DNA of 64,000 nucleotides. Source: Gammaproteobacteria bacterium. GTDB lineage: Bacteria; Pseudomonadota; Gammaproteobacteria; Pseudomonadales; Pseudohongiellaceae. The stretch is taken from the NCBI GenBank assembly GCA_030828385.1, contig JAURCS010000006.1, positions 1 to 64,000 of the forward strand. Reading direction: 5' to 3'. The translations under genes and the position numbers were made by a program. The notes beneath the pieces are model-generated. The model searched no databases, was not told where the DNA came from, and was given only the letters and a program-made list of their open reading frames with translations. Of the stretch, positions 1 through 64,000 are shown in pieces; positions within the stretch are counted from its first letter, which is position 1, and the number at the start of each line of letters is the position of its first letter.

Positions 1-18
1 AGGCTTCAATGGTTTTTT

Positions 19-49
19 GTAGGTCGGATAAACGCAGCGCCATCCGACA
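19..49. repeat. REP-like element (GTAGGTCGGATAA...CATCCGAC), copy 1
   Basis: The stretch begins GTAGGTCGGATAA and closes with CATCCGACA, so the ends pair as an imperfect hairpin. The same head and tail recur near 12.46, 16.12, 16.19, 27.58, 27.66, 32.57, 32.64 and 32.69 kb. It lies downstream of the omega-amidase stop codon, a typical place for REP elements. Confidence 0.8.
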
Positions 50-83
50 GGGCGACCTTTGGTCGCCGACTTGAGACTTGCAA

Positions 84-854
84 CTATTTCAATTCAAACT
101 CATCCGCATCCAGATGTGCTGGAAACGACTCGCGGTAGTCTTCCAGAGCTGATTTATCGATACTTATGGTGAAGGTGCCGGCGCTTTCTTCGGCATCCAG
201 CAGGGCTTCTCCTGCCGGGTCGATAAGCATGCTGTGGCCGATGTAATCAATGTCATTGCCATCCGTGCCAATACGGTTAACGCCGGCCACATAGGCGAGG
301 TTTTCAATGGCGCGGGCTTTGAGTAATGTTTGCCAGTGATAATTTCTGGCGCTAGGCCAGTTTGCCACGTACAGCAAAAGGTCATAGGCAAGGTCGGAGG
401 TATTGCGACTCCAGACTGGAAAGCGCAGGTCGTAACACACCAGAGGTAATATGCGCCAACCGCGCCAGCTCAGCACTGCACGTTCTTCCCCGGCCTGGTA
501 GCGCTTATGCTCGCCAAGCATGCGAAACATATGGCGCTTGTCATAGTGGGCCAGGTTGCCTTCCGGGCTGATAAAAACCAGGCGATTGTAGCGTTGCCCG
601 TCTTCTTCAACGGCGATGCTACCGCAGACAGCGGCATCAAAATTAACGGCCACTGACTGCATCCAGTCAACGCTGTCGCCTGGCCATGCTTCAGGTATCG
701 CACCCGTGCCAACCGAAAAGGCACTGGTAAACATCTCCGGGAGAATGATCAGATCAGTTTTAGTAACAGACTGTGCCAGCATCCCAGCCAGAATTTCACG
801 ATTCGCCTCGGCCTGCTGCCATTCCAGATTGGACTGAACCAGCGTGATTTTCAT
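84..854 (-). CDS. Carbon-nitrogen hydrolase, YafV-like omega-amidase
   Basis: Nitrilase-superfamily amidohydrolase of 256 aa, close to the usual omega-amidase length. The Glu-Lys-Cys triad is visible: E40 in ILPEMFTSAF, K106 in HYDKRHMF and C140 in LVCYDLRFPVW. YafV-type enzymes hydrolyse alpha-ketoglutaramate or alpha-ketosuccinamate, clearing products of glutamine transamination in the cytoplasm. An AGGA ribosome-binding site lies about 7 nt before the ATG. The gene stands alone, with repeat-bearing spacers on both sides. The family is clear; the exact substrate is inferred from similarity to YafV/Nit2. Confidence 0.88.
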   Translation of the reverse strand: MKITLVQSNLEWQQAEANREILAGMLAQSVTKTDLIILPEMFTSAFSVGTGAIPEAWPGDSVDWMQSVAVNFDAAVCGSIAVEEDGQRYNRLVFISPEGNLAHYDKRHMFRMLGEHKRYQAGEERAVLSWRGWRILPLVCYDLRFPVWSRNTSDLAYDLLLYVANWPSARNYHWQTLLKARAIENLAYVAGVNRIGTDGNDIDYIGHSMLIDPAGEALLDAEESAGTFTISIDKSALEDYRESFPAHLDADEFELK

Positions 855-915
855 TTAATAATCCTGATGCCTGGCCTCGGAACTTAATTCACAGGGGGTA
901 GTTAAAAATTTACCC

Positions 916-945
916 CCTTTATCCTTTATCTTTTTTCCTTTATCC
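916..945. repeat. A/G-rich dispersed module (GGATAAAGGATAAAGG type), reverse orientation
   Basis: Reads CCTTTATCCTTTATC followed by a T-run and CCTTTATCC. The complementary form occurs at 16079-16108 and 27496-27525, and another reverse copy at 12535-12563. All copies lie in gene-free spacers. In this orientation the T-run could help terminate transcription, but no strong hairpin is visible. Confidence 0.7.
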
Positions 946-957
946 GGGTTTATCCGC

Positions 958-1806
958 CTATCCCCACAGCGCCGCTGCATGGTGGGTAATATGGTCTTCA
1001 ATAAACGTGGCAATAAAGAAATAACTGTGATCATAACCAGCCTGGTAACGCAGGGTCAGTGGATGATTGGCATCCTGGCAGGCCTGTTGCAGTAATTCAG
1101 GCTTGAGCTGTCCGCTGAGGAAATCATCATTTTGTCCCTGATCAACCAGTATATGTAGCTTCTCTTCCGCGCCGGCAATCAGTGTGCAAGCATCATATTG
1201 TGCCCAATCCTCTTTGTTCTCACCAATATAATTGCCCAGCGCCTTTTCACCCCAGGGGCAGTTCAGAGGAGAACAAATGGGTGAAAACGCGGATACCGCC
1301 TTATATTTTCCGGCATTCTTCAGGGCTATCGTTAATGCCCCATGCCCGCCCATGGAATGACCCATGATCGAACAATTGTCAGTATCCAGCGGCAGGTCAC
1401 TGCCGGCCAGTAACTGGGGTAATTCCTGCGTGACGTAATCATACATATGGTAATGCTCTGACCAGGGTGCCTGTGTGGCATTCACATAAAAACCGGCTCC
1501 CAGGCCAAAGTCATAGGCGCCCTCGGGGTCATCAGGAATGTGCTCACCACGCGGGCTGGTATCAGGACAAACAATTGCCACACCGGCCTCGGCCGCATAT
1601 TGCTGGGCACCGGCTTTCTGTACAAAATTATCATCGGTACAGGTCAGCCCGGATAGCCAGTAGATAACCGGGACATTGACCGAGTCTGCCTGTGGCGGCA
1701 GATAAACTGAAAAAATCATTTCACAGTTAAGGCTGCTGGATTGGTGTTTCAGTTTTAACTGTTTGCCGCCAAACATGGCATTGGCGCTGACTTGTTCAAG
1801 ACTCAT
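958..1806 (-). CDS. fghA: S-formylglutathione hydrolase
   Basis: Esterase-D family enzyme of 282 aa that hydrolyses S-formylglutathione to formate and glutathione, the last step of glutathione-dependent formaldehyde oxidation. The nucleophile S151 sits in GHSMGGHGAL, the oxyanion segment is LSGLTCTDD near residue 54, and the catalytic His is in AGYDHSYFF near residue 260. Asp is probably within DQGQNDDF. It lies just downstream of adhC on the same strand, but a strong hairpin with a T-run separates the two, so expression may be partly uncoupled. Length and motifs fit FrmB/FghA throughout. Confidence 0.95.
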   Translation of the reverse strand: MSLEQVSANAMFGGKQLKLKHQSSSLNCEMIFSVYLPPQADSVNVPVIYWLSGLTCTDDNFVQKAGAQQYAAEAGVAIVCPDTSPRGEHIPDDPEGAYDFGLGAGFYVNATQAPWSEHYHMYDYVTQELPQLLAGSDLPLDTDNCSIMGHSMGGHGALTIALKNAGKYKAVSAFSPICSPLNCPWGEKALGNYIGENKEDWAQYDACTLIAGAEEKLHILVDQGQNDDFLSGQLKPELLQQACQDANHPLTLRYQAGYDHSYFFIATFIEDHITHHAAALWG

Positions 1807-1869
1807 GGGGTCTATCCTCTTTTTTTAAATTTGGAAATTCGATGTTGGTTATTCTACACAACGTGGAAT

Positions 1870-1908
1870 GAAAAAAGGGGCCAGGGTAAAAACCCTGACC
1901 CCTTGTTT
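1870..1908 (-). terminator. Intrinsic terminator between adhC and fghA
   Basis: On the minus strand AAGGGGTCAGGGT pairs with ACCCTGGCCCCTT across a short T-rich loop and is followed by six T residues. The 13-bp stem has one mismatch. It would end or attenuate transcription leaving adhC before fghA. The stem sequence AAGGGGTCAG matches the tag repeats common in the right half of the window. Confidence 0.75.
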
Positions 1909-1937
1909 AGTCATTGTTCGACAATACTGCTAAAACT

Positions 1938-3041
1938 CTAATATAGCACCACGGAACGAATACTTTCGCCCGCATGCATTAGATCGAATGCCTTGTTGAT
2001 GTCATCCAGTGGCATGGTATGGGTAATCAAATCATCAATATTGATTTTCTTGTCCATGTACCAGTCGACGATTTTAGGCACATCGGTTCGGCCGCGGGCG
2101 CCACCAAAGGCGGTGCCTTTCCAGGAACGTCCGGTCACCAGCTGGAAGGGACGGGTAGAAATTTCCTGTCCGGCACCGGCTACACCGATGATATAGGATT
2201 CACCCCAACCCTTATGACAGCACTCAAGGGCCTGACGCATGACGTTAACGTTACCGATACACTCAAAGCTGTAATCGACTCCGCCAGTCATCTGCACAAT
2301 ATGATCGACGACATTCTCGACATCTTTCGGGTTAATAAAGTCAGTCATGCCAAACTGTTTACCCAACGCTTCGCGGTCAGGGTTCAGGTCGATACCGATA
2401 ATTTTGCTGGCTCCGGCCAGTTTTGCGCCCTGGATAACATTCAGTCCGATACCGCCAAGACCGAAGACCGCCACAGTAGAACCAATTTCCACTTTTGCCT
2501 GGAATACCACAGCGCCTACACCGGTAGTAACACCGCAACCGATATAGCAAATAGTTTCAAATGGGGCGTCTTCGCGAACCTTGGCCAGGGAGATTTCCGG
2601 TAACACGGTGTAGTTCGAAAATGTAGAGCAGCCCATATAATGCAGAAGGGGTTTGCCATCCAGAGAGAAACGACTGGTGCCATCAGGCATCAGGCCTTGT
2701 CCCTGGGTGGCGCGTACGGCCTGGCAAAGATTGGTTTTGGGGTGCAGGCAGTAGTCACATTCGCGGCATTCCGCAGTATAAAGAGGAATCACATGATCGC
2801 CAGGTTTCAGGGATTTAACTCCCGGGCCGACTTCAACAACGACGCCCGCACCTTCATGACCAAGGATTGCCGGGAATGCGCCTTCAGGGTCATCGCCACT
2901 AAGGGTAAAGGCATCGGTATGACAGACACCGGTTGCTTTGAGTTCTACCAGAACTTCTCCCGCTTTCGGGCCTTCGAGATCAACTTCACAAATTTCCAGT
3001 GGTTTTCCTGCTCCAAAGGCAACAGCAGCTCTTGTTTTCAT
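1938..3041 (-). CDS. adhC: S-(hydroxymethyl)glutathione dehydrogenase / class III alcohol dehydrogenase
   Basis: Zinc-dependent medium-chain dehydrogenase of 367 aa that oxidises S-hydroxymethylglutathione to S-formylglutathione with NAD+. Catalytic zinc ligands C40 (GVCHTD), H62 (GHEGAG) and C169 are present, as are the structural zinc cysteines C92, C95, C98 and C106. The nucleotide-binding GLGGIGL motif is near residues 194-200. The protein is full length and the neighbouring fghA supplies the next step, so the pair is a formaldehyde detoxification module. No FrmR-type regulator is seen nearby. Confidence 0.96.
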
Positions 3042-3219
3042 GGGACTTATCCTTTTCTGTTTTTCTATTTAGTGATCAGGGGTTTTATCCTGATTTTCGG
3101 TATTAATTTGGGTTAAACTGGGAAACCAAATATATCCGGTTGCAGGCAGGATGTGTAGCCTCCAGAGGCATTTTGGCCCGTCAATAGCGTGCAAATAGAA
3201 AGGAAATTAATAAAAACTC

Positions 3220-4446
3220 ATGACTGAGCCATGTTGTATTGTTGTGGGAGCAAGTCACGCCGGTGGTCAGCTTGCTGTGAGCCTGCGCCAGCAGGGCTGG
3301 GAAGGCCGCATTCTGGTAATTGGTGATGAGCCTTTTTTACCCTATAACCGACCGCCGCTGTCTAAAACATTTCTCTCCGGAGAAAAGCATATTGAAGACC
3401 TGCTGATCAGACCGGAAGCTCAATACGAAAAGGTAGGCATTGATTTTCTGCTTGGCCAGCGCGTCACGGCAATTGATCGAAATAATAAAACTGTCACCTT
3501 GAGCAAGGGAGAAACATTCGCTTATGACAAGCTGGCGCTGACAACAGGGGCAAGGGTACGGCCTCTGGCAATTGCTGGATCTGAATTAAAAGGCGTGCTG
3601 TATCTACGTGATATCAGTGACGTGGAACATATCAGGCAGTTTATCGGTAAGGGAAAAAAGGCTGTTATTGTTGGCGGCGGCTATATTGGTCTCGAAACCG
3701 CCGCCATGCTCAGAAAACTTGGCTTGCAGGTTACCGTGCTGGAAGCCGCGGAACGTATTTTGAAGCGGGTCACCGCCCCGCAAGTGTCAGAATTTTATAC
3801 CCGGGTACACCGGGAGGAAGGCGTCCAACTTGAAACCGGCGTTGAAATTCAGGGCTTCGTCGGACAAGACCGGGTCGAACAGGTGCAGTGTGGCGATGGC
3901 ACTGTGTATCCGGCAGATCTGGTGATCATTGGTATTGGCGTCATCCCCAATACTGAGCTGGCGCAAGCGGCCGGACTGGCGGTTGAAAATGGCATAAAAG
4001 TGAATGACTTTTGCCAGACCAGCGACCCTGATATTACGGCTGCCGGGGATTGCACCAATCATTTTAATGGCTTTTATCAACGCAATCTGCGCCTTGAGAG
4101 TGTGCAAAATGCCATGGAACAGGCCAAGGTCGCGGCGGCGGCTTTATGTGACAAACCAATTCAGTATAATGCCTTGCCATGGTTCTGGTCTGAACAGTAC
4201 GACATCAAACTTCAGATCGCCGGTCTTTCAACAGATTATGATGATCTGGTTATCAGGGGAGACCATAGCGACGGCAGGAAATTCAGCGCATTTTATCTGA
4301 AGCAGGGCAGGGTAATCGCCGTTGATGCCATAAACAGCCCGCAGGATTTTATGTTTGGTAAACAAATTATCACGCAGAAATTGCTGGTCGATAAAGTGAG
4401 CTTGAGTGACCCAGGGGTTTCGTTAAAAGATTTCCTGAAAAAATAA
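3220..4446 (+). CDS. FAD/NAD(P)-dependent ferredoxin reductase
   Basis: A 408-aa pyridine nucleotide-disulphide-fold reductase of the putidaredoxin/rhodocoxin reductase type. The FAD-binding motif VVGASHAGG is near residues 8-16, the NAD(P)-binding motif VIVGGGYIGLE lies in the middle, and the second FAD motif ITAAGDC is near residue 273. These enzymes pass electrons from NAD(P)H to a [2Fe-2S] ferredoxin, usually for a cytochrome P450 or Rieske oxygenase. The next gene, 99 bp downstream, is exactly such a ferredoxin. No oxygenase is present in the window. It is divergent from adhC. Confidence 0.92.
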   Translation: MTEPCCIVVGASHAGGQLAVSLRQQGWEGRILVIGDEPFLPYNRPPLSKTFLSGEKHIEDLLIRPEAQYEKVGIDFLLGQRVTAIDRNNKTVTLSKGETFAYDKLALTTGARVRPLAIAGSELKGVLYLRDISDVEHIRQFIGKGKKAVIVGGGYIGLETAAMLRKLGLQVTVLEAAERILKRVTAPQVSEFYTRVHREEGVQLETGVEIQGFVGQDRVEQVQCGDGTVYPADLVIIGIGVIPNTELAQAAGLAVENGIKVNDFCQTSDPDITAAGDCTNHFNGFYQRNLRLESVQNAMEQAKVAAAALCDKPIQYNALPWFWSEQYDIKLQIAGLSTDYDDLVIRGDHSDGRKFSAFYLKQGRVIAVDAINSPQDFMFGKQIITQKLLVDKVSLSDPGVSLKDFLKK

Positions 4447-4545
4447 TGACACTGAAAGTGTTTCTAATAACGTAAATGAACTGTCTATAAAGTAGCTGTA
4501 TTTATTGATTCTTCATTACCCGAGAGCAAGAGGAAGCAAGAACTT

Positions 4546-4866
4546 ATGCCAGTAGTAACTTATATAAGCCATGACGGCGCTATTAACGAGATTGAAGTCG
4601 CCAGTGGTACGTCAGTCATGCAGGGTGCAGTGGATAATATGATTGATGGTATTGTTGCCGAATGCGGTGGCTCCTGCAGTTGCGCTACATGCCATTGCTA
4701 CGTTGATGAGGCATGGCTGGATAAGGTGCCGGCAGCCAGTGAAATGGAAAAGGATATGCTGGAATGTGTACTGGAGCCTGAAGACAATAGTCGTCTTAGT
4801 TGCCAGATTACGGTGACCGATGAACTGGACGGCCTGGTGGTTAAATTACCACCCTCACAATTTTAA
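4546..4866 (+). CDS. [2Fe-2S] ferredoxin, putidaredoxin/adrenodoxin type
   Basis: A 106-aa plant/vertebrate-type [2Fe-2S] ferredoxin. The cluster ligands follow the putidaredoxin spacing C40-x5-C46-x2-C49 and C86. C44 and C51 are extra cysteines close to the cluster. It probably accepts electrons from the reductase encoded upstream. The strongly acidic sequence (for example EMEKDMLE and LEPEDN) suits docking to a basic redox partner. A clear terminator follows about 110 bp downstream. Confidence 0.95.
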
Positions 4867-4976
4867 TAATTATTTTTCACCAGCAGGGAACTTTTATCGA
4901 ATTGGGCTTACTAAGTAAGTGTGTAAAGACAAAATCCCCTTTTTGATCGATAAACACTCTCCTTGAAGACTTTTTA

Positions 4977-5003
4977 ATGCCCGTTTCTAGCGGGCATTTT
5001 TTT
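4977..5003 (+). terminator. Intrinsic terminator after the ferredoxin gene
   Basis: ATGCCCG and CGGGCAT form a perfect 7-bp stem with a 7-nt loop (TTTCTAG), followed by six T residues. It ends the reductase-ferredoxin unit and lies between convergent genes. Confidence 0.88.
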
Positions 5004-5053
5004 GCCTTTAATTCAATAAGTTATGAAGCAGTTTGGCGTAGACGAGGAGAAAA

Positions 5054-6319
5054 TCAGCCAAAAACCCCTCTCAGAATATAGAAAATCAGAATTGCCAGGA
5101 AAGCACCGGCCGGCAGGGTTATCACCCAGGAAATAAAGATAGTTCTGATTACATTGAGATTAATGGCAGCGATCCCCCTGGCAAAACCCACCCCCAGAAC
5201 AGCACCCACCAATGTATGGGTGGTTGATATGGGCATACCTGTAGCAGAAGCAAGTACCACGGTTGTGCCGGCAGCAAGCTCTGCAGCAAAACCCCGGCTG
5301 GGTGTCAGATGGGTAATACCCTTGCCAATGGTGGCAATGACTTTGTGACCGTACATGATTAGTCCCGTGGCAATGCCTGCGCCGCCCAGAAAAAGAATCC
5401 AGACCGGAATAGGGGCTGAAGAAGATATCTGACCACCAGACATGATCACGGAGTTAACTGCCGCCAGTGGCCCTATGGCATTGGCAACGTCATTGGAACC
5501 ATGAGCAAAGGCCATACCGCAGGCAGTAAAGATCATCAGCACAGCAAACACTTTTTCAACACTGGCGTAATGAAAGTCCCTGTCAGCATATTCATCCACA
5601 ATAATTTTACTTTGCAGAGTAACGCCAATAGCTACTACCACCAGACCAATAAGAACGGAATAGAGTGAAGACTCCAGAATACTCAGGTCCAGGCCCACAT
5701 GGGACAGACCCTTCAGGAAAGTCACCATGGACATCACAAAGCCCACCATGAACATATAATAAGGGATGTACTTTTTAGCCCGTTTAAACGGTTCGTCGGT
5801 ATCGAGAATAAGTATCTGAACGGAGCGAAACAATATGAATGACAGGATGCCGGCACACAGTGGTGAGGTTAACCAGCTTAATACAATGGTTCCTACCCGC
5901 CCCCAGCTCACGGCATCCACGCTGATTCCTACAGCGCCAAATCCCACTATGGCGCCAACAATCGTGTGGGTAGTAGAAACGGGCCAGCCATTGAGAGAGG
6001 CAACCAGCAACCAGATTCCGGCTGCCAGCAATGACGCTATCATCCCGTACACCAGTAACTCCGGGGTCTCGGTGAACAGAATAGGATCGATGATGCCGCG
6101 TCTGATGGTAGAAGTCACCTGGCCACCGGCAAGGTAGGCACCGGCAAATTCAAATATCGCCGCGATCATAACCGCCTGTTTAATGGTTAGTGCGCCGGCG
6201 CCAACGGAAGTCCCCATGGCATTGGCAACGTCATTGGCACCAACGCCCCAGGCCATGAAAAAGCCGAAGGCGATAGTTAACCAAAGCAAAATCATGCCAT
6301 TCTGATCAATAATTTCCAT
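5054..6319 (-). CDS. Inorganic phosphate transporter, PiT family
   Basis: A 421-aa inner-membrane protein with many hydrophobic helices. The two PiT signature repeats are present: GANDVANAMGTSVGAG near residues 27-42 and GSNDVANAIGPLAA near residue 275, the internal duplication typical of this family. PiT carriers import phosphate, often as a metal-phosphate complex, with protons or sodium. It lies 33 bp downstream of a DUF47 gene on the same strand, a common PiT pairing. Full length. Confidence 0.93.
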   Translation of the reverse strand: MEIIDQNGMILLWLTIAFGFFMAWGVGANDVANAMGTSVGAGALTIKQAVMIAAIFEFAGAYLAGGQVTSTIRRGIIDPILFTETPELLVYGMIASLLAAGIWLLVASLNGWPVSTTHTIVGAIVGFGAVGISVDAVSWGRVGTIVLSWLTSPLCAGILSFILFRSVQILILDTDEPFKRAKKYIPYYMFMVGFVMSMVTFLKGLSHVGLDLSILESSLYSVLIGLVVVAIGVTLQSKIIVDEYADRDFHYASVEKVFAVLMIFTACGMAFAHGSNDVANAIGPLAAVNSVIMSGGQISSSAPIPVWILFLGGAGIATGLIMYGHKVIATIGKGITHLTPSRGFAAELAAGTTVVLASATGMPISTTHTLVGAVLGVGFARGIAAINLNVIRTIFISWVITLPAGAFLAILIFYILRGVFG

Positions 6320-6352
6320 ACATCAGTCTCTGCTTGCTCGAGGAGTTTAAGG

Positions 6353-7027
6353 CTAGCGCGCCAGCATAAGATGTAATCGATGACCCACTGCCTGGGCGCG
6401 ATTGGCGACTTCACCAATCCAGTCAATTACTTTATAGAGGAACATCACATGAACGGGATCGATATCACTCTCCTGTGAGAACAGTTGCTGACGCACATCG
6501 CGTTCATGGGAATCTGCAATATCCTCAAGGTCATCAAGCTCAAAAATCAATGCTTCGACCTTTTTCACTTCGAATCCCCTGAAACCGGTTTCCAGCAGTT
6601 CATCGAGCTCCTGGATGACCTGGTTAGCCTTGATGCAAACATTCATGGAGCTTTGCAGAAACTCGATAAATGCGGTGTGCAAGGTTGGGGGAATCACCAT
6701 GTTGCGACCCAGCATAATATTGGCAATATCCTTGGCTTTATTGGCAATGCGATCCTGACGTCCAATAAGGTCTATCAGATCAGTACGTGAGACTGGCATG
6801 AACAAACTATCGGGCAGTTTTAAACGTATTTCGCGTTTGAGGTCGTCGGCGATCTCTTCCAGATTGTTGATGGTTTCCTGATGTTCTTCGGCTTGTTCCC
6901 AGTCTTCATCAAACACGGCTAACATAAAGCCTTCCAGGGTCTGAACACACTCGAGAACCTTCTTCATGTGTTCCTGCATGGGAAGAAAAGGGGAGCTGGC
7001 AAACAGTGAAAATATGGGATTCGACAT
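6353..7027 (-). CDS. DUF47/TIGR00153 family protein (PhoU-like partner of PiT)
   Basis: About 224 aa from the preferred start MSNPIFSLFASSPF, which is the usual beginning of this family; an in-frame ATG at 7057 would add ten atypical residues. The sequence is an all-helical, charged, PhoU-like bundle with no signal peptide. Family members are encoded with PiT transporters and are thought to modulate phosphate uptake in the cytoplasm. Here it is the first gene of a two-gene unit with the transporter. The family assignment is firm; the regulatory role is inferred from that pairing. Confidence 0.88.
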   Translation of the reverse strand: MSNPIFSLFASSPFLPMQEHMKKVLECVQTLEGFMLAVFDEDWEQAEEHQETINNLEEIADDLKREIRLKLPDSLFMPVSRTDLIDLIGRQDRIANKAKDIANIMLGRNMVIPPTLHTAFIEFLQSSMNVCIKANQVIQELDELLETGFRGFEVKKVEALIFELDDLEDIADSHERDVRQQLFSQESDIDPVHVMFLYKVIDWIGEVANRAQAVGHRLHLMLAR

Positions 7028-7126
7028 GGGCCTTCCAGTGTTCTTATTTCGCGCCATTATTACTGATGAGGTAGCCAGTATCCAGACTTAAACGAAAGAA
7101 ATCAGCATCTATCTGATTCAGAACAA

Positions 7127-7161
7127 ATTCGGGCCTTATGGGCCATTGTCTTTGCCCGAAT
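7127..7161. promoter_or_regulatory. Inverted repeat in the divergent spacer upstream of the phosphate genes
   Basis: ATTCGGGC at 7127-7134 and GCCCGAAT at 7154-7161 form a perfect 8-bp inverted repeat with a 19-nt loop. It sits between the divergent DUF47 gene and the small zinc-ribbon gene. There is no T-run, so a protein-binding site or an mRNA-leader hairpin fits better than a terminator. The function is unknown. Confidence 0.4.
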
Positions 7162-7300
7162 GAGGCGAATTTATGGCATTTCAACCGAAATCTGCTTTTT
7201 TGGCGGGGTTAAATGGGGATTCTGTGACCTTGCTATCAATTTTTGACCGCTCCAATCCCTATAATCCTGTGCAAGTTATGAATCATTCTGGATTTGAGCT

Positions 7301-7531
7301 ATGAATACTGTCCATTATCACAAGAAAATCTCCAGTAACATCGGACCTTCAGCAGAAGGACGCAATAATGTCGCTGCGGATTCACAGGCTCTTCAGGAGA
7401 TTATCAATATGCTGAAAAATCCGTTTCAGACGTCCTGTGATAGCTGTAATGGACTGGGTTTTATCAGAAGTGGACAGCAATGTCCGACCTGTGAGGGATC
7501 CGGCAAGGTACTGGATGACTGTTTCAAGTAA
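7301..7531 (+). CDS. Small protein with two DnaJ-type CxxCxGxG zinc-ribbon motifs
   Basis: A 76-aa protein. The N-terminal half is polar and featureless; the C-terminal half holds CDSCNGLGF and CPTCEGSGKV, a pair of CxxCxGxG motifs 13 residues apart, as in half of a DnaJ cysteine-rich domain. One zinc ion could be bound by the four cysteines. There is no J domain and no DnaK gene nearby, so it is not a chaperone by itself. Its end overlaps the convergent MocA-like gene by 8 nt. The function is unknown; a small zinc-binding adaptor is plausible. Confidence 0.7.
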   Translation: MNTVHYHKKISSNIGPSAEGRNNVAADSQALQEIINMLKNPFQTSCDSCNGLGFIRSGQQCPTCEGSGKVLDDCFK

Positions 7532-8105
7532 GCATATCCGGCCGATCTATATCTTTTAGAATTCCACTATCAGCAGTTTCCAGTTCCACGCATTGCGAGC
7601 GGTACTTTTCCAACACGGGTCTTGCGCCCTTGTCTCCTTGCAGATTTCCAATCTCGGTAAAATATTTCCTGCGAAAACCTACCGGATTTCCCCGCTGTCC
7701 TTTATGTACCGGAATAACGATATTATTTTCTGTCAGCGTCTGCTGAATCTGAATATATGTCTGCGAGGCGATGAACGGCATATCCCCCAGAGCGATTATC
7801 GCACCTTCCCATGATTCAGCCTGGGCAATGGCACTTGCAAGGCTGTTGGCCATCCCTGATTCGGGGGCTTCGGCGAGACAGATTTCCCATGTCTTGCTGA
7901 ATTGTTCAGCAAGGCCTGCATCGTCTTTTTTAACTACCAGAATTTTACGTGTGAAGGTGTCGGGAATGGTGCTTAGTGTTTTCTCAAGCAAAGATGTTTG
8001 CTGATCAAACTTTGCCAGGCGTTTGTCTGTACCGAAGCGCCTGCTACTGCCTGCGGCCAGCACGATGATGCCGATATCGCTCATGCTCACTGGCGGTAAA
8101 TTCAT
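7524..8105 (-). CDS. MocA/MobA-like nucleotidyltransferase (molybdenum cofactor cytidylyl/guanylyltransferase type)
   Basis: A 193-aa nucleotidyltransferase. The N-terminal motif VLAAGSSRRFGTDK matches LAAGxSxRxGxxK, which binds the nucleotide phosphates, and GDMPF supplies the metal-binding Asp. MocA-type enzymes attach CMP to molybdopterin for xanthine-dehydrogenase-family hydroxylases. The start overlaps the end of the XdhC gene by 4 nt, so the two are probably translationally coupled and act together. MocA rather than MobA is inferred from this XdhC pairing. Confidence 0.85.
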   Translation of the reverse strand: MNLPPVSMSDIGIIVLAAGSSRRFGTDKRLAKFDQQTSLLEKTLSTIPDTFTRKILVVKKDDAGLAEQFSKTWEICLAEAPESGMANSLASAIAQAESWEGAIIALGDMPFIASQTYIQIQQTLTENNIVIPVHKGQRGNPVGFRRKYFTEIGNLQGDKGARPVLEKYRSQCVELETADSGILKDIDRPDMLT

Positions 8106-9088
8106 GCCTGTCCGGATTTTTGCTTAATGGCTTTCTTGCGGGCAGCGGCTCGCAAGCTGGTAAGTTCGGCGAGAATGGCAATAGCTATTTCGGGCGGAGT
8201 TTTGCTGCCAATGGACAGTCCTACCGGCGCATGCAGTTTATCTATTTCATCCTGGGTAATATCAATTAAGGCAAGCCGCTCTCTGCGTTGGGCAGACGTG
8301 CGCTGCGATCCCATCGCGCCAATATAGAAAGCCTGGCTATCCTGCAGGGCTTCCATCAATGCCATATCGTCAATGCGTGGATCATGGCACAGGGCAATAA
8401 TGGCCGTTTGTTGATCCAGAGTTTTGCTGCGTAACCAGTCATCGGGCATGGCATTGATCACCGGTACATTGGTGATGGGGCTGTTGTCCACCAGTTCAGC
8501 TCTTGGATCGCAGATTTCAACCTGGTAATCCAGCGCTGGCGCCATATTGGCCAGATAGTAAGCAACCTGAACGGCACCAATCAGCAGTAATTGAAAGGAA
8601 GGACCATAAGTATGGGAAAGCACGCCATCTTCAATGCTTAATGCTTCATAGCCAGGGGCTGCTACCAGTGATGTTGCACCAGTCTCTATATTCACAGTAC
8701 GGGTAACCAGTTCACGTGCAGCTATCTTTTCAGCAAGTGTACGGTAAAGCTCTTTCTGGATCGGATCAATGGGCTCAATAACGACTTCCAGGGTGCCACC
8801 ACAGGGCAAGCCCAGTCGCTGTACATCCTCTACAGTGACACCATAGGTGATTTTTTCCGGTTTACTTGTCGCCAGTTCGCGCTTGTTAATACTTTCCCTG
8901 AGATCGTCTTCAACACAGCCACCGGACAATGAGCCGCAGTAAAGTCCATCTTCGTTGCAAGCCAGTAATGAACCAACGGGGCGGGGAGAGGAGCCAAAAG
9001 TATCGATAATAGTGCAGAGCCAGCATTGCTTGCCTGATTCCAGCCAGTCACTGAGTTGTTCCACGACCTGTTGGTCAAGACTGTTCAT
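8102..9088 (-). CDS. XdhC/CoxI family protein, molybdenum hydroxylase maturation
   Basis: A 328-aa protein with both family regions: an N-terminal XdhC/CoxI domain containing PCGGTLEVVIEP, and a C-terminal Rossmann-like domain with GAMGSQRTSAQRRERL and SIGSKTPPEIAIAILAEL. XdhC proteins bind and protect the molybdenum cofactor, promote its sulphuration and deliver it to xanthine-dehydrogenase-type enzymes. It forms an operon with the MocA-like gene. The only molybdenum hydroxylase in the window is the Tat-exported protein at 36.3-38.5 kb, a plausible client, though that link is inference. Confidence 0.92.
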   Translation of the reverse strand: MNSLDQQVVEQLSDWLESGKQCWLCTIIDTFGSSPRPVGSLLACNEDGLYCGSLSGGCVEDDLRESINKRELATSKPEKITYGVTVEDVQRLGLPCGGTLEVVIEPIDPIQKELYRTLAEKIAARELVTRTVNIETGATSLVAAPGYEALSIEDGVLSHTYGPSFQLLLIGAVQVAYYLANMAPALDYQVEICDPRAELVDNSPITNVPVINAMPDDWLRSKTLDQQTAIIALCHDPRIDDMALMEALQDSQAFYIGAMGSQRTSAQRRERLALIDITQDEIDKLHAPVGLSIGSKTPPEIAIAILAELTSLRAAARKKAIKQKSGQA

Positions 9089-9339
9089 GCTGCATCCTGA
9101 GTAAAAATTAAGTTGGAAATTTTATGAGGGGGAATTATAGGGAAATCAGTAGTGCGAGGGAATCCGGCTTTTTTAAACGCGTAATCCATCCTGTCACAGC
9201 AATTTCTACAAACAGCTATTAAATTATTCCCGTTAATACAGGGAAACTGCTTTGAGCCTTTATTTACGCCGGCCATTCTGTTAGCCGGATGGCTCAAATA
9301 TGATTACATTAAAGCTACTACTTTTTACTTCCGCGTTAT

Positions 9340-10158
9340 TTAACCAATCTCATAACGATCAAGCAGATGCCTGACAATGCCACTTCGAACAATGTCTGTT
9401 CTTTCAAATTTATGAATGTGTACTCCTGGTAAGCCTTGTACACGCTGAACTGCATCTTCCAGGCCATTGTCACCACGAATATCACTTTGCCTGATGTCGC
9501 CATTTATGACCACTTTGCAATCATCTCCGATGCGGGTAAGAAACATCTTCATCTGCACTGGCGTGGTATTTTGTGCTTCATCCAGAATGACAAAAGTATT
9601 GTTGTTGAATGTCTTGCCGCGCATATAGGCCAGTGGAGCGCCTACAATACGTCCATGACGCAGACAGTAATCTACCACTCCGCGGCCAAGCCTTTCATTG
9701 AGGATATCCCTGAACGGGTCAATGTAGACAGCAAATTTATCCTCGACCTCGCCTGGCAAAAAGCCCAGGTTTTCCCCGGCTTCGACTGCCGGGCGGGTCA
9801 GAATAATACGTTCTATGCGTCCAGATTCCAGGGCTTCAGCGGCCAGGGCACCTGCGCAGTAGGACTTGCCGGTACCGGCTGGGCCAATACCAAAAGTAAG
9901 GCAGTTGTTGTGGATGGCATTGATATATTTTTGCTGGTTGGCGGTACGTGCTTCGAGCGGGGTCTTTTTATGCTGGGGGTAGTAAGCTGTCTCAAGCTGA
10001 TTGCTGTGAGAGTTGATGTCGACGATGTTGGAATTACTGTCTGGTTGCCGACGTTTTGTTCTGGGTTTTGATCTGTTGCTGTCTCTGTGTCTGGAATTGT
10101 GTGTGAAATTATCTCCCTGGTATTTTGCTTGTCGCTTGGCATTGGATCTTTTAGCCAT
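9340..10158 (-). CDS. PhoH family ATPase
   Basis: A 272-aa PhoH-type P-loop protein. Walker A GPAGTGKSY is at residues 92-100 and Walker B VILDEAQ around 190-196, both in the form typical of PhoH. The first 60 residues are very basic and rich in Asn, Ser and Arg (RSKPRTKRRQP), a likely disordered nucleic-acid-binding tail. A GGAG lies about 10 nt before the ATG. PhoH proteins are cytoplasmic ATPases linked to RNA metabolism and stress. It stands alone rather than in a ybeY/lnt cluster, so this is the stand-alone PhoH rather than YbeZ. Confidence 0.9.
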   Translation of the reverse strand: MAKRSNAKRQAKYQGDNFTHNSRHRDSNRSKPRTKRRQPDSNSNIVDINSHSNQLETAYYPQHKKTPLEARTANQQKYINAIHNNCLTFGIGPAGTGKSYCAGALAAEALESGRIERIILTRPAVEAGENLGFLPGEVEDKFAVYIDPFRDILNERLGRGVVDYCLRHGRIVGAPLAYMRGKTFNNNTFVILDEAQNTTPVQMKMFLTRIGDDCKVVINGDIRQSDIRGDNGLEDAVQRVQGLPGVHIHKFERTDIVRSGIVRHLLDRYEIG

Positions 10159-10573
10159 ACTGAATAGTCTCCGATTAGGTTAACAACGTATGTTAATAAC
10201 AATAAACCGTGGATATCTTTTTCAGATAAATGTCAGATAAGAAAATATTGATAGGAAAATCAGTGCGGTATCACCCTCCTCGCTGGCGTGAAATGAGCGA
10301 TATGAGAAAGGGCAATTGAGATAACGGCCTTCTCAAAAAGCGTTTCTCATGAAGCTGCAAAACAACGTTGGCGTTTGTTTGCATCAAGAGACTACAGTCT
10401 GCCACAGCCGCCACAAGCGTGCAATTCCAATAGGGTGTAATTAATGTTTTTTTCTGAAAATTTCAGTGTTATTTAATATTCAAAAAAACAGACGCTGAAA
10501 TGCAGGGTAAACGGGTTCCCCTTTTTGACTATTCTGCTATGCTAATTAGCTGCCTGACATGAAGGGGAATATC
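10159..10573. other. Long spacer between divergent genes (415 bp)
   Basis: No coding sequence or RNA gene was recognised. ATGAGAAA at 10302-10309 and TTTCTCAT at 10343-10350 form an 8-bp inverted repeat. The final 150 bp are AT-rich, as expected of a promoter region for the downstream gene, but no convincing -35/-10 pair could be chosen by eye. Confidence 0.5.
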
Positions 10574-11578
10574 ATGAAAAAATTAACAAATACAATGAAA
10601 GCAAAAACCACTATAACCACTGGGTTTAATAAGGTGATGCAATTGAAAAGTAAGACAATGCAATTTAAAAGGCGTAACAATATATTTAACGTTTTTTTCC
10701 GAACAATATCTGCACTAGCTTTTCTATCCCTGACGATAGAGCCGACACTTGCGCAACAGGATTTTAGTCAGGTTGAGATAATTCCACATCAGCTGACAGA
10801 TAATATTTATTATCTGGAAGGTCAGGGCGGCAATATCGGTGTTTCGATTGGTGAAGATGGAGTCTTCATGATTGATGACCAGTTTGCCCCCTTGTCAGAA
10901 AAAATTCTTGATACGCTGGAAGACTTGTCTGACCAGCCTGTGCGCTTTGTGATCAATACGCATCAGCACCCGGATCATATCGGGGGTAATCAGAATATGG
11001 GCAGGGAAGGGGCGGTCATTGTTGCCCATGAAAATGTTCGCACGGCCCTTGCTGCCGGCTTCACCAATGGTGACCTGGCCCAGGCCTTAACAGCGGATCA
11101 GCGTATTGGTCTGCCCATTGTTACCTTTACAGATTCTGTGGATTTCCATTTAAATGGTGATGATATTCATGTGTTTTATAATGGTTCCGGACACACCAAT
11201 GGCGATTCCTTTGTCTTCTTCAGGCAAAGCAATATTATCCATACCGGCGATGTATTCAGGACCGTTGCCTATCCAAGGGTAGATGTCGGTGCTGGCGGCA
11301 CATTTCATGGCATCGTAGCGTCCTATGAAAAATTACTGGAAATATCCGATGCCAATACCCGCTTTCTTCCTGGTCATGGCGTAGTGAGTACACAGGCCGA
11401 TGTTCTGTCACAGCTGCAGATGTTTAAAACTATCGCCAACCGGGTTCAAAACGCGATTGATGATGGTATGAGTCTGGAGCAGGTACTGGCGGCAGGCTTG
11501 ACGGCTGAATATGATGCGCGCTGGGGTGATCCGCAAGGCATGCTGACGGCAGTATTCAATGAACTGATCATCAGGTAG
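10574..11578 (+). CDS. Secreted metallo-beta-lactamase-fold hydrolase
   Basis: About 334 aa. The signature THQHPDHIGG (HxHxDH variant) supplies zinc ligands; further ligand regions are SGHTNGDS and HTGDVF, with a C-terminal LPGHG. The N-terminus is unusually long and basic before a hydrophobic stretch ending PTLAQQ, a probable signal peptide, so the enzyme is likely periplasmic. The start at 10574 is preferred because AAGGGG lies 7 nt upstream; an ATG at 10559 is in frame but lacks such a site. It resembles the broad family of secreted MBL-fold hydrolases with QVEIIPHQLTDNIY-type beginnings. The substrate is unknown. Confidence 0.87.
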   Translation: MKKLTNTMKAKTTITTGFNKVMQLKSKTMQFKRRNNIFNVFFRTISALAFLSLTIEPTLAQQDFSQVEIIPHQLTDNIYYLEGQGGNIGVSIGEDGVFMIDDQFAPLSEKILDTLEDLSDQPVRFVINTHQHPDHIGGNQNMGREGAVIVAHENVRTALAAGFTNGDLAQALTADQRIGLPIVTFTDSVDFHLNGDDIHVFYNGSGHTNGDSFVFFRQSNIIHTGDVFRTVAYPRVDVGAGGTFHGIVASYEKLLEISDANTRFLPGHGVVSTQADVLSQLQMFKTIANRVQNAIDDGMSLEQVLAAGLTAEYDARWGDPQGMLTAVFNELIIR

Positions 11579-11651
11579 TCGATGTGTCGGGGAGTCGCAG
11601 AAAAATAAAAGTGTTAGGCAGAATGATCGGAATTGAAGGAATAATACGTCA

Positions 11652-12416
11652 ATGAAATTCCGACCCTGTATAGATCTGCATCACGGCAAAGTGGTACAGA
11701 TCGTTGGGGGCTCCCTGCAAGATGGGCATGATGAGTTGCTGGAAACCAATTTTGTCTCCAGCAAATCTCCTTCGGAGTATGCCGCTCTTTACCAATCCGA
11801 TGGTCTTGTCGGAGGTCATGTCATTTCCCTTGGTAAAGGGAATCAAGCCGCTGCACTGGAAGCGCTTTCAGCATTTCCCGGTGGTATGCACTATGGTGGT
11901 GGCGTCAATCCGGATAATGCCACTGAATATCTGGATGCCGGAGCCAGCCATGTTATTGTTACCTCCTGGATATTTGAGGAAAACAAACTTTCCATTCAAA
12001 AACTGGCTGAATTAAGCAAAAAGGTTGGCAGAGAGAGACTTGTGCTTGATCTCAGTTGTCGTAGTCGGGATGGCAGCTTTTATATTGTCACCAATCGCTG
12101 GCAGACTTTTACCGAAGCAAAGGTTCATGCTGATTTGCTTGAGAGCCTCGCTGAATACTGCAGCGAATATCTTGTTCATGGTGTCGATGTCGAAGGCAAA
12201 AGCCAGGGTATTCAGGAAGAATTAATAGCCATCCTGGGTGAGCACTCGCCATTACCGGTCACTTATGCTGGCGGAGTAGCCAGACTCTCCGATCTCGATC
12301 TGGTAAAACTGCTGGGGCGAGACAGGGTAGACCTCACCATTGGCAGTGCGCTGGATATATTCGGCGGAAAAATTCCTTATGAAAGTGTGTTGCAGTGGAC
12401 CCGAAACAACGAATAA
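11652..12416 (+). CDS. hisA: Eukaryotic-type HisA (ProFAR isomerase, HIS6-like)
   Basis: A 254-aa TIM-barrel protein. It follows the yeast HIS6 pattern rather than the usual bacterial HisA pattern: CIDLHHGKVVQIVGG at the start, TNFVSS, VIVTSWIF, LVLDLSCR, NRWQTFTE, HGVDVEG, TYAGGV and DLTIGSALDIFGG. The expected reaction is isomerisation of ProFAR to PRFAR in histidine synthesis. It lies away from any other his gene, 73 bp after the MBL-fold gene. Whether a standard hisA also exists elsewhere in the genome cannot be told here. The match to HIS6 is from recall of that protein. Confidence 0.85.
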   Translation: MKFRPCIDLHHGKVVQIVGGSLQDGHDELLETNFVSSKSPSEYAALYQSDGLVGGHVISLGKGNQAAALEALSAFPGGMHYGGGVNPDNATEYLDAGASHVIVTSWIFEENKLSIQKLAELSKKVGRERLVLDLSCRSRDGSFYIVTNRWQTFTEAKVHADLLESLAEYCSEYLVHGVDVEGKSQGIQEELIAILGEHSPLPVTYAGGVARLSDLDLVKLLGRDRVDLTIGSALDIFGGKIPYESVLQWTRNNE

Positions 12417-12457
12417 AAAAGTCGCAAGTTACAAGTAGGCGACCTGAGGTCGCCACT

Positions 12458-12489
12458 GTCGGATGACGGCCCTGCGGGCCTTATCCGAT
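12458..12489. repeat. REP-like element, copy in reverse orientation
   Basis: Reads TGTCGGATGACGGCC...GGCCTTATCCGAT, the reverse form of the GTAGGTCGGATAAG family, with GGCC arms that pair. It is preceded by a second small palindrome, GGCGACC TGA GGTCGCC, around 12438-12454. It lies between two convergent genes and could act as a bidirectional mRNA end. Confidence 0.75.
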
Positions 12490-12534
12490 CCACGGATTTT
12501 TCCCCTAAACCAGCAGCCGGTGTATAACCGGTCA

Positions 12535-12563
12535 CCTTTATCCTTTATTTTTTTCCTTTATCC
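12535..12563. repeat. A/G-rich dispersed module (GGATAAAGGATAAAGG type), reverse orientation
   Basis: CCTTTATCCTTTAT, a T-run, then CCTTTATCC. This is nearly identical to 916-945 and complementary to 16079-16108. It lies directly after the REP-like copy in the same spacer. Confidence 0.7.
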
Positions 12564-12579
12564 CTTTCTTGCGACTTGC

Positions 12580-13608
12580 TTAAGTCGTTCCGCCAGTTGC
12601 GGCGACGCTGTGTTCCAGGAAAGGATCGCAATAGATATTGCCGGATTTGGCGCCCTTCAGAAAAAACTGCTTACGCATGTTATAGACAAAATCCGGAGCA
12701 CCACATAAAAACACCCGCGTTGTGGCAAGCGTTCCGGTATCCATCTTTTTATTAATAACCTCTTCTATGCTGCCTGCATTTACATTTTTTGGATCCTTGC
12801 CCGAGGTCTTGCTGCCTGGTTCCTTTACGCAGGGATAATAATGCAGGTTGGGGTGATTTTGAGAGAGCTTCTCCAGTTCCTCGACATAGTAAAGCTGATC
12901 AGAGGTTCTGCCGCCATGGTAAAGGCTGATTTCTCCCTGGTGATTATTATTCAGGGCGTTGTTAAGGATTGCATACAAAGGCGCAAGACCGGTACCGGTG
13001 GCTGCCAGGATGACAGGAAACTCTTCAGCACTGGCATTGCGATAGTAGCAGTCGCCAGCGGGACCGCGCATATGGAGCACGTCACCGCACGCAGCTTCAT
13101 TAAATAACCAGCCACTAAAAGCACCTTGATCTGTCTGGCTGATATGAAATTCCAGCGTCTGGTCTTCTTCGTAATTATTGGCCACTGAATAACTGCGGGC
13201 AATGCCACGGGGGTTGATCAGGGTGACATACTGGCCCGGGTAGTAATGAAACATTCTATCCTTGTCCTCGACGTCGAGGATGAAGCGAATCACGCCAGGA
13301 TTAAGATAATCGAGGCTTTTAATTGTGGTGCGAACTGAAAACTCTTCCACTGTTGGCAGTGCAGCTTCAACATCGGAATCAGGCACCCACTGACAGGCGA
13401 GGGTATAGCCTTTGTCTTGCAGAGATTGCTTGATCCATTTTTTGGATTCGTCTGTTGCGTCACAATTCACCGCACGCACAAGGCATGCCTGGCACATACC
13501 AGCGCGGCAGGCATAAGGAATGTATTGCTTGTTACGTAAAAGGCAGTCAAGGACTGTTTCGTACTGGTTCAGACTGAACTGGGATGATTTGAATTTTAGT
13601 TTAGGCAT
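12580..13608 (-). CDS. NAD(P)H-dependent reductase: N-terminal [2Fe-2S] ferredoxin fused to FNR domain
   Basis: A 342-aa cytoplasmic electron-transfer protein. The N-terminal plant-type ferredoxin domain has CRAGMCQAC (C-x4-C-x2-C) near residues 34-42 and a fourth Cys in LACQW. The FNR part has RSYSVAN for FAD, ATGTGLAPL for the nucleotide phosphate, and a C-terminal FLCGAPDFV. The layout matches reductases of phenol hydroxylase, methane monooxygenase or CDP-6-deoxyglucoseen reductase type. No partner oxygenase is adjacent, so its acceptor is unknown. The C-terminal HSVAATGGTT tail is short and variable. Confidence 0.85.
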   Translation of the reverse strand: MPKLKFKSSQFSLNQYETVLDCLLRNKQYIPYACRAGMCQACLVRAVNCDATDESKKWIKQSLQDKGYTLACQWVPDSDVEAALPTVEEFSVRTTIKSLDYLNPGVIRFILDVEDKDRMFHYYPGQYVTLINPRGIARSYSVANNYEEDQTLEFHISQTDQGAFSGWLFNEAACGDVLHMRGPAGDCYYRNASAEEFPVILAATGTGLAPLYAILNNALNNNHQGEISLYHGGRTSDQLYYVEELEKLSQNHPNLHYYPCVKEPGSKTSGKDPKNVNAGSIEEVINKKMDTGTLATTRVFLCGAPDFVYNMRKQFFLKGAKSGNIYCDPFLEHSVAATGGTT

Positions 13609-13974
13609 GTGACAAATGGAATTTGCAGTAAATGATTGGGTTATATGACAGAGTTGAAGGAGCCGTTATGATAATTCGGGGTTTTTCCTGCGACTAACCA
13701 CAACCAGAGTGTATCGAGAGTATTAGGAATGTTTAGGAGTATAAAGAGTAGATTGGACGATTGCCATGACAAGGCTTCCTGCAGATCGCTATTAAGGTTC
13801 AGTGTAGATTCATGACCTGATGGCTATAAAAACAACAGGCTCAACGCTGCAGTGCTGACATAAGCATAAATTGAAGGCACAGGCAGATTTTTCCTCAACT
13901 ATATTAGCGCTGGCTTATGAGGGATAATGCACGATTTGGCATCAATTTCATTATTTTTCACAGGCAACTGGATA
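13609..13974. other. Spacer between divergent reductase and maf genes
   Basis: About 370 bp holding both upstream regions. No RNA gene, strong palindrome or repeat of either family was seen. Confidence 0.4.
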
Positions 13975-14595
13975 ATGACCGCAGTAACGCTCTATCTTGC
14001 TTCAGCTTCGCCGAGACGTCGGGAAATACTTGATCAGTTGGGACTTGCTTACCAGTTGTTCCCCCAGGATATTGATGAATCACGCCTATCTGGGGAGTCG
14101 CCTGAGGATTATGTCTGCAGATTGGCACGAGCCAAGGCACAAGCGGCATTGAGTAGTCTTCCGCAAGCAGGGCAATGCGCCTGTCTGGGGTCTGATACGA
14201 CAGTAGTTCTTGCAGATGAAATATTTGAAAAGCCGCGGGATGAAGCTGATGCCCGGCGCATTCTGCAATGCCTGTCCGGTCGCACACATGAAGTGTTAAC
14301 GGCTGTTGCTCTGGTTACGGCGCAGAATTCAGAGGTGCGACTGTCCAGGTCACAGGTAAGCTTCAGGCCATTGCTGGACGCTGAAATTACCCAATACTGG
14401 CTCACCGGAGAACCTGCAGACAAGGCAGGGTCGTATGGTGTTCAAGGACTTGGAGCGATGTTTATCAGTGAAATTAAAGGCAGTTACAGCAGTATTATGG
14501 GGCTTCCGGTTCAGGAAACAGTTGAGCTGTTATCGCTAGTGGGTATAACTGCGCAAGTGATTCTGCAAGCCGCGGTATCAGGACAAAAACCATGA
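13975..14595 (+). CDS. maf: Maf-family nucleoside triphosphate pyrophosphatase
   Basis: About 206 aa from the chosen start MTAVTLYLASASPRRREIL, the normal beginning of Maf. An upstream in-frame ATG at 13927 has a better-looking GAGG site but would add 16 hydrophobic residues foreign to the family, so the start is uncertain. Conserved motifs are SASPRRREIL, SDTTVVLADE, KPRDEADA and GSYGVQGLGA. Maf proteins hydrolyse dTTP/UTP or modified nucleotides to the monophosphate and have been linked to septum formation. It overlaps rng by 4 nt, the usual maf-rng arrangement. Confidence 0.92.
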   Translation: MTAVTLYLASASPRRREILDQLGLAYQLFPQDIDESRLSGESPEDYVCRLARAKAQAALSSLPQAGQCACLGSDTTVVLADEIFEKPRDEADARRILQCLSGRTHEVLTAVALVTAQNSEVRLSRSQVSFRPLLDAEITQYWLTGEPADKAGSYGVQGLGAMFISEIKGSYSSIMGLPVQETVELLSLVGITAQVILQAAVSGQKP

Positions 14596-16070
14596 CAGCA
14601 GAAATTCTCATCAACTCAACTCCGATGGAAACCCGCGTTGCCTTGCTGGAACAGGGCTTACTTCAGGAAATCTATATAGAGCGTAATAATCACAAGGGTC
14701 CGGTTGGCAATATTTACATGGGTAAAGTGGTAAGGGTGATGCCGGGTATGCAGGCAGCCTTTGTCGAAATTGGACTGGAACGGGCAGGCTTTATTCATGC
14801 GCAGGATATAGCGCGTCTGGATCATGACGGTTTTGAAAGCCTTGATAACCAGGAAGTTCATATCGGACAGTTATTGCGTGAAGGACAAATGCTGGTGGTT
14901 CAGGTGGTCAAGGAACCGATTTCAAGTAAGGGGGCGCGTTTGACTACCCACTTATCAATTGCTTCACGCTATCTTGTTTATATGCCCAGAAATAAACATC
15001 TGGGGATTTCCCAGCGTATAGAAAATGAAGAAGAGCGTGATCGGCTGCTAACGCTTTTGGAACAGTGTGTGGAAAAAAACGGGTTAAGTGAACAATGTGG
15101 TTTTATTCTGCGGACCGCCGCTGAAGGAGTCAGTGAGGCTGAGCTGTTATCTGATATCCACTTTCTGCAGAAGCTATGGAAATCTGTGGCACAGGCAATG
15201 AACGGATGTCGAAAGATCACCCCGCTTTACCAGGATCTGGAGCTTCACATGCGGGCAATGCGAGACCTTTTTTATAACGATGTTCAGCGAGTACGAATTG
15301 ACGACAGGAAGACTTTTGAAAAGGTCGCCGAGTTTTGTAGTGAATTCATGCCGGAAGTTGAGAATCGCATTGAGTACTATAAAGATGAGCGCCCGCTGTT
15401 TGATCTATGCAACGTGGACGATGAAATTCAGAAAGCTCTGGGGCGTTCGGTAAGACTGAAATCAGGGGGCAATCTGGTTATTGATCAGAACGAAGCCATG
15501 ACCACAATTGATGTAAATACAGGGGCCTATCTGGGGGCCAGAAACCTGGAAGAAACCATTTTCAAAACCAACCTTGAAGCTGCCAAGGCCAGTGCGCGGC
15601 AGATAAAAGTCAGAAATCTTGGTGGCATTATTATCCTTGATTTTATCGACATGGTGAATGAAGAGCACCGACGTCAGGTATTGCGTACCTTGCAAAAAGC
15701 GCTGGAGAAAGACCCGGTTAAAACCATGATCACCGAGCTTTCTGAACTGGGTCTGGTTGAAATGACCCGCAAGCGCAATCGGGAAAGTCTGGAACAGATG
15801 CTGTGTCATGAGTGTCCAACATGTAATGGGAGAGGAACCATTAAGACTCCGGAAACTGTTTGTTATGAAGTCTTTCGGGAAATTCTCCGGGTAGCCAGGG
15901 CCTTCGATAATGATTCCATTCTGGTGATGGCCTCACAGGAAGTAGTAGACAGGCTGCTGGATGAAGATGCCGCAATGGTTGCCGATATGGAAGGTCTGGT
16001 GGGCAAAAATATCCGCTTTCAGGTTGAGTTGATGTATCACAATGAACAGTTTGATGTGGTGCTTTATTAA
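14592..16070 (+). CDS. rng: Ribonuclease G
   Basis: A 492-aa RNase E/G family endoribonuclease. The S1 RNA-binding domain is near the N-terminus (GNIYMGKVVRVMPGMQAAFV). The catalytic Asp pair is in TTIDVNTG and LDFIDM, and the zinc-link CPTC occurs in CHECPTCNGRGT near residue 410. There is no long RNase E-type C-terminal scaffold. It matures 16S rRNA 5' ends and cuts some mRNAs in the cytoplasm. Its start codon overlaps the maf stop (ATGA), and yhdP follows after a repeat-containing 200-bp spacer. Confidence 0.96.
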   Translation: MTAEILINSTPMETRVALLEQGLLQEIYIERNNHKGPVGNIYMGKVVRVMPGMQAAFVEIGLERAGFIHAQDIARLDHDGFESLDNQEVHIGQLLREGQMLVVQVVKEPISSKGARLTTHLSIASRYLVYMPRNKHLGISQRIENEEERDRLLTLLEQCVEKNGLSEQCGFILRTAAEGVSEAELLSDIHFLQKLWKSVAQAMNGCRKITPLYQDLELHMRAMRDLFYNDVQRVRIDDRKTFEKVAEFCSEFMPEVENRIEYYKDERPLFDLCNVDDEIQKALGRSVRLKSGGNLVIDQNEAMTTIDVNTGAYLGARNLEETIFKTNLEAAKASARQIKVRNLGGIIILDFIDMVNEEHRRQVLRTLQKALEKDPVKTMITELSELGLVEMTRKRNRESLEQMLCHECPTCNGRGTIKTPETVCYEVFREILRVARAFDNDSILVMASQEVVDRLLDEDAAMVADMEGLVGKNIRFQVELMYHNEQFDVVLY

Positions 16071-16078
16071 TAAAAGAC

Positions 16079-16108
16079 GGATAAAGGATAAAGGAAAAAA
16101 GATAAAGG
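16079..16108. repeat. A/G-rich dispersed module (GGATAAAGGATAAAGG type), forward
   Basis: GGATAAAGGATAAAGG, an A-run, then GATAAAGG, directly after the rng stop codon. It is the complement of the copies at 916-945 and 12535-12563. Two REP-like elements follow at once. Confidence 0.7.
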
Positions 16109-16119
16109 TGGGCAGTATC

Positions 16120-16155
16120 GTAGGTCGGAAAAGGTCTGCAGGGCCGTCTTCCGAC
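16120..16155. repeat. REP-like element (GTAGGTCGGAAAAGG...CTTCCGAC)
   Basis: A diverged member of the family: GTAGGTCGGAAAAGG pairs with CCGTCTTCCGAC. The ATAAG core is replaced by AAAAG, and the tail changed in step to CTTCCGAC. The compensating change suggests that the hairpin is under selection or spreads as a unit. Confidence 0.75.
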
Positions 16156-16193
16156 GAAAATTGCAGATTTAACCAAGGTAAAAATAAAGTAGC

Positions 16194-16229
16194 GTAGGTC
16201 GGAAAAGGCCTGCAAGGTCGTCTTCCGAC
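16194..16229. repeat. REP-like element (GTAGGTCGGAAAAGG...CTTCCGAC), second copy in tandem
   Basis: Direct repeat of the element at 16120-16155, 39 bp downstream, with the same AAAAG/CTTCC variant. Both lie in the rng-yhdP spacer. Confidence 0.75.
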
Positions 16230-16270
16230 GGAAGGTAAATGATAAAGGGTATAGCACAAATAACACACTA

Positions 16271-17254
16271 ATGACGGAACAGGAAAACACAGAGGAGCAA
16301 TTGTCTGGCGCCAAGCCGGTGGTTGCTCCATGGCGAAAATCCCTGAATTGGCTTTCACGGATTGCTTTTTCGCTTTTACTGATTTTTGCTGTGTTGATGG
16401 CTGGGGGGCGTCTGATGATGCCTCTGGTTTCCTCGCAGAGAGCCCAGCTTGAAGCACAACTGGGGAATCTGCTTGGTACCCGGGTGAGTATTGCGGAACT
16501 GAAAGGTGACTGGTTTCGTTTTGGGCCGATTCTGGAAGTGCGCGACCTGAACATTATTAGTGATTTTGTAACCGCCCCCCATGTTATCTCCCAACTTTCC
16601 ATAAAGCCGGCCCTGCTGGACAGCATTCTTGCCCGAAGCCTGGTAATAGATGACATCGTGGTTCATGAACCATCTTTTATTCTTAGAGAAAACCCAAATG
16701 GCAGTTGGTCGCTGGAAGGCTTGCAGGCAGGCGCTGTAGATTACACCGATGCCATTATTGATTTTCTTCTCACGACCGGACGCATGCAGATTACAGAAGC
16801 ACATCTGGTGTTGCACTGGCTTAATGGTCGGGAGCTGACGCTGGACAATGTCTATGTTGATTTGAGTAACAGAGAAAATCGTCACCTTACACAAATCCAG
16901 GCGAGAATCGCCGGTCAGCAAAGTCCATTTCAGTTGCTGCTGGAAATTAATGGCGATCCGCGTCAGCGATTTACGGCCTCTGCTTATTTACAGGCCTCTC
17001 AACTTGAGCTTCATGAATATATTGAGCTTCCAGGAATTGCACTGGATTCGGCCCGGCTAAGCGGTGATTTCTGGCTTGGCGTTCAGGAAAATATGGAGTT
17101 CACCCTGCAATCCAGTCTTGAAAGCGTGAATTTATACGGCAGCGGTACTGCGGACAGTTCGATTAACACGATTGCGCTGGATATATCTGACCTGGAACTG
17201 ACTCTGGATCATGGTAGTGATGAACACTGGCAAGCATGGCTTTTCAGAGGCTGA
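16271..17254 (+). CDS. yhdP: YhdP-family AsmA-like protein, N-terminal part (frameshifted gene)
   Basis: The 327-aa open frame gives the N-terminal quarter of a YhdP/TIGR02099 protein: an inner-membrane anchor around residues 24-50, then the conserved AsmA-like start of the periplasmic part. YhdP is a bridge-like protein thought to carry phospholipids towards the outer membrane. The frame ends at TGA 17252-17254, while homology continues in the +1 frame. Removing one T from the TTTT at 17241-17244 would join the halves into a protein of about 1366 aa. The position after maf-rng is the usual one for yhdP. Confidence 0.85.
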   Translation: MTEQENTEEQLSGAKPVVAPWRKSLNWLSRIAFSLLLIFAVLMAGGRLMMPLVSSQRAQLEAQLGNLLGTRVSIAELKGDWFRFGPILEVRDLNIISDFVTAPHVISQLSIKPALLDSILARSLVIDDIVVHEPSFILRENPNGSWSLEGLQAGAVDYTDAIIDFLLTTGRMQITEAHLVLHWLNGRELTLDNVYVDLSNRENRHLTQIQARIAGQQSPFQLLLEINGDPRQRFTASAYLQASQLELHEYIELPGIALDSARLSGDFWLGVQENMEFTLQSSLESVNLYGSGTADSSINTIALDISDLELTLDHGSDEHWQAWLFRG

Positions 17255-20200
17255 AATAGATTGGCAAAACCGGCCCTGGCATAGCGGTCAACTTTACCTG
17301 GATTACGAATCAGCGCTCGATAATAAACCGTTAGCCATAACGGCGAACAGCCTCGATCTGGCCATGGTAAATGACATTATTAATGATCTTTTGGTATTGC
17401 CAGAGCGAGCAGCTGGCGCCTTTGCTGATCTGTCTCCCCAGGGAAGCCTGTCTAATATTCTATTCACCACTGAGCTTGGTACAGATAAGGAAGCTGATTT
17501 TTTTCTCACTGCCAACCTGCAAGATGTGGCTGTAGGTGCCTGGCAGGGGGCACCGGCAGCCAGCGGTGTCTACGGTTATCTGGAAGCAGATAGAAACCGT
17601 GGTTTTGTTGAGCTGGATTCTTCAGCATTTAGTATTCATCTGCCGCGTCTGTTTGTAGACCCCTGGAATTATGATGAGGCCAACAGCCGGGTTCACTGGA
17701 GCTTACTCAACGACATGATTCGGGTGAACAGCAGTATTATTGATGTGCGCAATGAATCAACTCACGGGCATGTTCAATTTGACCTGTTAAATTACCGCGA
17801 CGCAGAAGGAGATCCAACCACTGAATTAACCCTTCTAATAGGTGTACTGGAAATGGACGCCAGCGACAAGTCACTGTACTTGCCAACCTTGCCGAATTTA
17901 AAAGGCACCATGGATTGGCTGGATGATGCGTTACTGGGGGGTGATATAAGAGATAGCGGGTTTGTCTCCAGAACGTTGATCTCGCGTAATCCCGTTATAA
18001 ATTCAGGCACCGTACTTTCGTTCTACCAGATTGATAATGGGGTACTGAAATTTCAGCCAGATTGGCCCGAGCTGACAGATATTAGTGCCTTTGTGACCGT
18101 CAATAATAATGATGCAGATGTCATGGCGGACAAGGCGATGATCCAGAATATGCTGCTCTCGGAAACCATGGCCCAAGTGCGACCGGATCCATCAGGAGGT
18201 TCCTGGCTTACCCTTAGCAGCAGTAGTAATACCACTACCGACCTTGGTCTGGAGTTTCTTAAAAATACTCCGGTGCGAAACAATATCGGTGCGTTTATTG
18301 AAGACTGGCAAGGGCAGGGCAGTCTTCAGGTTGATATTGAACTGGGTATTCCCATAAATAACCCGGGTCGAGAAAATGACGTGCTGGTCAATGTCTTAAG
18401 TAATCAGAGTACCCTTTCAATTCCAGAATATTCGTTATCCATAGATGAACTGCGCGGCAGAGTAGTCTATGACAGTGAATCAGGTCTTTCTGCCAATGCC
18501 ATGAGTGGCAAGCTGTTTGATTTTCCAATTGCAGCAACCATTGAGTCCATGATGACCACTAACGAGGAAGGTGTTAATGAGTTTGTCGGTACTCGTATTG
18601 TAGGCAGTGGTCGGGCGTCAAAGTCTGCATTGGAGGCATGGCAGGGTCAGCCTGATTTTGTTCAGCATGTACTTGGTTTTGCCGATGGCGAGATCGATTA
18701 CCTTGCAGAAATCACAATTCCGAGTGCCAGCCAGATTAATAATGGCACTGACAGAAACCGGATACGACTTACCTCGGAGTTACTGGGTCTGTCACTTGAA
18801 TTACCGTACCCTTTCACCAAGACAGTAGAAAATATTCGCCCCATGGAGTTGCTGATTGAGTTCACCGATGACAGTGAGTGGGTGTCAGTAAAGTTCGATA
18901 ATAAAGTTGGTGCAAATATCAGGATTACCGACAATGAATTTACCGGCGGCAAAGTGGTTTTTGGGCCGGCTGCACGGGAAATGACTTTTGGCGTGGTTCC
19001 TCTGGTGGAATCCGGGCTGGTATTTAGCGGGCTTGTGGATATTTTCAATTATGATGACTGGGAAATTACCGCCGATCGCTTTTCAGAAATGTCGTTTGAG
19101 CCTGACGAGGAGCATGATTCCCTGGATCAATATATCAGCCTGGTAGATGTGCAGGCGGGCAGGTTATTAATCAGTGGGCAGACCCTGGAAAACGTGCATA
19201 CCAGAGTAAGCAGAATCAATCAGGCGAATAGTGGTAATACCAATGCTGATAGTGAAAGCGGCTTTTCAGATGCTGCGGATAGTTGGTTGGTGCAACTTGA
19301 AAATGAATTATTGGGTGGCGATTTTATTTTTCCCGATGAGAGACAAAAGCCCTGGAATATAAACCTCAGCTATCTGCGCTTACCTGAAGCGGAAGAGCCC
19401 GAAGATGAATCCCTTGAAGTCGAGGAGATTGATATTATGGCTGACATTAATCCCGCCACTTTACCCGACATGGATTTTCATACGGATGAATTTAGCGTAG
19501 GTGAGAAGCAGTTGGGGGCGTGGGATTTCCTGATGCGTACCGATGGCGCAGCAGCGACTATTTCCGAACTGAAAATGACGACCCCTGATGCGAAAATCAG
19601 GGATCTTGGTGGTGAGGAAGGCGCCAATCTGGATTGGCGTTATGACAATGGTATGCACACTACCAGTTTTAATGGTGTATTCAGTGCGGGCGACCTGGCA
19701 CAGGTGTTGCCGGGGTGGGGTTATGATGCCAACGTGGAGAGTGATAGCGCAGCCTTTGTCAGTAATTTGCAGTGGACGGGCTCTCCCGCGGCATTTGGTC
19801 TTGAAAAAGTAGTTGGTACTGTTCAGGTTGATATTCGTAATGGTCGTTTTGTCGATATCGATTCAGGGGGTAGTCGCCTGTTTGGTGCTTTCAGTTTCGA
19901 TTCCCTGGTGCGACGTCTGCAGCTGGATTTTTCCGACCTGTATAGAAGAGGATTGGCCTATGATGCGATTCGTGGCGGCCTGCAATTTGACCGCGGAATT
20001 GTGACCACGCAGGGAGCATTCCGGATTGAGGGGCCCTCCAGCAGAATTACAATTGATGGTGAAATTAATCTACACAGCCAGACTATAGATGCGGATATGC
20101 TGGTTAACGTCCCTCTTGGACAGAACCTTTCGGTACTGGCAGGAATTCTGGGAGCATGGCCGATCGCTGTAAGTACCTATATTGCCGGCAAGATATTCCA

Positions 20201-20372
20201 GGATCAGGTAGATGATTTCACTACTGTGCTTTATCGCCTGGAAGGCCCGTGGGAGGATCCTTCTTCCGGGTTTGAGCCGACACAGGAAATACTTAGAGCT
20301 GTCCCCCTTGAGGACGACACGCAAACTGTAGTTCCCGATACCGAAGAGCCAGAAATTCTTCCTGCTCCCTAA
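17211..20372 (+). CDS. yhdP: YhdP-family AsmA-like protein, C-terminal part (frameshifted gene)
   Basis: A 1053-aa open frame holding the rest of YhdP: repeated beta-rich segments and the conserved C-terminal AsmA-like region (SRLFGAFSFDSLVRRLQLDF, then a hydrophobic VLAGILGAWPIAV). The nominal ATG at 17211 lies inside the upstream frame and has no ribosome-binding site, so it is probably not a true start; the meaningful part begins near 17244. An acidic, Pro-rich tail ends the protein. The long intact frame argues for a recent frameshift or a sequence error rather than an old pseudogene. Confidence 0.85.
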   Translation: MVVMNTGKHGFSEAEIDWQNRPWHSGQLYLDYESALDNKPLAITANSLDLAMVNDIINDLLVLPERAAGAFADLSPQGSLSNILFTTELGTDKEADFFLTANLQDVAVGAWQGAPAASGVYGYLEADRNRGFVELDSSAFSIHLPRLFVDPWNYDEANSRVHWSLLNDMIRVNSSIIDVRNESTHGHVQFDLLNYRDAEGDPTTELTLLIGVLEMDASDKSLYLPTLPNLKGTMDWLDDALLGGDIRDSGFVSRTLISRNPVINSGTVLSFYQIDNGVLKFQPDWPELTDISAFVTVNNNDADVMADKAMIQNMLLSETMAQVRPDPSGGSWLTLSSSSNTTTDLGLEFLKNTPVRNNIGAFIEDWQGQGSLQVDIELGIPINNPGRENDVLVNVLSNQSTLSIPEYSLSIDELRGRVVYDSESGLSANAMSGKLFDFPIAATIESMMTTNEEGVNEFVGTRIVGSGRASKSALEAWQGQPDFVQHVLGFADGEIDYLAEITIPSASQINNGTDRNRIRLTSELLGLSLELPYPFTKTVENIRPMELLIEFTDDSEWVSVKFDNKVGANIRITDNEFTGGKVVFGPAAREMTFGVVPLVESGLVFSGLVDIFNYDDWEITADRFSEMSFEPDEEHDSLDQYISLVDVQAGRLLISGQTLENVHTRVSRINQANSGNTNADSESGFSDAADSWLVQLENELLGGDFIFPDERQKPWNINLSYLRLPEAEEPEDESLEVEEIDIMADINPATLPDMDFHTDEFSVGEKQLGAWDFLMRTDGAAATISELKMTTPDAKIRDLGGEEGANLDWRYDNGMHTTSFNGVFSAGDLAQVLPGWGYDANVESDSAAFVSNLQWTGSPAAFGLEKVVGTVQVDIRNGRFVDIDSGGSRLFGAFSFDSLVRRLQLDFSDLYRRGLAYDAIRGGLQFDRGIVTTQGAFRIEGPSSRITIDGEINLHSQTIDADMLVNVPLGQNLSVLAGILGAWPIAVSTYIAGKIFQDQVDDFTTVLYRLEGPWEDPSSGFEPTQEILRAVPLEDDTQTVVPDTEEPEILPAP

Positions 20373-20419
20373 GGGGGGAGGATATAAGTTTTGTAAGCGT
20401 TTTGAACAGGTAGTCTGAA

Positions 20420-21151
20420 TTGATGAATAAAAGTCTTGTTACCAATCTTGTTGCATTAGTGATTGTAGTTGTGGGGGTCTTTCTTGATGAAGAGGCCAAT
20501 GCCCAGCTCAAGGCCCTGGTGCTGAATACCGGTTTATTTGCCCTTTCCGGCGGAATTACCAACTGGCTGGCGATACATATGTTATTTGAAAGAGTGCCGG
20601 GGTTTTATGGCTCCGGAGTAATCCCCGCCCGCTTTGAAGAGTTCAAGTCAGGCATCAAGACTTTAATCATGGAGCAATTTTTTACCCGCGCTAACCTGGA
20701 TAGTTTCTTCAGCAAGATTTCCAGCACAGGCCCCGATGCCGAAGAAGAAACCGCGCTGGGTAAAATAATTGATTCGGTGGATCTTGATGCGGCGTTTACT
20801 TCTCTGGTTGATGTCATCATGAATTCCTCTTTCGCAAGCATGTTATCGATGTTTGGAGGAGCGGATGCATTATCACCACTGAAGGAACCTTTTGTAGAAA
20901 AAATGCGCGCCTTTCTGTTACAGGTTGGTGAAGACAAGGAAATTCTTGATCAGGTCAGGCATGACTCCAAGCAGAACCTGCTTGATAAGGTGGAAGAAAT
21001 TGTTGATCAACGTCTTGAGGAATTAACACCCCAGCTGGTAAAGGAAATTATTCAGCAGATGATCAGGAAGCACCTGGGTTGGTTGGTAGTCTGGGGTGGG
21101 GTTATCGGTGGTCTGATTGGTCTGGTAACTACTCTGGTGCTGTTCTGGTAG
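20420..21151 (+). CDS. DUF445 family membrane protein
   Basis: A 243-aa protein with a hydrophobic N-terminal helix (LVTNLVALVIVVVGVFL), the DUF445 signature GGITNWLAIHMLFER, a charged helical middle and a C-terminal transmembrane helix (WLVVWGGVIGGLIGLVTTLV). The arrangement suggests a membrane protein with both ends anchored. It follows yhdP by 47 bp on the same strand and may share its transcript. The function of DUF445 proteins is not established. It converges with the hydrolase gene on the other strand. Confidence 0.85.
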   Translation: MMNKSLVTNLVALVIVVVGVFLDEEANAQLKALVLNTGLFALSGGITNWLAIHMLFERVPGFYGSGVIPARFEEFKSGIKTLIMEQFFTRANLDSFFSKISSTGPDAEEETALGKIIDSVDLDAAFTSLVDVIMNSSFASMLSMFGGADALSPLKEPFVEKMRAFLLQVGEDKEILDQVRHDSKQNLLDKVEEIVDQRLEELTPQLVKEIIQQMIRKHLGWLVVWGGVIGGLIGLVTTLVLFW

Positions 21152-21213
21152 TGTCTGTAGTTTTTCCTGTCAATTTCATCGCAGGCTTTACCCTGCCCAC
21201 TGCCTTATTGGGG

Positions 21214-23109
21214 CTAGCGTGGTACAAAAAACTGCCGGACGTCCTCAAGCTCTGGTTCATTTTGCTGCCTATCTGCTTCCACATCGGTTTGCAGATCAGT
21301 TTGCATGGCAGGGGGGGCTGCAGTTTCTCCAGGTATTGGTGTTGCTTGCTGAAGCACACGGGCAACGGGTAGCCACAAACGGGAAGGGTAGCGGCGGCTG
21401 TGGTAAACCAGCTCGGTAGCTTTCGTTTCGGGTATCGAACCATCGTTTACCGGAACTATATCCAGGATCAGACGGTTACCGGCACTGAAACGATAGGACG
21501 TTTGTCGCATGGCAATATCAAGGCGGGTGACCTGGCCTGGCTGTAATGTTTGTTTTCCATCCAGTGCATACTGCGGTGAAAACTCTGTACTTTGTTGTTC
21601 ATCCCTGGCCCTGGAAGACGCCTTGAGCATGCCCATTGAAACCGTGACATCCTGAATGAGGATGTCTTCAGTGTCAGCGCCAGGTTGTGCTTCGTTTGTC
21701 TGCATTGGTGCGGCAATAAAACTGGGTAATCTGGATACGGAACTCAATGGAGCTTGTGGCGTTATCTCTTCATGCAGAATAACTTCGAAAGCGGCGTCAG
21801 CGAAGGTGCTGGCAATATAGAGTTCGAGCATTAACGGGCCGGCAATTTCCAGATTCTGCGTTATCGGAGCAGACACAAAACGAATCCTTGCATCATTCTC
21901 CGCTGAACTGAAAGTGCTGATTTCCCGACTGCCCGGGTCTTGCTGTCCATTGAGCGTAGCAAGACTGTTGTTGTTCCCATCAAGCATGTTATTGAGAAAC
22001 CAGGCTTCATGTCTGACGTTACCGGGGGGCCAGTTACTTTCGCGCTTGATAGTATTCTGACCTTTTGCCAGATAACGGATACGCGGCACTTCTATAAAAG
22101 GGGAGTCCGGTGGACGTCCGTTAAAGCACCAGTCGTAATAGGGCAGTAATTCCTGTGCCAGCAAGGAGGTATCCTGATACAGAGGCGAATCACTGGCAGG
22201 ATCGGTGATTAGAATCTTGTTTGCCACATTCAGCTTGTCAAGAGCCCGCAGCGTACTGTTGAGACCCGGTTGGGTTCGGGCCATGCTCCAGTCATGAATG
22301 GCAAAGACCGGCACATTAACTTGTTGGGTATTTTCCACGCTGCTTCGAATGCGCCAGTAATCATCAAAACCTTGATGTAAAAGCTGGGCCAGACGCATGT
22401 CGTAATTAACCAGCCGTGGAGTGTCTGCTGAGTAAGCGTTGGCCAGTCTTACCTTGCGATCGTACCAATCATTGGTGAAGGCATTGTTTGACAGCCCTCC
22501 CGGGCTGATCCATTCACGAAGAGGATCAAGGGTGCCATTAATCGGTGCAATACATGCCAGGTGGGGGGGGTTCTGTATAGCCATTTGCCATTGTGACGCG
22601 GCGTAATATCCCGCACCGGTGCCGGCTACTTTTCCGTCCGACCATGGTTGATCAGCAATCCACTCAATAATTTCATAATGATCCTGCTGTTCCTCTCTGG
22701 AAAAAAAAGCAAAGTCGCCACCAGAGGCTCCCGTTCCTCTGACATTAGCTACTACCACCGCATAACCCTGGCTGACATACCAGGAAACGGGACCCGCTTC
22801 GGTTTCGGTGTCAGTAAGCATGTCTATGCCATGAGGAAAGGGGCCGGCTGCATACAGGGTGGAGTAGCTTGTGTTGCCAGCAGGGCGATAGATATCCAGG
22901 GCGATAGCGGTCTCATCACGCATTTTGACCTGAACATTCGAGGCCGCAAGGATGTCACCAAACCCGGTACTTACTGTCGTAAAGTCGGGAGCCTCCTCGA
23001 GCGGGGCTGTTTCCTGGGCAAATAGCGGGCTCGATAAAAGGATTGTCAGTAAAGTCAGGAAACTTGCTTTTCCAAAAAACATAGAAACGCACCGGGCATT
23101 TAATGCCAT
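21214..23109 (-). CDS. CocE/NonD (X-Pro dipeptidyl-peptidase S15) family protein lacking the catalytic triad
   Basis: About 631 aa with a signal peptide ending SSPLFAQ, so probably periplasmic. The fold is clear: an S15 domain beginning VKMRDETAIALDIYRP with DQPWSDGKVAGTGAGYYAA, and a C-terminal jelly-roll ending GNRLILDIVPVN and YHSRRYPSRLWLPV. By eye, the GxSYxG nucleophile is Gly (codon about 22609-22611), the Asp motif GWYD reads DWSM, and the His motif GPWxH reads TDPASD. It is probably a non-hydrolytic relative. The start is uncertain: 23109 or 23082 both give signal peptides, and 23166 is possible. A palindrome upstream may be a TetR operator. Confidence 0.8.
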   Translation of the reverse strand: MALNARCVSMFFGKASFLTLLTILLSSPLFAQETAPLEEAPDFTTVSTGFGDILAASNVQVKMRDETAIALDIYRPAGNTSYSTLYAAGPFPHGIDMLTDTETEAGPVSWYVSQGYAVVVANVRGTGASGGDFAFFSREEQQDHYEIIEWIADQPWSDGKVAGTGAGYYAASQWQMAIQNPPHLACIAPINGTLDPLREWISPGGLSNNAFTNDWYDRKVRLANAYSADTPRLVNYDMRLAQLLHQGFDDYWRIRSSVENTQQVNVPVFAIHDWSMARTQPGLNSTLRALDKLNVANKILITDPASDSPLYQDTSLLAQELLPYYDWCFNGRPPDSPFIEVPRIRYLAKGQNTIKRESNWPPGNVRHEAWFLNNMLDGNNNSLATLNGQQDPGSREISTFSSAENDARIRFVSAPITQNLEIAGPLMLELYIASTFADAAFEVILHEEITPQAPLSSVSRLPSFIAAPMQTNEAQPGADTEDILIQDVTVSMGMLKASSRARDEQQSTEFSPQYALDGKQTLQPGQVTRLDIAMRQTSYRFSAGNRLILDIVPVNDGSIPETKATELVYHSRRYPSRLWLPVARVLQQATPIPGETAAPPAMQTDLQTDVEADRQQNEPELEDVRQFFVPR

Positions 23110-23133
23110 ACCACAAAAAGAGTTAAAACGAGA

Positions 23134-23151
23134 GTAAACGTATTTGTTTAC
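23134..23151. promoter_or_regulatory. Palindrome GTAAAC-N6-GTTTAC, putative TetR operator
   Basis: GTAAAC at 23134-23139 and GTTTAC at 23146-23151 form a perfect dyad of a size typical of TetR-family operators. It lies just upstream of the CocE-like gene. A further GTAAAC half-site lies at 23390-23395, upstream of the tetR gene. The assignment is inferred from the divergent layout. Confidence 0.5.
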
Positions 23152-23517
23152 AGATAAAAAACACAAATCTTTACTACCCTGATAACCTGATCTTTGAAAG
23201 TTTCCTGAAAAAAGGAGTCTGGAAACCTGATTCCACAGAATTATACCCTTAATTGTGAGGTCTGACTAAGCGCCCCAAATCAGGGCAGGTATTCCGCTTT
23301 TTGTGCAATATGGACTCAACATTCAATATTCATGGGAGTTTTTTCCCTAATTTGAAAAATCATCGCATATTTAAGGGATTTTTTCAGTTGTAAACTGGTT
23401 ACCCTGATTACTTTGTACTAGAATGCGCCCCTTATTTTGACTGAGTAGTGTCTGGTTCTGAGTGAGCCAGCTGCAAGAAAAACCAATTACCAACAGAATT
23501 GAGGTTAGAACTAGATT
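23152..23517. other. Divergent promoter region, CocE-like and tetR genes
   Basis: AT-rich spacer of about 360 bp. Besides the palindrome and half-site described separately, AAAGGAGTCTGG and several poly-T tracts occur. TACTAGAAT at 23416-23424 could be a -10 region for tetR, but no well-spaced -35 was found. No gene is seen. Confidence 0.4.
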
Positions 23518-24105
23518 ATGGCAAGACCAGTAGAGTTTGAAAAAGACAAGGTCCTTACCAAGGCAATGGAACAGTTTTGGAAAGAGGGTTATGAAGCCAG
23601 CTCGGTACAGAAGCTTCTTGATGCTACCGATATTAATCGTGGCACCCTTTATAATTCATTTGGTGACAAGGATGCCTTTTTTAAATCTTGTGTTGAGAAA
23701 TACAATGAACTGGTTAAAGCCGACATTGATGCTACTCTCGGAAACAGCAAGCTCAATGCCGCGAAAGCAATTGACGCTTATTTTGATACTGCGATTATCT
23801 CAGCACCCAACAAACAGCGTGTTTTGGGTTGCCTGCTGGTTAATTCGGTATGCGAAAGCATCAACTGGGACAAGGAAGTTCAGAAAGTCCTGAAAAGTGC
23901 CCTTAATGTGATTCGCAAATCTCTCTTGGCCAGAACCAAGGAAATGGAAAAATCCCGTCTTCTGGTTCGTGGGCTAAAAGCCGATATGGCTGCTGACATT
24001 TTGATGAACCTGTACTCTGGTCTTCGTGTCGGAGCGCGCAATGGCAAGGGCCCTCGTCAGCTTGCAGATCTTGCCGGCTTTACTATTGGCTCAATCAAAA
24101 AATAG
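23518..24105 (+). CDS. TetR/AcrR family transcriptional regulator
   Basis: A 195-aa regulator. The N-terminal TetR helix-turn-helix is plain (residues 10-55, with INRGTLYNSFGDKDAFF). The C-terminal part carries ligand-pocket helices, including RVLGCLLVNSVCE, as in AcuR/NemR-like repressors with a TetR_C-type domain. It is divergent from the CocE-like gene, which has a palindrome in its upstream region, so local repression of that gene and of itself is likely. Its inducer is unknown. A strong terminator follows the stop codon. Confidence 0.9.
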   Translation: MARPVEFEKDKVLTKAMEQFWKEGYEASSVQKLLDATDINRGTLYNSFGDKDAFFKSCVEKYNELVKADIDATLGNSKLNAAKAIDAYFDTAIISAPNKQRVLGCLLVNSVCESINWDKEVQKVLKSALNVIRKSLLARTKEMEKSRLLVRGLKADMAADILMNLYSGLRVGARNGKGPRQLADLAGFTIGSIKK

Positions 24106-24134
24106 TATATAAAACATATGGTTATAAATAAAAG

Positions 24135-24158
24135 GAGGGTTTTTGCCCTCTTTTTTTT
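24135..24158 (+). terminator. Intrinsic terminator after tetR
   Basis: GAGGG pairs with CCCTC across a 6-nt loop, followed by eight T residues. It lies about 30 bp after the tetR stop codon. Confidence 0.85.
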
Positions 24159-24498
24159 GGGCTGTAAAAGCCCTCTTTAATCTCGGCAAGGCAGAGGGCG
24201 AAGATATCCGGGTATGGTATTGTGCAAGGCGTGTAAGGTGATATACTCGCCTATTCCTGAAAGCGCAGTGAGAAGTGATCAGCAAGCGACCCCAGGGGCG
24301 CCCTTTGCCACAGCCAGTTCAGCTATATAAACACGCTATATAAAGAGACCTTTAATAACGTGATTATTAAAGACCTTGTCAGTACGTATTTAGTCTTCAC
24401 TAGTACTTACAAGTAGTCATAAAAATCCATTAGCAGCCATAGACAAGGCTATTAAATATAAACAAGAACAGACAGCAAAAGATTTTCTGGAGTAATTA
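24159..24498. other. Leader region upstream of exbD
   Basis: About 340 bp without a gene. It holds a 9-bp palindrome (described separately), a repeated GCTATATA motif at about 24322 and 24335, and several TATA-like tracts. The regulatory density suggests a controlled promoter for the ExbD gene. Confidence 0.4.
24350..24372. promoter_or_regulatory. 9-bp palindrome CTTTAATAA-N5-TTATTAAAG upstream of exbD
   Basis: The arms 24350-24358 and 24364-24372 are perfectly complementary. It is flanked by AGACCTT on both sides (24345-24351 and 24370-24376). The AT-rich dyad about 130 bp before the ATG looks like a protein-binding site; it does not match the Fur box closely. Confidence 0.4.
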
Positions 24499-24912
24499 AT
24501 GAAAACAGTAGGCGGTTCACTTAAGAAGAAAAAAGACGAGTCCAATATCGACCTTACTCCAATGCTGGACGTTGTATTTATTCTTCTGATTTTCTTCGTG
24601 GTAACAGCTTCCTTCCTGAAAGAAAATGCCATGGATATCGAAGGCCAGGATCCGAATAACAATCCTCCACCGCCTTCCAATGATACTCCCAAAAACATAC
24701 TGATCCAGATTGATTCACGTAATCAGCTTTTCTTCAATCAGGAACGTATTGATATTTCCGCGGTACGTGCCAGGGTTGCCTCAGCACGAGCTGAGAATCC
24801 AGCAGCGTCAGTGATTATTCGACCAGACAAACAGTCCAGCGCGAATTTCCTTGTAGAAACCATGGATTCGGCCAGGGCAGCTGGGGTAACTACTATTTCG
24901 GTAATGGAATAA
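24499..24912 (+). CDS. ExbD/TolR family biopolymer transport protein, solitary
   Basis: A 137-aa protein with the ExbD/TolR layout: a short basic N-terminus, one transmembrane helix with the conserved Asp at D24 (DLTPMLDVVFILLIFFVV), a Pro-rich linker (NNNPPPPSND), and a periplasmic domain ending VIIRPDKQS...TTISVME. It would use the proton motive force together with an ExbB/TolQ partner to energise TonB or a related protein. No exbB, tonB or tolA gene is adjacent, so the partner must be encoded elsewhere. A terminator follows. Confidence 0.9.
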   Translation: MKTVGGSLKKKKDESNIDLTPMLDVVFILLIFFVVTASFLKENAMDIEGQDPNNNPPPPSNDTPKNILIQIDSRNQLFFNQERIDISAVRARVASARAENPAASVIIRPDKQSSANFLVETMDSARAAGVTTISVME

Positions 24913-24991
24913 GCCTTAATAGAATGGGGTATCGCAATACGGATAAGCCCACTGGCTGAGTCAAGCCAGACACCAGTAAAAATTTAAAATG

Positions 24992-25014
24992 GCCCGGGTA
25001 TTTCCCGGGCTATT
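24992..25014 (+). terminator. Intrinsic terminator after exbD
   Basis: GCCCGGG and CCCGGGC form a perfect 7-bp GC stem with a 5-nt loop, followed by TATTT. The U-tract is weak but the stem is strong. Confidence 0.7.
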
Positions 25015-25086
25015 TGCATTCAGGGAAGCTGAATTATTACGGAATGGATATCCTGAAAAATACAATCGATAAAGGTGAGGTGAAAC

Positions 25087-25488
25087 ATGGCACTGGTTAT
25101 TTTAATTATCATGCTGGCACTAATTGAGTACACGGTATTTTCTTTTCAGGTTGGAGGTGCCAGGATGAAGTATGGAGTCCATGCGCCGGCCACCACGGGT
25201 AATCCTGTTTTCGAAAGATATTTCCGCGTTCAGCAAAATACGCAGGAACAAATGATAATTTTTATCCCTGCCATTGTCTCGTTTGCCTGGATGGGGGAAA
25301 GTGTTGGCTGGGCAGGAAATTACATTGCCTCAGGTCTTGGCGTCATCTGGCTGATTGGCCGCTTTCTCTATGCCATCAATTACGTTAAGGACCCGGCCAG
25401 CCGCGGCATTGGGTTTATGATGGGCTTTATCCCTTCGGTATTGATGATACTGGGAACACTGGTCTGTATCGTTATTTCATTACTCTGA
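25087..25488 (+). CDS. MAPEG family membrane protein
   Basis: A 133-aa protein with four hydrophobic segments. The MAPEG pattern is seen in NPVFERYFRVQQNTQEQMIIF (shown here by its ends NPVFERYFRVQQN and QEQMIIF) and in the helix with GRFLYAINYVKDPASRG. Family members are glutathione-dependent transferases or peroxidases in the membrane. An AAAGGTGAGG site precedes the ATG. It is followed by the aldolase/SDR gene after 22 bp, so the two may be cotranscribed. The bacterial substrate is unknown. Confidence 0.88.
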   Translation: MALVILIIMLALIEYTVFSFQVGGARMKYGVHAPATTGNPVFERYFRVQQNTQEQMIIFIPAIVSFAWMGESVGWAGNYIASGLGVIWLIGRFLYAINYVKDPASRGIGFMMGFIPSVLMILGTLVCIVISLL

Positions 25489-25510
25489 TTTCCAATACCA
25501 ATTACTTATT

Positions 25511-27490
25511 ATGCAAAGTCGTTGGCAGGACACAGACGCTAAACCATTTCTGGACTCGGATTTACTGCTAAGGGTTTATACCTCAAGATTACTTGGGCAG
25601 GATGCTGACCTTGTGCTTCATGGTGGCGGTAATACCTCTGTTAAAAGCGCTTCAAAGGATATCTTTGGGCAGAGCAGGGAGACGCTCTATGTAAAAGGTT
25701 CCGGTTGGGATCTTCGTACAATTGAAGCTGAAGGCTTCGCTCCCTGTGATCTTGACTATCTGCAGCAACTGGCTTCTCTGGAATCAATGACTGATAGTCA
25801 GATGATGCAGCAGTTGCGTTTGTCACTACTGGACCCGGCAGCCCCGACGCCCTCAGTGGAAGCCATTCTGCATGCCATCATTCCCTTCAAGTTTGTTGAT
25901 CATACCCATACCGATGCAGTAGTGGCTGTGAGTAATACTGCTGATGGTGAATCTATCCTGCGTGGTATTTTCGGCAAGGAGGTACTCATTTTACCCTATA
26001 TCATGCCCGGCTTTGTGCTGGCGCAGCAGGTGTTTGAGCAAACCCGTGGGCTTGACTGGTCATCTATCAAGGGTATTTTCCTTATGCATCATGGCCTGTT
26101 TACTTTCCATGACAATGCCCGAAGTAGTTATGAAAACATGATCGAGCTGGTGTCCGGGGTAGAAGATTATCTGGATCAAAAGGGGATCTTACAGCAGCAA
26201 GCCGTTGCCACTTATTCCCCAAACACAGAGGACATGGTGCTACTGGCCACCATGCGTAAACAGGTCTCCGCGTTAGCTGGCCGTGCCATGCTGGCTCGCA
26301 TGAACACCACTGAAGCAGCCACAGGCTTTGCCAGTCTTGAAGGCGTCGCAGATTTCGCCAGTCGCGGACCAATAACGCCGGATCATACGATTCATACCAA
26401 ACCTGTACCGGCTATCGTGACGACCGATCCGCAGGCAGACATTACCGACTTTGCCATCCATTATCAGGCCTATTTTGAGCGTCATAATGATGGCAACCTG
26501 AGTTGTCTCGATAGCGCACCGCGCTTTGCCGTGTGGGCGGAAAAAGGCATGCTCTGCTTCGCCCAAAATCACAAACGTTTGCAGGTAGTCTCAGACATAA
26601 GCGAACACACCATCAAGGCGATCCAGTGGGGCGAGGCTCTGGGTGGCTGGCAAGCGCTACCGCCAGAGGATTTGTTTGCTGTTGAATACTGGGAGCTGGA
26701 ACAGGCCAAGCTAAAAAAAGCCAGCAGTGCGCCAGCTCTGGAAGGCAAAGTGGGGCTGGTCACCGGCGCGGCCTCCGGCATAGGAAAAGCCTGCGTGGAA
26801 GAACTGATGCAAAGTGGTGCCTGTGTACTGGCGCTGGATATCAATCCGGAAATTACCAGCCTTTATGAGAATTCCCGGGTATTGGGACTGCATTGTGACG
26901 TGACTGATGTGCCTGGTGTTATGGCGTCCATTGAGCAGGGCATAGGCTATTTTGGTGGACTGGATATGCTGGTCAGCAATGCTGGAAGTTTTACCGCCAG
27001 CCAGAGCCTGTCAGAAATGTCCGATGAAAACTGGCAGTCCAGTATGGCGCTGAATCTTGATTCTCATATGAAGCTGATGCGCTGTGCACTACCGTTCCTG
27101 AAACAGGGACTTGATCCCGCCATGGTGATAATTGCCTCAAAAAATGTCCCCGCCCCTGGGCCGGGCGCTGGCGCCTATTCTGTCGCCAAGGCGGGTCTGA
27201 CGCAACTGGCGCGGGTGGCAGCGCTGGAATTGGGAGAAGACGGTATTCGGGTTAACGTTCTGCACCCCAACGCTGTGTTTGATACCGGTGTCTGGGATGA
27301 GGAAACTCTTGCTACTCGAGCGGCGCATTACGGCTTGAGCGTTGAGCAATACAAACAAAACAATGTGCTTAAAAAAACAGTAACCAGTCGAGATGTGGCG
27401 ATTATGGCGCGACTTTTTGTGAGTCCGGATACCGGTAGTACCACCGGTGCACAGGTAGCGGTTGATGGCGGAAACGAGCGGGTTATTTGA
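25511..27490 (+). CDS. Bifunctional class II aldolase / short-chain dehydrogenase
   Basis: A 659-aa fusion. Residues about 1-230 form a class II aldolase domain with zinc-ligand histidines in VDHTHTDAV and LMHHGLFTF. Residues about 410-659 form an SDR with GLVTGAASGIGKA, SNAGS and the active-site YSVAKAG. The layout matches the rhamnulose-1-phosphate aldolase/lactaldehyde dehydrogenase (RhaD-SDR) family. Such enzymes act in sugar or sugar-phosphate catabolism; in organisms without rhamnose genes nearby the true substrate is uncertain. No rhamnose genes are in the window. A spacer rich in repeats follows. Confidence 0.88.
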   Translation: MQSRWQDTDAKPFLDSDLLLRVYTSRLLGQDADLVLHGGGNTSVKSASKDIFGQSRETLYVKGSGWDLRTIEAEGFAPCDLDYLQQLASLESMTDSQMMQQLRLSLLDPAAPTPSVEAILHAIIPFKFVDHTHTDAVVAVSNTADGESILRGIFGKEVLILPYIMPGFVLAQQVFEQTRGLDWSSIKGIFLMHHGLFTFHDNARSSYENMIELVSGVEDYLDQKGILQQQAVATYSPNTEDMVLLATMRKQVSALAGRAMLARMNTTEAATGFASLEGVADFASRGPITPDHTIHTKPVPAIVTTDPQADITDFAIHYQAYFERHNDGNLSCLDSAPRFAVWAEKGMLCFAQNHKRLQVVSDISEHTIKAIQWGEALGGWQALPPEDLFAVEYWELEQAKLKKASSAPALEGKVGLVTGAASGIGKACVEELMQSGACVLALDINPEITSLYENSRVLGLHCDVTDVPGVMASIEQGIGYFGGLDMLVSNAGSFTASQSLSEMSDENWQSSMALNLDSHMKLMRCALPFLKQGLDPAMVIIASKNVPAPGPGAGAYSVAKAGLTQLARVAALELGEDGIRVNVLHPNAVFDTGVWDEETLATRAAHYGLSVEQYKQNNVLKKTVTSRDVAIMARLFVSPDTGSTTGAQVAVDGGNERVI

Positions 27491-27495
27491 GATTC

Positions 27496-27525
27496 GGATA
27501 AAGGAAAAAGGATAAAGGATAAAGG
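27496..27525. repeat. A/G-rich dispersed module (GGATAAAGGATAAAGG type), forward
   Basis: GGATAAAGG, an A-run, then GGATAAAGGATAAAGG, a few bases after the aldolase/SDR stop codon. The order of the two halves is swapped relative to 16079-16108. Two REP-like elements follow in the same spacer. Confidence 0.7.
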
Positions 27526-27582
27526 TGGGCGGATGAAAGCGGCTAATCTGCAACCAATCCGTACCAAATCTGCACCCAACCC

Positions 27583-27618
27583 GTAGGTCGGATAAGGACC
27601 GCAGGGACACCATCCGAC
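27583..27618. repeat. REP-like element (GTAGGTCGGATAAGG...CATCCGAC)
   Basis: A clear family member with GTAGGTCGGATAAGG at one end and CACCATCCGAC at the other. It is one of two in the spacer before mtnA. Confidence 0.8.
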
Positions 27619-27661
27619 ATGACGAACCCGGTTCGCCCCGATATAGAAGCGACAATACCCC

Positions 27662-27690
27662 GTAGGCCGGATAAGCGCAGCGCCATCCGA
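27662..27690. repeat. REP-like element (GTAGGCCGGATAAGCG...GCCATCCGA)
   Basis: The inner part GCGCAGCGC matches that of the copy at 19-49 and of the reverse copy at 32641-32671, so there are at least two loop subtypes (GCGCAGCGC and GGCC). Confidence 0.78.
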
Positions 27691-27779
27691 GGTGAAGAAT
27701 GCGGTTCACCCTGATACACCGAACAAAAAAACACCAAACCATATTTACATCGCTCATGAAAAGAAAACTTAACTAAACC

Positions 27780-28859
27780 ATGAAAATCGACGGCACCCAT
27801 TATCGTAGTATCTGGTTTGATGCTTCGGATCATTCGGTAAAAATTATTGATCAGACCGGCCTGCCCCATTTTTTTGATGTGCTGTCGCTTACCTGTCTTG
27901 ACGATGTCTGTCATGCCATCAGAACCATGCAAGTGAGAGGAGCTCCCCTGATCGGGGCAGCGGCGGCTTTTGGTCTTTATCTTTCTGTAAAAGAAGGAAA
28001 CCTGCCCCCTGAGGAGGCAGGAAAACTTCTGCTGGCCACACGTCCGACGGCGGTCAATCTGCAGTGGGCGATTGCCCGAATGCTGGACAGGATCAGTGAA
28101 GAGTCGAATAGCGAGGCAAAAAACAGGGCGGCATTGGCAACAGCGCTGGCAATTTGTGAAGAAGATGTCAGCAACTGCACATCCATTGGCTTGCATGGGG
28201 TGGAGCTTGTTCAGGAAATTGCCAAAGCAAAAGCAGGCCCGGTGAATATTCTTACCCATTGCAATGCCGGCTGGCTCGCTACCGTGGATCGCGGCACCGC
28301 AATGGCACCGGTTTACCAGGCCTGGGAAGAGGGCATAGAGGTCCATGTATGGGTGGATGAAACGCGACCAAGAAACCAGGGTGCCAGCATTACTGCCTGG
28401 GAACTGGGAAAACAGGCGATTCCCCATACCGTGATTAGTGACAATACCGGTGGTCATCTGATGCAATCTGGACAGGTGGATCTTTGTCTGGTCGGTAGCG
28501 ATCGAACCACCTACAGAGGTAATGTCTGCAACAAAATAGGCACTTATTTAAAAGCACTGGCCGCCTACGATAATGATGTGCCTTTTTATGTAGCCGTGCC
28601 AGTGTCCAGTATTGACTGGGACTCCGACGAAATACCCATTGAAGAACGGCACAGTGGAGAAATTACTTCTATTCAGGGTCTGAATTCCCAGGGCATAATG
28701 GATACAGTAAGATTAACGCCCGAGGGTAGCGCAGCGCTCAATTATGCCTTTGATATTACGCCCTCCAGACTGGTATCCGGATTGATTACCGAAAAGGGTA
28801 TTTTCTCTGCCGATGAGTCGGGGCTTGCCAGTTTGAGGGGCTTGTTAAACACTGATTAA
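27780..28859 (+). CDS. mtnA: S-methyl-5-thioribose-1-phosphate isomerase
   Basis: A 359-aa eIF2B-like isomerase of the methionine salvage pathway, converting methylthioribose-1-phosphate to the ribulose form. Family motifs: VRGAPLIGAAAAFGL near residue 50, the catalytic Cys in THCNAGWLATV, NTGGHLMQSG, and the catalytic Asp in GSDRTT, followed by NKIGTY. The usual GADR is GSDR here, a mild change. Other mtn genes are not adjacent. It appears to head the cluster mtnA - glutaminyl cyclotransferase - yjbQ - aminopeptidase. Confidence 0.93.
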   Translation: MKIDGTHYRSIWFDASDHSVKIIDQTGLPHFFDVLSLTCLDDVCHAIRTMQVRGAPLIGAAAAFGLYLSVKEGNLPPEEAGKLLLATRPTAVNLQWAIARMLDRISEESNSEAKNRAALATALAICEEDVSNCTSIGLHGVELVQEIAKAKAGPVNILTHCNAGWLATVDRGTAMAPVYQAWEEGIEVHVWVDETRPRNQGASITAWELGKQAIPHTVISDNTGGHLMQSGQVDLCLVGSDRTTYRGNVCNKIGTYLKALAAYDNDVPFYVAVPVSSIDWDSDEIPIEERHSGEITSIQGLNSQGIMDTVRLTPEGSAALNYAFDITPSRLVSGLITEKGIFSADESGLASLRGLLNTD

Positions 28860-28922
28860 GCCTGAAGGGCTGATAATCAGGACTCAAGCAAATAAGAGCA
28901 GGCAATTTGCAACAAGGATTAC

Positions 28923-29732
28923 ATGAAACCATTCCAGCTACAGTTGAAAATCACCGCCAGGCTTAACCGGAATCTGTTGAACTTGCTGGCAGTATTGAGT
29001 CTGTTTTTTTTACAGACGAATATCGCCTTACTGGCAGCGGACGAGGTGCCGGTTTACAAAATAGAAGTGGTCAATACCTGGCCCCATGATGTGGCTGCCT
29101 TTACCCAGGGCTTGACCTGGTATCAGGGCAATTTATATGAAGGCACCGGTCGTAATGGTCAGTCCAGTTTACGCATGGTGGATCTGGAAACCGGTGAGTT
29201 GCTGAAACGCCAGAACCTTGCCCAGCGTTTTTTTGGGGAAGGCATCGCCATCGTCGATGATCGTGTTTACCAGCTGACCTGGCAATCCCATATGGGTTTT
29301 GTCTATGACGTAGACAGTTTTGAACAGCAGAAAACTTTTTTTCTGGCCGGCGAAGGCTGGGGTATCACCTTTGGTAATGATGCGCTCATCGTCAGTGACG
29401 GCAGTGCCTACCTGCGTTTTCTTGATCCGGAAACCCTGCAACAGGAAAAGCGTGTTCAGGTCACACTCAATGGCAACCCGGTGCAGTCTTTGAATGAACT
29501 GGAATTTATCAACGGCGAAGTCTGGGCCAATGTCTGGTATCAGGATGTGATTGTGAGAATTGATCCGCAGACAGGTAAGGTAAACAGTATTGTCGATCTC
29601 AGCGGTTTGTATCCCCAACGCAAAAGCCGTGATGAAGTTCTTAATGGCATTGCCTGGGATGAAGAGGGCCAGCGTCTTTTTGTGACTGGCAAACTGTGGT
29701 CCTCACTTTTCGAAATCAACGTTGTGGAATGA
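28923..29732 (+). CDS. Glutaminyl-peptide cyclotransferase (plant/bacterial type)
   Basis: A 269-aa protein with an N-terminal signal region ending about residue 38. The mature part is a beta-propeller with typical motifs TWPHDVAAFTQGLTW, LYEGTGRNGQSSLR, FGEGIAI, LNELEFINGEVWANVW and LNGIAWD. The enzyme turns N-terminal Gln into pyroglutamate, probably in the periplasm. AAGGA lies 4 nt before the ATG. Its stop codon overlaps the start of yjbQ (ATGA), showing translational coupling. Confidence 0.9.
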   Translation: MKPFQLQLKITARLNRNLLNLLAVLSLFFLQTNIALLAADEVPVYKIEVVNTWPHDVAAFTQGLTWYQGNLYEGTGRNGQSSLRMVDLETGELLKRQNLAQRFFGEGIAIVDDRVYQLTWQSHMGFVYDVDSFEQQKTFFLAGEGWGITFGNDALIVSDGSAYLRFLDPETLQQEKRVQVTLNGNPVQSLNELEFINGEVWANVWYQDVIVRIDPQTGKVNSIVDLSGLYPQRKSRDEVLNGIAWDEEGQRLFVTGKLWSSLFEINVVE

Positions 29733-30157
29733 ACTGGTTACAGAAGCAAATTAACCTGTCGGGAAAAGCCCGTGGCTTTCACCTGGTTACCCGTGAATTG
29801 CTTCAGCAACTGCCTGAATTAAGCGCCTATCAAATCGGCACAGCGCATTTTTTTCTGCAACATACCTCCGCTTCTCTCAGTATCAATGAAAATGCTGATG
29901 GCTCTGTGCGTGATGATCTGGAAAGGCATTTAAATGTCATGGTGCCGGAAGATGCACCCTATTTTGATCACACTTATGAAGGCAGTGACGACATGCCGGC
30001 TCATATCAAAAGTGCCTTGCTGGGCTGTGAAGTCACCATTCCCATCACTAACGGTGAGCTGGTGCTGGGTACCTGGCAGGGATTATTCCTTGGAGAACAC
30101 AGAGATCACGGCGGACCTCGCAGCGTCCTTGTCACTCTGAGCGGCGAGACAGTCTAG
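29729..30157 (+). CDS. yjbQ: YjbQ family protein (secondary thiamine-phosphate synthase type)
   Basis: 142 aa from the ATG at 29729, which overlaps the previous stop; an upstream ATG at 29696 would run back into that gene. Motifs are typical: FFLQHTSASLSINENAD with the conserved His, HTYEGSDDMPAHIKS, and GTWQGLFLGEHRDH near the end. YjbQ proteins have weak thiamine-phosphate synthase activity; the true role is not settled. The aminopeptidase gene begins 3 nt downstream. Confidence 0.93.
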   Translation: MNWLQKQINLSGKARGFHLVTRELLQQLPELSAYQIGTAHFFLQHTSASLSINENADGSVRDDLERHLNVMVPEDAPYFDHTYEGSDDMPAHIKSALLGCEVTIPITNGELVLGTWQGLFLGEHRDHGGPRSVLVTLSGETV

Positions 30158-30160
30158 CTG

Positions 30161-31243
30161 ATGAAACGGGATCTGCTCAGCGTGAAAAAAACAGCGATCT
30201 CTTTCTTCTGCCTTTTCTCATTCCTGTTTCTGGTGTCCTGCGAGTCCCTGTCATTTTATTCCCAGGCCATCAGAGGCCAACTCAGCATTCTCAGTAAGCG
30301 TGAAAATATTCAGGCCCTTATTGCTGATCCGGCTACCGATGCAGCGCTGAAAAAACGGCTTTCAAGCATTCTGGAGATTCGTAAATTTGCTGAAACCTCG
30401 CTGGCATTGCCGGTGGAAAAAAATTACGCCAGCTATGTGGATCTGCAGCGGCCCTTCGTAGTGTGGAATGTTTTTGCCGCACCGGAATTTTCCATGACTG
30501 CGCAAGACTGGTGTTATCCCGTGGCTGGTTGCGTCACTTACCGCGGTTATTTTAGTGAGCAAAAGGCGCAGGATTATGCCACCACCCTGAAAGCAAAGGG
30601 GCTTGATGTCTATGTGGGGGGCGTGGCGGCCTATTCAACCCTGGGCTGGTTTGCTGACCCTGTGCTTAACACCATAATCAATCGCGATGAGCATCGTCTG
30701 GCGTCACTTATATTTCATGAGCTGGCCCATCAGCGTGTTTATATTCCCGGTGACACCATCTTTAATGAAAGCTTTGCCACTGCCGTGGAGCTGGAAGGGC
30801 TCAAGCGCTGGCTGAAACAGGTCGGTGATGCAAATGAGGCGGACCTGCTGATTGCCCAGGCCAATCTTGAACAGCAGTACCGCCGGGAATTTGTCAGCCT
30901 GGTGCAGAGTGTTATTCCCGCGCTGGAAGCGCTCTATAAGACTGACTTGTCTGCTACAGAGAAGCGTGCGCAAAAAGCCGCATTGATGGAAACCCTCAGA
31001 CAGGATTACCAGCAAGTGAAGCAGGGCTGGCAGGGTTATAACGCCTATGATGACTGGTTCGCCGACGACATAAACAATGCCAAGCTGAATACAGTGGCCA
31101 CTTATTTCAATCAGGTGCCCGCCTTTGAAGCCTTACTGGCTGAAAGCGCTTATGAGATGGAGGGTTTTTATGACAGGGTGGATGCTCTTGCCAGTCTTGC
31201 TCCTGAAGCGCGTGAGCAAGCCCTTGCGCGCCTCACTCCTTAA
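30161..31243 (+). CDS. Predicted zinc aminopeptidase, COG4324 family lipoprotein
   Basis: A 360-aa protein with a lipoprotein signal (hydrophobic run then FLVSC near residue 24). The zinc-protease motif is HELAHQ near residue 187, with a downstream Glu in NESFATAVE as likely third ligand. It matches the uncharacterised 'predicted aminopeptidase' family of proteobacteria. It is last in the QC-yjbQ-aminopeptidase operon; the association with a glutaminyl cyclotransferase suggests handling of envelope peptides. The activity itself is not proven for this family. Confidence 0.88.
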   Translation: MKRDLLSVKKTAISFFCLFSFLFLVSCESLSFYSQAIRGQLSILSKRENIQALIADPATDAALKKRLSSILEIRKFAETSLALPVEKNYASYVDLQRPFVVWNVFAAPEFSMTAQDWCYPVAGCVTYRGYFSEQKAQDYATTLKAKGLDVYVGGVAAYSTLGWFADPVLNTIINRDEHRLASLIFHELAHQRVYIPGDTIFNESFATAVELEGLKRWLKQVGDANEADLLIAQANLEQQYRREFVSLVQSVIPALEALYKTDLSATEKRAQKAALMETLRQDYQQVKQGWQGYNAYDDWFADDINNAKLNTVATYFNQVPAFEALLAESAYEMEGFYDRVDALASLAPEAREQALARLTP

Positions 31244-31345
31244 AGGTGATCATCCTGTGATAGAATTTTAACCATTGCTTGCAGCATGCAAAAAAAACAA
31301 AAAAGAAATAACAAACTACCAATAAAACAACCCAGGAATTTCAGT

Positions 31346-32533
31346 ATGGTCATTAAACCCCGTGTGCGCGGATTCATGTGTATTACCACTCACCCTACTG
31401 GTTGCGATGCCAACGTAAAACGCCAGATCGATGTGGTGAAAGCCAATGGCGCGCTGGAGAACGGCCCGAAAAAGGTTTTGGTCATTGGTGCTTCCACCGG
31501 TTATGGCCTGGCCTCACGGATCACAGCAGCTTTTGGCAGTGGTGCGGCCACCCTGGGTGTGTTCTTTGAAAAGCCAGGTTCGGAAAAACCCGGCTCGGCC
31601 GGCTGGTATAACTCGGCAGCATTTCATAAATACGCTGACGCGGAAGGCCTGTATGCGAAAAGCATCAATGGCGATGCTTTCTCCAATGAAATTAAAGAAA
31701 AAACTATTGCCACTATAAAAGAAGATCTGGGGCAGGTGGATCTGGTGATCTACAGTCTGGCCTCACCCAAGCGCCTGCATCCGGTCACGGGCGAACTGCA
31801 TAGCTCCACCCTGAAACCCATCGGACAGGACATCACCATGCGCGGTATCAATACCGACAAGGAACAGATTCAGGAAATGTCTGTGGCCGCCGCCAGTGAA
31901 GAAGAAATTGCCAACACCGTCGCAGTAATGGGTGGTGAAGACTGGCAGATGTGGATCGATGCCCTGAAAGCCGCCGACGTGCTGGCTCCCGGTGCCAAGA
32001 CAACCGCCTATACCTATCTGGGTGCCGAACTGACCTGGGATATTTACTGGAACGGTACCATCGGCGCCGCCAAGAAAGACCTGGACGAAAAAGCCAAAGC
32101 CATACAGTCCAGCCTGAATGATCTGAACGGTGAAGCCCGCGTGTCGGTACTCAAAGCTGTAGTCACCCAGGCCAGCTCCGCCATTCCCGTCATGCCGCTG
32201 TATCTGGCACTGCTGTTCAAGGTGATGAAAGAGCAGGGCACCCACGAAGGTTGCATCGAGCAGGTGGATTTATTATTCCGCGAAAGTCTCTATGGCGATA
32301 CGCCGCACCTTGATGACGACGGCCGCTGGCGCGCCGACTACAAGGAACTGGAACCGGAAGTCCAGAACGCCGTAGCTGATCTGTGGTCAAAGGTTGAAAC
32401 CGACAATATTGGCGAGCTCACTGACTTTGCCGGCTATAAAAAAGAATTCCTGCAGCTATTTGGCTTTGAAGTGCCCGGCGTGGATTACGAAGCCGATGTA
32501 AACCCCGAAGTCTCTATCCCCAACCTGGTATAA
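31346..32533 (+). CDS. fabV: Trans-2-enoyl-CoA/ACP reductase
   Basis: 395 aa from the ATG at 31346, which has AGGA 8 nt upstream and gives the standard start [10 protein letters not shown]; an earlier ATG at 31286 adds 20 basic residues foreign to the family. The NADH motif is [14 protein letters not shown] near residues 47-60, and the active-site pair Y234-x8-K243 is the long spacing specific to FabV. It performs the last reduction in each fatty-acid elongation cycle and usually resists triclosan. Full length. Confidence 0.95.
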
Positions 32534-32569
32534 GCCCTAAGACAAACACTCCGACCTGCAACTTCTCCC

Positions 32570-32603
32570 GTAGGTCGGATAAGGCCTTTGGCCGTCATCC
32601 GAC
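32570..32603. repeat. REP-like element, first of three after fabV
   Basis: GTAGGTCGGATAAGGCC pairs with GGCCGTCATCCGAC; this is the GGCC-loop subtype and the most regular copy. Confidence 0.82.
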
Positions 32604-32640
32604 ATTGACGTGTCACTCCTTCGGGAATTGTGCGGGCATC

Positions 32641-32671
32641 TCGTCGGATGCGCTGCGCTTATCCGACCTGC
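32641..32671. repeat. REP-like element, reverse orientation, second of three
   Basis: TCGTCGGATGCGCTGCGC followed by TTATCCGACC. The reverse orientation alternates with forward copies on both sides, giving a BIME-like cluster. Confidence 0.8.
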
Positions 32672-32689
32672 AAGCACTTGCTTGGCATC

Positions 32690-32722
32690 GTAGGTCGGAT
32701 AAGGCATTTGGCCGCATCCGAC
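32690..32722. repeat. REP-like element, third of three after fabV
   Basis: GTAGGTCGGATAAGGC with GGCCGCATCCGAC. It completes a forward-reverse-forward cluster in the 279-bp fabV-rsgA spacer. Confidence 0.8.
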
Positions 32723-32812
32723 AGGAACTCACACCAATCCCCAAAGCAAATCCCACTACCCTGACTTCTCAAAACTATGCTTCAATAATTTCAAAACACA
32801 CGCGCTAATAAA

Positions 32813-33841
32813 ATGACCTCATTAAAAGCCCTGGGCTGGAAACCGGTTCTTCAACAACAGTTAACGCTGGACGAATACACCGACACCGATCCCGCCCGGG
32901 TCAGCGCAGTGCATAAAGACTCTTTCGTGTTGATGCACGAACGCGGCACCACCCAACTCCCGCGCATACATTTCAAGGACCTTCCTCCTCTCACCGTGGG
33001 TGATTGGTGTTTACTCACCCCGGAGCTCGACAAACCCACCAGAATGCTGGAACGCACCAGCCTGATTCAACGCAAGGCCGCCGGTGAAGAAACCGCCGTT
33101 CAGTTGATGGCCGCCAATGTCGATATCCTACTAATCGTCAGCAGCTGCAATGCCGACTTCAATCTCTCGCGCCTGGAACGTTACCTGGCGCTGGCCTTTG
33201 AATCCGGCGTGCTGCCCATTGTTGTGCTCACCAAAATTGACCTGTGTGAATCACCCGATGATTACCGCGGACAACTCACTGGCTTGCATCAGAATCTCAA
33301 CGTGGAACTGGTCAATGCACTGGACTCATCAACCCTGTCTGGTATCAAAGCCTACTGTGAACCCGGTACCACGCTGGCCATGGTAGGTTCCTCCGGCGTC
33401 GGCAAGTCCTCCATCGCCAATGCACTGGGTGTCACCGATCAGGCCACCGCGCCGATCCGGGAACAGGATGCCAAGGGCCGACACACCACCACCGTGCGTT
33501 CCTTGCATACCATCATCAATGACAGCGTGCTCATCGATATGCCCGGCATGCGCGAGATTCAACTCGCCGGTGGTGAAAGCGGGGTAGAGAAATTATTTGA
33601 TGACCTGCAGGGATTCGGCGATTGCCGCTTCAAGGATTGTTCCCATACCACCGAGCCGGGCTGTGCCCTGTTGGCCGCCGTGGAAAAAGGCGAGATCGAT
33701 CAGCGCCGCCTGGACTCTTACCACAAGCTGATGCGCGAACAGGAACACAACAGCGAATCCATCGCCCAGCGTCATGAGCGCATGCGCAAACTGGGTAAGC
33801 TGTATAAAACCGTGCAGGGTGAAAAACGGCGCGATAAATAA
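32813..33841 (+). CDS. rsgA: Ribosome small-subunit-dependent GTPase A
   Basis: A 342-aa circularly permuted GTPase. After an N-terminal OB-like domain come G4 LTKID, G1 GSSGVGKSS, the switch GRHTTT and G3 DMPGM in permuted order, then the zinc motif around CRFKDCSHTTEPGC. RsgA checks late 30S subunit assembly and releases RbfA. Full length and intact. It is the last clearly housekeeping gene before the accessory half of the window. Confidence 0.95.
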   Translation: MTSLKALGWKPVLQQQLTLDEYTDTDPARVSAVHKDSFVLMHERGTTQLPRIHFKDLPPLTVGDWCLLTPELDKPTRMLERTSLIQRKAAGEETAVQLMAANVDILLIVSSCNADFNLSRLERYLALAFESGVLPIVVLTKIDLCESPDDYRGQLTGLHQNLNVELVNALDSSTLSGIKAYCEPGTTLAMVGSSGVGKSSIANALGVTDQATAPIREQDAKGRHTTTVRSLHTIINDSVLIDMPGMREIQLAGGESGVEKLFDDLQGFGDCRFKDCSHTTEPGCALLAAVEKGEIDQRRLDSYHKLMREQEHNSESIAQRHERMRKLGKLYKTVQGEKRRDK

Positions 33842-33898
33842 CCAGGTATACAGGTGTGTGGATTCCAGGTTTGTAAATTGGTGCTAGATCGACTAAAG

Positions 33899-34027
33899 GA
33901 CTAAAAGTGGACAGATTTATTATGACTAAAAGGGGGCAGATTTATTTATTTAGACTAAAAGGGGACAGATTTATTTATTCGGATTTTTTATTCGGAAAAC
34001 GTCCCAAAAAATAAATCTGTCCTCTTT
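33899..34027. repeat. Tag-repeat array: three direct copies and one inverted copy
   Basis: Three near-identical units (GACTAAAAGGGGACAGATTT, with small changes) begin at 33899, 33924 and 33953, spaced 25-29 bp. A complementary copy AAATAAATCTGTCCTCTTT lies at 34009-34027. The last direct and the inverted copy could form a long hairpin. It marks the boundary between housekeeping and accessory halves. Confidence 0.82.
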
Positions 34028-34063
34028 AACAGTCCCTATTAACAACCGGGTAGAAAGTATTGC

Positions 34064-34936
34064 TTAATCGGCCCCTTCAGTTCTCGGAAAAAACGGCTCG
34101 TCGAAATCGTCTTCCAGATCAATCATGAACTGGTTGTTTTCCTGGCAGATATATTCCTTCATATCTGTTCCCTCAATCCAGGGGATATCCCACTCGGCTT
34201 CCCAGGGCTCATAAAAAGCGCCGGGATCATCAATCACGATGCGGTAGTTGAGTTTTTCCTTGTAGGGACGGGTCATGTATTCGGTCGTTCGCAGCTGGTC
34301 GGTATGATGTGTTCCGCTGTAATCGAGCCAGGTCTTTTCGTTGTAGCCGATGGTGTCCACCACCAGGGTATCGCCTTCCCAATGACCCACGGAGTGGCCG
34401 AAGTAGGTTGGGTTCACTTCCTCCAGTGTCTGCTGCTCACGACCATCCATGAAGATTTCGCGCCAGACGTGGCCGCCACCCTCGAAAATAATCAGGATTC
34501 TGTCCTTGTGCTGAACAATTTCTGCCGGGTAGGGCGTGGCAAAGGCCCGTGGACCACCCGGTGGTAAACAAAATCCTTCCGGGTCGAACTTGGAGTCGTT
34601 ACTGGTATGGTATTCCCACATGGACTTGACCCAGGGGCGCCATGGCGCTTCGCGCGGCACATCCCTGGCATTGGCGAAATTGCTTACCCAGGGCAGATCC
34701 CAGTAGCCATCGCCGCTTAGATCCGGGGTGCCGTCAGCAAGTCGGGGTGTCGGCGTCCGTGGGCCATCATCATCAATCAGATAGGTATTTTCGGACCCTT
34801 TGACCGCCGTGGTATTGGCAATCGTTGGATGAAGTTCCTCGCCGTCCTCAAAGACCTGCGCTGTCGCGTGTTGCCCGAAAGCGGCAGCAATACTGCTCAT
34901 GGCGAAGATCAGTGTCAGTTTGTAATGCTTCTTCAT
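34064..34936 (-). CDS. Conserved secreted protein of unknown function
   Basis: A 290-aa protein with a signal peptide ending ATAQ near residue 27. It then has the phrases TPRLADGTPDLSG, FCLPPGGPRAF, PAEIVQHKDRILIIFEG, WREIFMDG and the very regular FGHSVGHWEGDTLVVDTIGY. I recognise this from many uncharacterised proteins of Proteobacteria and Acidobacteria, often present as multiple copies, but no biochemical function is known to me. Rich in Trp and Asp. It is bordered by tag repeats and is divergent from the next gene. Confidence 0.8.
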   Translation of the reverse strand: MKKHYKLTLIFAMSSIAAAFGQHATAQVFEDGEELHPTIANTTAVKGSENTYLIDDDGPRTPTPRLADGTPDLSGDGYWDLPWVSNFANARDVPREAPWRPWVKSMWEYHTSNDSKFDPEGFCLPPGGPRAFATPYPAEIVQHKDRILIIFEGGGHVWREIFMDGREQQTLEEVNPTYFGHSVGHWEGDTLVVDTIGYNEKTWLDYSGTHHTDQLRTTEYMTRPYKEKLNYRIVIDDPGAFYEPWEAEWDIPWIEGTDMKEYICQENNQFMIDLEDDFDEPFFPRTEGAD

Positions 34937-35083
34937 AGAGTACCCGGTAATCGTTTAGAGAGGCCGATTAGTCTACCAAAAAACGCAGGGGTGTAAATCA
35001 CGGGGATCTGACGCCTGTTGACACAAAAATCAGAAGCGTTATCTTTCAGAGCCATGTCTCTTTTTCAAAACGGACCCCACACC

Positions 35084-36202
35084 ATGTTGTTTCGATTGAT
35101 CGCTCTGGTTTCACTGTCACTGTATTTCCTGCCGACGGCAGCGCAGGACCTTAATTGCCCACAAAATTATCGTTATACCTTTAGCTGGTCCCAGGCACAG
35201 GGCTGTGATTTTCTGCCCCGGGGCGGTACCTCAACCGGCACACCGGTCACACTGGATCCCGATCCCCATGCTGGCTGGCTTAGCCTGCAGGAACCTGGTC
35301 TCAGCAAAAAGGAACAAGACCGGCGCGCTATTCTTGCCATGGCGGGCCCTTACCGCACCAGTTTTGAATTTCTGGAAACCGTTGCCTATACACCGGACTT
35401 TGAACGCGGACGTCCCTACCAAAGCTGGGGAACGGAATATATCTATGTGGTGGAAGAGCGCGAGGACTTCATCAGTCTGCAGCATATCATCGTGATGTAT
35501 GTGAAGGGCGAGGATGAGCAGATCATGGGGCCCTTTGTTCAAAAACACTGGCGCCAGGACTGGGCCTATGAAAAAAACAGTGTGTTTGCCTATATTGGTC
35601 ATGACACCTGGGCGCATCAGGGGGTTCCTGAATCCGAAATCAGTGGCAGTTGGGCGCAATCAGTTTATCAAGTGGATGACTCCCCCCGTTATGAGTCCTG
35701 GGGTCAATGGCAGCACTGGGAAAACGTGTCCACCTGGCTCAGTGCCGAGACCTGGCGTCCCATCCCGCGCCGTGAAAGCAGTGTGCGCGAGGATTACGAC
35801 GTGCTGATTGGCACCAACCGCCATACCATCGTACCCACTGGCTGGGTGCACGAGGAAGAAAACTACAAGGTCGTGCTGAACGGCCATGGCGCTATAGATA
35901 ACGGCCTGCCATTTTTGTCCAAGGAACTGGGCGTCAACCGTTACGAGCGCATCATCGACTTTGATTTTTCCGCCGGTGATGACTACTGGTCTTCCACCTC
36001 ACGCTACTGGGAAGATGCGCGCGCGGTCTGGTCGCAATTGTTTGCCTCGGCCCAGCAGCACACCATTGCCCCCAGTGTCGACGGGGTTCCCCTGTTCGCC
36101 GTGCTGTTTGGACAAGCGCAGGAATTCTCTGGCGATGAGGAATATGATTCTGAAGCGGTGAGGACAATGATTCGGACTGCATTGCGGCCGTATTTTCAGT
36201 GA
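35084..36202 (+). CDS. DUF6607-like conserved secreted protein
   Basis: About 372 aa from the ATG at 35084, which starts a clear signal peptide (MLFRLIALVSLSLYFLPTAAQ); longer in-frame starts at 35018 and 35054 are possible. The mature protein is rich in Trp, Tyr and charged residues, with GRPYQSWGTEYIYVVE, KHWRQDWAYE and WRPIPRRESSVR. These fit the DUF6607 family as I recall it. No function is known. The location is probably periplasmic. It is followed by a tag repeat and then by the molybdenum hydroxylase gene on the same strand. Confidence 0.75.
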   Translation: MLFRLIALVSLSLYFLPTAAQDLNCPQNYRYTFSWSQAQGCDFLPRGGTSTGTPVTLDPDPHAGWLSLQEPGLSKKEQDRRAILAMAGPYRTSFEFLETVAYTPDFERGRPYQSWGTEYIYVVEEREDFISLQHIIVMYVKGEDEQIMGPFVQKHWRQDWAYEKNSVFAYIGHDTWAHQGVPESEISGSWAQSVYQVDDSPRYESWGQWQHWENVSTWLSAETWRPIPRRESSVREDYDVLIGTNRHTIVPTGWVHEEENYKVVLNGHGAIDNGLPFLSKELGVNRYERIIDFDFSAGDDYWSSTSRYWEDARAVWSQLFASAQQHTIAPSVDGVPLFAVLFGQAQEFSGDEEYDSEAVRTMIRTALRPYFQ

Positions 36203-36212
36203 GACTAAATTA

Positions 36213-36243
36213 AAGTGAATTAAAGGGGACAGATCTATTTTTT
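36213..36243. repeat. Tag repeat (AAAGGGGACAGATCTATT)
   Basis: Single copy of the AAGGGGACAGATTTATT family just after the DUF6607-like stop codon. Confidence 0.7.
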
Positions 36244-36296
36244 AAAATGCCTTCGTTCCCTTTGATTTTCCTGACTCATTGATTCAGGATATGCCC

Positions 36297-38531
36297 ATGA
36301 CTATAAGACGCCACAAAGAATCCCCGTCATCATCAGGCCAGTTGAACCGTCGCTGCTTTCTGAAAGCCAGCACCATGGCCGGCGCCGGCTTTTCCCTGGC
36401 GACCTATTTCCAGGCCCCCAATGTACTGGCCGCTGACCAGCCCGGCTCCGATCAGCTCGAGTTGAATGCCTTTGTTGAAATTGGCCCCGACGGGTCTATT
36501 TCCCTCTACGCCCACAACCCGGAAAAAGGCCAGGGCACCAAGACCTCGCTGCCCATGATCATTGCCGAGGAACTGGGTGCGAACTGGAATGATGTCACCG
36601 TGGTCAGGGCCCCTTTTAATGAAGCCCGCTACGGCATACAACGCGCCGGGGGCTCCACCTCAACACCCCGCGAATTCGATCCCATGCGCCGCGCCGGTGC
36701 CGCCGCCCGCACCATGCTGATTGGCGCAGCCGCCAGGCGATTATCTGAAGACCCCACCCTGTTTTACTCCGAGAACAGCCATGTCATCCATCGCAATAGC
36801 GGACAGGCGCTGACCTTTGCCGAACTGGCCCTGGATGCCGCCATAGAGCCAGTCCCGGACATGGACACTCTGGTCTTTAAGCCCCGAAGTGAATACACCA
36901 TTATCGGCACCCATGTGGGCGACGTGGACAACCACACCATCGTCAGCGGGGCCAGCCTGTATGGCTCGGATATCCAGCTGCCGGGTATGCTGTACGCCGT
37001 CTATGAAAAATGCCCTGCCACTTACGGCAGGGTAGTCAGTGTCAATCTTGATCACATCAAATCCTTGCCCGGCATTGTTGATGCTTTTATGGTCGAGGGT
37101 AATGACAATGTCGGTGAACTGCTGGACGGTGTCGCCATCGTCGCCCGCTCCACCTGGCAGGCCTTCAAGGCAAGACAGCAACTGGACGTGCAGTGGGACA
37201 CCTCAAAAGCCTCCAAAGACGATAATGTTGATTTCTTCACCCGTGCCCAGGCGGTTGCCGATGCGCCATGGCCGGCTGACAAGCAGATCGCCGAATCAGG
37301 CAATGTTGAAAATGAGTTCAACAGTGACCTGACCACCGTGGTCACCAGCAGCTACCATTTTCCCTACCTGGCCCATGCCTGCATGGAGCCCATGAACTGC
37401 ACCGCCCATTACCATGCAGATTCCAACTCTCTGGAGATCTGGGCACCCACACGCCAGCCGCAACTCACCGTGGCGTCCATGGGCAATGTCTTCGACATTC
37501 CCCCTGAAAATATCACTCTGCACATGATGCGCATGGGCGGCTCGTTTGGCCGTCGCCGCCTGCAGGATTATTCCTGCGAGGCCGCCGCCATTGCCCGGCG
37601 TTTTGATGTGCCGGTGAAACTACTCTGGACAAGGGAAGATGACCTTATGCATGACCAGTACCGCCCCGGCGGCATCTACGCCTTCAAGGGTGCGGTTAGC
37701 CGCGAGGGCAGGGTAGTGGCCATGCAGAATCACCTGATTGGCGGCTCCGTACGCGGCGTCGCCACCGCCGGCACCCGCCTGAGCCGTGACGAATTCCCGG
37801 CCCTGAATATCGATCACTACCGCGCCGCGGTATCTCTGATCGACACCAACACCCCCACCGGTTCCTGGCGCGCCCCCGGCTCCAACGCCACCGGCTGGGC
37901 CGTGCAAAGCTTTATTGACGAACTGGCCCACGCTGCTGGCCGCGACCCCGTGGAACACCTCATTGAGATGATGGGCGAACCGCGCTGGTTCGAAGAGGGC
38001 AGCACCGGCTCACTGAATACCGGCCGCGCCGTGGACGTCATCAAACTCGCCGCCGAACAAAGCGGTTGGGGTAAAGCCCTGCCTGCCGGGCATGGCATGG
38101 GTATCGCTTTTCACTTCAGTCATGCCGGCCATGTGGCCGAGGTGGCCGAAGTCAGTGTGGATGCCAATAACAAGGTTACTGTTCACAGGGTCACAGCAGC
38201 GGTGGATATCGGGCCGGTCATCAACATGAGCGGCGCAATCAAACAGGTGCAGGGTGCGGTGTTCGATGGCATCAGTTCACTGGCCGGGCTTGAGATCACC
38301 ATGAAAGACGGTGTGGTGCAGCAGGATAATTTTCATCAGTACAACTTGTTGCGGATAAAGAATGCACGTACCGAGATTGATGTGCATTTTATCCAGAGTG
38401 ATCATCATCCTACCGGATTGGGGGAGCCGGCGTTGCCACCGTTGATGCCGGCGGTTTGTAATGGGATTTTTGCGGCGACGGGGAAGAGGGTTAGGAAGTT
38501 GCCGATTACCAGGGAAGGGCTTTTGGTTTAG
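36297..38531 (+). CDS. Molybdopterin-dependent hydroxylase, IorB-like (isoquinoline 1-oxidoreductase beta type), Tat-exported
   Basis: 744 aa from the ATG at 36297, which has AGGA 7 nt upstream; ATGs at 36279 and 36291 are in frame. A Tat signal (LNRRCFLKAS, then a hydrophobic stretch to AADQ) shows export of the folded enzyme. The molybdenum-site loop is MGGSFGRRR and the catalytic Glu is in GLGEPALPP near the C-terminus, as in the xanthine dehydrogenase family. The single-chain large subunit resembles IorB. The [2Fe-2S] subunit IorA that normally accompanies it is missing here. XdhC and MocA-like genes lie at 7.5-9.1 kb. Confidence 0.9.
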   Translation: MTIRRHKESPSSSGQLNRRCFLKASTMAGAGFSLATYFQAPNVLAADQPGSDQLELNAFVEIGPDGSISLYAHNPEKGQGTKTSLPMIIAEELGANWNDVTVVRAPFNEARYGIQRAGGSTSTPREFDPMRRAGAAARTMLIGAAARRLSEDPTLFYSENSHVIHRNSGQALTFAELALDAAIEPVPDMDTLVFKPRSEYTIIGTHVGDVDNHTIVSGASLYGSDIQLPGMLYAVYEKCPATYGRVVSVNLDHIKSLPGIVDAFMVEGNDNVGELLDGVAIVARSTWQAFKARQQLDVQWDTSKASKDDNVDFFTRAQAVADAPWPADKQIAESGNVENEFNSDLTTVVTSSYHFPYLAHACMEPMNCTAHYHADSNSLEIWAPTRQPQLTVASMGNVFDIPPENITLHMMRMGGSFGRRRLQDYSCEAAAIARRFDVPVKLLWTREDDLMHDQYRPGGIYAFKGAVSREGRVVAMQNHLIGGSVRGVATAGTRLSRDEFPALNIDHYRAAVSLIDTNTPTGSWRAPGSNATGWAVQSFIDELAHAAGRDPVEHLIEMMGEPRWFEEGSTGSLNTGRAVDVIKLAAEQSGWGKALPAGHGMGIAFHFSHAGHVAEVAEVSVDANNKVTVHRVTAAVDIGPVINMSGAIKQVQGAVFDGISSLAGLEITMKDGVVQQDNFHQYNLLRIKNARTEIDVHFIQSDHHPTGLGEPALPPLMPAVCNGIFAATGKRVRKLPITREGLLV

Positions 38532-38535
38532 GCGA

Positions 38536-38557
38536 GTTGCAAGCGTCCCTATTCGAC
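38536..38557. repeat. Tag repeat (GTTGCAAGCGTCCCTATTCG type)
   Basis: Matches the right arm of the long inverted repeat at 60622-60644 and continues ATTCGAC as at 58531-58545. It follows the molybdenum hydroxylase stop codon by 4 nt. Confidence 0.75.
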
Positions 38558-38588
38558 CCTAGTCCGAAACAAATTGATTTTGAAAAAA

Positions 38589-38612
38589 ACCCACCATTTG
38601 GTGGGTTTGTTG
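38589..38612 (+). terminator. Intrinsic terminator after the molybdenum hydroxylase gene
   Basis: ACCCACCA and TGGTGGGT form a perfect 8-bp stem with a TT loop, followed by a T-rich tail. A-rich on the other side, so it may serve both convergent genes. Confidence 0.82.
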
Positions 38613-38617
38613 TTTAA

Positions 38618-38652
38618 GAATCAAGGGGAATCAAGGAGTCAGGTTACTTGTT
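38618..38652. repeat. Tag repeat (AATCAAGGAGTCAGGTTACTTG)
   Basis: AATCAAGGGG followed by AATCAAGGAGTCAGGTTACT, a diverged copy of the 26-bp element found exactly at 49777-49802 and 56581-56606. Confidence 0.75.
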
Positions 38653-38668
38653 CCCCAGATTAAGAGTT

Positions 38669-39697
38669 TTATTGACGAGTAAACTGGTCGAACCATTCGA
38701 AGGCTGGTGCACCAAGTACCTCATGAGTACCCGGTCGTACCGTTACTCTCAAATTATCCACGGCGCGTCGCAGATAAATCACCCGTCCCGACAAGGGATC
38801 CACACGTAGCGTTTCTTCTGGTGGAATTTCCGCGTTCGGCGCAAATTTTTTGATATCCTGATCAGAAATCAGACCTGGAGCCAAGGCCCTGAAAGCACGC
38901 AAGGAGTTTTGTACGGGCACTAAACCATCTCCCAGCTGACCGTTCAAATCCAAGGGAGGAAGGTGCAATCCTGGTTCGAAGTGATTAATTGGTGAACGCA
39001 CATTGATCTTGTCGCGTATGTCAGCCGAGAGATCTGGATCACCGCCAAAGCATTCTCGCATCGAAGCACCGTAGCGATTGTCCTTGTCCTTCTCGTACAT
39101 CACCAAAAGGTCTCCAAAACCACTCCAGGCGCTGACAGCGGCCCAAACCTCGGGGTGCCTGTGCGCCATGATCAAGCTCATAAATCCACCGCCGGAGAAG
39201 CCAACCAGATAAATCTTGCTCTCATCAATGGAGTAATTGGATTTAGCCCAGCTCACAACATCAAGAATGTCCTGCTGGGCAAACTCATTGCCGCAGTGGT
39301 TAACAAAGGGGCCACGGTAATCCGGAATAGCAAGAAGCCAGCCGCGTTCGGCCGCAGCAGCCTCAATGTCCGGACGCCGGTCGGTGTAGCCGACACTCCA
39401 GCCGTGCAGGTAAACCACCAGGCCCATAGGATACTCAATTTTATCCTGGGGAACGACAATGGCGACATTCTGTTCCTTACCATCCAGACTACTGGGTATC
39501 TGGACTACTTCATAGCCGGGCGGTTCTGGCAGTGAAGCTGTCGGCGGCAGGTTATTGATTGCTGCCTGATCGATATCCATTACGACAGCGGGTGTAGAAG
39601 TTAATGTCGAGGTTAACGCCCCGCAGCCGACGAGAGCTATGCTGCTGGCAAAAACCACCAGCAGGGAGGCACGTAAGTTGGTCAATACATGTAGCAT
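38669..39697 (-). CDS. Alpha/beta hydrolase lipoprotein, PHB-depolymerase/feruloyl-esterase-like
   Basis: A 342-aa protein with a lipobox (ALVGCG near residue 24). The hydrolase core has YLHGWSVGYTDRR, the nucleophile in GFSGGGFMS near residue 170, and a C-terminal His within the RPGTHEVLG region. The style matches the LpqC/PHB-depolymerase family of secreted esterases. It would sit in the outer or inner membrane facing the periplasm. The substrate is unknown; neighbouring aromatic-acid genes make an ester of a phenolic acid possible. Confidence 0.82.
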   Translation of the reverse strand: MLHVLTNLRASLLVVFASSIALVGCGALTSTLTSTPAVVMDIDQAAINNLPPTASLPEPPGYEVVQIPSSLDGKEQNVAIVVPQDKIEYPMGLVVYLHGWSVGYTDRRPDIEAAAAERGWLLAIPDYRGPFVNHCGNEFAQQDILDVVSWAKSNYSIDESKIYLVGFSGGGFMSLIMAHRHPEVWAAVSAWSGFGDLLVMYEKDKDNRYGASMRECFGGDPDLSADIRDKINVRSPINHFEPGLHLPPLDLNGQLGDGLVPVQNSLRAFRALAPGLISDQDIKKFAPNAEIPPEETLRVDPLSGRVIYLRRAVDNLRVTVRPGTHEVLGAPAFEWFDQFTRQ

Positions 39698-39937
39698 AAG
39701 TATTCTCCTGGAATTTTAATATTCGTGTTAACCGAAGTCTTGATTGTGCCTCGACATATCCGGGACCTTGCCGGGACTTGCCTGTCTCTGCCAGCCTGTG
39801 CAGAAAAATCATGATTGGCCCGCCGGGACATCTGCCCGGAACAAACGGAATTTGAGTTAACTGTTATATTTTGTACCTGTATAAATCAAATGGATAAAAA
39901 TCTGAAAGGACCGCTCTGTTAGCAAACCTGTGACTTG

Positions 39938-41251
39938 CTATTCCAGTTCACTCCGACATGTTTCATTCGCGGTAAATGCAGTCACAGCAACCAGCAAGGT
40001 TATGGCAAGAGCAAAACTGCCGACTTTCAATGGAATGTTCTCAGAACCCGGTGGCGCAATGGCGATAAATACTGCCGGGAAAAAGGCAGTGATCATGGTG
40101 CCGAGGTTTTGTGAGATTGCCATCGCAGAAACCCTGACTTTGGCCGGGAAAAGTTCCGGGTAAAAACTGGGAAAGACAGCATTGTAGCCCTGGTAAATAA
40201 TCCCCCACATCAATAGTGATAGAGCAATGGCCATCGGCATATTGTGAATGCTGATGGCGTAGAGGTAGGCAAAAGAGAGTAATCCGGCACCCAGAGAGCC
40301 AAACATGATTGGCTTGCGTCGGCCTATCCCGTCGGACATTTTTCCGACAAATGGAATTACCACCACTGCGATGATGTTTCCCAGAACCGGTATCCATAAA
40401 TAGACGGCAGTTGAAAAACCGATGCCGTAACTTTCCTGCACAGCATAGGCAGCACCGAAAACAGTGGCAACGATGGGAATGACATTCATCAGTGACATCA
40501 CCATGACACGCAGCATGTTTGGCCAGTGCTCCCGGATAGCTGTCAATGCGGGAAGGACTTGATCCTTGCTGTCTTCCACTTTGGCATTGAAAACGGGTGT
40601 TTCATCTACGCTTCTGCGAATGATGAAGCCGGCAATAATGACAATAAAGCTGAGCAGGAAAGGAATCCGCCAACCCCAGCTTTCGAAACCTTCCGGGGAC
40701 AGGTAATACGCCAAAGGCAGAAATATGGCTGCCGCCAGGATCTGTCCGGCCTGAACACCTTGCAGGGTAAAGCTGGCATAAAAGCCACGCTGTCCTGCGG
40801 GGGCGTGTTCCAGGATCATTGTACTTGCCCCGGAAATTTCCCCGGCTACGGCAAAGCCTTGTATCAATCGTAGAAGAACCAGTATAAGCGGTGCCATCCA
40901 GCCTATTTGCTCGTAAGTGGGTAGCAATCCCACCCCCATGGTGGAGCCTCCCATCATGAACATGCATAAAAGCAGTACTTTTTTGCGACCATGGGTGTCT
41001 CCCCAATGGCCAAGGAAAATGGCCCCAATGGGTCTTGCTATATAACCGACACCGTAAGTGGCCAGCGAGGCGATCAGAGCCACGCGTGGATCCTCTGAGG
41101 GGAAGAACAGTTGCGGAAACACCAGTGCCGAAGCGGTGGCATAAATGAAAAAATCATAATATTCAAGCACCGAGCCTATCCAGCCACTGGCAGTAGCCTT
41201 GCGTGTTTGCTCGTGAACTTGGGTTTTTCCTTTCAACAGGTCACTTATCAT
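39938..41251 (-). CDS. MFS transporter, metabolite:H+ symporter (MHS) family
   Basis: A 437-aa carrier with about 12 hydrophobic helices. It has the MHS features: an N-terminal SGWIGSVLEYYDFFIYATAS helix, then PIGAIFLGHWGDTHGRKK between helices 2 and 3, and RLIQGFAVAGEISGAS. Relatives import aromatic or dicarboxylic acids such as shikimate (ShiA), protocatechuate or alpha-ketoglutarate. It lies 2 nt after the remnant of a hydroxycinnamoyl-CoA hydratase-lyase and near a quinate/shikimate-type dehydrogenase, so aromatic or alicyclic acid uptake is likely. Confidence 0.9.
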   Translation of the reverse strand: MISDLLKGKTQVHEQTRKATASGWIGSVLEYYDFFIYATASALVFPQLFFPSEDPRVALIASLATYGVGYIARPIGAIFLGHWGDTHGRKKVLLLCMFMMGGSTMGVGLLPTYEQIGWMAPLILVLLRLIQGFAVAGEISGASTMILEHAPAGQRGFYASFTLQGVQAGQILAAAIFLPLAYYLSPEGFESWGWRIPFLLSFIVIIAGFIIRRSVDETPVFNAKVEDSKDQVLPALTAIREHWPNMLRVMVMSLMNVIPIVATVFGAAYAVQESYGIGFSTAVYLWIPVLGNIIAVVVIPFVGKMSDGIGRRKPIMFGSLGAGLLSFAYLYAISIHNMPMAIALSLLMWGIIYQGYNAVFPSFYPELFPAKVRVSAMAISQNLGTMITAFFPAVFIAIAPPGSENIPLKVGSFALAITLLVAVTAFTANETCRSELE

Positions 41252-41253
41252 TA

Positions 41254-41713
41254 TTATTTTCTGGCAAACAACTCAGTTGGAACAGCATCAATACCTATTC
41301 GGGATTGAGACTTATTATAACCGTCCAGTCCCGGCTTGTAGGTTTTATGATCAATGAACTGCTTGAAACCGTCTTTGCGGCCTTCATGGTCAAAATAATT
41401 AGTCGCTTTCTGTGCCGTCACCAAGTAATCCTCTGCATTGTCATAGGTCATGTACATAACGTGTCGGATTGCGTCCTTGGTGGTCTTCATCGGTTAGCAC
41501 TAATACACCGACATCGTCTCTATATTCCAGAGCATCCAGAACGCGCAAAATCTGCCGGTTTAGTTTCGAGTTCATACAATTGCGTTTTTCCGGGCGATTG
41601 AATTTTACCCAGGCAAAATTGTTTTTCATTTCATAGGCTACTGTGTCTTGTTTTTGTTCTTTATATGCCATTGGGTGCTCATAATTTTTTCGTGTTAGTT
41701 TTATTTGTGTCAT
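41254..41713 (-). pseudogene. Hydroxycinnamoyl-CoA hydratase-lyase (feruloyl-CoA) remnant with internal deletion
   Basis: The upstream part encodes a crotonase N-terminus (NFAWVKFNRPEKRNCMNSKL ... VGVLVLTDE). The other part, in another frame, gives the family's C-terminus (DNAEDYLVTAQKATNYFD, then GFKQFIDHKTYKPGL). The intact enzyme is about 276 aa; roughly 145 central codons holding the active site are missing, with the junction near 41480-41490. The pieces are still adjacent and in order, so this is a single internal deletion with a frameshift. The gene would have turned feruloyl- or coumaroyl-CoA into vanillin or hydroxybenzaldehyde. Confidence 0.85.
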
Positions 41714-41797
41714 TCAGCATCAAATCTCTGGTGAAGGTCACCTGATAAATAGACTGATGCAATAGATTTTTTCATCTGGGTTTACAGTCTACTTTTT

Positions 41798-42640
41798 TCA
41801 GTCAAACCAGTTGCGTATTGTTGCCAGCAGTTTTTCATCGGGCTCTATTTCAATCCCCGTGAAGATAGTAAAAGCATCTAGGCCCTGGTAAATCCAAAGA
41901 TCATAGCCGGAGATACATTGCAACCCGGCATCACGACACTTGGAAAGAAGTTCAGTTTCCATGGGAGTGTAAACCACATCAAATGCCCACTGCTGTTTGT
42001 CGATCAGCTCTAAATTAATGGCAGAGCCAGGATGGTTGTACATTCCCAATTCGGTGCAGTTGACCAGACCATCGGCTGACAATACGGCTGACTCGATATT
42101 CCCGCAGGTCACCACACTCGCATTCAACCCTTTTTGCTCAAGAGTCTTTGCCAGGATCCGGGCCTGCATTTCCTTGCGATCATAAATCACCATCTCCTTA
42201 CAACCCAGTGTCGCCAGGGCGAAAGCAATAGCTTTACCGACACCCCCAGCTCCTACCAGGAAGACTTTTCCGGGTGACTGCTGGTTTCTATGCTTGTTGT
42301 AGGCACGGATAAAGCCGCTGTAATCTGTATTGGCTCCTAGGATTTGACCGTTCTCAAATTTCAGGGTGTTAAAGGAGCCAATCTGGTCATGCTCAGAGAT
42401 GATGGGGCGTGCTACCAAGCTCACCACATCACTTTTATAGGGATGGGTAATATTCAGGCCGGTGTAATTTTCCTGAACAGATTTTTTTACAATTTCTATG
42501 GGACTGAAGCTTGCATGCAACTCGCCATCGACCTTGCCATAGTTGATGTCTATGCCTGAAACTTTGCCAAGGTATTCCTGAAGCTGGGGCATACGTGAAT
42601 GCTTGATGCCAGAACCAACCAGATTAATTTTCAGAACCAT
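41798..42640 (-). CDS. Shikimate/quinate dehydrogenase family protein
   Basis: A 280-aa AroE-family protein. The catalytic Lys is K69 in NITHPYKSDV, Asp is D106 in GANTDYSGF, and the nucleotide loop is GAGGVGKA at 130-137. After beta-2 the sequence is IYDRKEM with Asp (D154) where NADP-specific AroE has NRT; this favours NAD(H), as in catabolic quinate/shikimate dehydrogenases. It is divergent from a LysR gene and close to an MHS transporter and a lost hydroxycinnamoyl enzyme. A catabolic role is therefore more likely than chorismate synthesis. The cofactor choice is inference. Confidence 0.88.
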   Translation of the reverse strand: MVLKINLVGSGIKHSRMPQLQEYLGKVSGIDINYGKVDGELHASFSPIEIVKKSVQENYTGLNITHPYKSDVVSLVARPIISEHDQIGSFNTLKFENGQILGANTDYSGFIRAYNKHRNQQSPGKVFLVGAGGVGKAIAFALATLGCKEMVIYDRKEMQARILAKTLEQKGLNASVVTCGNIESAVLSADGLVNCTELGMYNHPGSAINLELIDKQQWAFDVVYTPMETELLSKCRDAGLQCISGYDLWIYQGLDAFTIFTGIEIEPDEKLLATIRNWFD

Positions 42641-42734
42641 TCAGTCTCTCTCTATTCGGGAAATAAAAATGTTGAGACGGGCAATTAGAAGGTATTACAG
42701 CCTGCTAAGTAAAATATCCAAATTTCCAAAGCCT

Positions 42735-42749
42735 ATAACATAGTGTTAT
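42735..42749. promoter_or_regulatory. LysR-type box ATAACA-TAG-TGTTAT
   Basis: A perfect 6-bp dyad with a 3-nt centre, containing the T-N11-A core (T42736, A42748). It lies between the divergent dehydrogenase and lysR genes, 43 bp before the lysR ATG, where a LysR protein would bind to control both. Confidence 0.7.
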
Positions 42750-42791
42750 GAAGCGATTTTAGTGTAAGCTTTGTGGATTTGGGGGTAATGC

Positions 42792-43682
42792 ATGATTCTG
42801 AATTTCAGGCAATTAGAAGTTTTCCGGGCCATCATTATTGCCAAGACAGTCAGTGGCGCTGCAGATATGTTGCATGTGTCCCAACCCGGAATCAGCAGGC
42901 TGCTGAAGTATATGGAATACAAGCTCGGCATCGTCCTGTTCGAGCGCCACAAGGGCAGGTTGCTGCCGACACCGGAGGCCCTTGAGCTGTTCCGGGAACT
43001 GGGCCCAATTTATGATCGGATCGAAGGTCTGGACCTGGTCGTCCAACGCATTACTTCCAACGAAGACCTGGAATTCAAGATTGCCTGTACACCAAGCGTT
43101 GCTAATTATTTGTTGCCTTCCCTGATGGCAAGGCTCGTTAAGAATAAGCCGGGTATTAAAATCAAAATGGAATCATTTCCCAACGAAATTATTACTGATT
43201 ACATAATCCAGAGGCGCCTGGATTTTGCCATCGCTTTCCATACCCAGGACCATCCCCTGTTACTGGCAGAACCCGCACTCTCTCTGAAACTGGAGTGTGT
43301 TGTGCCGAGGGGCCATGCCTTAGCCGGTCGAAAGGGCGTCAGCTTCAGGGATATTATCCAATACCCTCTTGTGACATATTATAACGATACATTGCTGGGC
43401 ACGACATTGAATAAGGCCTGTGAATGCCTGGAAAAAGAGCCGGAAACAGCGGTTGTAGTGCGTTTTGCCAACGAAGCCTGCGCTCTGGTGGAACAGGGGC
43501 TTGGTATCACCATAGCCTATCAATATACGGCATTGCCTGAACGCTATCCGACACTCACTACGATACCAGTGAAAATGGAAAGTCAGCGCCTGCATTTCCT
43601 CCGGCACAACGGTATTCCGATGTCAAATAATGTCAGAGAGATTTACGATCTGGCCAAATCTGAATTACGTAAGCTGGTTTAA
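42792..43682 (+). CDS. LysR family transcriptional regulator
   Basis: A 296-aa LysR-type regulator. The winged helix-turn-helix is N-terminal (FRQLEVFRAIIIAKTVSGAA, then VSQPGISRLLKYME), followed by the periplasmic-binding-like effector domain with SVANYLLPSLMARL. It is divergent from the quinate/shikimate-type dehydrogenase with a palindrome between them, so it very likely controls that gene in response to a pathway compound. The effector is unknown. The length is normal and no damage is seen. Confidence 0.93.
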   Translation: MILNFRQLEVFRAIIIAKTVSGAADMLHVSQPGISRLLKYMEYKLGIVLFERHKGRLLPTPEALELFRELGPIYDRIEGLDLVVQRITSNEDLEFKIACTPSVANYLLPSLMARLVKNKPGIKIKMESFPNEIITDYIIQRRLDFAIAFHTQDHPLLLAEPALSLKLECVVPRGHALAGRKGVSFRDIIQYPLVTYYNDTLLGTTLNKACECLEKEPETAVVVRFANEACALVEQGLGITIAYQYTALPERYPTLTTIPVKMESQRLHFLRHNGIPMSNNVREIYDLAKSELRKLV

Positions 43683-43766
43683 AACGTGCACTTTTCTTAA
43701 TCTACACGCTCAAAATCCTAGTTCGACTGAATCTCAGAACCTATAATTCCATGTTATGGATGCCCA

Positions 43767-43807
43767 ATTAATCGGTATTGGTGTACATTAATCTATTATG
43801 GATTAAT
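43767..43807. promoter_or_regulatory. ATTAATC boxes upstream of the hydrolase-cytochrome operon
   Basis: ATTAATC occurs at 43767-43773 and 43787-43793, exactly 20 bp apart, and its complement GATTAAT at 43801-43807. The last two form a dyad with a 7-nt centre. The set lies about 140-170 bp before the first start codon, as expected of regulator sites. Confidence 0.5.
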
Positions 43808-43940
43808 GCTACCATTGGTACTCATTTATTCGATTGCATGGATTTTTTCTTGTTGTGATTGTAAGCATGATTTCAAGACATATTCTCAGACAGTGATATC
43901 AAAATCCATAAAAACAAGCACTGCAGATTTTGGTTATAAC

Positions 43941-44915
43941 ATGAAAACTAGTTTTCACCTGAAGGCTGTCCTGGCCCTCATGACAATCGCCGTTGGCATA
44001 AATACTACTATCGCACAGGATTTCGACATTTCGATCCAGCCGGTCGGCATACTCGGAGAAACAGGCGGCTCGGGTCCCTATCCTGCGGTTGCGCGTGCTT
44101 TTGCTGACATGCGTGAGAACACGGTGTATGTGCCCGCCACGCTGCCCGAAAAGCCTATGCCCTTGGTGATATGGGGCACTGGAGGTTGCCATGACAATGG
44201 TCTTGGTTATGCCGGATTTCTGCGCGAGATCGCGTCATACGGATTTATTATTATTTCCGGGGGATATCCGCGCTTTGAGCGCGAACTGTTGTCACCTGAG
44301 CAGTTGGCAGAGAGGAACTATAACAACTCCCCGAACCCGCTTGCTGCTTTGGAATTTACGACAGTTGCCCAACTCAAGGGGGCAATTGACTGGGCCAGGG
44401 CAGTTAATGAGGATGCTGCAAGCCCACTGCAAGGCAATATCGATCTCGATCGGATAGCCGCGATGGGACACAGCTGCGGTGGACTACAGGCAATTACATT
44501 GTTTGCCGATCCACATGTTGATACTGTGATTGCCTTCAATAGCGGCGCATTGAACGAACTACCTCCGCAACACTTGCGTCATAATAAAAACCTGAATGTA
44601 GGCAAGGAGATCCTCGATGATCTGCATGGCCCTATTGCCTATATTAACGGTGGACCAGGCGACATCGCCTACCCGAATGCCAGTGACGACCTGGCACGGA
44701 TCGAAAGCGTACCGGTATTTTTTGCTGAGAATGGCGTCGGCCACGGTGGCACATTCCACTTTGACGCAAACGGTGGTGAGTACGCGAAAGTTGCAACAGC
44801 GTGGATGCAATGGCAGCTCAACAATGACAAAGACGCTGCTAATATGTTCCTTGGCCCAGATTGCGGACTGTGCATAAGTGAGGGCTGGAAGGTGCAGCGA
44901 AAGGGAATCGAATGA
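43941..44915 (+). CDS. Secreted alpha/beta hydrolase with C-terminal DCxxC motif
   Basis: 324 aa from the ATG at 43941, which starts a signal peptide ending TTIAQ; an earlier in-frame ATG at 43806 adds 45 unlikely residues. The hydrolase core shows VIWGTGGCHDNGLGYAGFL and the nucleophile in GHSCGGLQA near residue 175, with His in GHGGTFHF. The C-terminus is GPDCGLCISEGWKVQRK. The protein at 47.4-48.3 kb has the same plan and a matching DCxxC tail. It begins a coupled operon with a cytochrome c and an OmpA-like protein. The substrate is unknown. Confidence 0.83.
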   Translation: MKTSFHLKAVLALMTIAVGINTTIAQDFDISIQPVGILGETGGSGPYPAVARAFADMRENTVYVPATLPEKPMPLVIWGTGGCHDNGLGYAGFLREIASYGFIIISGGYPRFERELLSPEQLAERNYNNSPNPLAALEFTTVAQLKGAIDWARAVNEDAASPLQGNIDLDRIAAMGHSCGGLQAITLFADPHVDTVIAFNSGALNELPPQHLRHNKNLNVGKEILDDLHGPIAYINGGPGDIAYPNASDDLARIESVPVFFAENGVGHGGTFHFDANGGEYAKVATAWMQWQLNNDKDAANMFLGPDCGLCISEGWKVQRKGIE

Positions 44916-46477
44916 TGAGAGACTTCATGCCGGGCAAACATGTTCTGCTGCCGGCGCTGCTGCTCATGGCGGTCCAGTTACACGTAGCTGCACAGAATAA
45001 CGCAGCAGGCGAAAACGAGGCGGCTGCAGATACTTCCATTGGCGCGTGGTGGGCGCCTGACGAAGGACGTCTGTTCCCCGCCTATTCGGAATATGGCAAC
45101 GCTACTGGCCGGCTCGGTATTATCAACAGCGCCGGCGATCTCGATACAAGAGAGCATCCTTTTTTCACAGCACTGGGTAGCAACGGTCGAGCATGCGTGA
45201 CCTGCCACCAGCCGGGAGATGGTATGAGCCTGTCAGTGGCGAGCATCCGTCAACGCTGGGAAGCGACTGATGGCAAAGATCCTCTGTTCGCGATGATAGA
45301 TGGTGCCAATTGCCCTGACCTTCCACCCGGTGAGGAAAGCTCCCATTCGTTGCTGTTGAACAAGGGACTGATACGCATTGGTATGCCTTGGCCACCTGCC
45401 CCATATGAACCAGATCCGGTGGAGACCGAGTTCGATATCGAAGTCGTGCGTGACCCCACCGGCTGTAACCTCAGCACCAAATGGGGGATCGACAGCGATA
45501 ACCCGACCATTTCGGTATTTCGACGCCCAAGACCTGTGCTGAACATCGCACACATGGTGGAACTGCCCCATGGAGTCGGTGCACATGATGTGTTTTTCTA
45601 TGCAGACAAAAACCTGCTGCATACCGATCCCGAAACCGGAGAGTTTGTCCAGGGACTACTGATGGCGGATGCGCGTGGGCTGACGCCGCGAAACCAGGCC
45701 CGCGACGCGGCAAAAAACCACCTTGAACTGAAACGTCCGCTGAGCGAAGCAGAGTTGCAGGCGCTTGAGGCGTTTGAGTTGCAACTGTTCGGTGCCCAGA
45801 GCTTTGATACCGGCGCAGGCAATCTTGACGGGGCGGACACACCACCCGGGCTCGGCCCGAACGCGCCGCGGCTCGCCCCGCGCGGAACACTGGGCAACAA
45901 CCCTGTGAATCGCGTATTCGGTGATTTTTCGATGTGGAAAGCCGGTCAGGCAAGCAGCGATGAATATGCTGATTTCAAGGCATCGGTTGAGCGTGGCGCC
46001 GATGTTTTCTTCAGCCGCCGCTTCTATATTAACGATGTTGGGGCCTACAACGACAAGGGACTCGGAAACCCTTTCAAGCGTTCCTGCGCAAGCGGCTGCC
46101 ACAACACGCTTGCAATGGGGATGGACATGGGCCCGTTCCCGATGGACTTGGGTACTAACACCTATCCCTGGCAGCCAAATCGTGACGATCTACCGTTGTT
46201 TAAAGTGACTTGCAAACCAAACGCCACGCCACATTCCTATCTAGGCCCGGTGGTCTATACCCATGACCCAGGGCGGGCCTTGATCACTGGACGATGCCGG
46301 GATATCGGTGCCACCATGACCCAGCAAATGCGCGCACTTGCAGCGCGACCGCCTTATTTTGTAAATGGTTCTGCAGACACGCTGCGGGAATTGGTCGACT
46401 TCTACGATCGTCGTTTCAATATCGGCTATACCGACCAGGAGAAAATCGACCTGATCAACTTCATGAGGGCGCTATGA
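44912..46477 (+). CDS. Secreted cytochrome c with CxxCH and CX3CH haem motifs
   Basis: A 521-aa protein with a signal peptide ending VAAQ. The first haem site is CVTCH near residue 94; a second candidate is CASGCH near residue 395, which has three residues between the cysteines instead of two. The overall plan is of a di-haem peroxidase/MauG-like cytochrome (PPYFVNGSADTLRELVDFY near the end). AAGGGA precedes the ATG, and it overlaps the hydrolase stop codon by 4 nt. Its end overlaps the OmpA-like start. A periplasmic electron-transfer or oxidising role is likely. Confidence 0.8.
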   Translation: MMRDFMPGKHVLLPALLLMAVQLHVAAQNNAAGENEAAADTSIGAWWAPDEGRLFPAYSEYGNATGRLGIINSAGDLDTREHPFFTALGSNGRACVTCHQPGDGMSLSVASIRQRWEATDGKDPLFAMIDGANCPDLPPGEESSHSLLLNKGLIRIGMPWPPAPYEPDPVETEFDIEVVRDPTGCNLSTKWGIDSDNPTISVFRRPRPVLNIAHMVELPHGVGAHDVFFYADKNLLHTDPETGEFVQGLLMADARGLTPRNQARDAAKNHLELKRPLSEAELQALEAFELQLFGAQSFDTGAGNLDGADTPPGLGPNAPRLAPRGTLGNNPVNRVFGDFSMWKAGQASSDEYADFKASVERGADVFFSRRFYINDVGAYNDKGLGNPFKRSCASGCHNTLAMGMDMGPFPMDLGTNTYPWQPNRDDLPLFKVTCKPNATPHSYLGPVVYTHDPGRALITGRCRDIGATMTQQMRALAARPPYFVNGSADTLRELVDFYDRRFNIGYTDQEKIDLINFMRAL

Positions 46478-47298
46478 AATTGGTTCTACGTTCATTGTTT
46501 GGCCTGCTGACACTTGGCGCTGCCTTCTCCGCTCAGGCCCAGACCTATATTAACTTCGTCACCTGTCCGGTTGTGCGGGATATCGGAGCAGAGTTAGATG
46601 TGTGTTTTTATGCTGATTACCAAGGGGAAACCTATCATCTGTCACCCATCGGACTGATCGACTGGGGGCAACCTGAGCTCAAACATCGTCTATTGGTGGA
46701 AGGAGAGGTAGTAGAGGATCAGGCCTATTGTGGCGGCAAGCGCTTTATCGGCCGTACCACAGTACTCCCTGATGTTGATCTTGAGTGCAACGATTACATG
46801 CCGTTCAACAATCTCATCATCGGCGAACAGCGTATCGACAAACGCCCGGAGCACCCTAAATATAGAAGCGTATTCGAAGCCATGAAGACCGACCCTTCAG
46901 TATCGATTCAGCCAGCGCCGGTCAGCCTCCCGGTGGAGAGCGCTATCAATGATGAGGGGGGGCAGGTGGAACGCGATCTCGTGGTCTATTTTGCTTTCAA
47001 CCGCGATCGTATAGACGGCGTAAGCGCAGGCAAACTCTTGGATTTCGCAGAAGCCGCCAAAAACGGAGATTATCAGGTTGTGGCCAAAAGTTATCAGGCC
47101 GAGACCCGCCTGGATTCAGGTGAAAAACTCGCGGAACATGCGGGCATGGCAGAGCAGCGTTCAAATAAAATGCTGCGAATACTGACGGGCCTTGGCATAG
47201 ACCCACAACGAATCAGCTTCGATAACTACGACGGCAACATCGCCGGTAGCGGTAAACATGACTGGAAACACCGGCGCATTGAACTGTCGCTGGAGTAA
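46474..47298 (+). CDS. Secreted protein with C-terminal OmpA-like domain
   Basis: 274 aa from the ATG at 46474, which overlaps the cytochrome stop (ATGA) and starts a signal peptide ending SAQAQ. The first half is Cys-containing and unrecognised (TCPVVRD, DVCFYADY, YCGGKR, LECNDYMPF). After a linker comes an OmpA-like region (VVYFAFNRDRIDG, then a weak DNYDGNIAGSG and HRRIELSLE) that may touch peptidoglycan. It is third in a coupled operon. The domain call is moderate because the central OmpA motif is diverged. Confidence 0.7.
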   Translation: MKLVLRSLFGLLTLGAAFSAQAQTYINFVTCPVVRDIGAELDVCFYADYQGETYHLSPIGLIDWGQPELKHRLLVEGEVVEDQAYCGGKRFIGRTTVLPDVDLECNDYMPFNNLIIGEQRIDKRPEHPKYRSVFEAMKTDPSVSIQPAPVSLPVESAINDEGGQVERDLVVYFAFNRDRIDGVSAGKLLDFAEAAKNGDYQVVAKSYQAETRLDSGEKLAEHAGMAEQRSNKMLRILTGLGIDPQRISFDNYDGNIAGSGKHDWKHRRIELSLE

Positions 47299-47428
47299 GC
47301 CGTGAGTAACGCACTATCCTCGATTTCATGGGCATCCTGCTACCTGGCAAGTAGCCATCGTGTATGCGGTAAATAATGAACGCAGGCAAACACTGTTATC
47401 GTCTACAGAAAAGTGATACTTCAGGTAA

Positions 47429-48307
47429 TTAAAAATTTTTATTTTGTACTGTAAAGAGCTCTCTCTGACAGTAATCGCAATCCTCAGCCAGCAGTTTTTC
47501 TCCGGCTGTATCATTTCCCTTCAGCGCATAATCCAGCCAGGTGGTGCCCAGGTTGATGGATTCAATTAGGACGCCCATGTCAGGTTGATCGTCCAGGAGA
47601 CCGTAAGTCAGTCCGTTGTGGCCGGCTCCAGTCGCTGTCACCAGTATAAAGGGGGCATCACTGCGTTTATAATTGGCCACGGCGTTATCAGCCGCCATAT
47701 CGGAAGGGCCGCCATATGCCAGTAGCACTGGGACGCTGACATCATCTATATGTTCCAGTTCAACCCCCGGAAAATTGGCAGCGCCAGGGAAAAAGCCGGT
47801 ACTCAGTGCCAGTACCGCATCCACTCGTGAATCCACCGCTGCCAGCAAGGCCTCGAGTCCACCACAGGATGTACCTGCTGTGGCAATCCTGCTGGCATCC
47901 AGCCGGCCTTTGAACTGCTTTCTGGCGGCATCACTATTTAGCCAGTCCATGGCGGCTATTGAATTTGCCGGATTGGCGGTGCCTGTTTGAATGTCTGTTT
48001 CGTTAATACCACCAACAGCGACAACGAGATAGCCACCCTGTGCCAACCCGGTCAGGTAACCGATATAACCGTAATGGGATTTCCGGCAGCCACCATTGTT
48101 CCAGATCACAACGGGTAATTCACGTTCACCATAAGCATTCAAATCTGCAGGTCTGAAAATCGTATGGGTCGGCAGGCCATTGGCGGCTTCCCGTGTGACT
48201 GCAACAGGATCAGGGGAGGATGCTGGCTGCAGATCTGCTTTTGCCAGTTGGGTCCAACTCATGCTTACCAGGATAGATAAGCCTATAATAAACATGTGTT
48301 TATTCAT
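47429..48307 (-). CDS. Secreted alpha/beta hydrolase, paralogue of the 43.9-kb hydrolase
   Basis: 292 aa from the ATG at 48307, which has GGAG 5 nt upstream and starts a signal peptide ending LAKAD; a longer frame to 48427 is unlikely. It shares with the 43.9-kb protein VIWNNGGCRKSHYGYIGYL, the nucleophile in GTSCGGLEA, GAGHNGLTYG, and a C-terminus AEDCDYCQRELFTVQNK. It is convergent with the hydrolase-cytochrome-OmpA operon. Duplication and inversion of one ancestor is the simplest explanation. The DCxxC pair could form a disulphide. The substrate is unknown. Confidence 0.83.
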   Translation of the reverse strand: MNKHMFIIGLSILVSMSWTQLAKADLQPASSPDPVAVTREAANGLPTHTIFRPADLNAYGERELPVVIWNNGGCRKSHYGYIGYLTGLAQGGYLVVAVGGINETDIQTGTANPANSIAAMDWLNSDAARKQFKGRLDASRIATAGTSCGGLEALLAAVDSRVDAVLALSTGFFPGAANFPGVELEHIDDVSVPVLLAYGGPSDMAADNAVANYKRSDAPFILVTATGAGHNGLTYGLLDDQPDMGVLIESINLGTTWLDYALKGNDTAGEKLLAEDCDYCQRELFTVQNKNF

Positions 48308-48448
48308 ATGATCTCCGGTGAAAGCTGCTATCTGCTTAATTTCGTCTTCATTATTTACTGAGGGTAAAATCAATCCACTTTGCATCGAAATAAACCTGTA
48401 GCAGTTTATAAACAGCCAGATGTTCATGAGTAAGCAAAGATCAGGAAT

Positions 48449-49384
48449 CTACCTGACAGTGGGCAGAGTACCTTGTTCTCTCATCCAGTCAAATAAGCGT
48501 GGTCCCCACAGTTCTACGGTCATCGAAAAATTGGGTACTTCGTAAACATGCAGCTCGACAGGCTGCCCGGCATCTTTCCAGATGGAGAATATGGCCAGCA
48601 GACCGTCTGTCACCGGCCCATGATTGGCCTCCGTAACCAGAAAAAGTGGTGCTGCATCGTCGGCCGGTGCCTGTATGTCCACCAATGAGGGTCCGAATAT
48701 CGACACTAGAAAATCGGGCTTTTCCTCCTCCGGCGCATCAGCCATCAGCGCGCTGAAGCCGACACCGCCTCCCGCGGAAGTGCCGATGACACCAATCCTG
48801 TCCGGGTTGATTTGCCACTGCTGAGCATTCTCGTGGACGAGGCGCAGTGCGGCATGTGCATCCTCAGTGGCCAGGCGCAGGACTTCATTCAATGCCGGAT
48901 CGTCCGGTGAGGGGTTGGCGTTACCGTTGCGAATCTCCATTTTTGGAAATACGGTGGGGGGAGCATCCGCCGGAGGTGGCGTACTGCGCCTTTCAATCTC
49001 TTCCGGTGTCATCTGCAGTGTGCGGTATTCCAGCAGAACCACTGTAATACCCTGGGCAAGCAGAGTCTCTATTTGGGCGCTTCTGTCGGCGCTCACAGTA
49101 AGCCAGCGCATGGCGCCGCCTGGCAACATGACGACTGCGGCGCCGGTTGCGTTGTCAGACGATGGCAGGTGCACTTCATAGACGGGTTCTATGGTGTTGT
49201 AGATGGTACGTTGTTCGCCGCTCTCGATCACCTGACGCTCGTATATCCAGGATTCCGATCCCTCGGCAGGATTATCATACAGAGGTTGGCTGGAAATGTA
49301 TGTGGATCTAGTTTGGGCAGCAATTAGGGTGGAATGTGTCAACAGTGTTAGCAGTATTCCAATGGCGAAAGTATATACACCCAT
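48449..49384 (-). CDS. Secreted alpha/beta hydrolase (esterase/acetylesterase-like)
   Basis: 311 aa from the ATG at 49384, chosen because GGAG lies 6 nt upstream and a signal peptide (VYTFAIGILLTLLTHSTLIAAQ, first and last parts) follows; starts at 49396 and 49426 are in frame. The core has MLPGGAMRWLT near residue 85 (oxyanion HGG-like, with the His replaced), and the nucleophile in GTSAGGGVG. It resembles BD-FAE/acetyl-xylan esterase proteins. Same strand as the preceding hydrolase, 141 bp apart. It is not close in sequence to the paired DCxxC hydrolases. The substrate is unknown. Confidence 0.8.
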   Translation of the reverse strand: MGVYTFAIGILLTLLTHSTLIAAQTRSTYISSQPLYDNPAEGSESWIYERQVIESGEQRTIYNTIEPVYEVHLPSSDNATGAAVVMLPGGAMRWLTVSADRSAQIETLLAQGITVVLLEYRTLQMTPEEIERRSTPPPADAPPTVFPKMEIRNGNANPSPDDPALNEVLRLATEDAHAALRLVHENAQQWQINPDRIGVIGTSAGGGVGFSALMADAPEEEKPDFLVSIFGPSLVDIQAPADDAAPLFLVTEANHGPVTDGLLAIFSIWKDAGQPVELHVYEVPNFSMTVELWGPRLFDWMREQGTLPTVR

Positions 49385-49518
49385 GAAGTTCTCCATATTA
49401 GAGCGATTGATGTTTTGCCTGAGCATTCTTATTAACCTGATAAAGATACACTATTTGCTTTTATCAGCAATCTTCATTGAGGATTTAGCGATCATGCCTG
49501 TCGCCGAATCAAAAGTAA

Positions 49519-49767
49519 GAAGGCGATGAGCCTCCAGGCCTGAACGATTTTGACGCGCTCGAACAATCGGTGGCGTTGCGACGTGACATCTCAAGGGTGC
49601 AATCGCGCATAGCTTTAGACGTCGACGCATCGCGGCATCTCGAACAGCATCTCCAGCAGTTTGGCTTGGTCGGTTTCACCTCAGAGATGACGTGCACTTA
49701 CGATGATAAGCACACCCAGAAAGTGGCGTGGTTCGGCGTTTTCACCAAAGCTCCGGTGGGGGCCTAG
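49519..49767 (+). pseudogene. Unidentified coding relic
   Basis: An open stretch of about 82 codons with codon-like composition but no good start. It ends QKVAWFGVFTKAPVGA and contains SRIALDVDASRHLEQHL and DDKHTQKV. The tone resembles the C-terminal end of a cytoplasmic protein, but I do not recognise the family. A tag repeat begins 9 bp after its stop codon. It is probably the tail of a lost gene. Confidence 0.4.
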
Positions 49768-49776
49768 AAAATCAAG

Positions 49777-49802
49777 AAATCAAGTAACCTGACCCCTTGA
49801 TT
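49777..49802 (-). repeat. 26-bp tag repeat, left boundary copy
   Basis: Begins AAATCAAGTAACCTGACCCC and ends TTGATT. It is the exact reverse complement of 56581-56606. The two bracket the DUF1592-DUF1552-ankyrin-NmrA block. Confidence 0.88.
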
Positions 49803-50078
49803 CTTATATTCCTTGCTTGCGGAGCAAGATAGATGCTAACTACAATCTGGTGTGAAGACGTAAACCTGTAACTGGTGCCAGTTAGATTGGACGGCATAAC
49901 CATCGCAAATATTGGAATTTTTCAGAGGAAGCTCGACGAGGTTGGAATACCTGTTTATTCTTACCAGACACAAATTGTCCGGATTAACGGACTACTTTCC
50001 CCAGCCGGGGTAATGGAACAGAAAAGGGCTAAAATACCCGCAGTTTGATTTTCCTTGTCTTGGCTTGTAGGTGATGCA
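49803..50078. other. Promoter region of the DUF1592 operon
   Basis: No gene is seen. A small palindrome CTTGC-TTGCGGA-GCAAG lies near 49813-49829. No repeat of either family is present apart from the tag at its left end. Confidence 0.35.
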
Positions 50079-52484
50079 ATGAATAGAGCAGTCAACGTGC
50101 TGTCTGTAGTTCTTTCCATATTGATCGGCTGGAGTCCTCCAGCCATCGGTGGTGATGAAGCACCCGTGAGCGGGGATATTAATCACACAGGATTTGAAGC
50201 GTGGGCAGGGAATAGTGATCGGGAACTGGAAGTCCTGGAGCAATACTGCATTGAATGCCATAACTCTTCGGATTGGGCGGGAGAGGTAGCCTTCGACATT
50301 ATGTCCTTGCAGGACCTGGATTACGACGCGGCGATTTGGGAAGAAGCGATACGCAAGCTTCGTGCGGGGCTGATGCCCCCCCAGGGAAATCCGCGTCCGG
50401 CGCGTGCGGTACTTGATGACATGGTGCAATGGCTGGGAACGGGCCTGGATCTGGCCTGGGATATGTCGCCCAACCCGGGTGCAGAACCGGTTTCACGCCT
50501 CAATCGCACAGAGTACGCAAACGCGGTGAGAGATTTGCTGGCCTTCGACGCGGCGGAACTCGTGGGCACGCTTCCCGCTGATGCAACCGCTGGCGGGTTC
50601 GACAATATTGCCCAGGCTCTCAGCATGTCGCCGACCTTGTTGGAGGGCTATCTCTCGGTGGCTCGACAGATCAGCCGACAAGCGGTAGGGGATATGGCTA
50701 CTGCACCGACACAGATCGAGTACCAGGCGGGTGGCAGGGATACCCAGCAAGCTTATGTCGAGGGACTTCCGCTCGGCACCCGCGGGGGCATGAAAGTCGA
50801 GCATTATTTCCCGGTTGATGCGGAGTACGATTTTCAGGTCGCGGCCAATATCCCCATCGCCGGTCGGGGCAACGATACAGGGCGGATGATCTGGTGCGGC
50901 GAGACCACAATGGAAGTCATGTTCAATGGCGTTTCAATCCCGGTGCAGGATCCTAAAAGTTTTCGGCTTCAGGTACCCGCAGGTACACATGAAATCGCCA
51001 TGGCGCTCATTGATGAACAGCGCTGTGTTGGCGCCGGTGAGCTCTATCTCGCCGAGATCAGTGCTTTGAGCGGCAGCGTCCAAGGTCTGGAGATTGATGG
51101 GCCGTACAATATTAGCGGACCAGGGGACACGTCCAGCAGAAGGGCAATTTTTGTTTGCCAGCCGACACAGACTCAACAGGAACAGGCTTGTGCCCGTCAG
51201 ATATTGAGTAATCTCGCCACACGTGCCTATCGGCACCCTGTTGGTGACAATGATCCTGAAGTGGATACCTTGATGCGCTTCTATGCGATGAGTCGCAGCG
51301 CAGAAGATGGCGATTTCGAGAGTGGCATTCAGGGCGCTCTGACGTGGTTGTTGGTAGACCCCAGGTTTCTGTATCGGTTTGAGGAAGAGCCGGTGGATCT
51401 GGCTGCCGGGGAGGTCTACCGCATTAGCGATTTGGAGTTGGCTTCCAGATTGTCTTTTTTCCTGTGGAGCAGTATTCCCGATGCGTCCTTGCTGGATTTG
51501 GCGGCGCAGGAAATGCTGAACGATGAGAACGTGCTGTCGCAGGAAGTGCAACGCATGCTGGCGGATCCACGGGCCAGGGCCTTGATGGAAAACTTTGTCG
51601 GCCAGTGGTTGAATTTGCGCGAGCTGGAAGAAGTGGTGCCACAGGATTCGGCATTCGATGACACCTTGCGAGAAGCCATGCAGCAGGAGACCTTGCTCTT
51701 TTTCCAGAGCCTGGTGCGGGAAGACAGAAATCTGCTGAGCCTTCTGGACGCGAATTATACCTATCTGAACGAACCCCTCGCGGCGCACTACGCAATAGAA
51801 GATGTGTGGGGCGGGTATATGCGCAGAGTTGAATTAGCAGAAAACAGTCCCCGTCGAGGACTACTGGGGCATGGGAGCATACTTACTGCGACGTCGGTAC
51901 CGGATCGCACTTCCCCGGTGATACGCGGGGCATGGATCATGGAAAACATACTCGGGGCCCGTGTGCCAAGTCCGCCACCTGGTGTCGAGACTAACCTCGA
52001 AGCGGCGGCACCCGGCCAGCAAGTACAAGCTGATACGCTGCGACAAAGATTGGAGATGCATCGTGTTGACCCGGCATGTGCGTCTTGCCACAAGATCATG
52101 GACCCCGTCGGCTTTGCATTGGAAAACTTTGATCTGGTTGGTCGCTGGCGATCACTCGACAATGGACTGCCAATCGATACCACATCGGAGATGGTCGACG
52201 GTACTTATGTCGATGGCCCCGCTACACTGCGAGCCGCCTTGCTGGCCCGGCCGGATGCCTTCATGGCTTCTATTAGCGAACGCTTGCTCACCTACGCACT
52301 GGGCAGGGAGTTGGAGCACTATGACGAGCCTGCGGTGCGAGGCATAGTGAAACAGGCAAACTCTGAAGGGTTTACCATGACTGCATTGGTGAAAGCGGTT
52401 GTGATGAGTGCCCCCTTTCAACAGCGCATCAAGCTGGAGCCAGAGTCTTCAATCACTGCGCAAAATTTGTCATCTCAGCAATAG
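50079..52484 (+). CDS. DUF1592-family protein (DUF1587/DUF1595/DUF1592/DUF1588/DUF1585) with two cytochrome motifs
   Basis: About 801 aa with an N-terminal signal region. In order: a Planctomycete-type cytochrome motif CIECH near residue 57, DUF1587 (RLNRTEYANAVRDLL), DUF1595 (ATRAYRHPV), DUF1592 (LELASRLSFFLWSSIPD), DUF1588 (RRGLLGHGSILTATS and RTSPVIRG) and DUF1585 with CASCHKIMDPVGFALENFD. This layout is common in Planctomycetes and some Gammaproteobacteria; the function is unproven but periplasmic redox or polymer degradation is suspected. It is 30 bp from the DUF1552 gene, its usual partner. Confidence 0.92.
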   Translation: MNRAVNVLSVVLSILIGWSPPAIGGDEAPVSGDINHTGFEAWAGNSDRELEVLEQYCIECHNSSDWAGEVAFDIMSLQDLDYDAAIWEEAIRKLRAGLMPPQGNPRPARAVLDDMVQWLGTGLDLAWDMSPNPGAEPVSRLNRTEYANAVRDLLAFDAAELVGTLPADATAGGFDNIAQALSMSPTLLEGYLSVARQISRQAVGDMATAPTQIEYQAGGRDTQQAYVEGLPLGTRGGMKVEHYFPVDAEYDFQVAANIPIAGRGNDTGRMIWCGETTMEVMFNGVSIPVQDPKSFRLQVPAGTHEIAMALIDEQRCVGAGELYLAEISALSGSVQGLEIDGPYNISGPGDTSSRRAIFVCQPTQTQQEQACARQILSNLATRAYRHPVGDNDPEVDTLMRFYAMSRSAEDGDFESGIQGALTWLLVDPRFLYRFEEEPVDLAAGEVYRISDLELASRLSFFLWSSIPDASLLDLAAQEMLNDENVLSQEVQRMLADPRARALMENFVGQWLNLRELEEVVPQDSAFDDTLREAMQQETLLFFQSLVREDRNLLSLLDANYTYLNEPLAAHYAIEDVWGGYMRRVELAENSPRRGLLGHGSILTATSVPDRTSPVIRGAWIMENILGARVPSPPPGVETNLEAAAPGQQVQADTLRQRLEMHRVDPACASCHKIMDPVGFALENFDLVGRWRSLDNGLPIDTTSEMVDGTYVDGPATLRAALLARPDAFMASISERLLTYALGRELEHYDEPAVRGIVKQANSEGFTMTALVKAVVMSAPFQQRIKLEPESSITAQNLSSQQ

Positions 52485-52514
52485 CGGTAGACAGGACAGA
52501 AAACGGAGCAAAGC

Positions 52515-53798
52515 ATGCATTTTTTAACAAAGAAACATTTATCCCGCCGCAAGCTACTTCGCGGCGCCGGCGTTTCACTGGCCCTGCCGTTTCTGGAGTC
52601 CATGATTCCCGCCGGAATGGCACGCGCTGCTGAACTGGGCTCGCCCAGGTCGAGGCTGGCCTGTCTCTACGTGCCGCATGGGGCAATTCAGGACCGGTGG
52701 GAGCCGTCGAAGGTTGGCAGGGATTTTGAATTCACTCCGACACTGAAAGTCCTGGAGCCATACCGCGATTACATCAATATCGTCAGCGGTCTGGATTTAC
52801 CGGTGGCCTATGAAGGCCCTCCCTCGGCTGGTCAACATCACAATCGTTCTTCCCAGTGCTGGCTTACCTGCGTCGCACCGGGAACCGGCCCGTCGCCGAC
52901 ATCGATGGATCAATTGGCTGCGGATTACATCGGTCAGGATACGCAGCTGCCGTCTTTGGAACTCGCGCTGGAAGCTCGTGCCTCGATATCCTACCGAACG
53001 CCGAACAATCCGATGCCCATGCAGGTCAATCCGCGCGTGGTTTTTGAACGGCTGTTCGGCGACGGCAGTACGCCGCAAGAGCTTGCCGCACGTCGGGCAC
53101 AAACACAGAATATTCTGGATATCGTGCGGCAGGAGATCAATTCATTACAGAGCACACTGCCATCGGGCGACCGGATACGCATGGAGCAGTACCTGAACGA
53201 TGTCCGCGAAGTGGAGAGGCGTCTGAGCCTGGAGACGGACACCATGCCGGCTAAGTTGGACTTGCCGGACAGGCCGGCGGGCATTCCGGAGAACTTCGAG
53301 GATCATGCGAAGATGATGTTCGATCTGATGGTGCTTTCCTGGCAGGCCGACCTGACGCGTGTGTCCACGTTCATGTTGGCGCGAGAATTGAGTAATCGAG
53401 CGTTTCCGGCAAGCGGTGTGAATGAAGGCTTTCATAATTGCTCGCACCATATGGACGTTGCAGAGAACATGAATCGTCTCGCGCAACTGAACGCGTACCA
53501 TTTACACAACACCATGGGCTACTTCGTAGAAAGACTCAATGCCACACCAGATGGTGACGGCACTTTGCTGGATCATTCCCTGGTGCTTTACGGAAGTGGG
53601 ATGGGAAATTCGCAGGATCACAATCATAGCGAGCTACCGGTCGTGCTTGCGGGCGGGGCATCCGGAAGAGTAACTGGTGGAAAGCACATACGCGTGGACA
53701 GCGGTACCCCGATTTCAAATCTCCTGGTGACCATGCTCGATAAACTGGACGTGCCTGTCGACGGCTTTGCGGACAGCAACGGCATCGTGCCACTTTAG
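52515..53798 (+). CDS. DUF1552 family protein, Tat-type signal
   Basis: A 427-aa protein. It starts with a Tat-like signal (LSRRKLLRGAGVSLALPFLE), followed by the DUF1552 pattern: YVPHGAIQDRWEP, NIVSGLDLP, GQHHNRSSQCWLT, SIDQ-like TSMDQLAADYIG, and ...LYGSGMGNSQDHNHSELPVVLAGG near the C-terminus (SGMGNSQDHNHSELP). The latter resembles sulfatase-like DUF1501 folds with metal-binding His and Asp. It always travels with DUF1592 proteins and is probably periplasmic. The next gene, an ankyrin protein, follows closely. Confidence 0.92.
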   Translation: MHFLTKKHLSRRKLLRGAGVSLALPFLESMIPAGMARAAELGSPRSRLACLYVPHGAIQDRWEPSKVGRDFEFTPTLKVLEPYRDYINIVSGLDLPVAYEGPPSAGQHHNRSSQCWLTCVAPGTGPSPTSMDQLAADYIGQDTQLPSLELALEARASISYRTPNNPMPMQVNPRVVFERLFGDGSTPQELAARRAQTQNILDIVRQEINSLQSTLPSGDRIRMEQYLNDVREVERRLSLETDTMPAKLDLPDRPAGIPENFEDHAKMMFDLMVLSWQADLTRVSTFMLARELSNRAFPASGVNEGFHNCSHHMDVAENMNRLAQLNAYHLHNTMGYFVERLNATPDGDGTLLDHSLVLYGSGMGNSQDHNHSELPVVLAGGASGRVTGGKHIRVDSGTPISNLLVTMLDKLDVPVDGFADSNGIVPL

Positions 53799-53832
53799 AA
53801 TTTTGAGAACAGAAAATAGAGAAGAGGCGGTA

Positions 53833-55473
53833 GTGAAAAAATTGCAGGGAAAGGTTTCATGTTACTCGCATCAGTTGGGCGAGGTCCTGGTGATCTGCGC
53901 GATCGTGCTGTTTGGCGAGCCACTGATTGCCCAGCCTCTTTCTGTGCCCAGACCTGATCAGGTGCAGGCATCGCCAGTAGCCGAAGCTGCCAGGCAAGGG
54001 GACCGACAAGCAGTACAGGCTCTTCTCCGACAAGAGCTGGACGTTAACGGCCTGGGCCGGGACGGCACACCAGCATTGCACTGGGCAGTACGCGTCAACG
54101 ATCAGGAACTGGTCGACTTGCTGCTCGATGCCGGGGCACACATAAACGGTGTCAACCGGTATGGGCAAGCCCCGCTGCATATTGCCTTGCAGAGCCGTCA
54201 TACAGACATGGTGCGGCGGCTACTCGACGTTGGCGCTGACGTGGAACAAGCGGATCTAGGTGGCGAACCGCCACTGCTGTTGGCAACACGGCTGGGTGAT
54301 CCCGACATGGTGGAGGTGTTGCTGGAGGCCGGGGCGCAAGTAGATACCCGGGACCTGAACTATGGACAAACAGCACTGATGATTGCCGTACGAGAGGAAC
54401 ATGCAGGGTTGGTAGAGCGACTTCTTGTGGCCGGCGCCGATGTTAATGCGCAGAGTTTTGCCGGTGAGGTGCACAGAATGGTTTTGCCCAGCGAAGTTCC
54501 CGTGGGTACGTCGCAGGGCGTGGGTATCAATCGGTCCGGATTGCCAGATAGAGGGATGCGTTACCCGATCACCGGTATGAAGACCCCGCTTTTGTATGCG
54601 ACCCGGCAGGGCAATTTAGAACTTACACGCCAATTGGTGGAAGCCGGGGCCGACATCGAAACTGCGGATGCCAATGGCATCACGCCACTGATCAATGCGA
54701 TTCTTAATCACAGCATCGTCAACGTGAATCGCTCCGGGCAAAGTGATCATCTGAAGATTGCGCAGTATCTGGTCGAGGCAGGGGCCAACGTCAATGCCCA
54801 GGACTGGTATGGACAGACAGCTCTTTGGGTCTCCGTTGATACTCGAAACCTGGAATTTGCAGTGACAGAAACGACCAATCGGGTGGACAGAGAAGGGGCC
54901 TTTGCGCTGATAGAGTCCCTGCTTGCTGCGGGTGCGGATCCCAATCCACGGACAAGGGAATTCCCTCCCGAAAGACGCTTCATCGCTGGCACCGGTTCCA
55001 ACGGTTGGGTCGATATGACAGGACAGACGCCATTTTTGCGCGCCTCGGTTGCGGGCGACCTGCGGGTTTTACAACTGCTGCTCGACTACGGTGCCGATCC
55101 CAATATAACTACCTTTGATGGGACTAACGCGTTGATGCTTGCTGCCGGCATCACCTGGGCTGTCGCGGAAACTTTCGATGAAGGTGCTGATGCTCTGCTG
55201 GAAACGGTGAAGCTGACACATGCCCTGGGCAATGATATCAACGCCGGAAACTCGCTGGGTCTGCGGGCGATTCACGGTGCTGCCAATCGAGGATCCAACG
55301 ACATCATTTCATATCTTGCTGAAAACGGTGCGCTGCTGGATGTGGCCGACAATGAAGGCCGTACAGCCATCAATTGGGCAGAGGGTGAGCTCACGGGTGC
55401 GCGTGCACCGACGCGAAAGCCGGAGACCATCGCCTTACTGCAGAAGTTGCAAGCCAGGGCTGCGCCAGAGTAA
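53833..55473 (+). CDS. Secreted ankyrin-repeat protein
   Basis: 546 aa from a GTG at 53833, chosen for the AGAGG site 5 nt upstream and the signal-like start VKKLQGKV...LIAQPL; the frame is open back to 53767, inside the DUF1552 gene. Nine or so ankyrin repeats follow, for example DGTPALHWAVRVNDQELVDL and GQAPLHIALQSRHTDMVRRL, interrupted by insertions near residues 220-260 and 375-400. Ankyrin proteins bind partners; here the likely partners are the two upstream gene products in the periplasm. It ends the three-gene operon. Confidence 0.9.
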   Translation: MKKLQGKVSCYSHQLGEVLVICAIVLFGEPLIAQPLSVPRPDQVQASPVAEAARQGDRQAVQALLRQELDVNGLGRDGTPALHWAVRVNDQELVDLLLDAGAHINGVNRYGQAPLHIALQSRHTDMVRRLLDVGADVEQADLGGEPPLLLATRLGDPDMVEVLLEAGAQVDTRDLNYGQTALMIAVREEHAGLVERLLVAGADVNAQSFAGEVHRMVLPSEVPVGTSQGVGINRSGLPDRGMRYPITGMKTPLLYATRQGNLELTRQLVEAGADIETADANGITPLINAILNHSIVNVNRSGQSDHLKIAQYLVEAGANVNAQDWYGQTALWVSVDTRNLEFAVTETTNRVDREGAFALIESLLAAGADPNPRTREFPPERRFIAGTGSNGWVDMTGQTPFLRASVAGDLRVLQLLLDYGADPNITTFDGTNALMLAAGITWAVAETFDEGADALLETVKLTHALGNDINAGNSLGLRAIHGAANRGSNDIISYLAENGALLDVADNEGRTAINWAEGELTGARAPTRKPETIALLQKLQARAAPE

Positions 55474-55534
55474 AAAATTAATTAGTTTTAAGGTCCTCTT
55501 CTTGGTCTGGCCGAAAGCATAAAAAGGGCATAAA

Positions 55535-55581
55535 AAGGGGACAGATTTATTTTATTTTATGAAAAATATATCTGTCCCCTT
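55535..55581. repeat. Tag-repeat hairpin (AAGGGGACAGAT / ATCTGTCCCCTT)
   Basis: A perfect 12-bp inverted pair separated by an AT-rich stretch of about 23 nt. It follows the ankyrin gene. A T-rich tail is lacking, so it is a repeat hairpin more than a terminator. Confidence 0.82.
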
Positions 55582-55697
55582 GATTCGCAGTGGCCATTCC
55601 TCCAGGACCAGTAGTCGTAATAGTCGCAAGCTTGCTTGTATAATGTCGGCATGTCATAGCTACAACTTCATACCAAGAAAAATTACAGGGGCACACC

Positions 55698-56573
55698 ATG
55701 ATTTTCGTTTCCGGAGCGAACGGGCAATTTTCCCGTGCAGTGATTGAATCCATCCTTGCGGCCGGGCGGGGGAATGAACTCGCTGTGGGAACGCGTAATG
55801 TAGATTCCCCTTTTGCACAAGAACTTGCAGCACAGGGTGTTAGTGTGCGGCATGCTGATTTCCTTGATCCGGATCTCATGCAAAGCGCACTTGAGGGCTG
55901 CGCCAAGGCGCTGTTCATTCCCACCTACGATACCAACGATGTCCGTCTGCAGCAGAATCTCAATGCACTCGAAGCAGCGCGCGCCGCAGGTGTTGGTCAC
56001 GTGGTCTACCCCAGCTTCATTAATGCGGAATCGCCTCTGGTCGAGCACAGCCGCCTCGTGCACCTGCCGACCGAGCAGGCGATTCGCGATTCTGGCCTTG
56101 CATTCACCATCCTGCGGCACGCGCTTTACGCGGATGTCATGGTAAGCGATCTGCAGGACACGCTCGCCACTGGTGTGCTTCATCGACCTGGTGGTGAGGC
56201 ACGCTGCGCTTACGTGGCACGCGCGGATCTGGGGATATCTGCAGCACAGGTGCTGATGCGCGACGAGCCCTCGGGACGAACCTACTCCGAGACCATGGAA
56301 CGCACGTATTCCGGTAGTGAGATAGCAGACATGATGTCAGAAGTTTTCGGCAGACCAGTACGTTACCAATCCATCGCAGCAGTCGACTGGCCGCACTATG
56401 TGACAGAGCATTGGGGTGTACCACTGGAGATCTCGAAAAGCATGGTGGGCACTTCACTAGCCTTAGAGGCCGGGGATTTCGACCTTGTCAGTCCAGACTA
56501 TGGCGAGATTACCGGCCATCCTCCACGTACGATGCGCGCCTTTCTGGAATCGGTGCGCGACGGCGGAAACTGA
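55698..56573 (+). CDS. NmrA-like NAD(P)-binding reductase (QOR2-type)
   Basis: A 291-aa atypical SDR. The nucleotide motif is IFVSGANGQFSRAV at the N-terminus (GxNGxxxR variant of the NmrA family). HVVYPSFIN and FTILRHALYADVM follow the QOR2/azoreductase-like pattern of E. coli YtfG. AGGGG lies 6 nt before the ATG. Relatives reduce quinones with NADPH or act as redox sensors. It is enclosed with the DUF1592 operon between the two 26-bp inverted tags. Confidence 0.88.
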   Translation: MIFVSGANGQFSRAVIESILAAGRGNELAVGTRNVDSPFAQELAAQGVSVRHADFLDPDLMQSALEGCAKALFIPTYDTNDVRLQQNLNALEAARAAGVGHVVYPSFINAESPLVEHSRLVHLPTEQAIRDSGLAFTILRHALYADVMVSDLQDTLATGVLHRPGGEARCAYVARADLGISAAQVLMRDEPSGRTYSETMERTYSGSEIADMMSEVFGRPVRYQSIAAVDWPHYVTEHWGVPLEISKSMVGTSLALEAGDFDLVSPDYGEITGHPPRTMRAFLESVRDGGN

Positions 56574-56580
56574 AGGCAAG

Positions 56581-56606
56581 AATCAAGGGGTCAGGTTACT
56601 TGATTT
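56581..56606 (+). repeat. 26-bp tag repeat, right boundary copy
   Basis: Begins AATCAAGGGGTCAGGTTACT and ends TGATTT. It is the exact reverse complement of the copy at 49777-49802. It begins 8 bp after the NmrA-like stop codon. Confidence 0.88.
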
Positions 56607-56615
56607 CCTGTTAAC

Positions 56616-58127
56616 TTACTCCGGCGCGAGAGAAGGCGCTGGTTGCTGGGGCGTGTTGGGTGCGCGCCACGGCTCGACGTTCACGGCAGGGAAGTAAGTT
56701 GACAAGCGCTGTTTTACCGCTTCCAGAGCGGGATCATCGGCCAGATTGGTCCACTCGTTGGTATCGTTTTCATGATCGTAGAGTTCCTCGGCGCCATCGG
56801 CATAACGGGTGTAGCGATAACGCGGACCTCGCACTGAATGATTGTTCTGGCCCCAGGTACTCAGCACAGCGCGATCCCACTCCATGTCCGGATTCTCCAG
56901 AAGAGGCATCAGGCTGTCCCCACCTTCCAGGTGATTCGGTGCCTCCAGTCCCGCCAGTTCGACCAGGGTCGGATACAGATCCATGGAAGACACGGGCACA
57001 TCGGAACGGCTGCCTGGTGAGGTAACCCCGGGAGCAACAATAATCAGTGGTACCTGCAGCGCTACTTCCCACAGGGTTTCTTTTTCACGCTGGTTCTTTT
57101 CACCAAGTTGGTAGCCGTGGTCACCCATCATGATAATGATGGTGTTATCGGCACGCCCACTCTCATCGAGAGCATCCAGCAGTCTGCCCACTGCGGCATC
57201 GGCCACGCTGACACTGGACAGGTAAGCCTGCACCGCTTCTTCCCAGGCGCCGGCTTCCATGATGGGTTTCATACGCTCAGTGGAGTGATGCGCCGGATCA
57301 ATATCATCCAGGTCATTTTCAAGATAAGGCGGTGTCTGCACGCTTTCCAGAGGATATAGATCAAAAAATTCCTGCGGGTTGTACCAGGGGGCATGGGGTC
57401 GATAGATGCCGGCGCCGATAAACCGGGACTGGTTCAATGCATTGGTCTCTCCCATGCGTTGCACAACATAGTTGCTGGTCATGCCGTCGATGGTGGCTTC
57501 GTAATTGCTGACCACGGGGCCCCAGTTGAACTGCAACTGGTTCACAGCAGCAGGTTTGATCTCATCAGGTAACTGCCAGTCCAATGCTGGCCAGAAGTCA
57601 TCCCAGGCATTCACATCATTAAACCCGGGATGCCCGCCAGGAAAAAACGTATGGGCATGGAAAATCTTGCCGGCTCCAAAACTCATATATCCTGAATCCC
57701 GGAAATAACGGGGCAGGGAAGCATAGTTTTCAAACTCGGGCATTTGTCGCCAGTCCTGACCGTTGTTGTAAACCCCGGAACTGGAAGGCCGTCTGCCAAA
57801 CAGGGCGGCTGTACGAATGGCATTACATTGTGGCGCAATGGTGTGCGCATTGGTAAAAATCATTCCGCGTGAAGCCAACTCGGTCATGTTTGGTGTGATG
57901 GCCTGCGAATCCCCCATTGGCGCTATCATGGTATTGAGGTCATCCACCATGATCAGCAGTACATCCGGTCGCTCACCCTGACCTGCAGCCGGGCGAATCA
58001 GTGTCGATTGCACGGGCGAAGCGTCTGCGTCAGTAACTGATTCATCCATGTCCGGTGTCTGACCACAGCCAGCCACCAACCCGGATAGGGCTATAGCCAA
58101 ACCTGCATGAAAATACGCTTTCTTCAT
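56616..58127 (-). CDS. Sulfatase lipoprotein, iduronate-2-sulfatase-like
   Basis: A 503-aa protein with a lipobox (LVAGC, lipidated Cys about residue 21). Metal ligands D62 and D63 are in IMVDDLN. The formylglycine site is C101 in QCNAIRTAALFG, the CxAxR form rather than CxPSR. Other family marks: GKIFHAHTFFPGGHPGFND, APWYNPQEFF and MGDHGYQLGEKNQREKETLW. It would remove sulphate from a sulphated sugar in the periplasm or at the cell surface. Maturation needs a formylglycine enzyme encoded elsewhere. Confidence 0.92.
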   Translation of the reverse strand: MKKAYFHAGLAIALSGLVAGCGQTPDMDESVTDADASPVQSTLIRPAAGQGERPDVLLIMVDDLNTMIAPMGDSQAITPNMTELASRGMIFTNAHTIAPQCNAIRTAALFGRRPSSSGVYNNGQDWRQMPEFENYASLPRYFRDSGYMSFGAGKIFHAHTFFPGGHPGFNDVNAWDDFWPALDWQLPDEIKPAAVNQLQFNWGPVVSNYEATIDGMTSNYVVQRMGETNALNQSRFIGAGIYRPHAPWYNPQEFFDLYPLESVQTPPYLENDLDDIDPAHHSTERMKPIMEAGAWEEAVQAYLSSVSVADAAVGRLLDALDESGRADNTIIIMMGDHGYQLGEKNQREKETLWEVALQVPLIIVAPGVTSPGSRSDVPVSSMDLYPTLVELAGLEAPNHLEGGDSLMPLLENPDMEWDRAVLSTWGQNNHSVRGPRYRYTRYADGAEELYDHENDTNEWTNLADDPALEAVKQRLSTYFPAVNVEPWRAPNTPQQPAPSLAPE

Positions 58128-58449
58128 AATATGTCCCCGTCTGGCTTTTTGTTTTTATGATCTACACCTGGTTTTAATAGCGGCACCCGAAGCATAAAGC
58201 AGTATAAAGGGATACCCACTTCTCAAGCAATTTGCTGTTTTCCGAATTTGGAATGAATCAAGTGTATCAAGGGGGCAGAGTTCTTGATCCCCGTCCTCTT
58301 GACCAGAATGACCGGGCTATTTCTGATATTTTTAGAATTATAAAAACCAGAGCAGTTTTTTCATTATCTAGAACTCTGACCCCGTGATTGCTTTATTAAT
58401 ATACCGGGCCGATGGTATCGTAACCCTCACATTGTTAACGGATAACGTC

Positions 58450-58528
58450 ATGCAGGCGATGCTTTTGCCACAAGCCAATGCCCCCCTGGAACTTGTCGAC
58501 ATCGACAAGCCGCAACCCGGAGCGGGAA
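58450..58528 (+). pseudogene. Zinc-type alcohol dehydrogenase, 5' remnant
   Basis: An ATG opens MQAMLLPQANAPLELVDIDK, PQPGAG: the normal first 26 residues of a medium-chain zinc alcohol dehydrogenase (compare the MKAMVLE...PxPGxGEV pattern). Homology ends abruptly just before the tag GCGTCCCTATTCGAC at 58531-58545. Nothing of the remaining 300 codons is nearby, so the break is at the tag. Confidence 0.65.
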
Positions 58529-58530
58529 TA

Positions 58531-58545
58531 GCGTCCCTATTCGAC
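58531..58545. repeat. Tag repeat (GCGTCCCTATTCGAC) at the break of the dehydrogenase relic
   Basis: Identical to the core at 38543-38557 and close to 60638-60653. It directly follows the end of dehydrogenase homology. Confidence 0.7.
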
Positions 58546-58652
58546 ATGAGCATTTTTGCAGTAAAGGTCAGCAGGGACTATATTACCGGAACACTCTGAA
58601 CCAATTTATCCAGAGATTATCTGCAGTTCAGGGAGTCGATGGGGGAAGGGCA

Positions 58653-59180
58653 TTGAAACCAATTACTGTTACATTAATGACATGCATGCTGAGCGTACTT
58701 CTGGTTCCACAGGTGCCTGCCGCGACCGCAGCTGAACCTTCACTGGAAACTCTTGCTGCAAGAGTGCAGCTGCTGGAAGATCGGGAGTCTATCCGTAACC
58801 TGATCCTGGCCTATGGCACTGCGCATGATAATCGTGATTACCGCACCTTTGCCAACCTGTTTGCCCGGGAGGGCGAGTGGGTGAGTGGCATGGGTTCTGC
58901 AAAGGGGCCAGATGCCATATTCAAGCTCATGGATGGCATGATAGGGCACAACCCCATGCCCGAAGGCTCCGGGACCTATCATCTGTTGAGCAATGAAAAT
59001 ATTGCGATTGATGGTGATTATGGCTCGGCGGTCACCAAGTGGGTGTATATCACTCCGGATGCCAACGGCGCGCCGGCCGTTACTATTTTGGGGCATTACA
59101 ACGATCTATTTATTCGTGAAGCTGGCCAGTGGAAGTTTCTGCGCCGGGAAGCCCCCATGGATTTACCTGCCGGTGGCTAA
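58653..59180 (+). CDS. SnoaL/NTF2-like protein, secreted
   Basis: A 175-aa protein using a TTG start at 58653 with GGGGGAAGGG just upstream; the nearby ATG at 58639 is out of frame. The N-terminus is a signal peptide ending ATAAE. The rest is one NTF2-like cone: LEDRESIRNLILAYGTAHDN, TFANLFAREGEWVSG, HLLSNENIAIDGD and WKFLRREAP. These folds act as small hydrolases, isomerases or binding domains; no function can be assigned. The paralogous-looking two-domain protein downstream may share a substrate. Confidence 0.83.
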   Translation: MKPITVTLMTCMLSVLLVPQVPAATAAEPSLETLAARVQLLEDRESIRNLILAYGTAHDNRDYRTFANLFAREGEWVSGMGSAKGPDAIFKLMDGMIGHNPMPEGSGTYHLLSNENIAIDGDYGSAVTKWVYITPDANGAPAVTILGHYNDLFIREAGQWKFLRREAPMDLPAGG

Positions 59181-59192
59181 TTTCCCATGCCA

Positions 59193-59226
59193 AATCAAGG
59201 GGAACTAAAGCAGACAGATTTTTTTG
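59193..59226. repeat. Tag repeat (AAATCAAGGGG...CAGACAGATTTTT)
   Basis: Two modules are joined: AATCAAGGGG, as in the 26-bp tag, and CAGACAGATT, as in the ACAGATTTATT tag. The mixture shows how the mosaic is built. Confidence 0.65.
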
Positions 59227-59307
59227 TTCTATAAAAATAGTATTAAGACAATTTTGGCGCACATCTCAGGATTGCGCGTTTTATAAAATCCCTACAGAGT
59301 ATTTATC

Positions 59308-60192
59308 ATGAAAATTCCTGCTTCTTTCCTGTTGATATTTTTAACCATCGGACTCAGCGGAGTATCTGCTGCCCAGGATATGCCCTTGGATTACGGGGCC
59401 TATGTGAGGGATTTCAATTCCGGGAATGACGAGGGTCTGGTGGAGAAATATTTTGCTGAAGATACGGTGATGATCAGTGGCAGTGGTGAGTTTCATGGCC
59501 ATGCCGGCATGAACGAGTTTCTTGCCTGGGCTCATGATGGTGTGCGTGAAATACTCAGGCCGGTCAATATTGCCTATGATGACAGCAATATCTTTGTCGA
59601 AGTGGATATGGATTTTGTCGCATCGAAAGAGAGACCGGAATTTCCTTTTGGTCACATGCTGCCGGGCGATATCGTCACGGTGAAGTTTCTGGTCCATTAC
59701 ATTGTTAATGAGGACGGTCTCATCCAGGAGTTGCAGACCATGACCTGGGAACCGGAGAGAGAGGTCAGCAAGATTCCCCGCCTGGGTGAGCACCCGGGAC
59801 AAAAAGCGGCATTTCTGGCCTATACAGCGGCTTTCAGTGCCGGTTTGCCGGATCAGTATTCTGCTTATTATACGGATGATGTGGTACTGGAATTACCGTC
59901 CGTCGACAGTATCTCAGGCAAACAGGGGATTGTGGATTTCTATACTGACATGTTTGTTACGGTGCGGGAGTCACTTGAAATCAATACCGTGATTTATGAT
60001 GAGCATGCCATAGTCGGTGACTTTATCAGTGTGTTCACGGCCTCTGCTGATGCGCCCGATTTTCCTGTCGGTCCGCTCAGGGCAGGAGAGCAGTACCGGG
60101 TTCCCGTATTAGTCTATTACACGCTGGAAAATGGTCTGATCAGCCACATTCGTGTGGCCCGCATGGGGGATGCTTTATTAAATCGCCCATAG
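59308..60192 (+). CDS. Secreted protein with two SnoaL/NTF2-like domains
   Basis: A 294-aa protein with a signal peptide ending SAAQ near residue 22. Two NTF2-like cones follow in tandem: first YGAYVRDFNSGNDEGLVEKY with FHGHAGMNEFLAW, then FLAYTAAFSAGLPDQYSAYY with SISGKQGIVDFYTDMF. Tandem duplication within the gene is plain. There is no catalytic motif I can name. It follows the single-domain SnoaL protein on the same strand and is followed by a tag repeat. Confidence 0.8.
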   Translation: MKIPASFLLIFLTIGLSGVSAAQDMPLDYGAYVRDFNSGNDEGLVEKYFAEDTVMISGSGEFHGHAGMNEFLAWAHDGVREILRPVNIAYDDSNIFVEVDMDFVASKERPEFPFGHMLPGDIVTVKFLVHYIVNEDGLIQELQTMTWEPEREVSKIPRLGEHPGQKAAFLAYTAAFSAGLPDQYSAYYTDDVVLELPSVDSISGKQGIVDFYTDMFVTVRESLEINTVIYDEHAIVGDFISVFTASADAPDFPVGPLRAGEQYRVPVLVYYTLENGLISHIRVARMGDALLNRP

Positions 60193-60199
60193 TCAGTGT

Positions 60200-60229
60200 T
60201 GAATCAAGGGGCCGTCCCTATTTAGTTTC
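60200..60229. repeat. Tag repeat (GAATCAAGGGGCCGTCCCTATTT)
   Basis: A hybrid of the AATCAAGGGG module and the GTCCCTATT module, between convergent genes. Confidence 0.65.
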
Positions 60230-60535
60230 AAAAACAATCGCCTCCAGGGCATTGTCCGCAATCAACGGCGTTTCGAAATAACGGATGGTTGGTTCAGTCC
60301 CATAGGTTTCCATAAGCCGCTGCCTCCAGGCGGCATCATGAGCCTTGTCTGCCGCCTCTCGATTATGCCAGGTATACAAGGCCCCTCCCTGATTTTTCCC
60401 GGCATCATAAAGAAAGGTCTTGCGAATCAGGTCAGGATTTTTTCGCCAGTGAGGGGCAATGTCTTCCATGTCTTTCACTACCTTTTCGCGACTGATACCA
60501 ACAGGCAAATCAAACAGTACATATTCCGAAATCAT
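60218..60535 (-). CDS. YdhR-like dimeric alpha/beta-barrel protein
   Basis: A 105-aa cytoplasmic protein. YVLFDLPVGISREKVVKDME, WRKNPDLIRKTFLYD, GGALYTWHNREAADKAH and a PTIRYFETPLI segment fit the small monooxygenase-like (YdhR/ABM-type) fold, which acts on aromatic or quinone compounds or has no known activity. The start has a weak upstream AGGA. It lies between tag repeats; its 3' end is covered by the tag at 60200-60229. Confidence 0.7.
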   Translation of the reverse strand: MISEYVLFDLPVGISREKVVKDMEDIAPHWRKNPDLIRKTFLYDAGKNQGGALYTWHNREAADKAHDAAWRQRLMETYGTEPTIRYFETPLIADNALEAIVFETK

Positions 60536-60569
60536 TTTCCTAATCCTGAATTAAAGGGGACACGGTAAT

Positions 60570-60644
60570 AGGGACGCTTGCAACTTAGCAACCTATAAAT
60601 ACGCCAAATATATTTTGTAAAGTTGCTAAGTTGCAAGCGTCCCT
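60570..60644. repeat. 23-bp perfect inverted repeat (AGGGACGCTTGCAACTTAGC type)
   Basis: The arms 60570-60592 and 60622-60644 are exactly complementary over 23 nt, with a 29-nt loop. This is the longest hairpin in the window. It contains the GTTGCAAGCGTCCCT tag also seen at 38536. It lies between two minus-strand genes. Confidence 0.9.
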
Positions 60645-60696
60645 TCTTCGACTGAAGGGCGTCGCCGTTTGTCTTTATGAAACAGTCAGGCGCAAC

Positions 60697-63315
60697 CTAA
60701 CGGCTTACGACGAGGCTCTGTCCGGGAACAGGGCCACCCGCGCTGCCGGGGGGGCCACCGCCGCCACGGATATCACCAGTGGAGACCAGCTTGACCCACA
60801 AGGCGTCGTTGTCTTTGTAATAGGAGGTGGCATTGGCCTTGCGTAGTGCTTCCAGGCTGCTTTGCTGCGCACCTGAATCTGCTGCAGTGAATCCTGGCAG
60901 TTCGAACATTACCCACGAGCCGGCATCCATCTCAGTCAGGCTGAGGTTCACGGATTCTCTTTCGGTGCTTACCTTGTACTGCGTGCCGGCGCGCACATTG
61001 GTTGTCCCGTTAGGCGTAAATTCATGACCATTGCGGCTGAGTACAACAGGTATCGAGGGCGGACGAACCCCCCTGATACGGCCGCCACCTGGGGCGATTT
61101 CAAGGGTAGCAGCAGCGCCAGCCCCGAAGCCTAAAGGACCACCACCGCCGCCGACATTCATGCGTCCGATATCACCCGTGCACACATAAGCGTTCCAGGT
61201 GGGCCTGGCTTCACAGGCGTCATCGGGGTCGATGCCGGTCTCATTGATGATATAGGAATTGGGGATGCCGGTGATGGTGCCGTCCCTGTCGTTGAAGACC
61301 GAGGTCAGGTAAACCGCATTGCCATAATCATCGTTGCTCCACCGGTTGTCGATCGGCGGGTAATATACCGGCTTGGCATCGACGAATGTGGAGCGCGCTA
61401 CCGTGTTATTGGAGCTCATGCCGAAGCTGGTAAACAGCAGGTAGGAGATCGCCCCGGTCTTGCGGGTGTCATTGTCCTCGTAATTGATGAAGGTGTTGTT
61501 GTCCAGTTCATGATGGGAGTCATAGAACTCGTAGCCGCGGATAGGGAAATCCGCGACAGCGGGTTGCGGCAGGCTGCGACCGTAGGCCAGTTCAGCGGGC
61601 TCGCGGGGGTTGCCGATATTGCCGGATTCACCCACGAACAGCGAGTCAACCACCCGTGACGTATACAGGGATGAGCCACCGCCAGTGGCATGGGTGAAGC
61701 CAATACCGTTGTCTGCCATCTTCAGGTTCTTGTAAAGGTGCATCTGACCCCTGGCCCAGATACCACTGTTGCGGTTTTTGTAGGCAGTAAAATCCTCAAC
61801 GACGGACTCCACTTGCGGGCTGTTCGGGTCAGCAGGATCGGCGAGGGCTATATACCCACCCACGGCGAAATGGCCATCGGCCCGGGGGGCACGGTCGCCC
61901 ATGAAAGCGTCAAAGTTGGAATGGGCGACGTTGCCCTTGAACTCGCGGAACTTCGTACGGCGCGGCCAGGTGTTGAGGCTGTCCTCCGAACCTTCGAACG
62001 CACCGGTGGGATGCACGGGGAAGGCAAACCAGAATCCGGTCGAGTCTGAGCCCGCAGCCACGTTGTTGATGTAGGTATTTTCCGGATTGGTAATCCAGAA
62101 AGACGAGGCTGTGTTGTCAGAAGGGATCAGGATTTCCGGGTGGTCCTGGCCGGTGGTTTTGAAGTTCAAACCGTCCGGGGACGCCCCGAACGGGCCAAGG
62201 TTGGTCGGATCGCAGGGCAGGCTGGTGTGGCACTTGGTCTGGATTGCCAGATTGCTGATGTACTGGTTGCCTTTCTCGATACCGTCTTCCATAAAGAAGC
62301 AGTGGCCCACAGTATTGTAGGTTACGTTATTCTCAACCTGCAGGTTGTTGGTGCCGTGGACCGTCACACAGCGGTTGTAGGTGTCGTGGATCGCCGAGTT
62401 CCTGACGTACTGTCCCGCACCAGCATCACCGACCAAATGCCAGTGTATCGGGTAGCGCGCAAGCTCCAGGTTCTGGCCCATGCGATAGAGCTCAACACCC
62501 TCGACATACATCTTGCTGGTGACCATGCCCATAATGTGGCCGCCAAAGAAAGTCTCTTCAGCAGAGTCGGAGGCCTGCACCTTGATATTGCGCGTCAGCA
62601 AACCCACTTCACCGCGCTCATCCACCCCGAAGGTGATCTCGCCGTAGTGCATGTACTCCAGGGGCTCATCCAGGGTAATGGCGTTAGCGCTGATGGCTGT
62701 GATATGTCGTGTTTCAGCCTGGCGTGGATTGTAATCTGTCGAGGCGAGGACAATCTCGTCACCCACCTGCCACTGGTCAGCGTTCAGCACATCAATGGTG
62801 TTGCTGCCAGCCTCGGCGGTCCTGGCCAGCTTGGTCCAGGCATTGCTGCGGTTGCCGTGCAGGTTCAGGGTGCCACCGGAGAGCATGATGCCACGATCGC
62901 CCATGCCCATCAGCTGTTCATCCTTGACCTTGTCAGTGAGGGTGATGGTAGCCTTGCTTGTGTGGGGGCGGGCTTCGGTGCCTATCTCCAGTTCGCCGAA
63001 TACCATAATCCACTCGGTGGTCAGTTCAAGATCAGTGTTGTCAGAAAAACGGAGTTTGCCGTTGATGGTCAAGCCGGCCAGTGCCGGCGGGCTGACATCA
63101 AGAATCATGTCCTGGTCACTCGCAATGACGACCCTGTCGCCAGCCGCTGGCACCTTGTTGTCTGGCCAGGAGGCAGGATCGGACCAGCGTGCTTCCTGGG
63201 CCATGGCAAGGGGAGCGCCGCCAAGTAGCAAACACACTGGTAAGACTCTGCGAAATAATTGCATGAGTAAACGAGTTGGTCGTGTCAGAAAGGACATGTG
63301 TGAACAGCTTGACAT
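60697..63315 (-). CDS. G8-domain beta-helix protein, secreted
   Basis: About 872 aa from the ATG at 63315, preceded by AGGGGAA; 63363 and 63297 are other in-frame starts. A signal peptide ends PLAMAQ. Next comes a G8 domain (WSDPASWPDNKVPAAGDRVV through IMVFGELEIG), then a long right-handed beta-helix region with NNLQVENNVTYNTVGHCFF and ENTYINNVAAGS. The C-terminus is Gly/Pro-rich. G8 domains occur in hyaluronan-binding CEMIP/TMEM2 and in bacterial surface proteins. Binding or cleavage of an acidic polysaccharide is likely; a sulfatase lies close by. Confidence 0.87.
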   Translation of the reverse strand: MSSCSHMSFLTRPTRLLMQLFRRVLPVCLLLGGAPLAMAQEARWSDPASWPDNKVPAAGDRVVIASDQDMILDVSPPALAGLTINGKLRFSDNTDLELTTEWIMVFGELEIGTEARPHTSKATITLTDKVKDEQLMGMGDRGIMLSGGTLNLHGNRSNAWTKLARTAEAGSNTIDVLNADQWQVGDEIVLASTDYNPRQAETRHITAISANAITLDEPLEYMHYGEITFGVDERGEVGLLTRNIKVQASDSAEETFFGGHIMGMVTSKMYVEGVELYRMGQNLELARYPIHWHLVGDAGAGQYVRNSAIHDTYNRCVTVHGTNNLQVENNVTYNTVGHCFFMEDGIEKGNQYISNLAIQTKCHTSLPCDPTNLGPFGASPDGLNFKTTGQDHPEILIPSDNTASSFWITNPENTYINNVAAGSDSTGFWFAFPVHPTGAFEGSEDSLNTWPRRTKFREFKGNVAHSNFDAFMGDRAPRADGHFAVGGYIALADPADPNSPQVESVVEDFTAYKNRNSGIWARGQMHLYKNLKMADNGIGFTHATGGGSSLYTSRVVDSLFVGESGNIGNPREPAELAYGRSLPQPAVADFPIRGYEFYDSHHELDNNTFINYEDNDTRKTGAISYLLFTSFGMSSNNTVARSTFVDAKPVYYPPIDNRWSNDDYGNAVYLTSVFNDRDGTITGIPNSYIINETGIDPDDACEARPTWNAYVCTGDIGRMNVGGGGGPLGFGAGAAATLEIAPGGGRIRGVRPPSIPVVLSRNGHEFTPNGTTNVRAGTQYKVSTERESVNLSLTEMDAGSWVMFELPGFTAADSGAQQSSLEALRKANATSYYKDNDALWVKLVSTGDIRGGGGPPGSAGGPVPGQSLVVSR

Positions 63316-63535
63316 AATGGCTTCCCCTAAATAGTCGTATAAGCAGGAATGAAACATTCTCATTCCCTATCTTAAGTGATGGTATAACCGAAGTTTGTGA
63401 ATTAAAAATGAAAATGTGAATAGCCCACGCTCATCCAGGCTTTCGGAACCTCTGAAAAACCCCAATAGGCCCAAAACACCAGCTTCGCAAATAGGGCCAA
63501 CTCTGGTTGTTACACCCCGATTATTCCTGCTGATC

Positions 63536-64000
63536 TTATTGCCCGCCACCTGGCCGGCCTCTGCTGCAACCTGGCGTTGTACAAACTGTTACTTCGTGAA
63601 TGTAACGATTCATACCGTTTTCAACCCGGAACTGCTGACTGGCAGGGGTTCCCGGATGATAAGGCCCGAGTCCGGCATCAAGCCAGGAAAAGTTGTGAAA
63701 AATGCTCACGGCACCCATGGTCTCATCGATGACGAAGCGGCGGCTGCCGGTGTTAATCGGTTGCGGGAATGCCCCCATGGTGCAGGTCTGTCCCTGGGGG
63801 TCGCGGGTGCCTGTGTAAATGCGGCCCTCAAGTCGAGCACAGGGCGTACCGTGCGGTACGGGCAGAAAGGGATCGCCCCAGTTGTTGATATAGGCCTCGG
63901 CTGCTGCCTTGATAACGCCCCTCATGTCACGCTGGTCTTCGGGGATTACGCCCCAATCCTCTTGCTGAGTGTATGAAAGAAAGACATCTGCGCCGAACAC
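63536..64000 (-). CDS. Conserved protein, C-terminal part (runs off the window)
   Basis: The last 154 residues of a gene whose start lies past the right edge. It has AEAYINNWGDPFLPVPHGTP, RLEGRIYTG, CTMGAFPQPI, RRFVIDETMGAVSIFHNF and FRVENGMNRYIHEVTVC. The pattern suggests an NTF2/SnoaL-like or DUF8021-type domain. The last residues are Gly/Arg-rich. It is the same strand as the G8-domain gene, 220 bp upstream of it. No function can be given. Confidence 0.65.
   Translation of the reverse strand: MFGADVFLSYTQQEDWGVIPEDQRDMRGVIKAAAEAYINNWGDPFLPVPHGTPCARLEGRIYTGTRDPQGQTCTMGAFPQPINTGSRRFVIDETMGAVSIFHNFSWLDAGLGPYHPGTPASQQFRVENGMNRYIHEVTVCTTPGCSRGRPGGGQ

Follow-up and report, generated by a model that had tools for sequence, protein, structure and literature searches.

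Intergenic repeat tags of a Pseudohongiellaceae contig are very likely the ends and short derivatives of TIRYT transposase elements

In Di Nocera 2013 (PMC3733652), a TIRYT, or TIRtron, is described as a Y1 gene located between terminal inverted repeats (TIRs) carrying GGGGWSAS, and the TIR families also occur elsewhere in the genome as singles, dimers or groups. In Quentin 2018 (PMC6006769), the flanking repeats of TnpAY1 subclass 2.1 contain GGGG[AT][CG]A[CG]. We analyzed a window of 64,000 nucleotides (contig JAURCS010000006.1, positions 1 to 64,000) in which short modules, here called tags, recur between genes. The window resembles TIRYT/TIRtron by the GGGGWSAS-type head, the inverted flanking repeats and the dispersed singles, pairs and clusters. 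It differs in that its genome yielded no intact cognate gene, holds four families side by side and has some heads that read GGGGACGG, which falls outside GGGGWSAS; for family 4 no enzyme is known. TnpAY1 subclass 2.1 shares the NHVH and YIELNP motifs, a length of about 238 aa and the GGGG[AT][CG]A[CG] repeats (PMC6006769), but a Pfam search (E 0.1) of 4 TIRYT proteins finds no C-terminal HTH or DnaA_C. The initial annotation had considered an undescribed repeat system; this kind has in fact been described already, as TIRYT/TIRtron and as TnpAY1 subclass 2.1, and the window tags match this known but little-studied kind, TIRYT. The modules are very probably TIR-type repeats that come from several families of TIRYT elements, as their ends or as short non-autonomous derivatives.

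A parallel had also been drawn with REP sequences spread by RAYT enzymes. It holds in so far as the modules are part of a repeat system of Y1 transposases, with a Y1 enzyme and dispersed short intergenic palindromes as in RAYT/REP-REPIN (NF047646), but the system is a sister of RAYT/REP and not RAYT itself. The tags, as judged by reading, are without a GTAG or GTGG foot, and TIRYT proteins fall below the curated RAYT cut-off in 5/5 cases (67.9-75.7 vs 80 bits); the score and the absent GTAG foot rule out RAYT membership. With IS200/IS605 the tags share Y1/HUH chemistry, predicted by homology (PF01797), and the lack of a visible target duplication, at the empty site of family 4 in the congener G002, whereas NF033573 was matched in only 4/5 proteins and weakly (21-29 bits, cut-off 55). 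Judged by title, no paper in the literature searched appears to apply the tag strings to repeats of bacteria; a paper on chloroplasts and cyanobacteria contains one of them.

Five tag patterns, allowing 1-2 mismatches, gave 19 matches in the window, whereas 20 Markov-shuffled windows averaged 0.35 and never exceeded 2, which rules out chance as the origin of the repeats. Seventeen of the 19 fall in 33.9-60.7 kb, two of them overlapping at 38536-38557, and 17/17 are non-genic, though non-genic bases make up 13% of that stretch; this call rests on a gene set that we chose from the ORF list. The initial annotation had placed four modules between the genes of 33.9-60.6 kb: all four were recovered there, alone (36223, 49782, 56581), as inverted pairs (55535/55581, 58266/58388, 60570/60644) and also as a cluster at 33905-34026, and the count of non-genic matches bears out their position. 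They are not limited to the accessory half, as had been supposed, since GGGGCCAGGGTAAAAACCCTGACCCC is found at 1877-1902 (Table 1). Outside 33.9-60.7 kb, the match at 1888 is non-genic, and that at 3484, inside a gene, is probably due to chance. The idea that tags mark nearly every junction was not borne out: 10/21 gene junctions (33.8-60.7 kb) are tagged, a count that takes in the decayed tag at 59193 and the doubtful 60200 site, and 11/21 are untagged; between 39.7 and 48.5 kb, 0/8 junctions are tagged. Three window junctions (38.5, 58.3-58.5 and 60.6 kb) each hold tags of different families. The reported absence of a transposase from the stretch was confirmed, with none among 10 scanned proteins and none in the contig by a whole-genome Y1 search, and no known RNA family reached its gathering score in the window.

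Table 1. Tags and tag-like sequences of the window
Feature	Position	Strand	Remark
Palindrome resembling tags, GGGGCCAGGGTAAAAACCCTGACCCC	1877..1902	.	Beyond the 33.9-60.7 kb stretch
Family 1 tags of AAGGGGACAGATTTATT type in a cluster, three in forward and one in reverse orientation	33905..34026	.	
Single family 1 tag, one mismatch	36223..36239	+	G002 synteny restarts 21 bases beyond
Family 4 end, GTTGCAAGCGTCCC and TATTCGAC on + strand	38536..38557	-	
Family 2 tag, outer part duplicated (GAATCAAGGG GAATCAAGGAGTCAGGTTACTTG)	38618..38650	+	
Lone family 2 tag, exact	49782..49802	-	G005 synteny starts about 100 bases on
Family 1 inverted pair, hairpin	55535..55581	.	DNA fold z -5.0
Lone family 2 tag	56581..56605	+	Fills roughly half of the 42 bases between two convergent genes
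Family 3 inverted pair, ATCAAGGGGGCAGAGTTCTTGAT ... ATCTAGAACTCTGACCCCGTGAT	58266..58388	.	DNA fold z -5.3
Family 4 fragment GCGTCCCTATTCGAC	58531..58545	+	Direct repeat of 38543-38557
Decayed family 1 tag	59193..59226	+	Aligned to intact tags in G002, G003
Inherited AATCAAGGGGCCGTCCCTATTTAG	60200..60229	.	3' ends of two convergent genes; terminator-like; doubtful tag
Family 4 hairpin with 23 bases per arm and 29 in the loop	60570..60644	.	Arms 100% complementary; DNA fold z -11.6

The final forward/reverse pair of the family 1 cluster at 33905-34026 gives a DNA hairpin when folded (z -5.3), and G002 has neither this cluster nor its adjoining 2.4 kb. The family 4 end at 38536 starts 5 bases past gene 36279-38531, and synteny with G002 stops at 38531. 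Identities of window tags to the TIRYT set are 24/24, between the forward tag of 55535..55581 and the TIR of a Planctomycetota TIRYT (L244), 22/24, between the tag at 56581..56605 and the TIR of TIRYT L046, and 20/24 (L298). A remnant resembling family 1 at about 60552 adjoins the last hairpin, whose position is taken by a family 1 pair plus family 4 in G003 and by a family 1 cluster in G002.

Two sites, 59193-59226 and 60200-60229, had been read as hybrids joining halves of two modules, a reading that did not survive comparison with the congeners. At the first, G003 and G002 each have an intact tag at the aligned site; the alignment to the intact AAAGGGGACAGATTTATTTGTTC of G003 is gapless across the tag, the upstream length differing by one base. 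Because the aligned congener tags are intact, we read this site as one decayed tag plus an adjacent chance AAGGGG. The second is inherited, being present in G002 with few changes, and its sequence is missing in G003; it overlaps gene 60218-60535 at the 3' end and contains a hairpin (60207-60219) that scores terminator-like. The two sites are not shown to be recombinants, and head-tail recombination at 59193 and 60200 found no support in the congener alignments. By their sequences, several tags are old and inherited, and at least one is decayed.

We then consider the Y1 loci of other bacteria. Inverted repeats that match at 18/24 or more flank the gene in 112/140 testable loci vs 2/140 shuffled (108/135 per distinct protein); no such repeat was seen at 28/140, nor at 16/78 in group A. 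With no register imposed, GGG[AT]C[AG] is present in an arm of 94/108 distinct loci and in both arms of 84/108, and strict GGGGWSAS in an arm at 77/108; the head is missing from the 24-mers of 14/108, three of which (L203, L209, L210) are RAYT-like with GT[AG]G arms. Among group A loci from named genomes, 62/78 have the flanking inverted repeat vs 0/78 shuffled, and 52/62 hold GGGACAGAT[TC]TATT, with proteins 43-59% identical to the query. By name, the group A records span Gamma- and Deltaproteobacteria, Nitrospirae and Planctomycetota, among others. One tag of about 24 bases is kept across phyla while proteins drop to about 50% identity. With at least 539 group A relatives confirmed, TIRYT elements look common, yet in the literature searched only two papers use their name.

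The TIRYT proteins score 47.6-57.1 bits with Y1_Tnp (PF01797; cut-off 23) in 4/4 scanned, and H60, H62 and Y121 are conserved at 95% or more across 52 proteins; by these two marks the enzyme encoded at TIRYT loci is a Y1/HUH transposase. One Pseudomonas record carries three TIRYT copies with the same ends. TIRYT elements are Y1/HUH transposase genes placed between inverted tags whose head is of the GGGG[AT]C[AG] type, and by sequence such tags flank many of these genes in other bacteria.

Tail similarity follows protein identity, with a Mantel r of 0.681 (n=86; 0/2000 permutations as high) and of 0.573 (n=41; 0/2000) without the group A scan. The Mantel set had GGG and the next [AG] imposed by the register rule and 10 distinct headless loci dropped, so the constancy of the head there carries no weight as evidence. 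When the 86 were placed on a FastTree tree, three tail labels, which do not form single clades, took 7 changes vs a shuffled mean of 33.9 (0/200 as low), and the GAT[TC]TATT tail took 3 vs 29.1 (0/500 as low); groups A and B were originally named by eye. Partial correlations of protein parts with the tail, 0.09 and 0.22, did not single out a part that reads it. Window family 1 fits one transposase group, and families 2 and 3 fit another. From these data we draw a testable rule, by which most of the group shares the head and the tail goes with the transposase branch. The head-tail modularity pointed out in the initial annotation has this cause and not recombination. It could still be argued that a separate, undescribed system recombines module heads and tails, as one orthologous junction reads GGGGACAGATTTATT in G000 and G002 and GGGGACGGAGGGATT in G003, and family 4 is without a known enzyme. 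We hold this to be extremely improbable: one cited hybrid is a decayed tag and the other an inherited sequence, tails track protein relatedness and are not freely combined, and at that junction the tail in G003 is similar to the one of G003's own TIRYT L047 (GGGGACGGAGGGATTTATT), as a new insertion would give.

Y1 genes flanked by the modules were encountered in relatives (for family 1, in G006, G012 and G035), and in the source genome itself the searches found neither a cognate transposase gene nor an intact TIRYT. There, a PF01797 search gave only L020, a decayed Y1 gene with another tail sitting between GGAGGGATTTATTTTT arms, and L021, a true RAYT (181.6 bits) where separate palindromes bear GTAG; a group B protein gave four weak matches (best E 3.7e-11). 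The repeats are dispersed in the source genome, with 8 exact copies and 19 at up to 1 mismatch vs 0 in the reversed control. Tag clusters listed in 6 genomes number 53. With 51/58 genomes lacking an exact match, family 1 is no feature of sequences in general. Exact family 1 tags are present in 7 genomes, and in 3/7 (G006, G012, G035) the loci examined include a group A gene; G002 has 11 exact family 1 tags and no Y1 match. A clean empty site turned up for none of families 1-3. Family 4 (GGGACGCTTGCAAC) is present in 4/58 genomes, all of one genus; no transposase was found between its arms, and the best TIRYT tail match is 15/24. It has the same form, with a GGGAC head and long inverted arms, and its membership of the group is a guess. 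A 54-base tag palindrome searched against a phage collection gave one record, with a 24-base match.

Single-stranded tag pairs fold well (z -5.0 to -11.6), 4/10 tagged junctions (including the doubtful 60200) vs 1/11 untagged ones are convergent, and the C97 pair too sits in a convergent junction. Such observations would suit tags that act chiefly as intrinsic, often bidirectional terminators at gene 3' ends, their repeat sequence being incidental. We find this very unlikely, given that unpaired single tags exist (36223, 49782) and that the motif is base-identical in another phylum, where it flanks transposase genes, whereas terminators need neither; both points speak against terminators as the sole explanation. 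Tags were not enriched at gene 3' ends either, junctions with at least one such end being 8/10 of the tagged and 9/11 of the untagged. A terminator scan of 44-64 kb gave 15 candidates vs 19 expected, and only 60207-60219 matches a listed site; the scan takes loops of at most 8 bases and would therefore miss most pairs.

Under the TIRYT reading, the transposase would bind the tag as single-stranded DNA, the head may serve a shared cleavage or guide step, and specificity may come from the tail. The enzyme would cut and join tag-bounded single strands, seeding solitary tags and inverted pairs in trans. It would then have been lost, while tag copies remained and decayed, and leftover tags may be tolerated between genes, some perhaps as terminators.

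The synteny ends raise the question of whether tags also move genes. Among 14 distinct ends against four congeners, 11 lie within 120 bases of a tag, a distance that covers 10% of bases overall and 51% of those outside genes; contig ends, small gaps, matches to paralogues and the G001/G004 rows were excluded. The 20-kb block 38531-58547, missing from G002, has exact 15-base direct repeats at both ends, and in G003 gene 56616-58127 is inverted with a variant of tag 56581..56605 still attached. These data would be expected if the tags were recombination or attachment sites moving gene cassettes, each bounded by tags. That explanation seems to us unlikely, however, as the 14 ends were hand-picked, share tags and are not independent, breaks are tolerated at junctions anyway, and at several tags in plain synteny no gene has moved. 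For the 8 untagged junctions between 39.7 and 48.5 kb, the matches listed include none above 250 bases, so they offer no comparison.

We also put forward, as a tentative idea with the odds against it, that tags are preferred landing sites: TIRYT families would insert into or replace one another, junctions would be re-tagged, and tag-bounded genes would become exchangeable cassettes. If true, tags as targets for tags would offer a simple mechanism behind mosaic gene junctions. In G012, 4/17 tag pairs have mirrored flanks, as if inside an older palindrome, vs 1/272 cross-pairings; in the remaining genomes 0/19 pairs do, so nesting is not general. At an orthologous junction with both flanks conserved, G003 carries a different tag family. 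The three window junctions that hold tags of different families, and the 11/14 synteny ends at tags, would fit this idea as well. Finally, the same operon is followed in three species by three different tags: the window has family 1, G005 has GGGTCAGAGTAAAAAGTAAC and G006 has ATCAAAGGGGTCAGAGTCATTTGATCC.

All four modules reported by the initial annotation were found in the window (G000:C116:1-64000) at the positions it gave. With five patterns and one or two mismatches allowed, we obtained 19 tag matches, whereas 20 Markov-shuffled windows searched in the same way had on average 0.35 matches and never more than 2. The claim that the tags sit between genes was borne out, since 17 of the 19 matches (two of these overlapping) lie within 33.9-60.6 kb, a stretch with 13% non-genic bases, and all 17 are non-genic according to the gene set that we chose. 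Their presence at nearly every junction was an overstatement: tags occupy 10 of the 21 gene junctions between 33.8 and 60.7 kb, a count that includes a decayed tag (59193) and a doubtful site (60200), and none of the 8 junctions within 39.7-48.5 kb. Convergent junctions were 4/10 of the tagged and 1/11 of the untagged ones, and at least one gene 3' end was present at 8/10 and 9/11, respectively, which does not support a preference of the tags for gene 3' ends. We also observed that a tandem repeat of the outer part of a tag directly before it ("stutter") is common in several families and genomes.

Across the own genome (G000; 2.62 Mb in 149 contigs), GGGGACAGATTTATT has 8 exact matches and 19 with up to one mismatch, at least 2 of which (C72:80285, C105:51794) are not surrounded by the usual A-rich sequence, and the reversed control gave 0. 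Exact GGGGACAGATTTATT was found in 7 of 58 genomes, the own genome counted among them, and GGGACGCTTGCAAC in 4 of the 58, every one from the same genus. Contigs end at tags or within 200 bases of them in the own genome (C116:82985-83011) and in genome G012 (C8, C82, C399, C460), so assemblies may break at tag repeats and tag numbers may be too low.

Tag features and their locations (window positions unless a genome or a fetched locus, L, is named)
Feature	Location	Remark
Further tag-type palindrome	1877-1902	beyond 33.9-60.6 kb
Palindromes similar to the GTAG type	32569-32594, 32689-32714	first half of window
Stutter	33890-33975, 38618-38650, 55515-55551; L062, L056; L343:14100-14240	examples
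Exact GGGGACAGATTTATT	G000 8, G002 11, G003 11, G006 10, G012 36, G035 4, G056 1	matches per genome
GGGACGCTTGCAAC	G000 11, G002 4, G003 7, G005 1	matches per genome
Orthologous tag sites	L002/L336, L003/L066/L340, L004/L335, L010/L337, L173/L171, L179/L177, L184/L172	
Nested palindromes, G012	L134, L333, L135:3247, L326	counted
Nested palindrome, G012	L330	by eye

Y1 matches were present in 43 of the 58 genomes, and on reading these loci are genes of about 240 codons framed by two inverted tags, one some 40-120 bases ahead of the start and one near the stop. We fetched 160 loci, of which 146 had an ORF and 140 were testable for a flanking repeat. Results showed an inverted repeat of 24 bases, 18 or more of them matching, at 112/140 loci versus 2/140 shuffled, or at 108/135 when counted per distinct protein. 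Among these 108, the GGG[AT]C[AG] head was found in at least one arm in 94 and in both arms in 84, and in 77 an arm carried the strict GGGGWSAS. Among the 14 headless loci are 3 RAYT-like ones with GT[AG]G arms (L203, L209, L210), the marginal L048, and cases in which the best 24-mer is next to the head or runs across it (L053, L275). Named genomes were also scanned with an alignment (A1) of five proteins of group A, the TIRYT proteins whose tags match window family 1. Among the best 80 of at least 539 confirmed stretches, the repeat was present in 62/78 testable loci versus 0/78 shuffled, 52 of the 62 carried GGGACAGAT[TC]TATT, and record names included Gammaproteobacteria, Deltaproteobacteria, Nitrospirae, Planctomycetota, Pseudomonas, Thalassospira and others.

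Di Nocera 2013 (PMC3733652) names TIRYTs and TIRtrons, gives GGGGWSAS, and describes TIR families that occur singly, as dimers and in groups; Quentin 2018 (PMC6006769) assigns 20 of 26 TIRYTs to subclass 2.1, with GGGG[AT][CG]A[CG]. The name TIRYT occurs in only 2 papers of the literature that we searched, and no paper on the tag strings as bacterial repeats was found by title among those listed in a search made mostly without subscription papers. By homology to IS200/IS605 and RAYT enzymes (PMC8266576), the transposase would cut single strands.

In the own genome, the Y1_Tnp search gave two places. The one on C43 (L020) is a decayed Y1 gene with GGAGGGATTTATTTTT arms on both sides; its 86% match over 3.19 kb to a locus of congener G003 (L047, G003:C215) indicates a single old insertion of a TIRYT, decayed in the own genome and intact in G003. 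The other (L021, C126:12-3278) is by score a true RAYT with GTAG palindromes, and as similar palindromes recur in the window, and also in congeners, two Y1 repeat systems exist side by side in this genome. Elsewhere, Pseudomonas record NZ_CP116719.1 (L343) has three transposase copies with identical ends ATAAAGGGGACAGATTTATTTTCCC ... GGGAAAATAAATCTGTCCCCTTTTTT, two of which have a common right flank and therefore may reflect one duplication. The record is labelled plasmid, with an incomplete annotation table holding no replication gene, and its TIRYT copies are situated among small accessory genes.

We then compared tails with proteins in 86 distinct loci scoring at least 20, with the head set by a fixed rule and 10 headless loci dropped. 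Tail identity climbs with protein identity, from 0.46 at 25-35% to 0.89 at 70% and above (Mantel r 0.681, 0 of 2000 permutations as high); for the 41 loci that did not come from the group A scan r was 0.573, again with 0 of 2000 as high. On a tree of the 86 proteins built with FastTree, three tail labels need 7 changes, compared with 33.9 on average after shuffling (none of 200 shuffles as low), and the GAT[TC]TATT label 3, compared with 29.1 (none of 500 as low); the labels are clustered, yet do not form single clades, and the program flagged long branches. Because GGG and the purine two positions beyond the fourth head base are prescribed by the rule, only the remaining head positions are informative: in the 41 loci, GGGG is followed by T in 31 and by A in 10, and then by C in 41/41, though T and G were allowed there. 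As the tail tracks protein relatedness on both Mantel test and tree, the modularity that had been noticed has a simple reading, in which most of the group would use one head and each transposase branch one tail. Window family 1 is identical to the tag of L244 (24/24); the closest tags to families 2 and 3 are those of L046 (22/24) and L298 (20/24), and family 4 has no partner among the compared TIRYT tags (best match 15/24).

Neither of the two modules described as hybrids is borne out as such by comparison with congeners. At 59193-59226, congeners G002 and G003 have an intact family 1 tag at the same place, and the alignment with G003 shows substitutions only, with no gap across the tag and a one-base length difference upstream. 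The sequence at 60200-60229 is the same in G002 with few changes and was picked by a terminator scan; it may have been a tag at its origin, in the common ancestor with G002.

Several tags occupy orthologous places in different species and are therefore old. On contig C97, a family 4 hairpin is missing from G002, where both flanks are present and target duplication is not visible, and a family 1 pair is shared with G002, with GGGGACGGAGGGATT in its place in G003, a sequence similar to the TIR of the TIRYT that G003 itself carries (L047). Three species have three different tags 3' of the operon ending at 55473, with homology on the operon side only. Mirrored flanks (at least 14/20) were found in 4/17 tag pairs of G012 versus 1/272 cross-pairings, and in 0/19 tag pairs of the other genomes. 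Some G012 pairs form nested palindromes, their mirrored flanks being whole or partial tags themselves.

We also looked at synteny ends in four congeners, picked by us after excluding contig ends, small gaps, the G001 and G004 rows and matches to paralogues. Of 14 distinct ends, 11 are no more than 120 bases away from a tag, which holds for 10% of bases overall and for 51% of the non-genic ones. A synteny end was present at 9 of the 10 tagged junctions and at 1 of the 3 evaluable among the 11 untagged. This association of synteny ends with tags is suggestive only, considering that the sample is small, that several ends have tags in common and that the first half, where tags are few, is conserved. 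A 20-kb block (38531-58547) is missing from G002 and has exact 15-base direct repeats, GCGTCCCTATTCGAC, at its ends.
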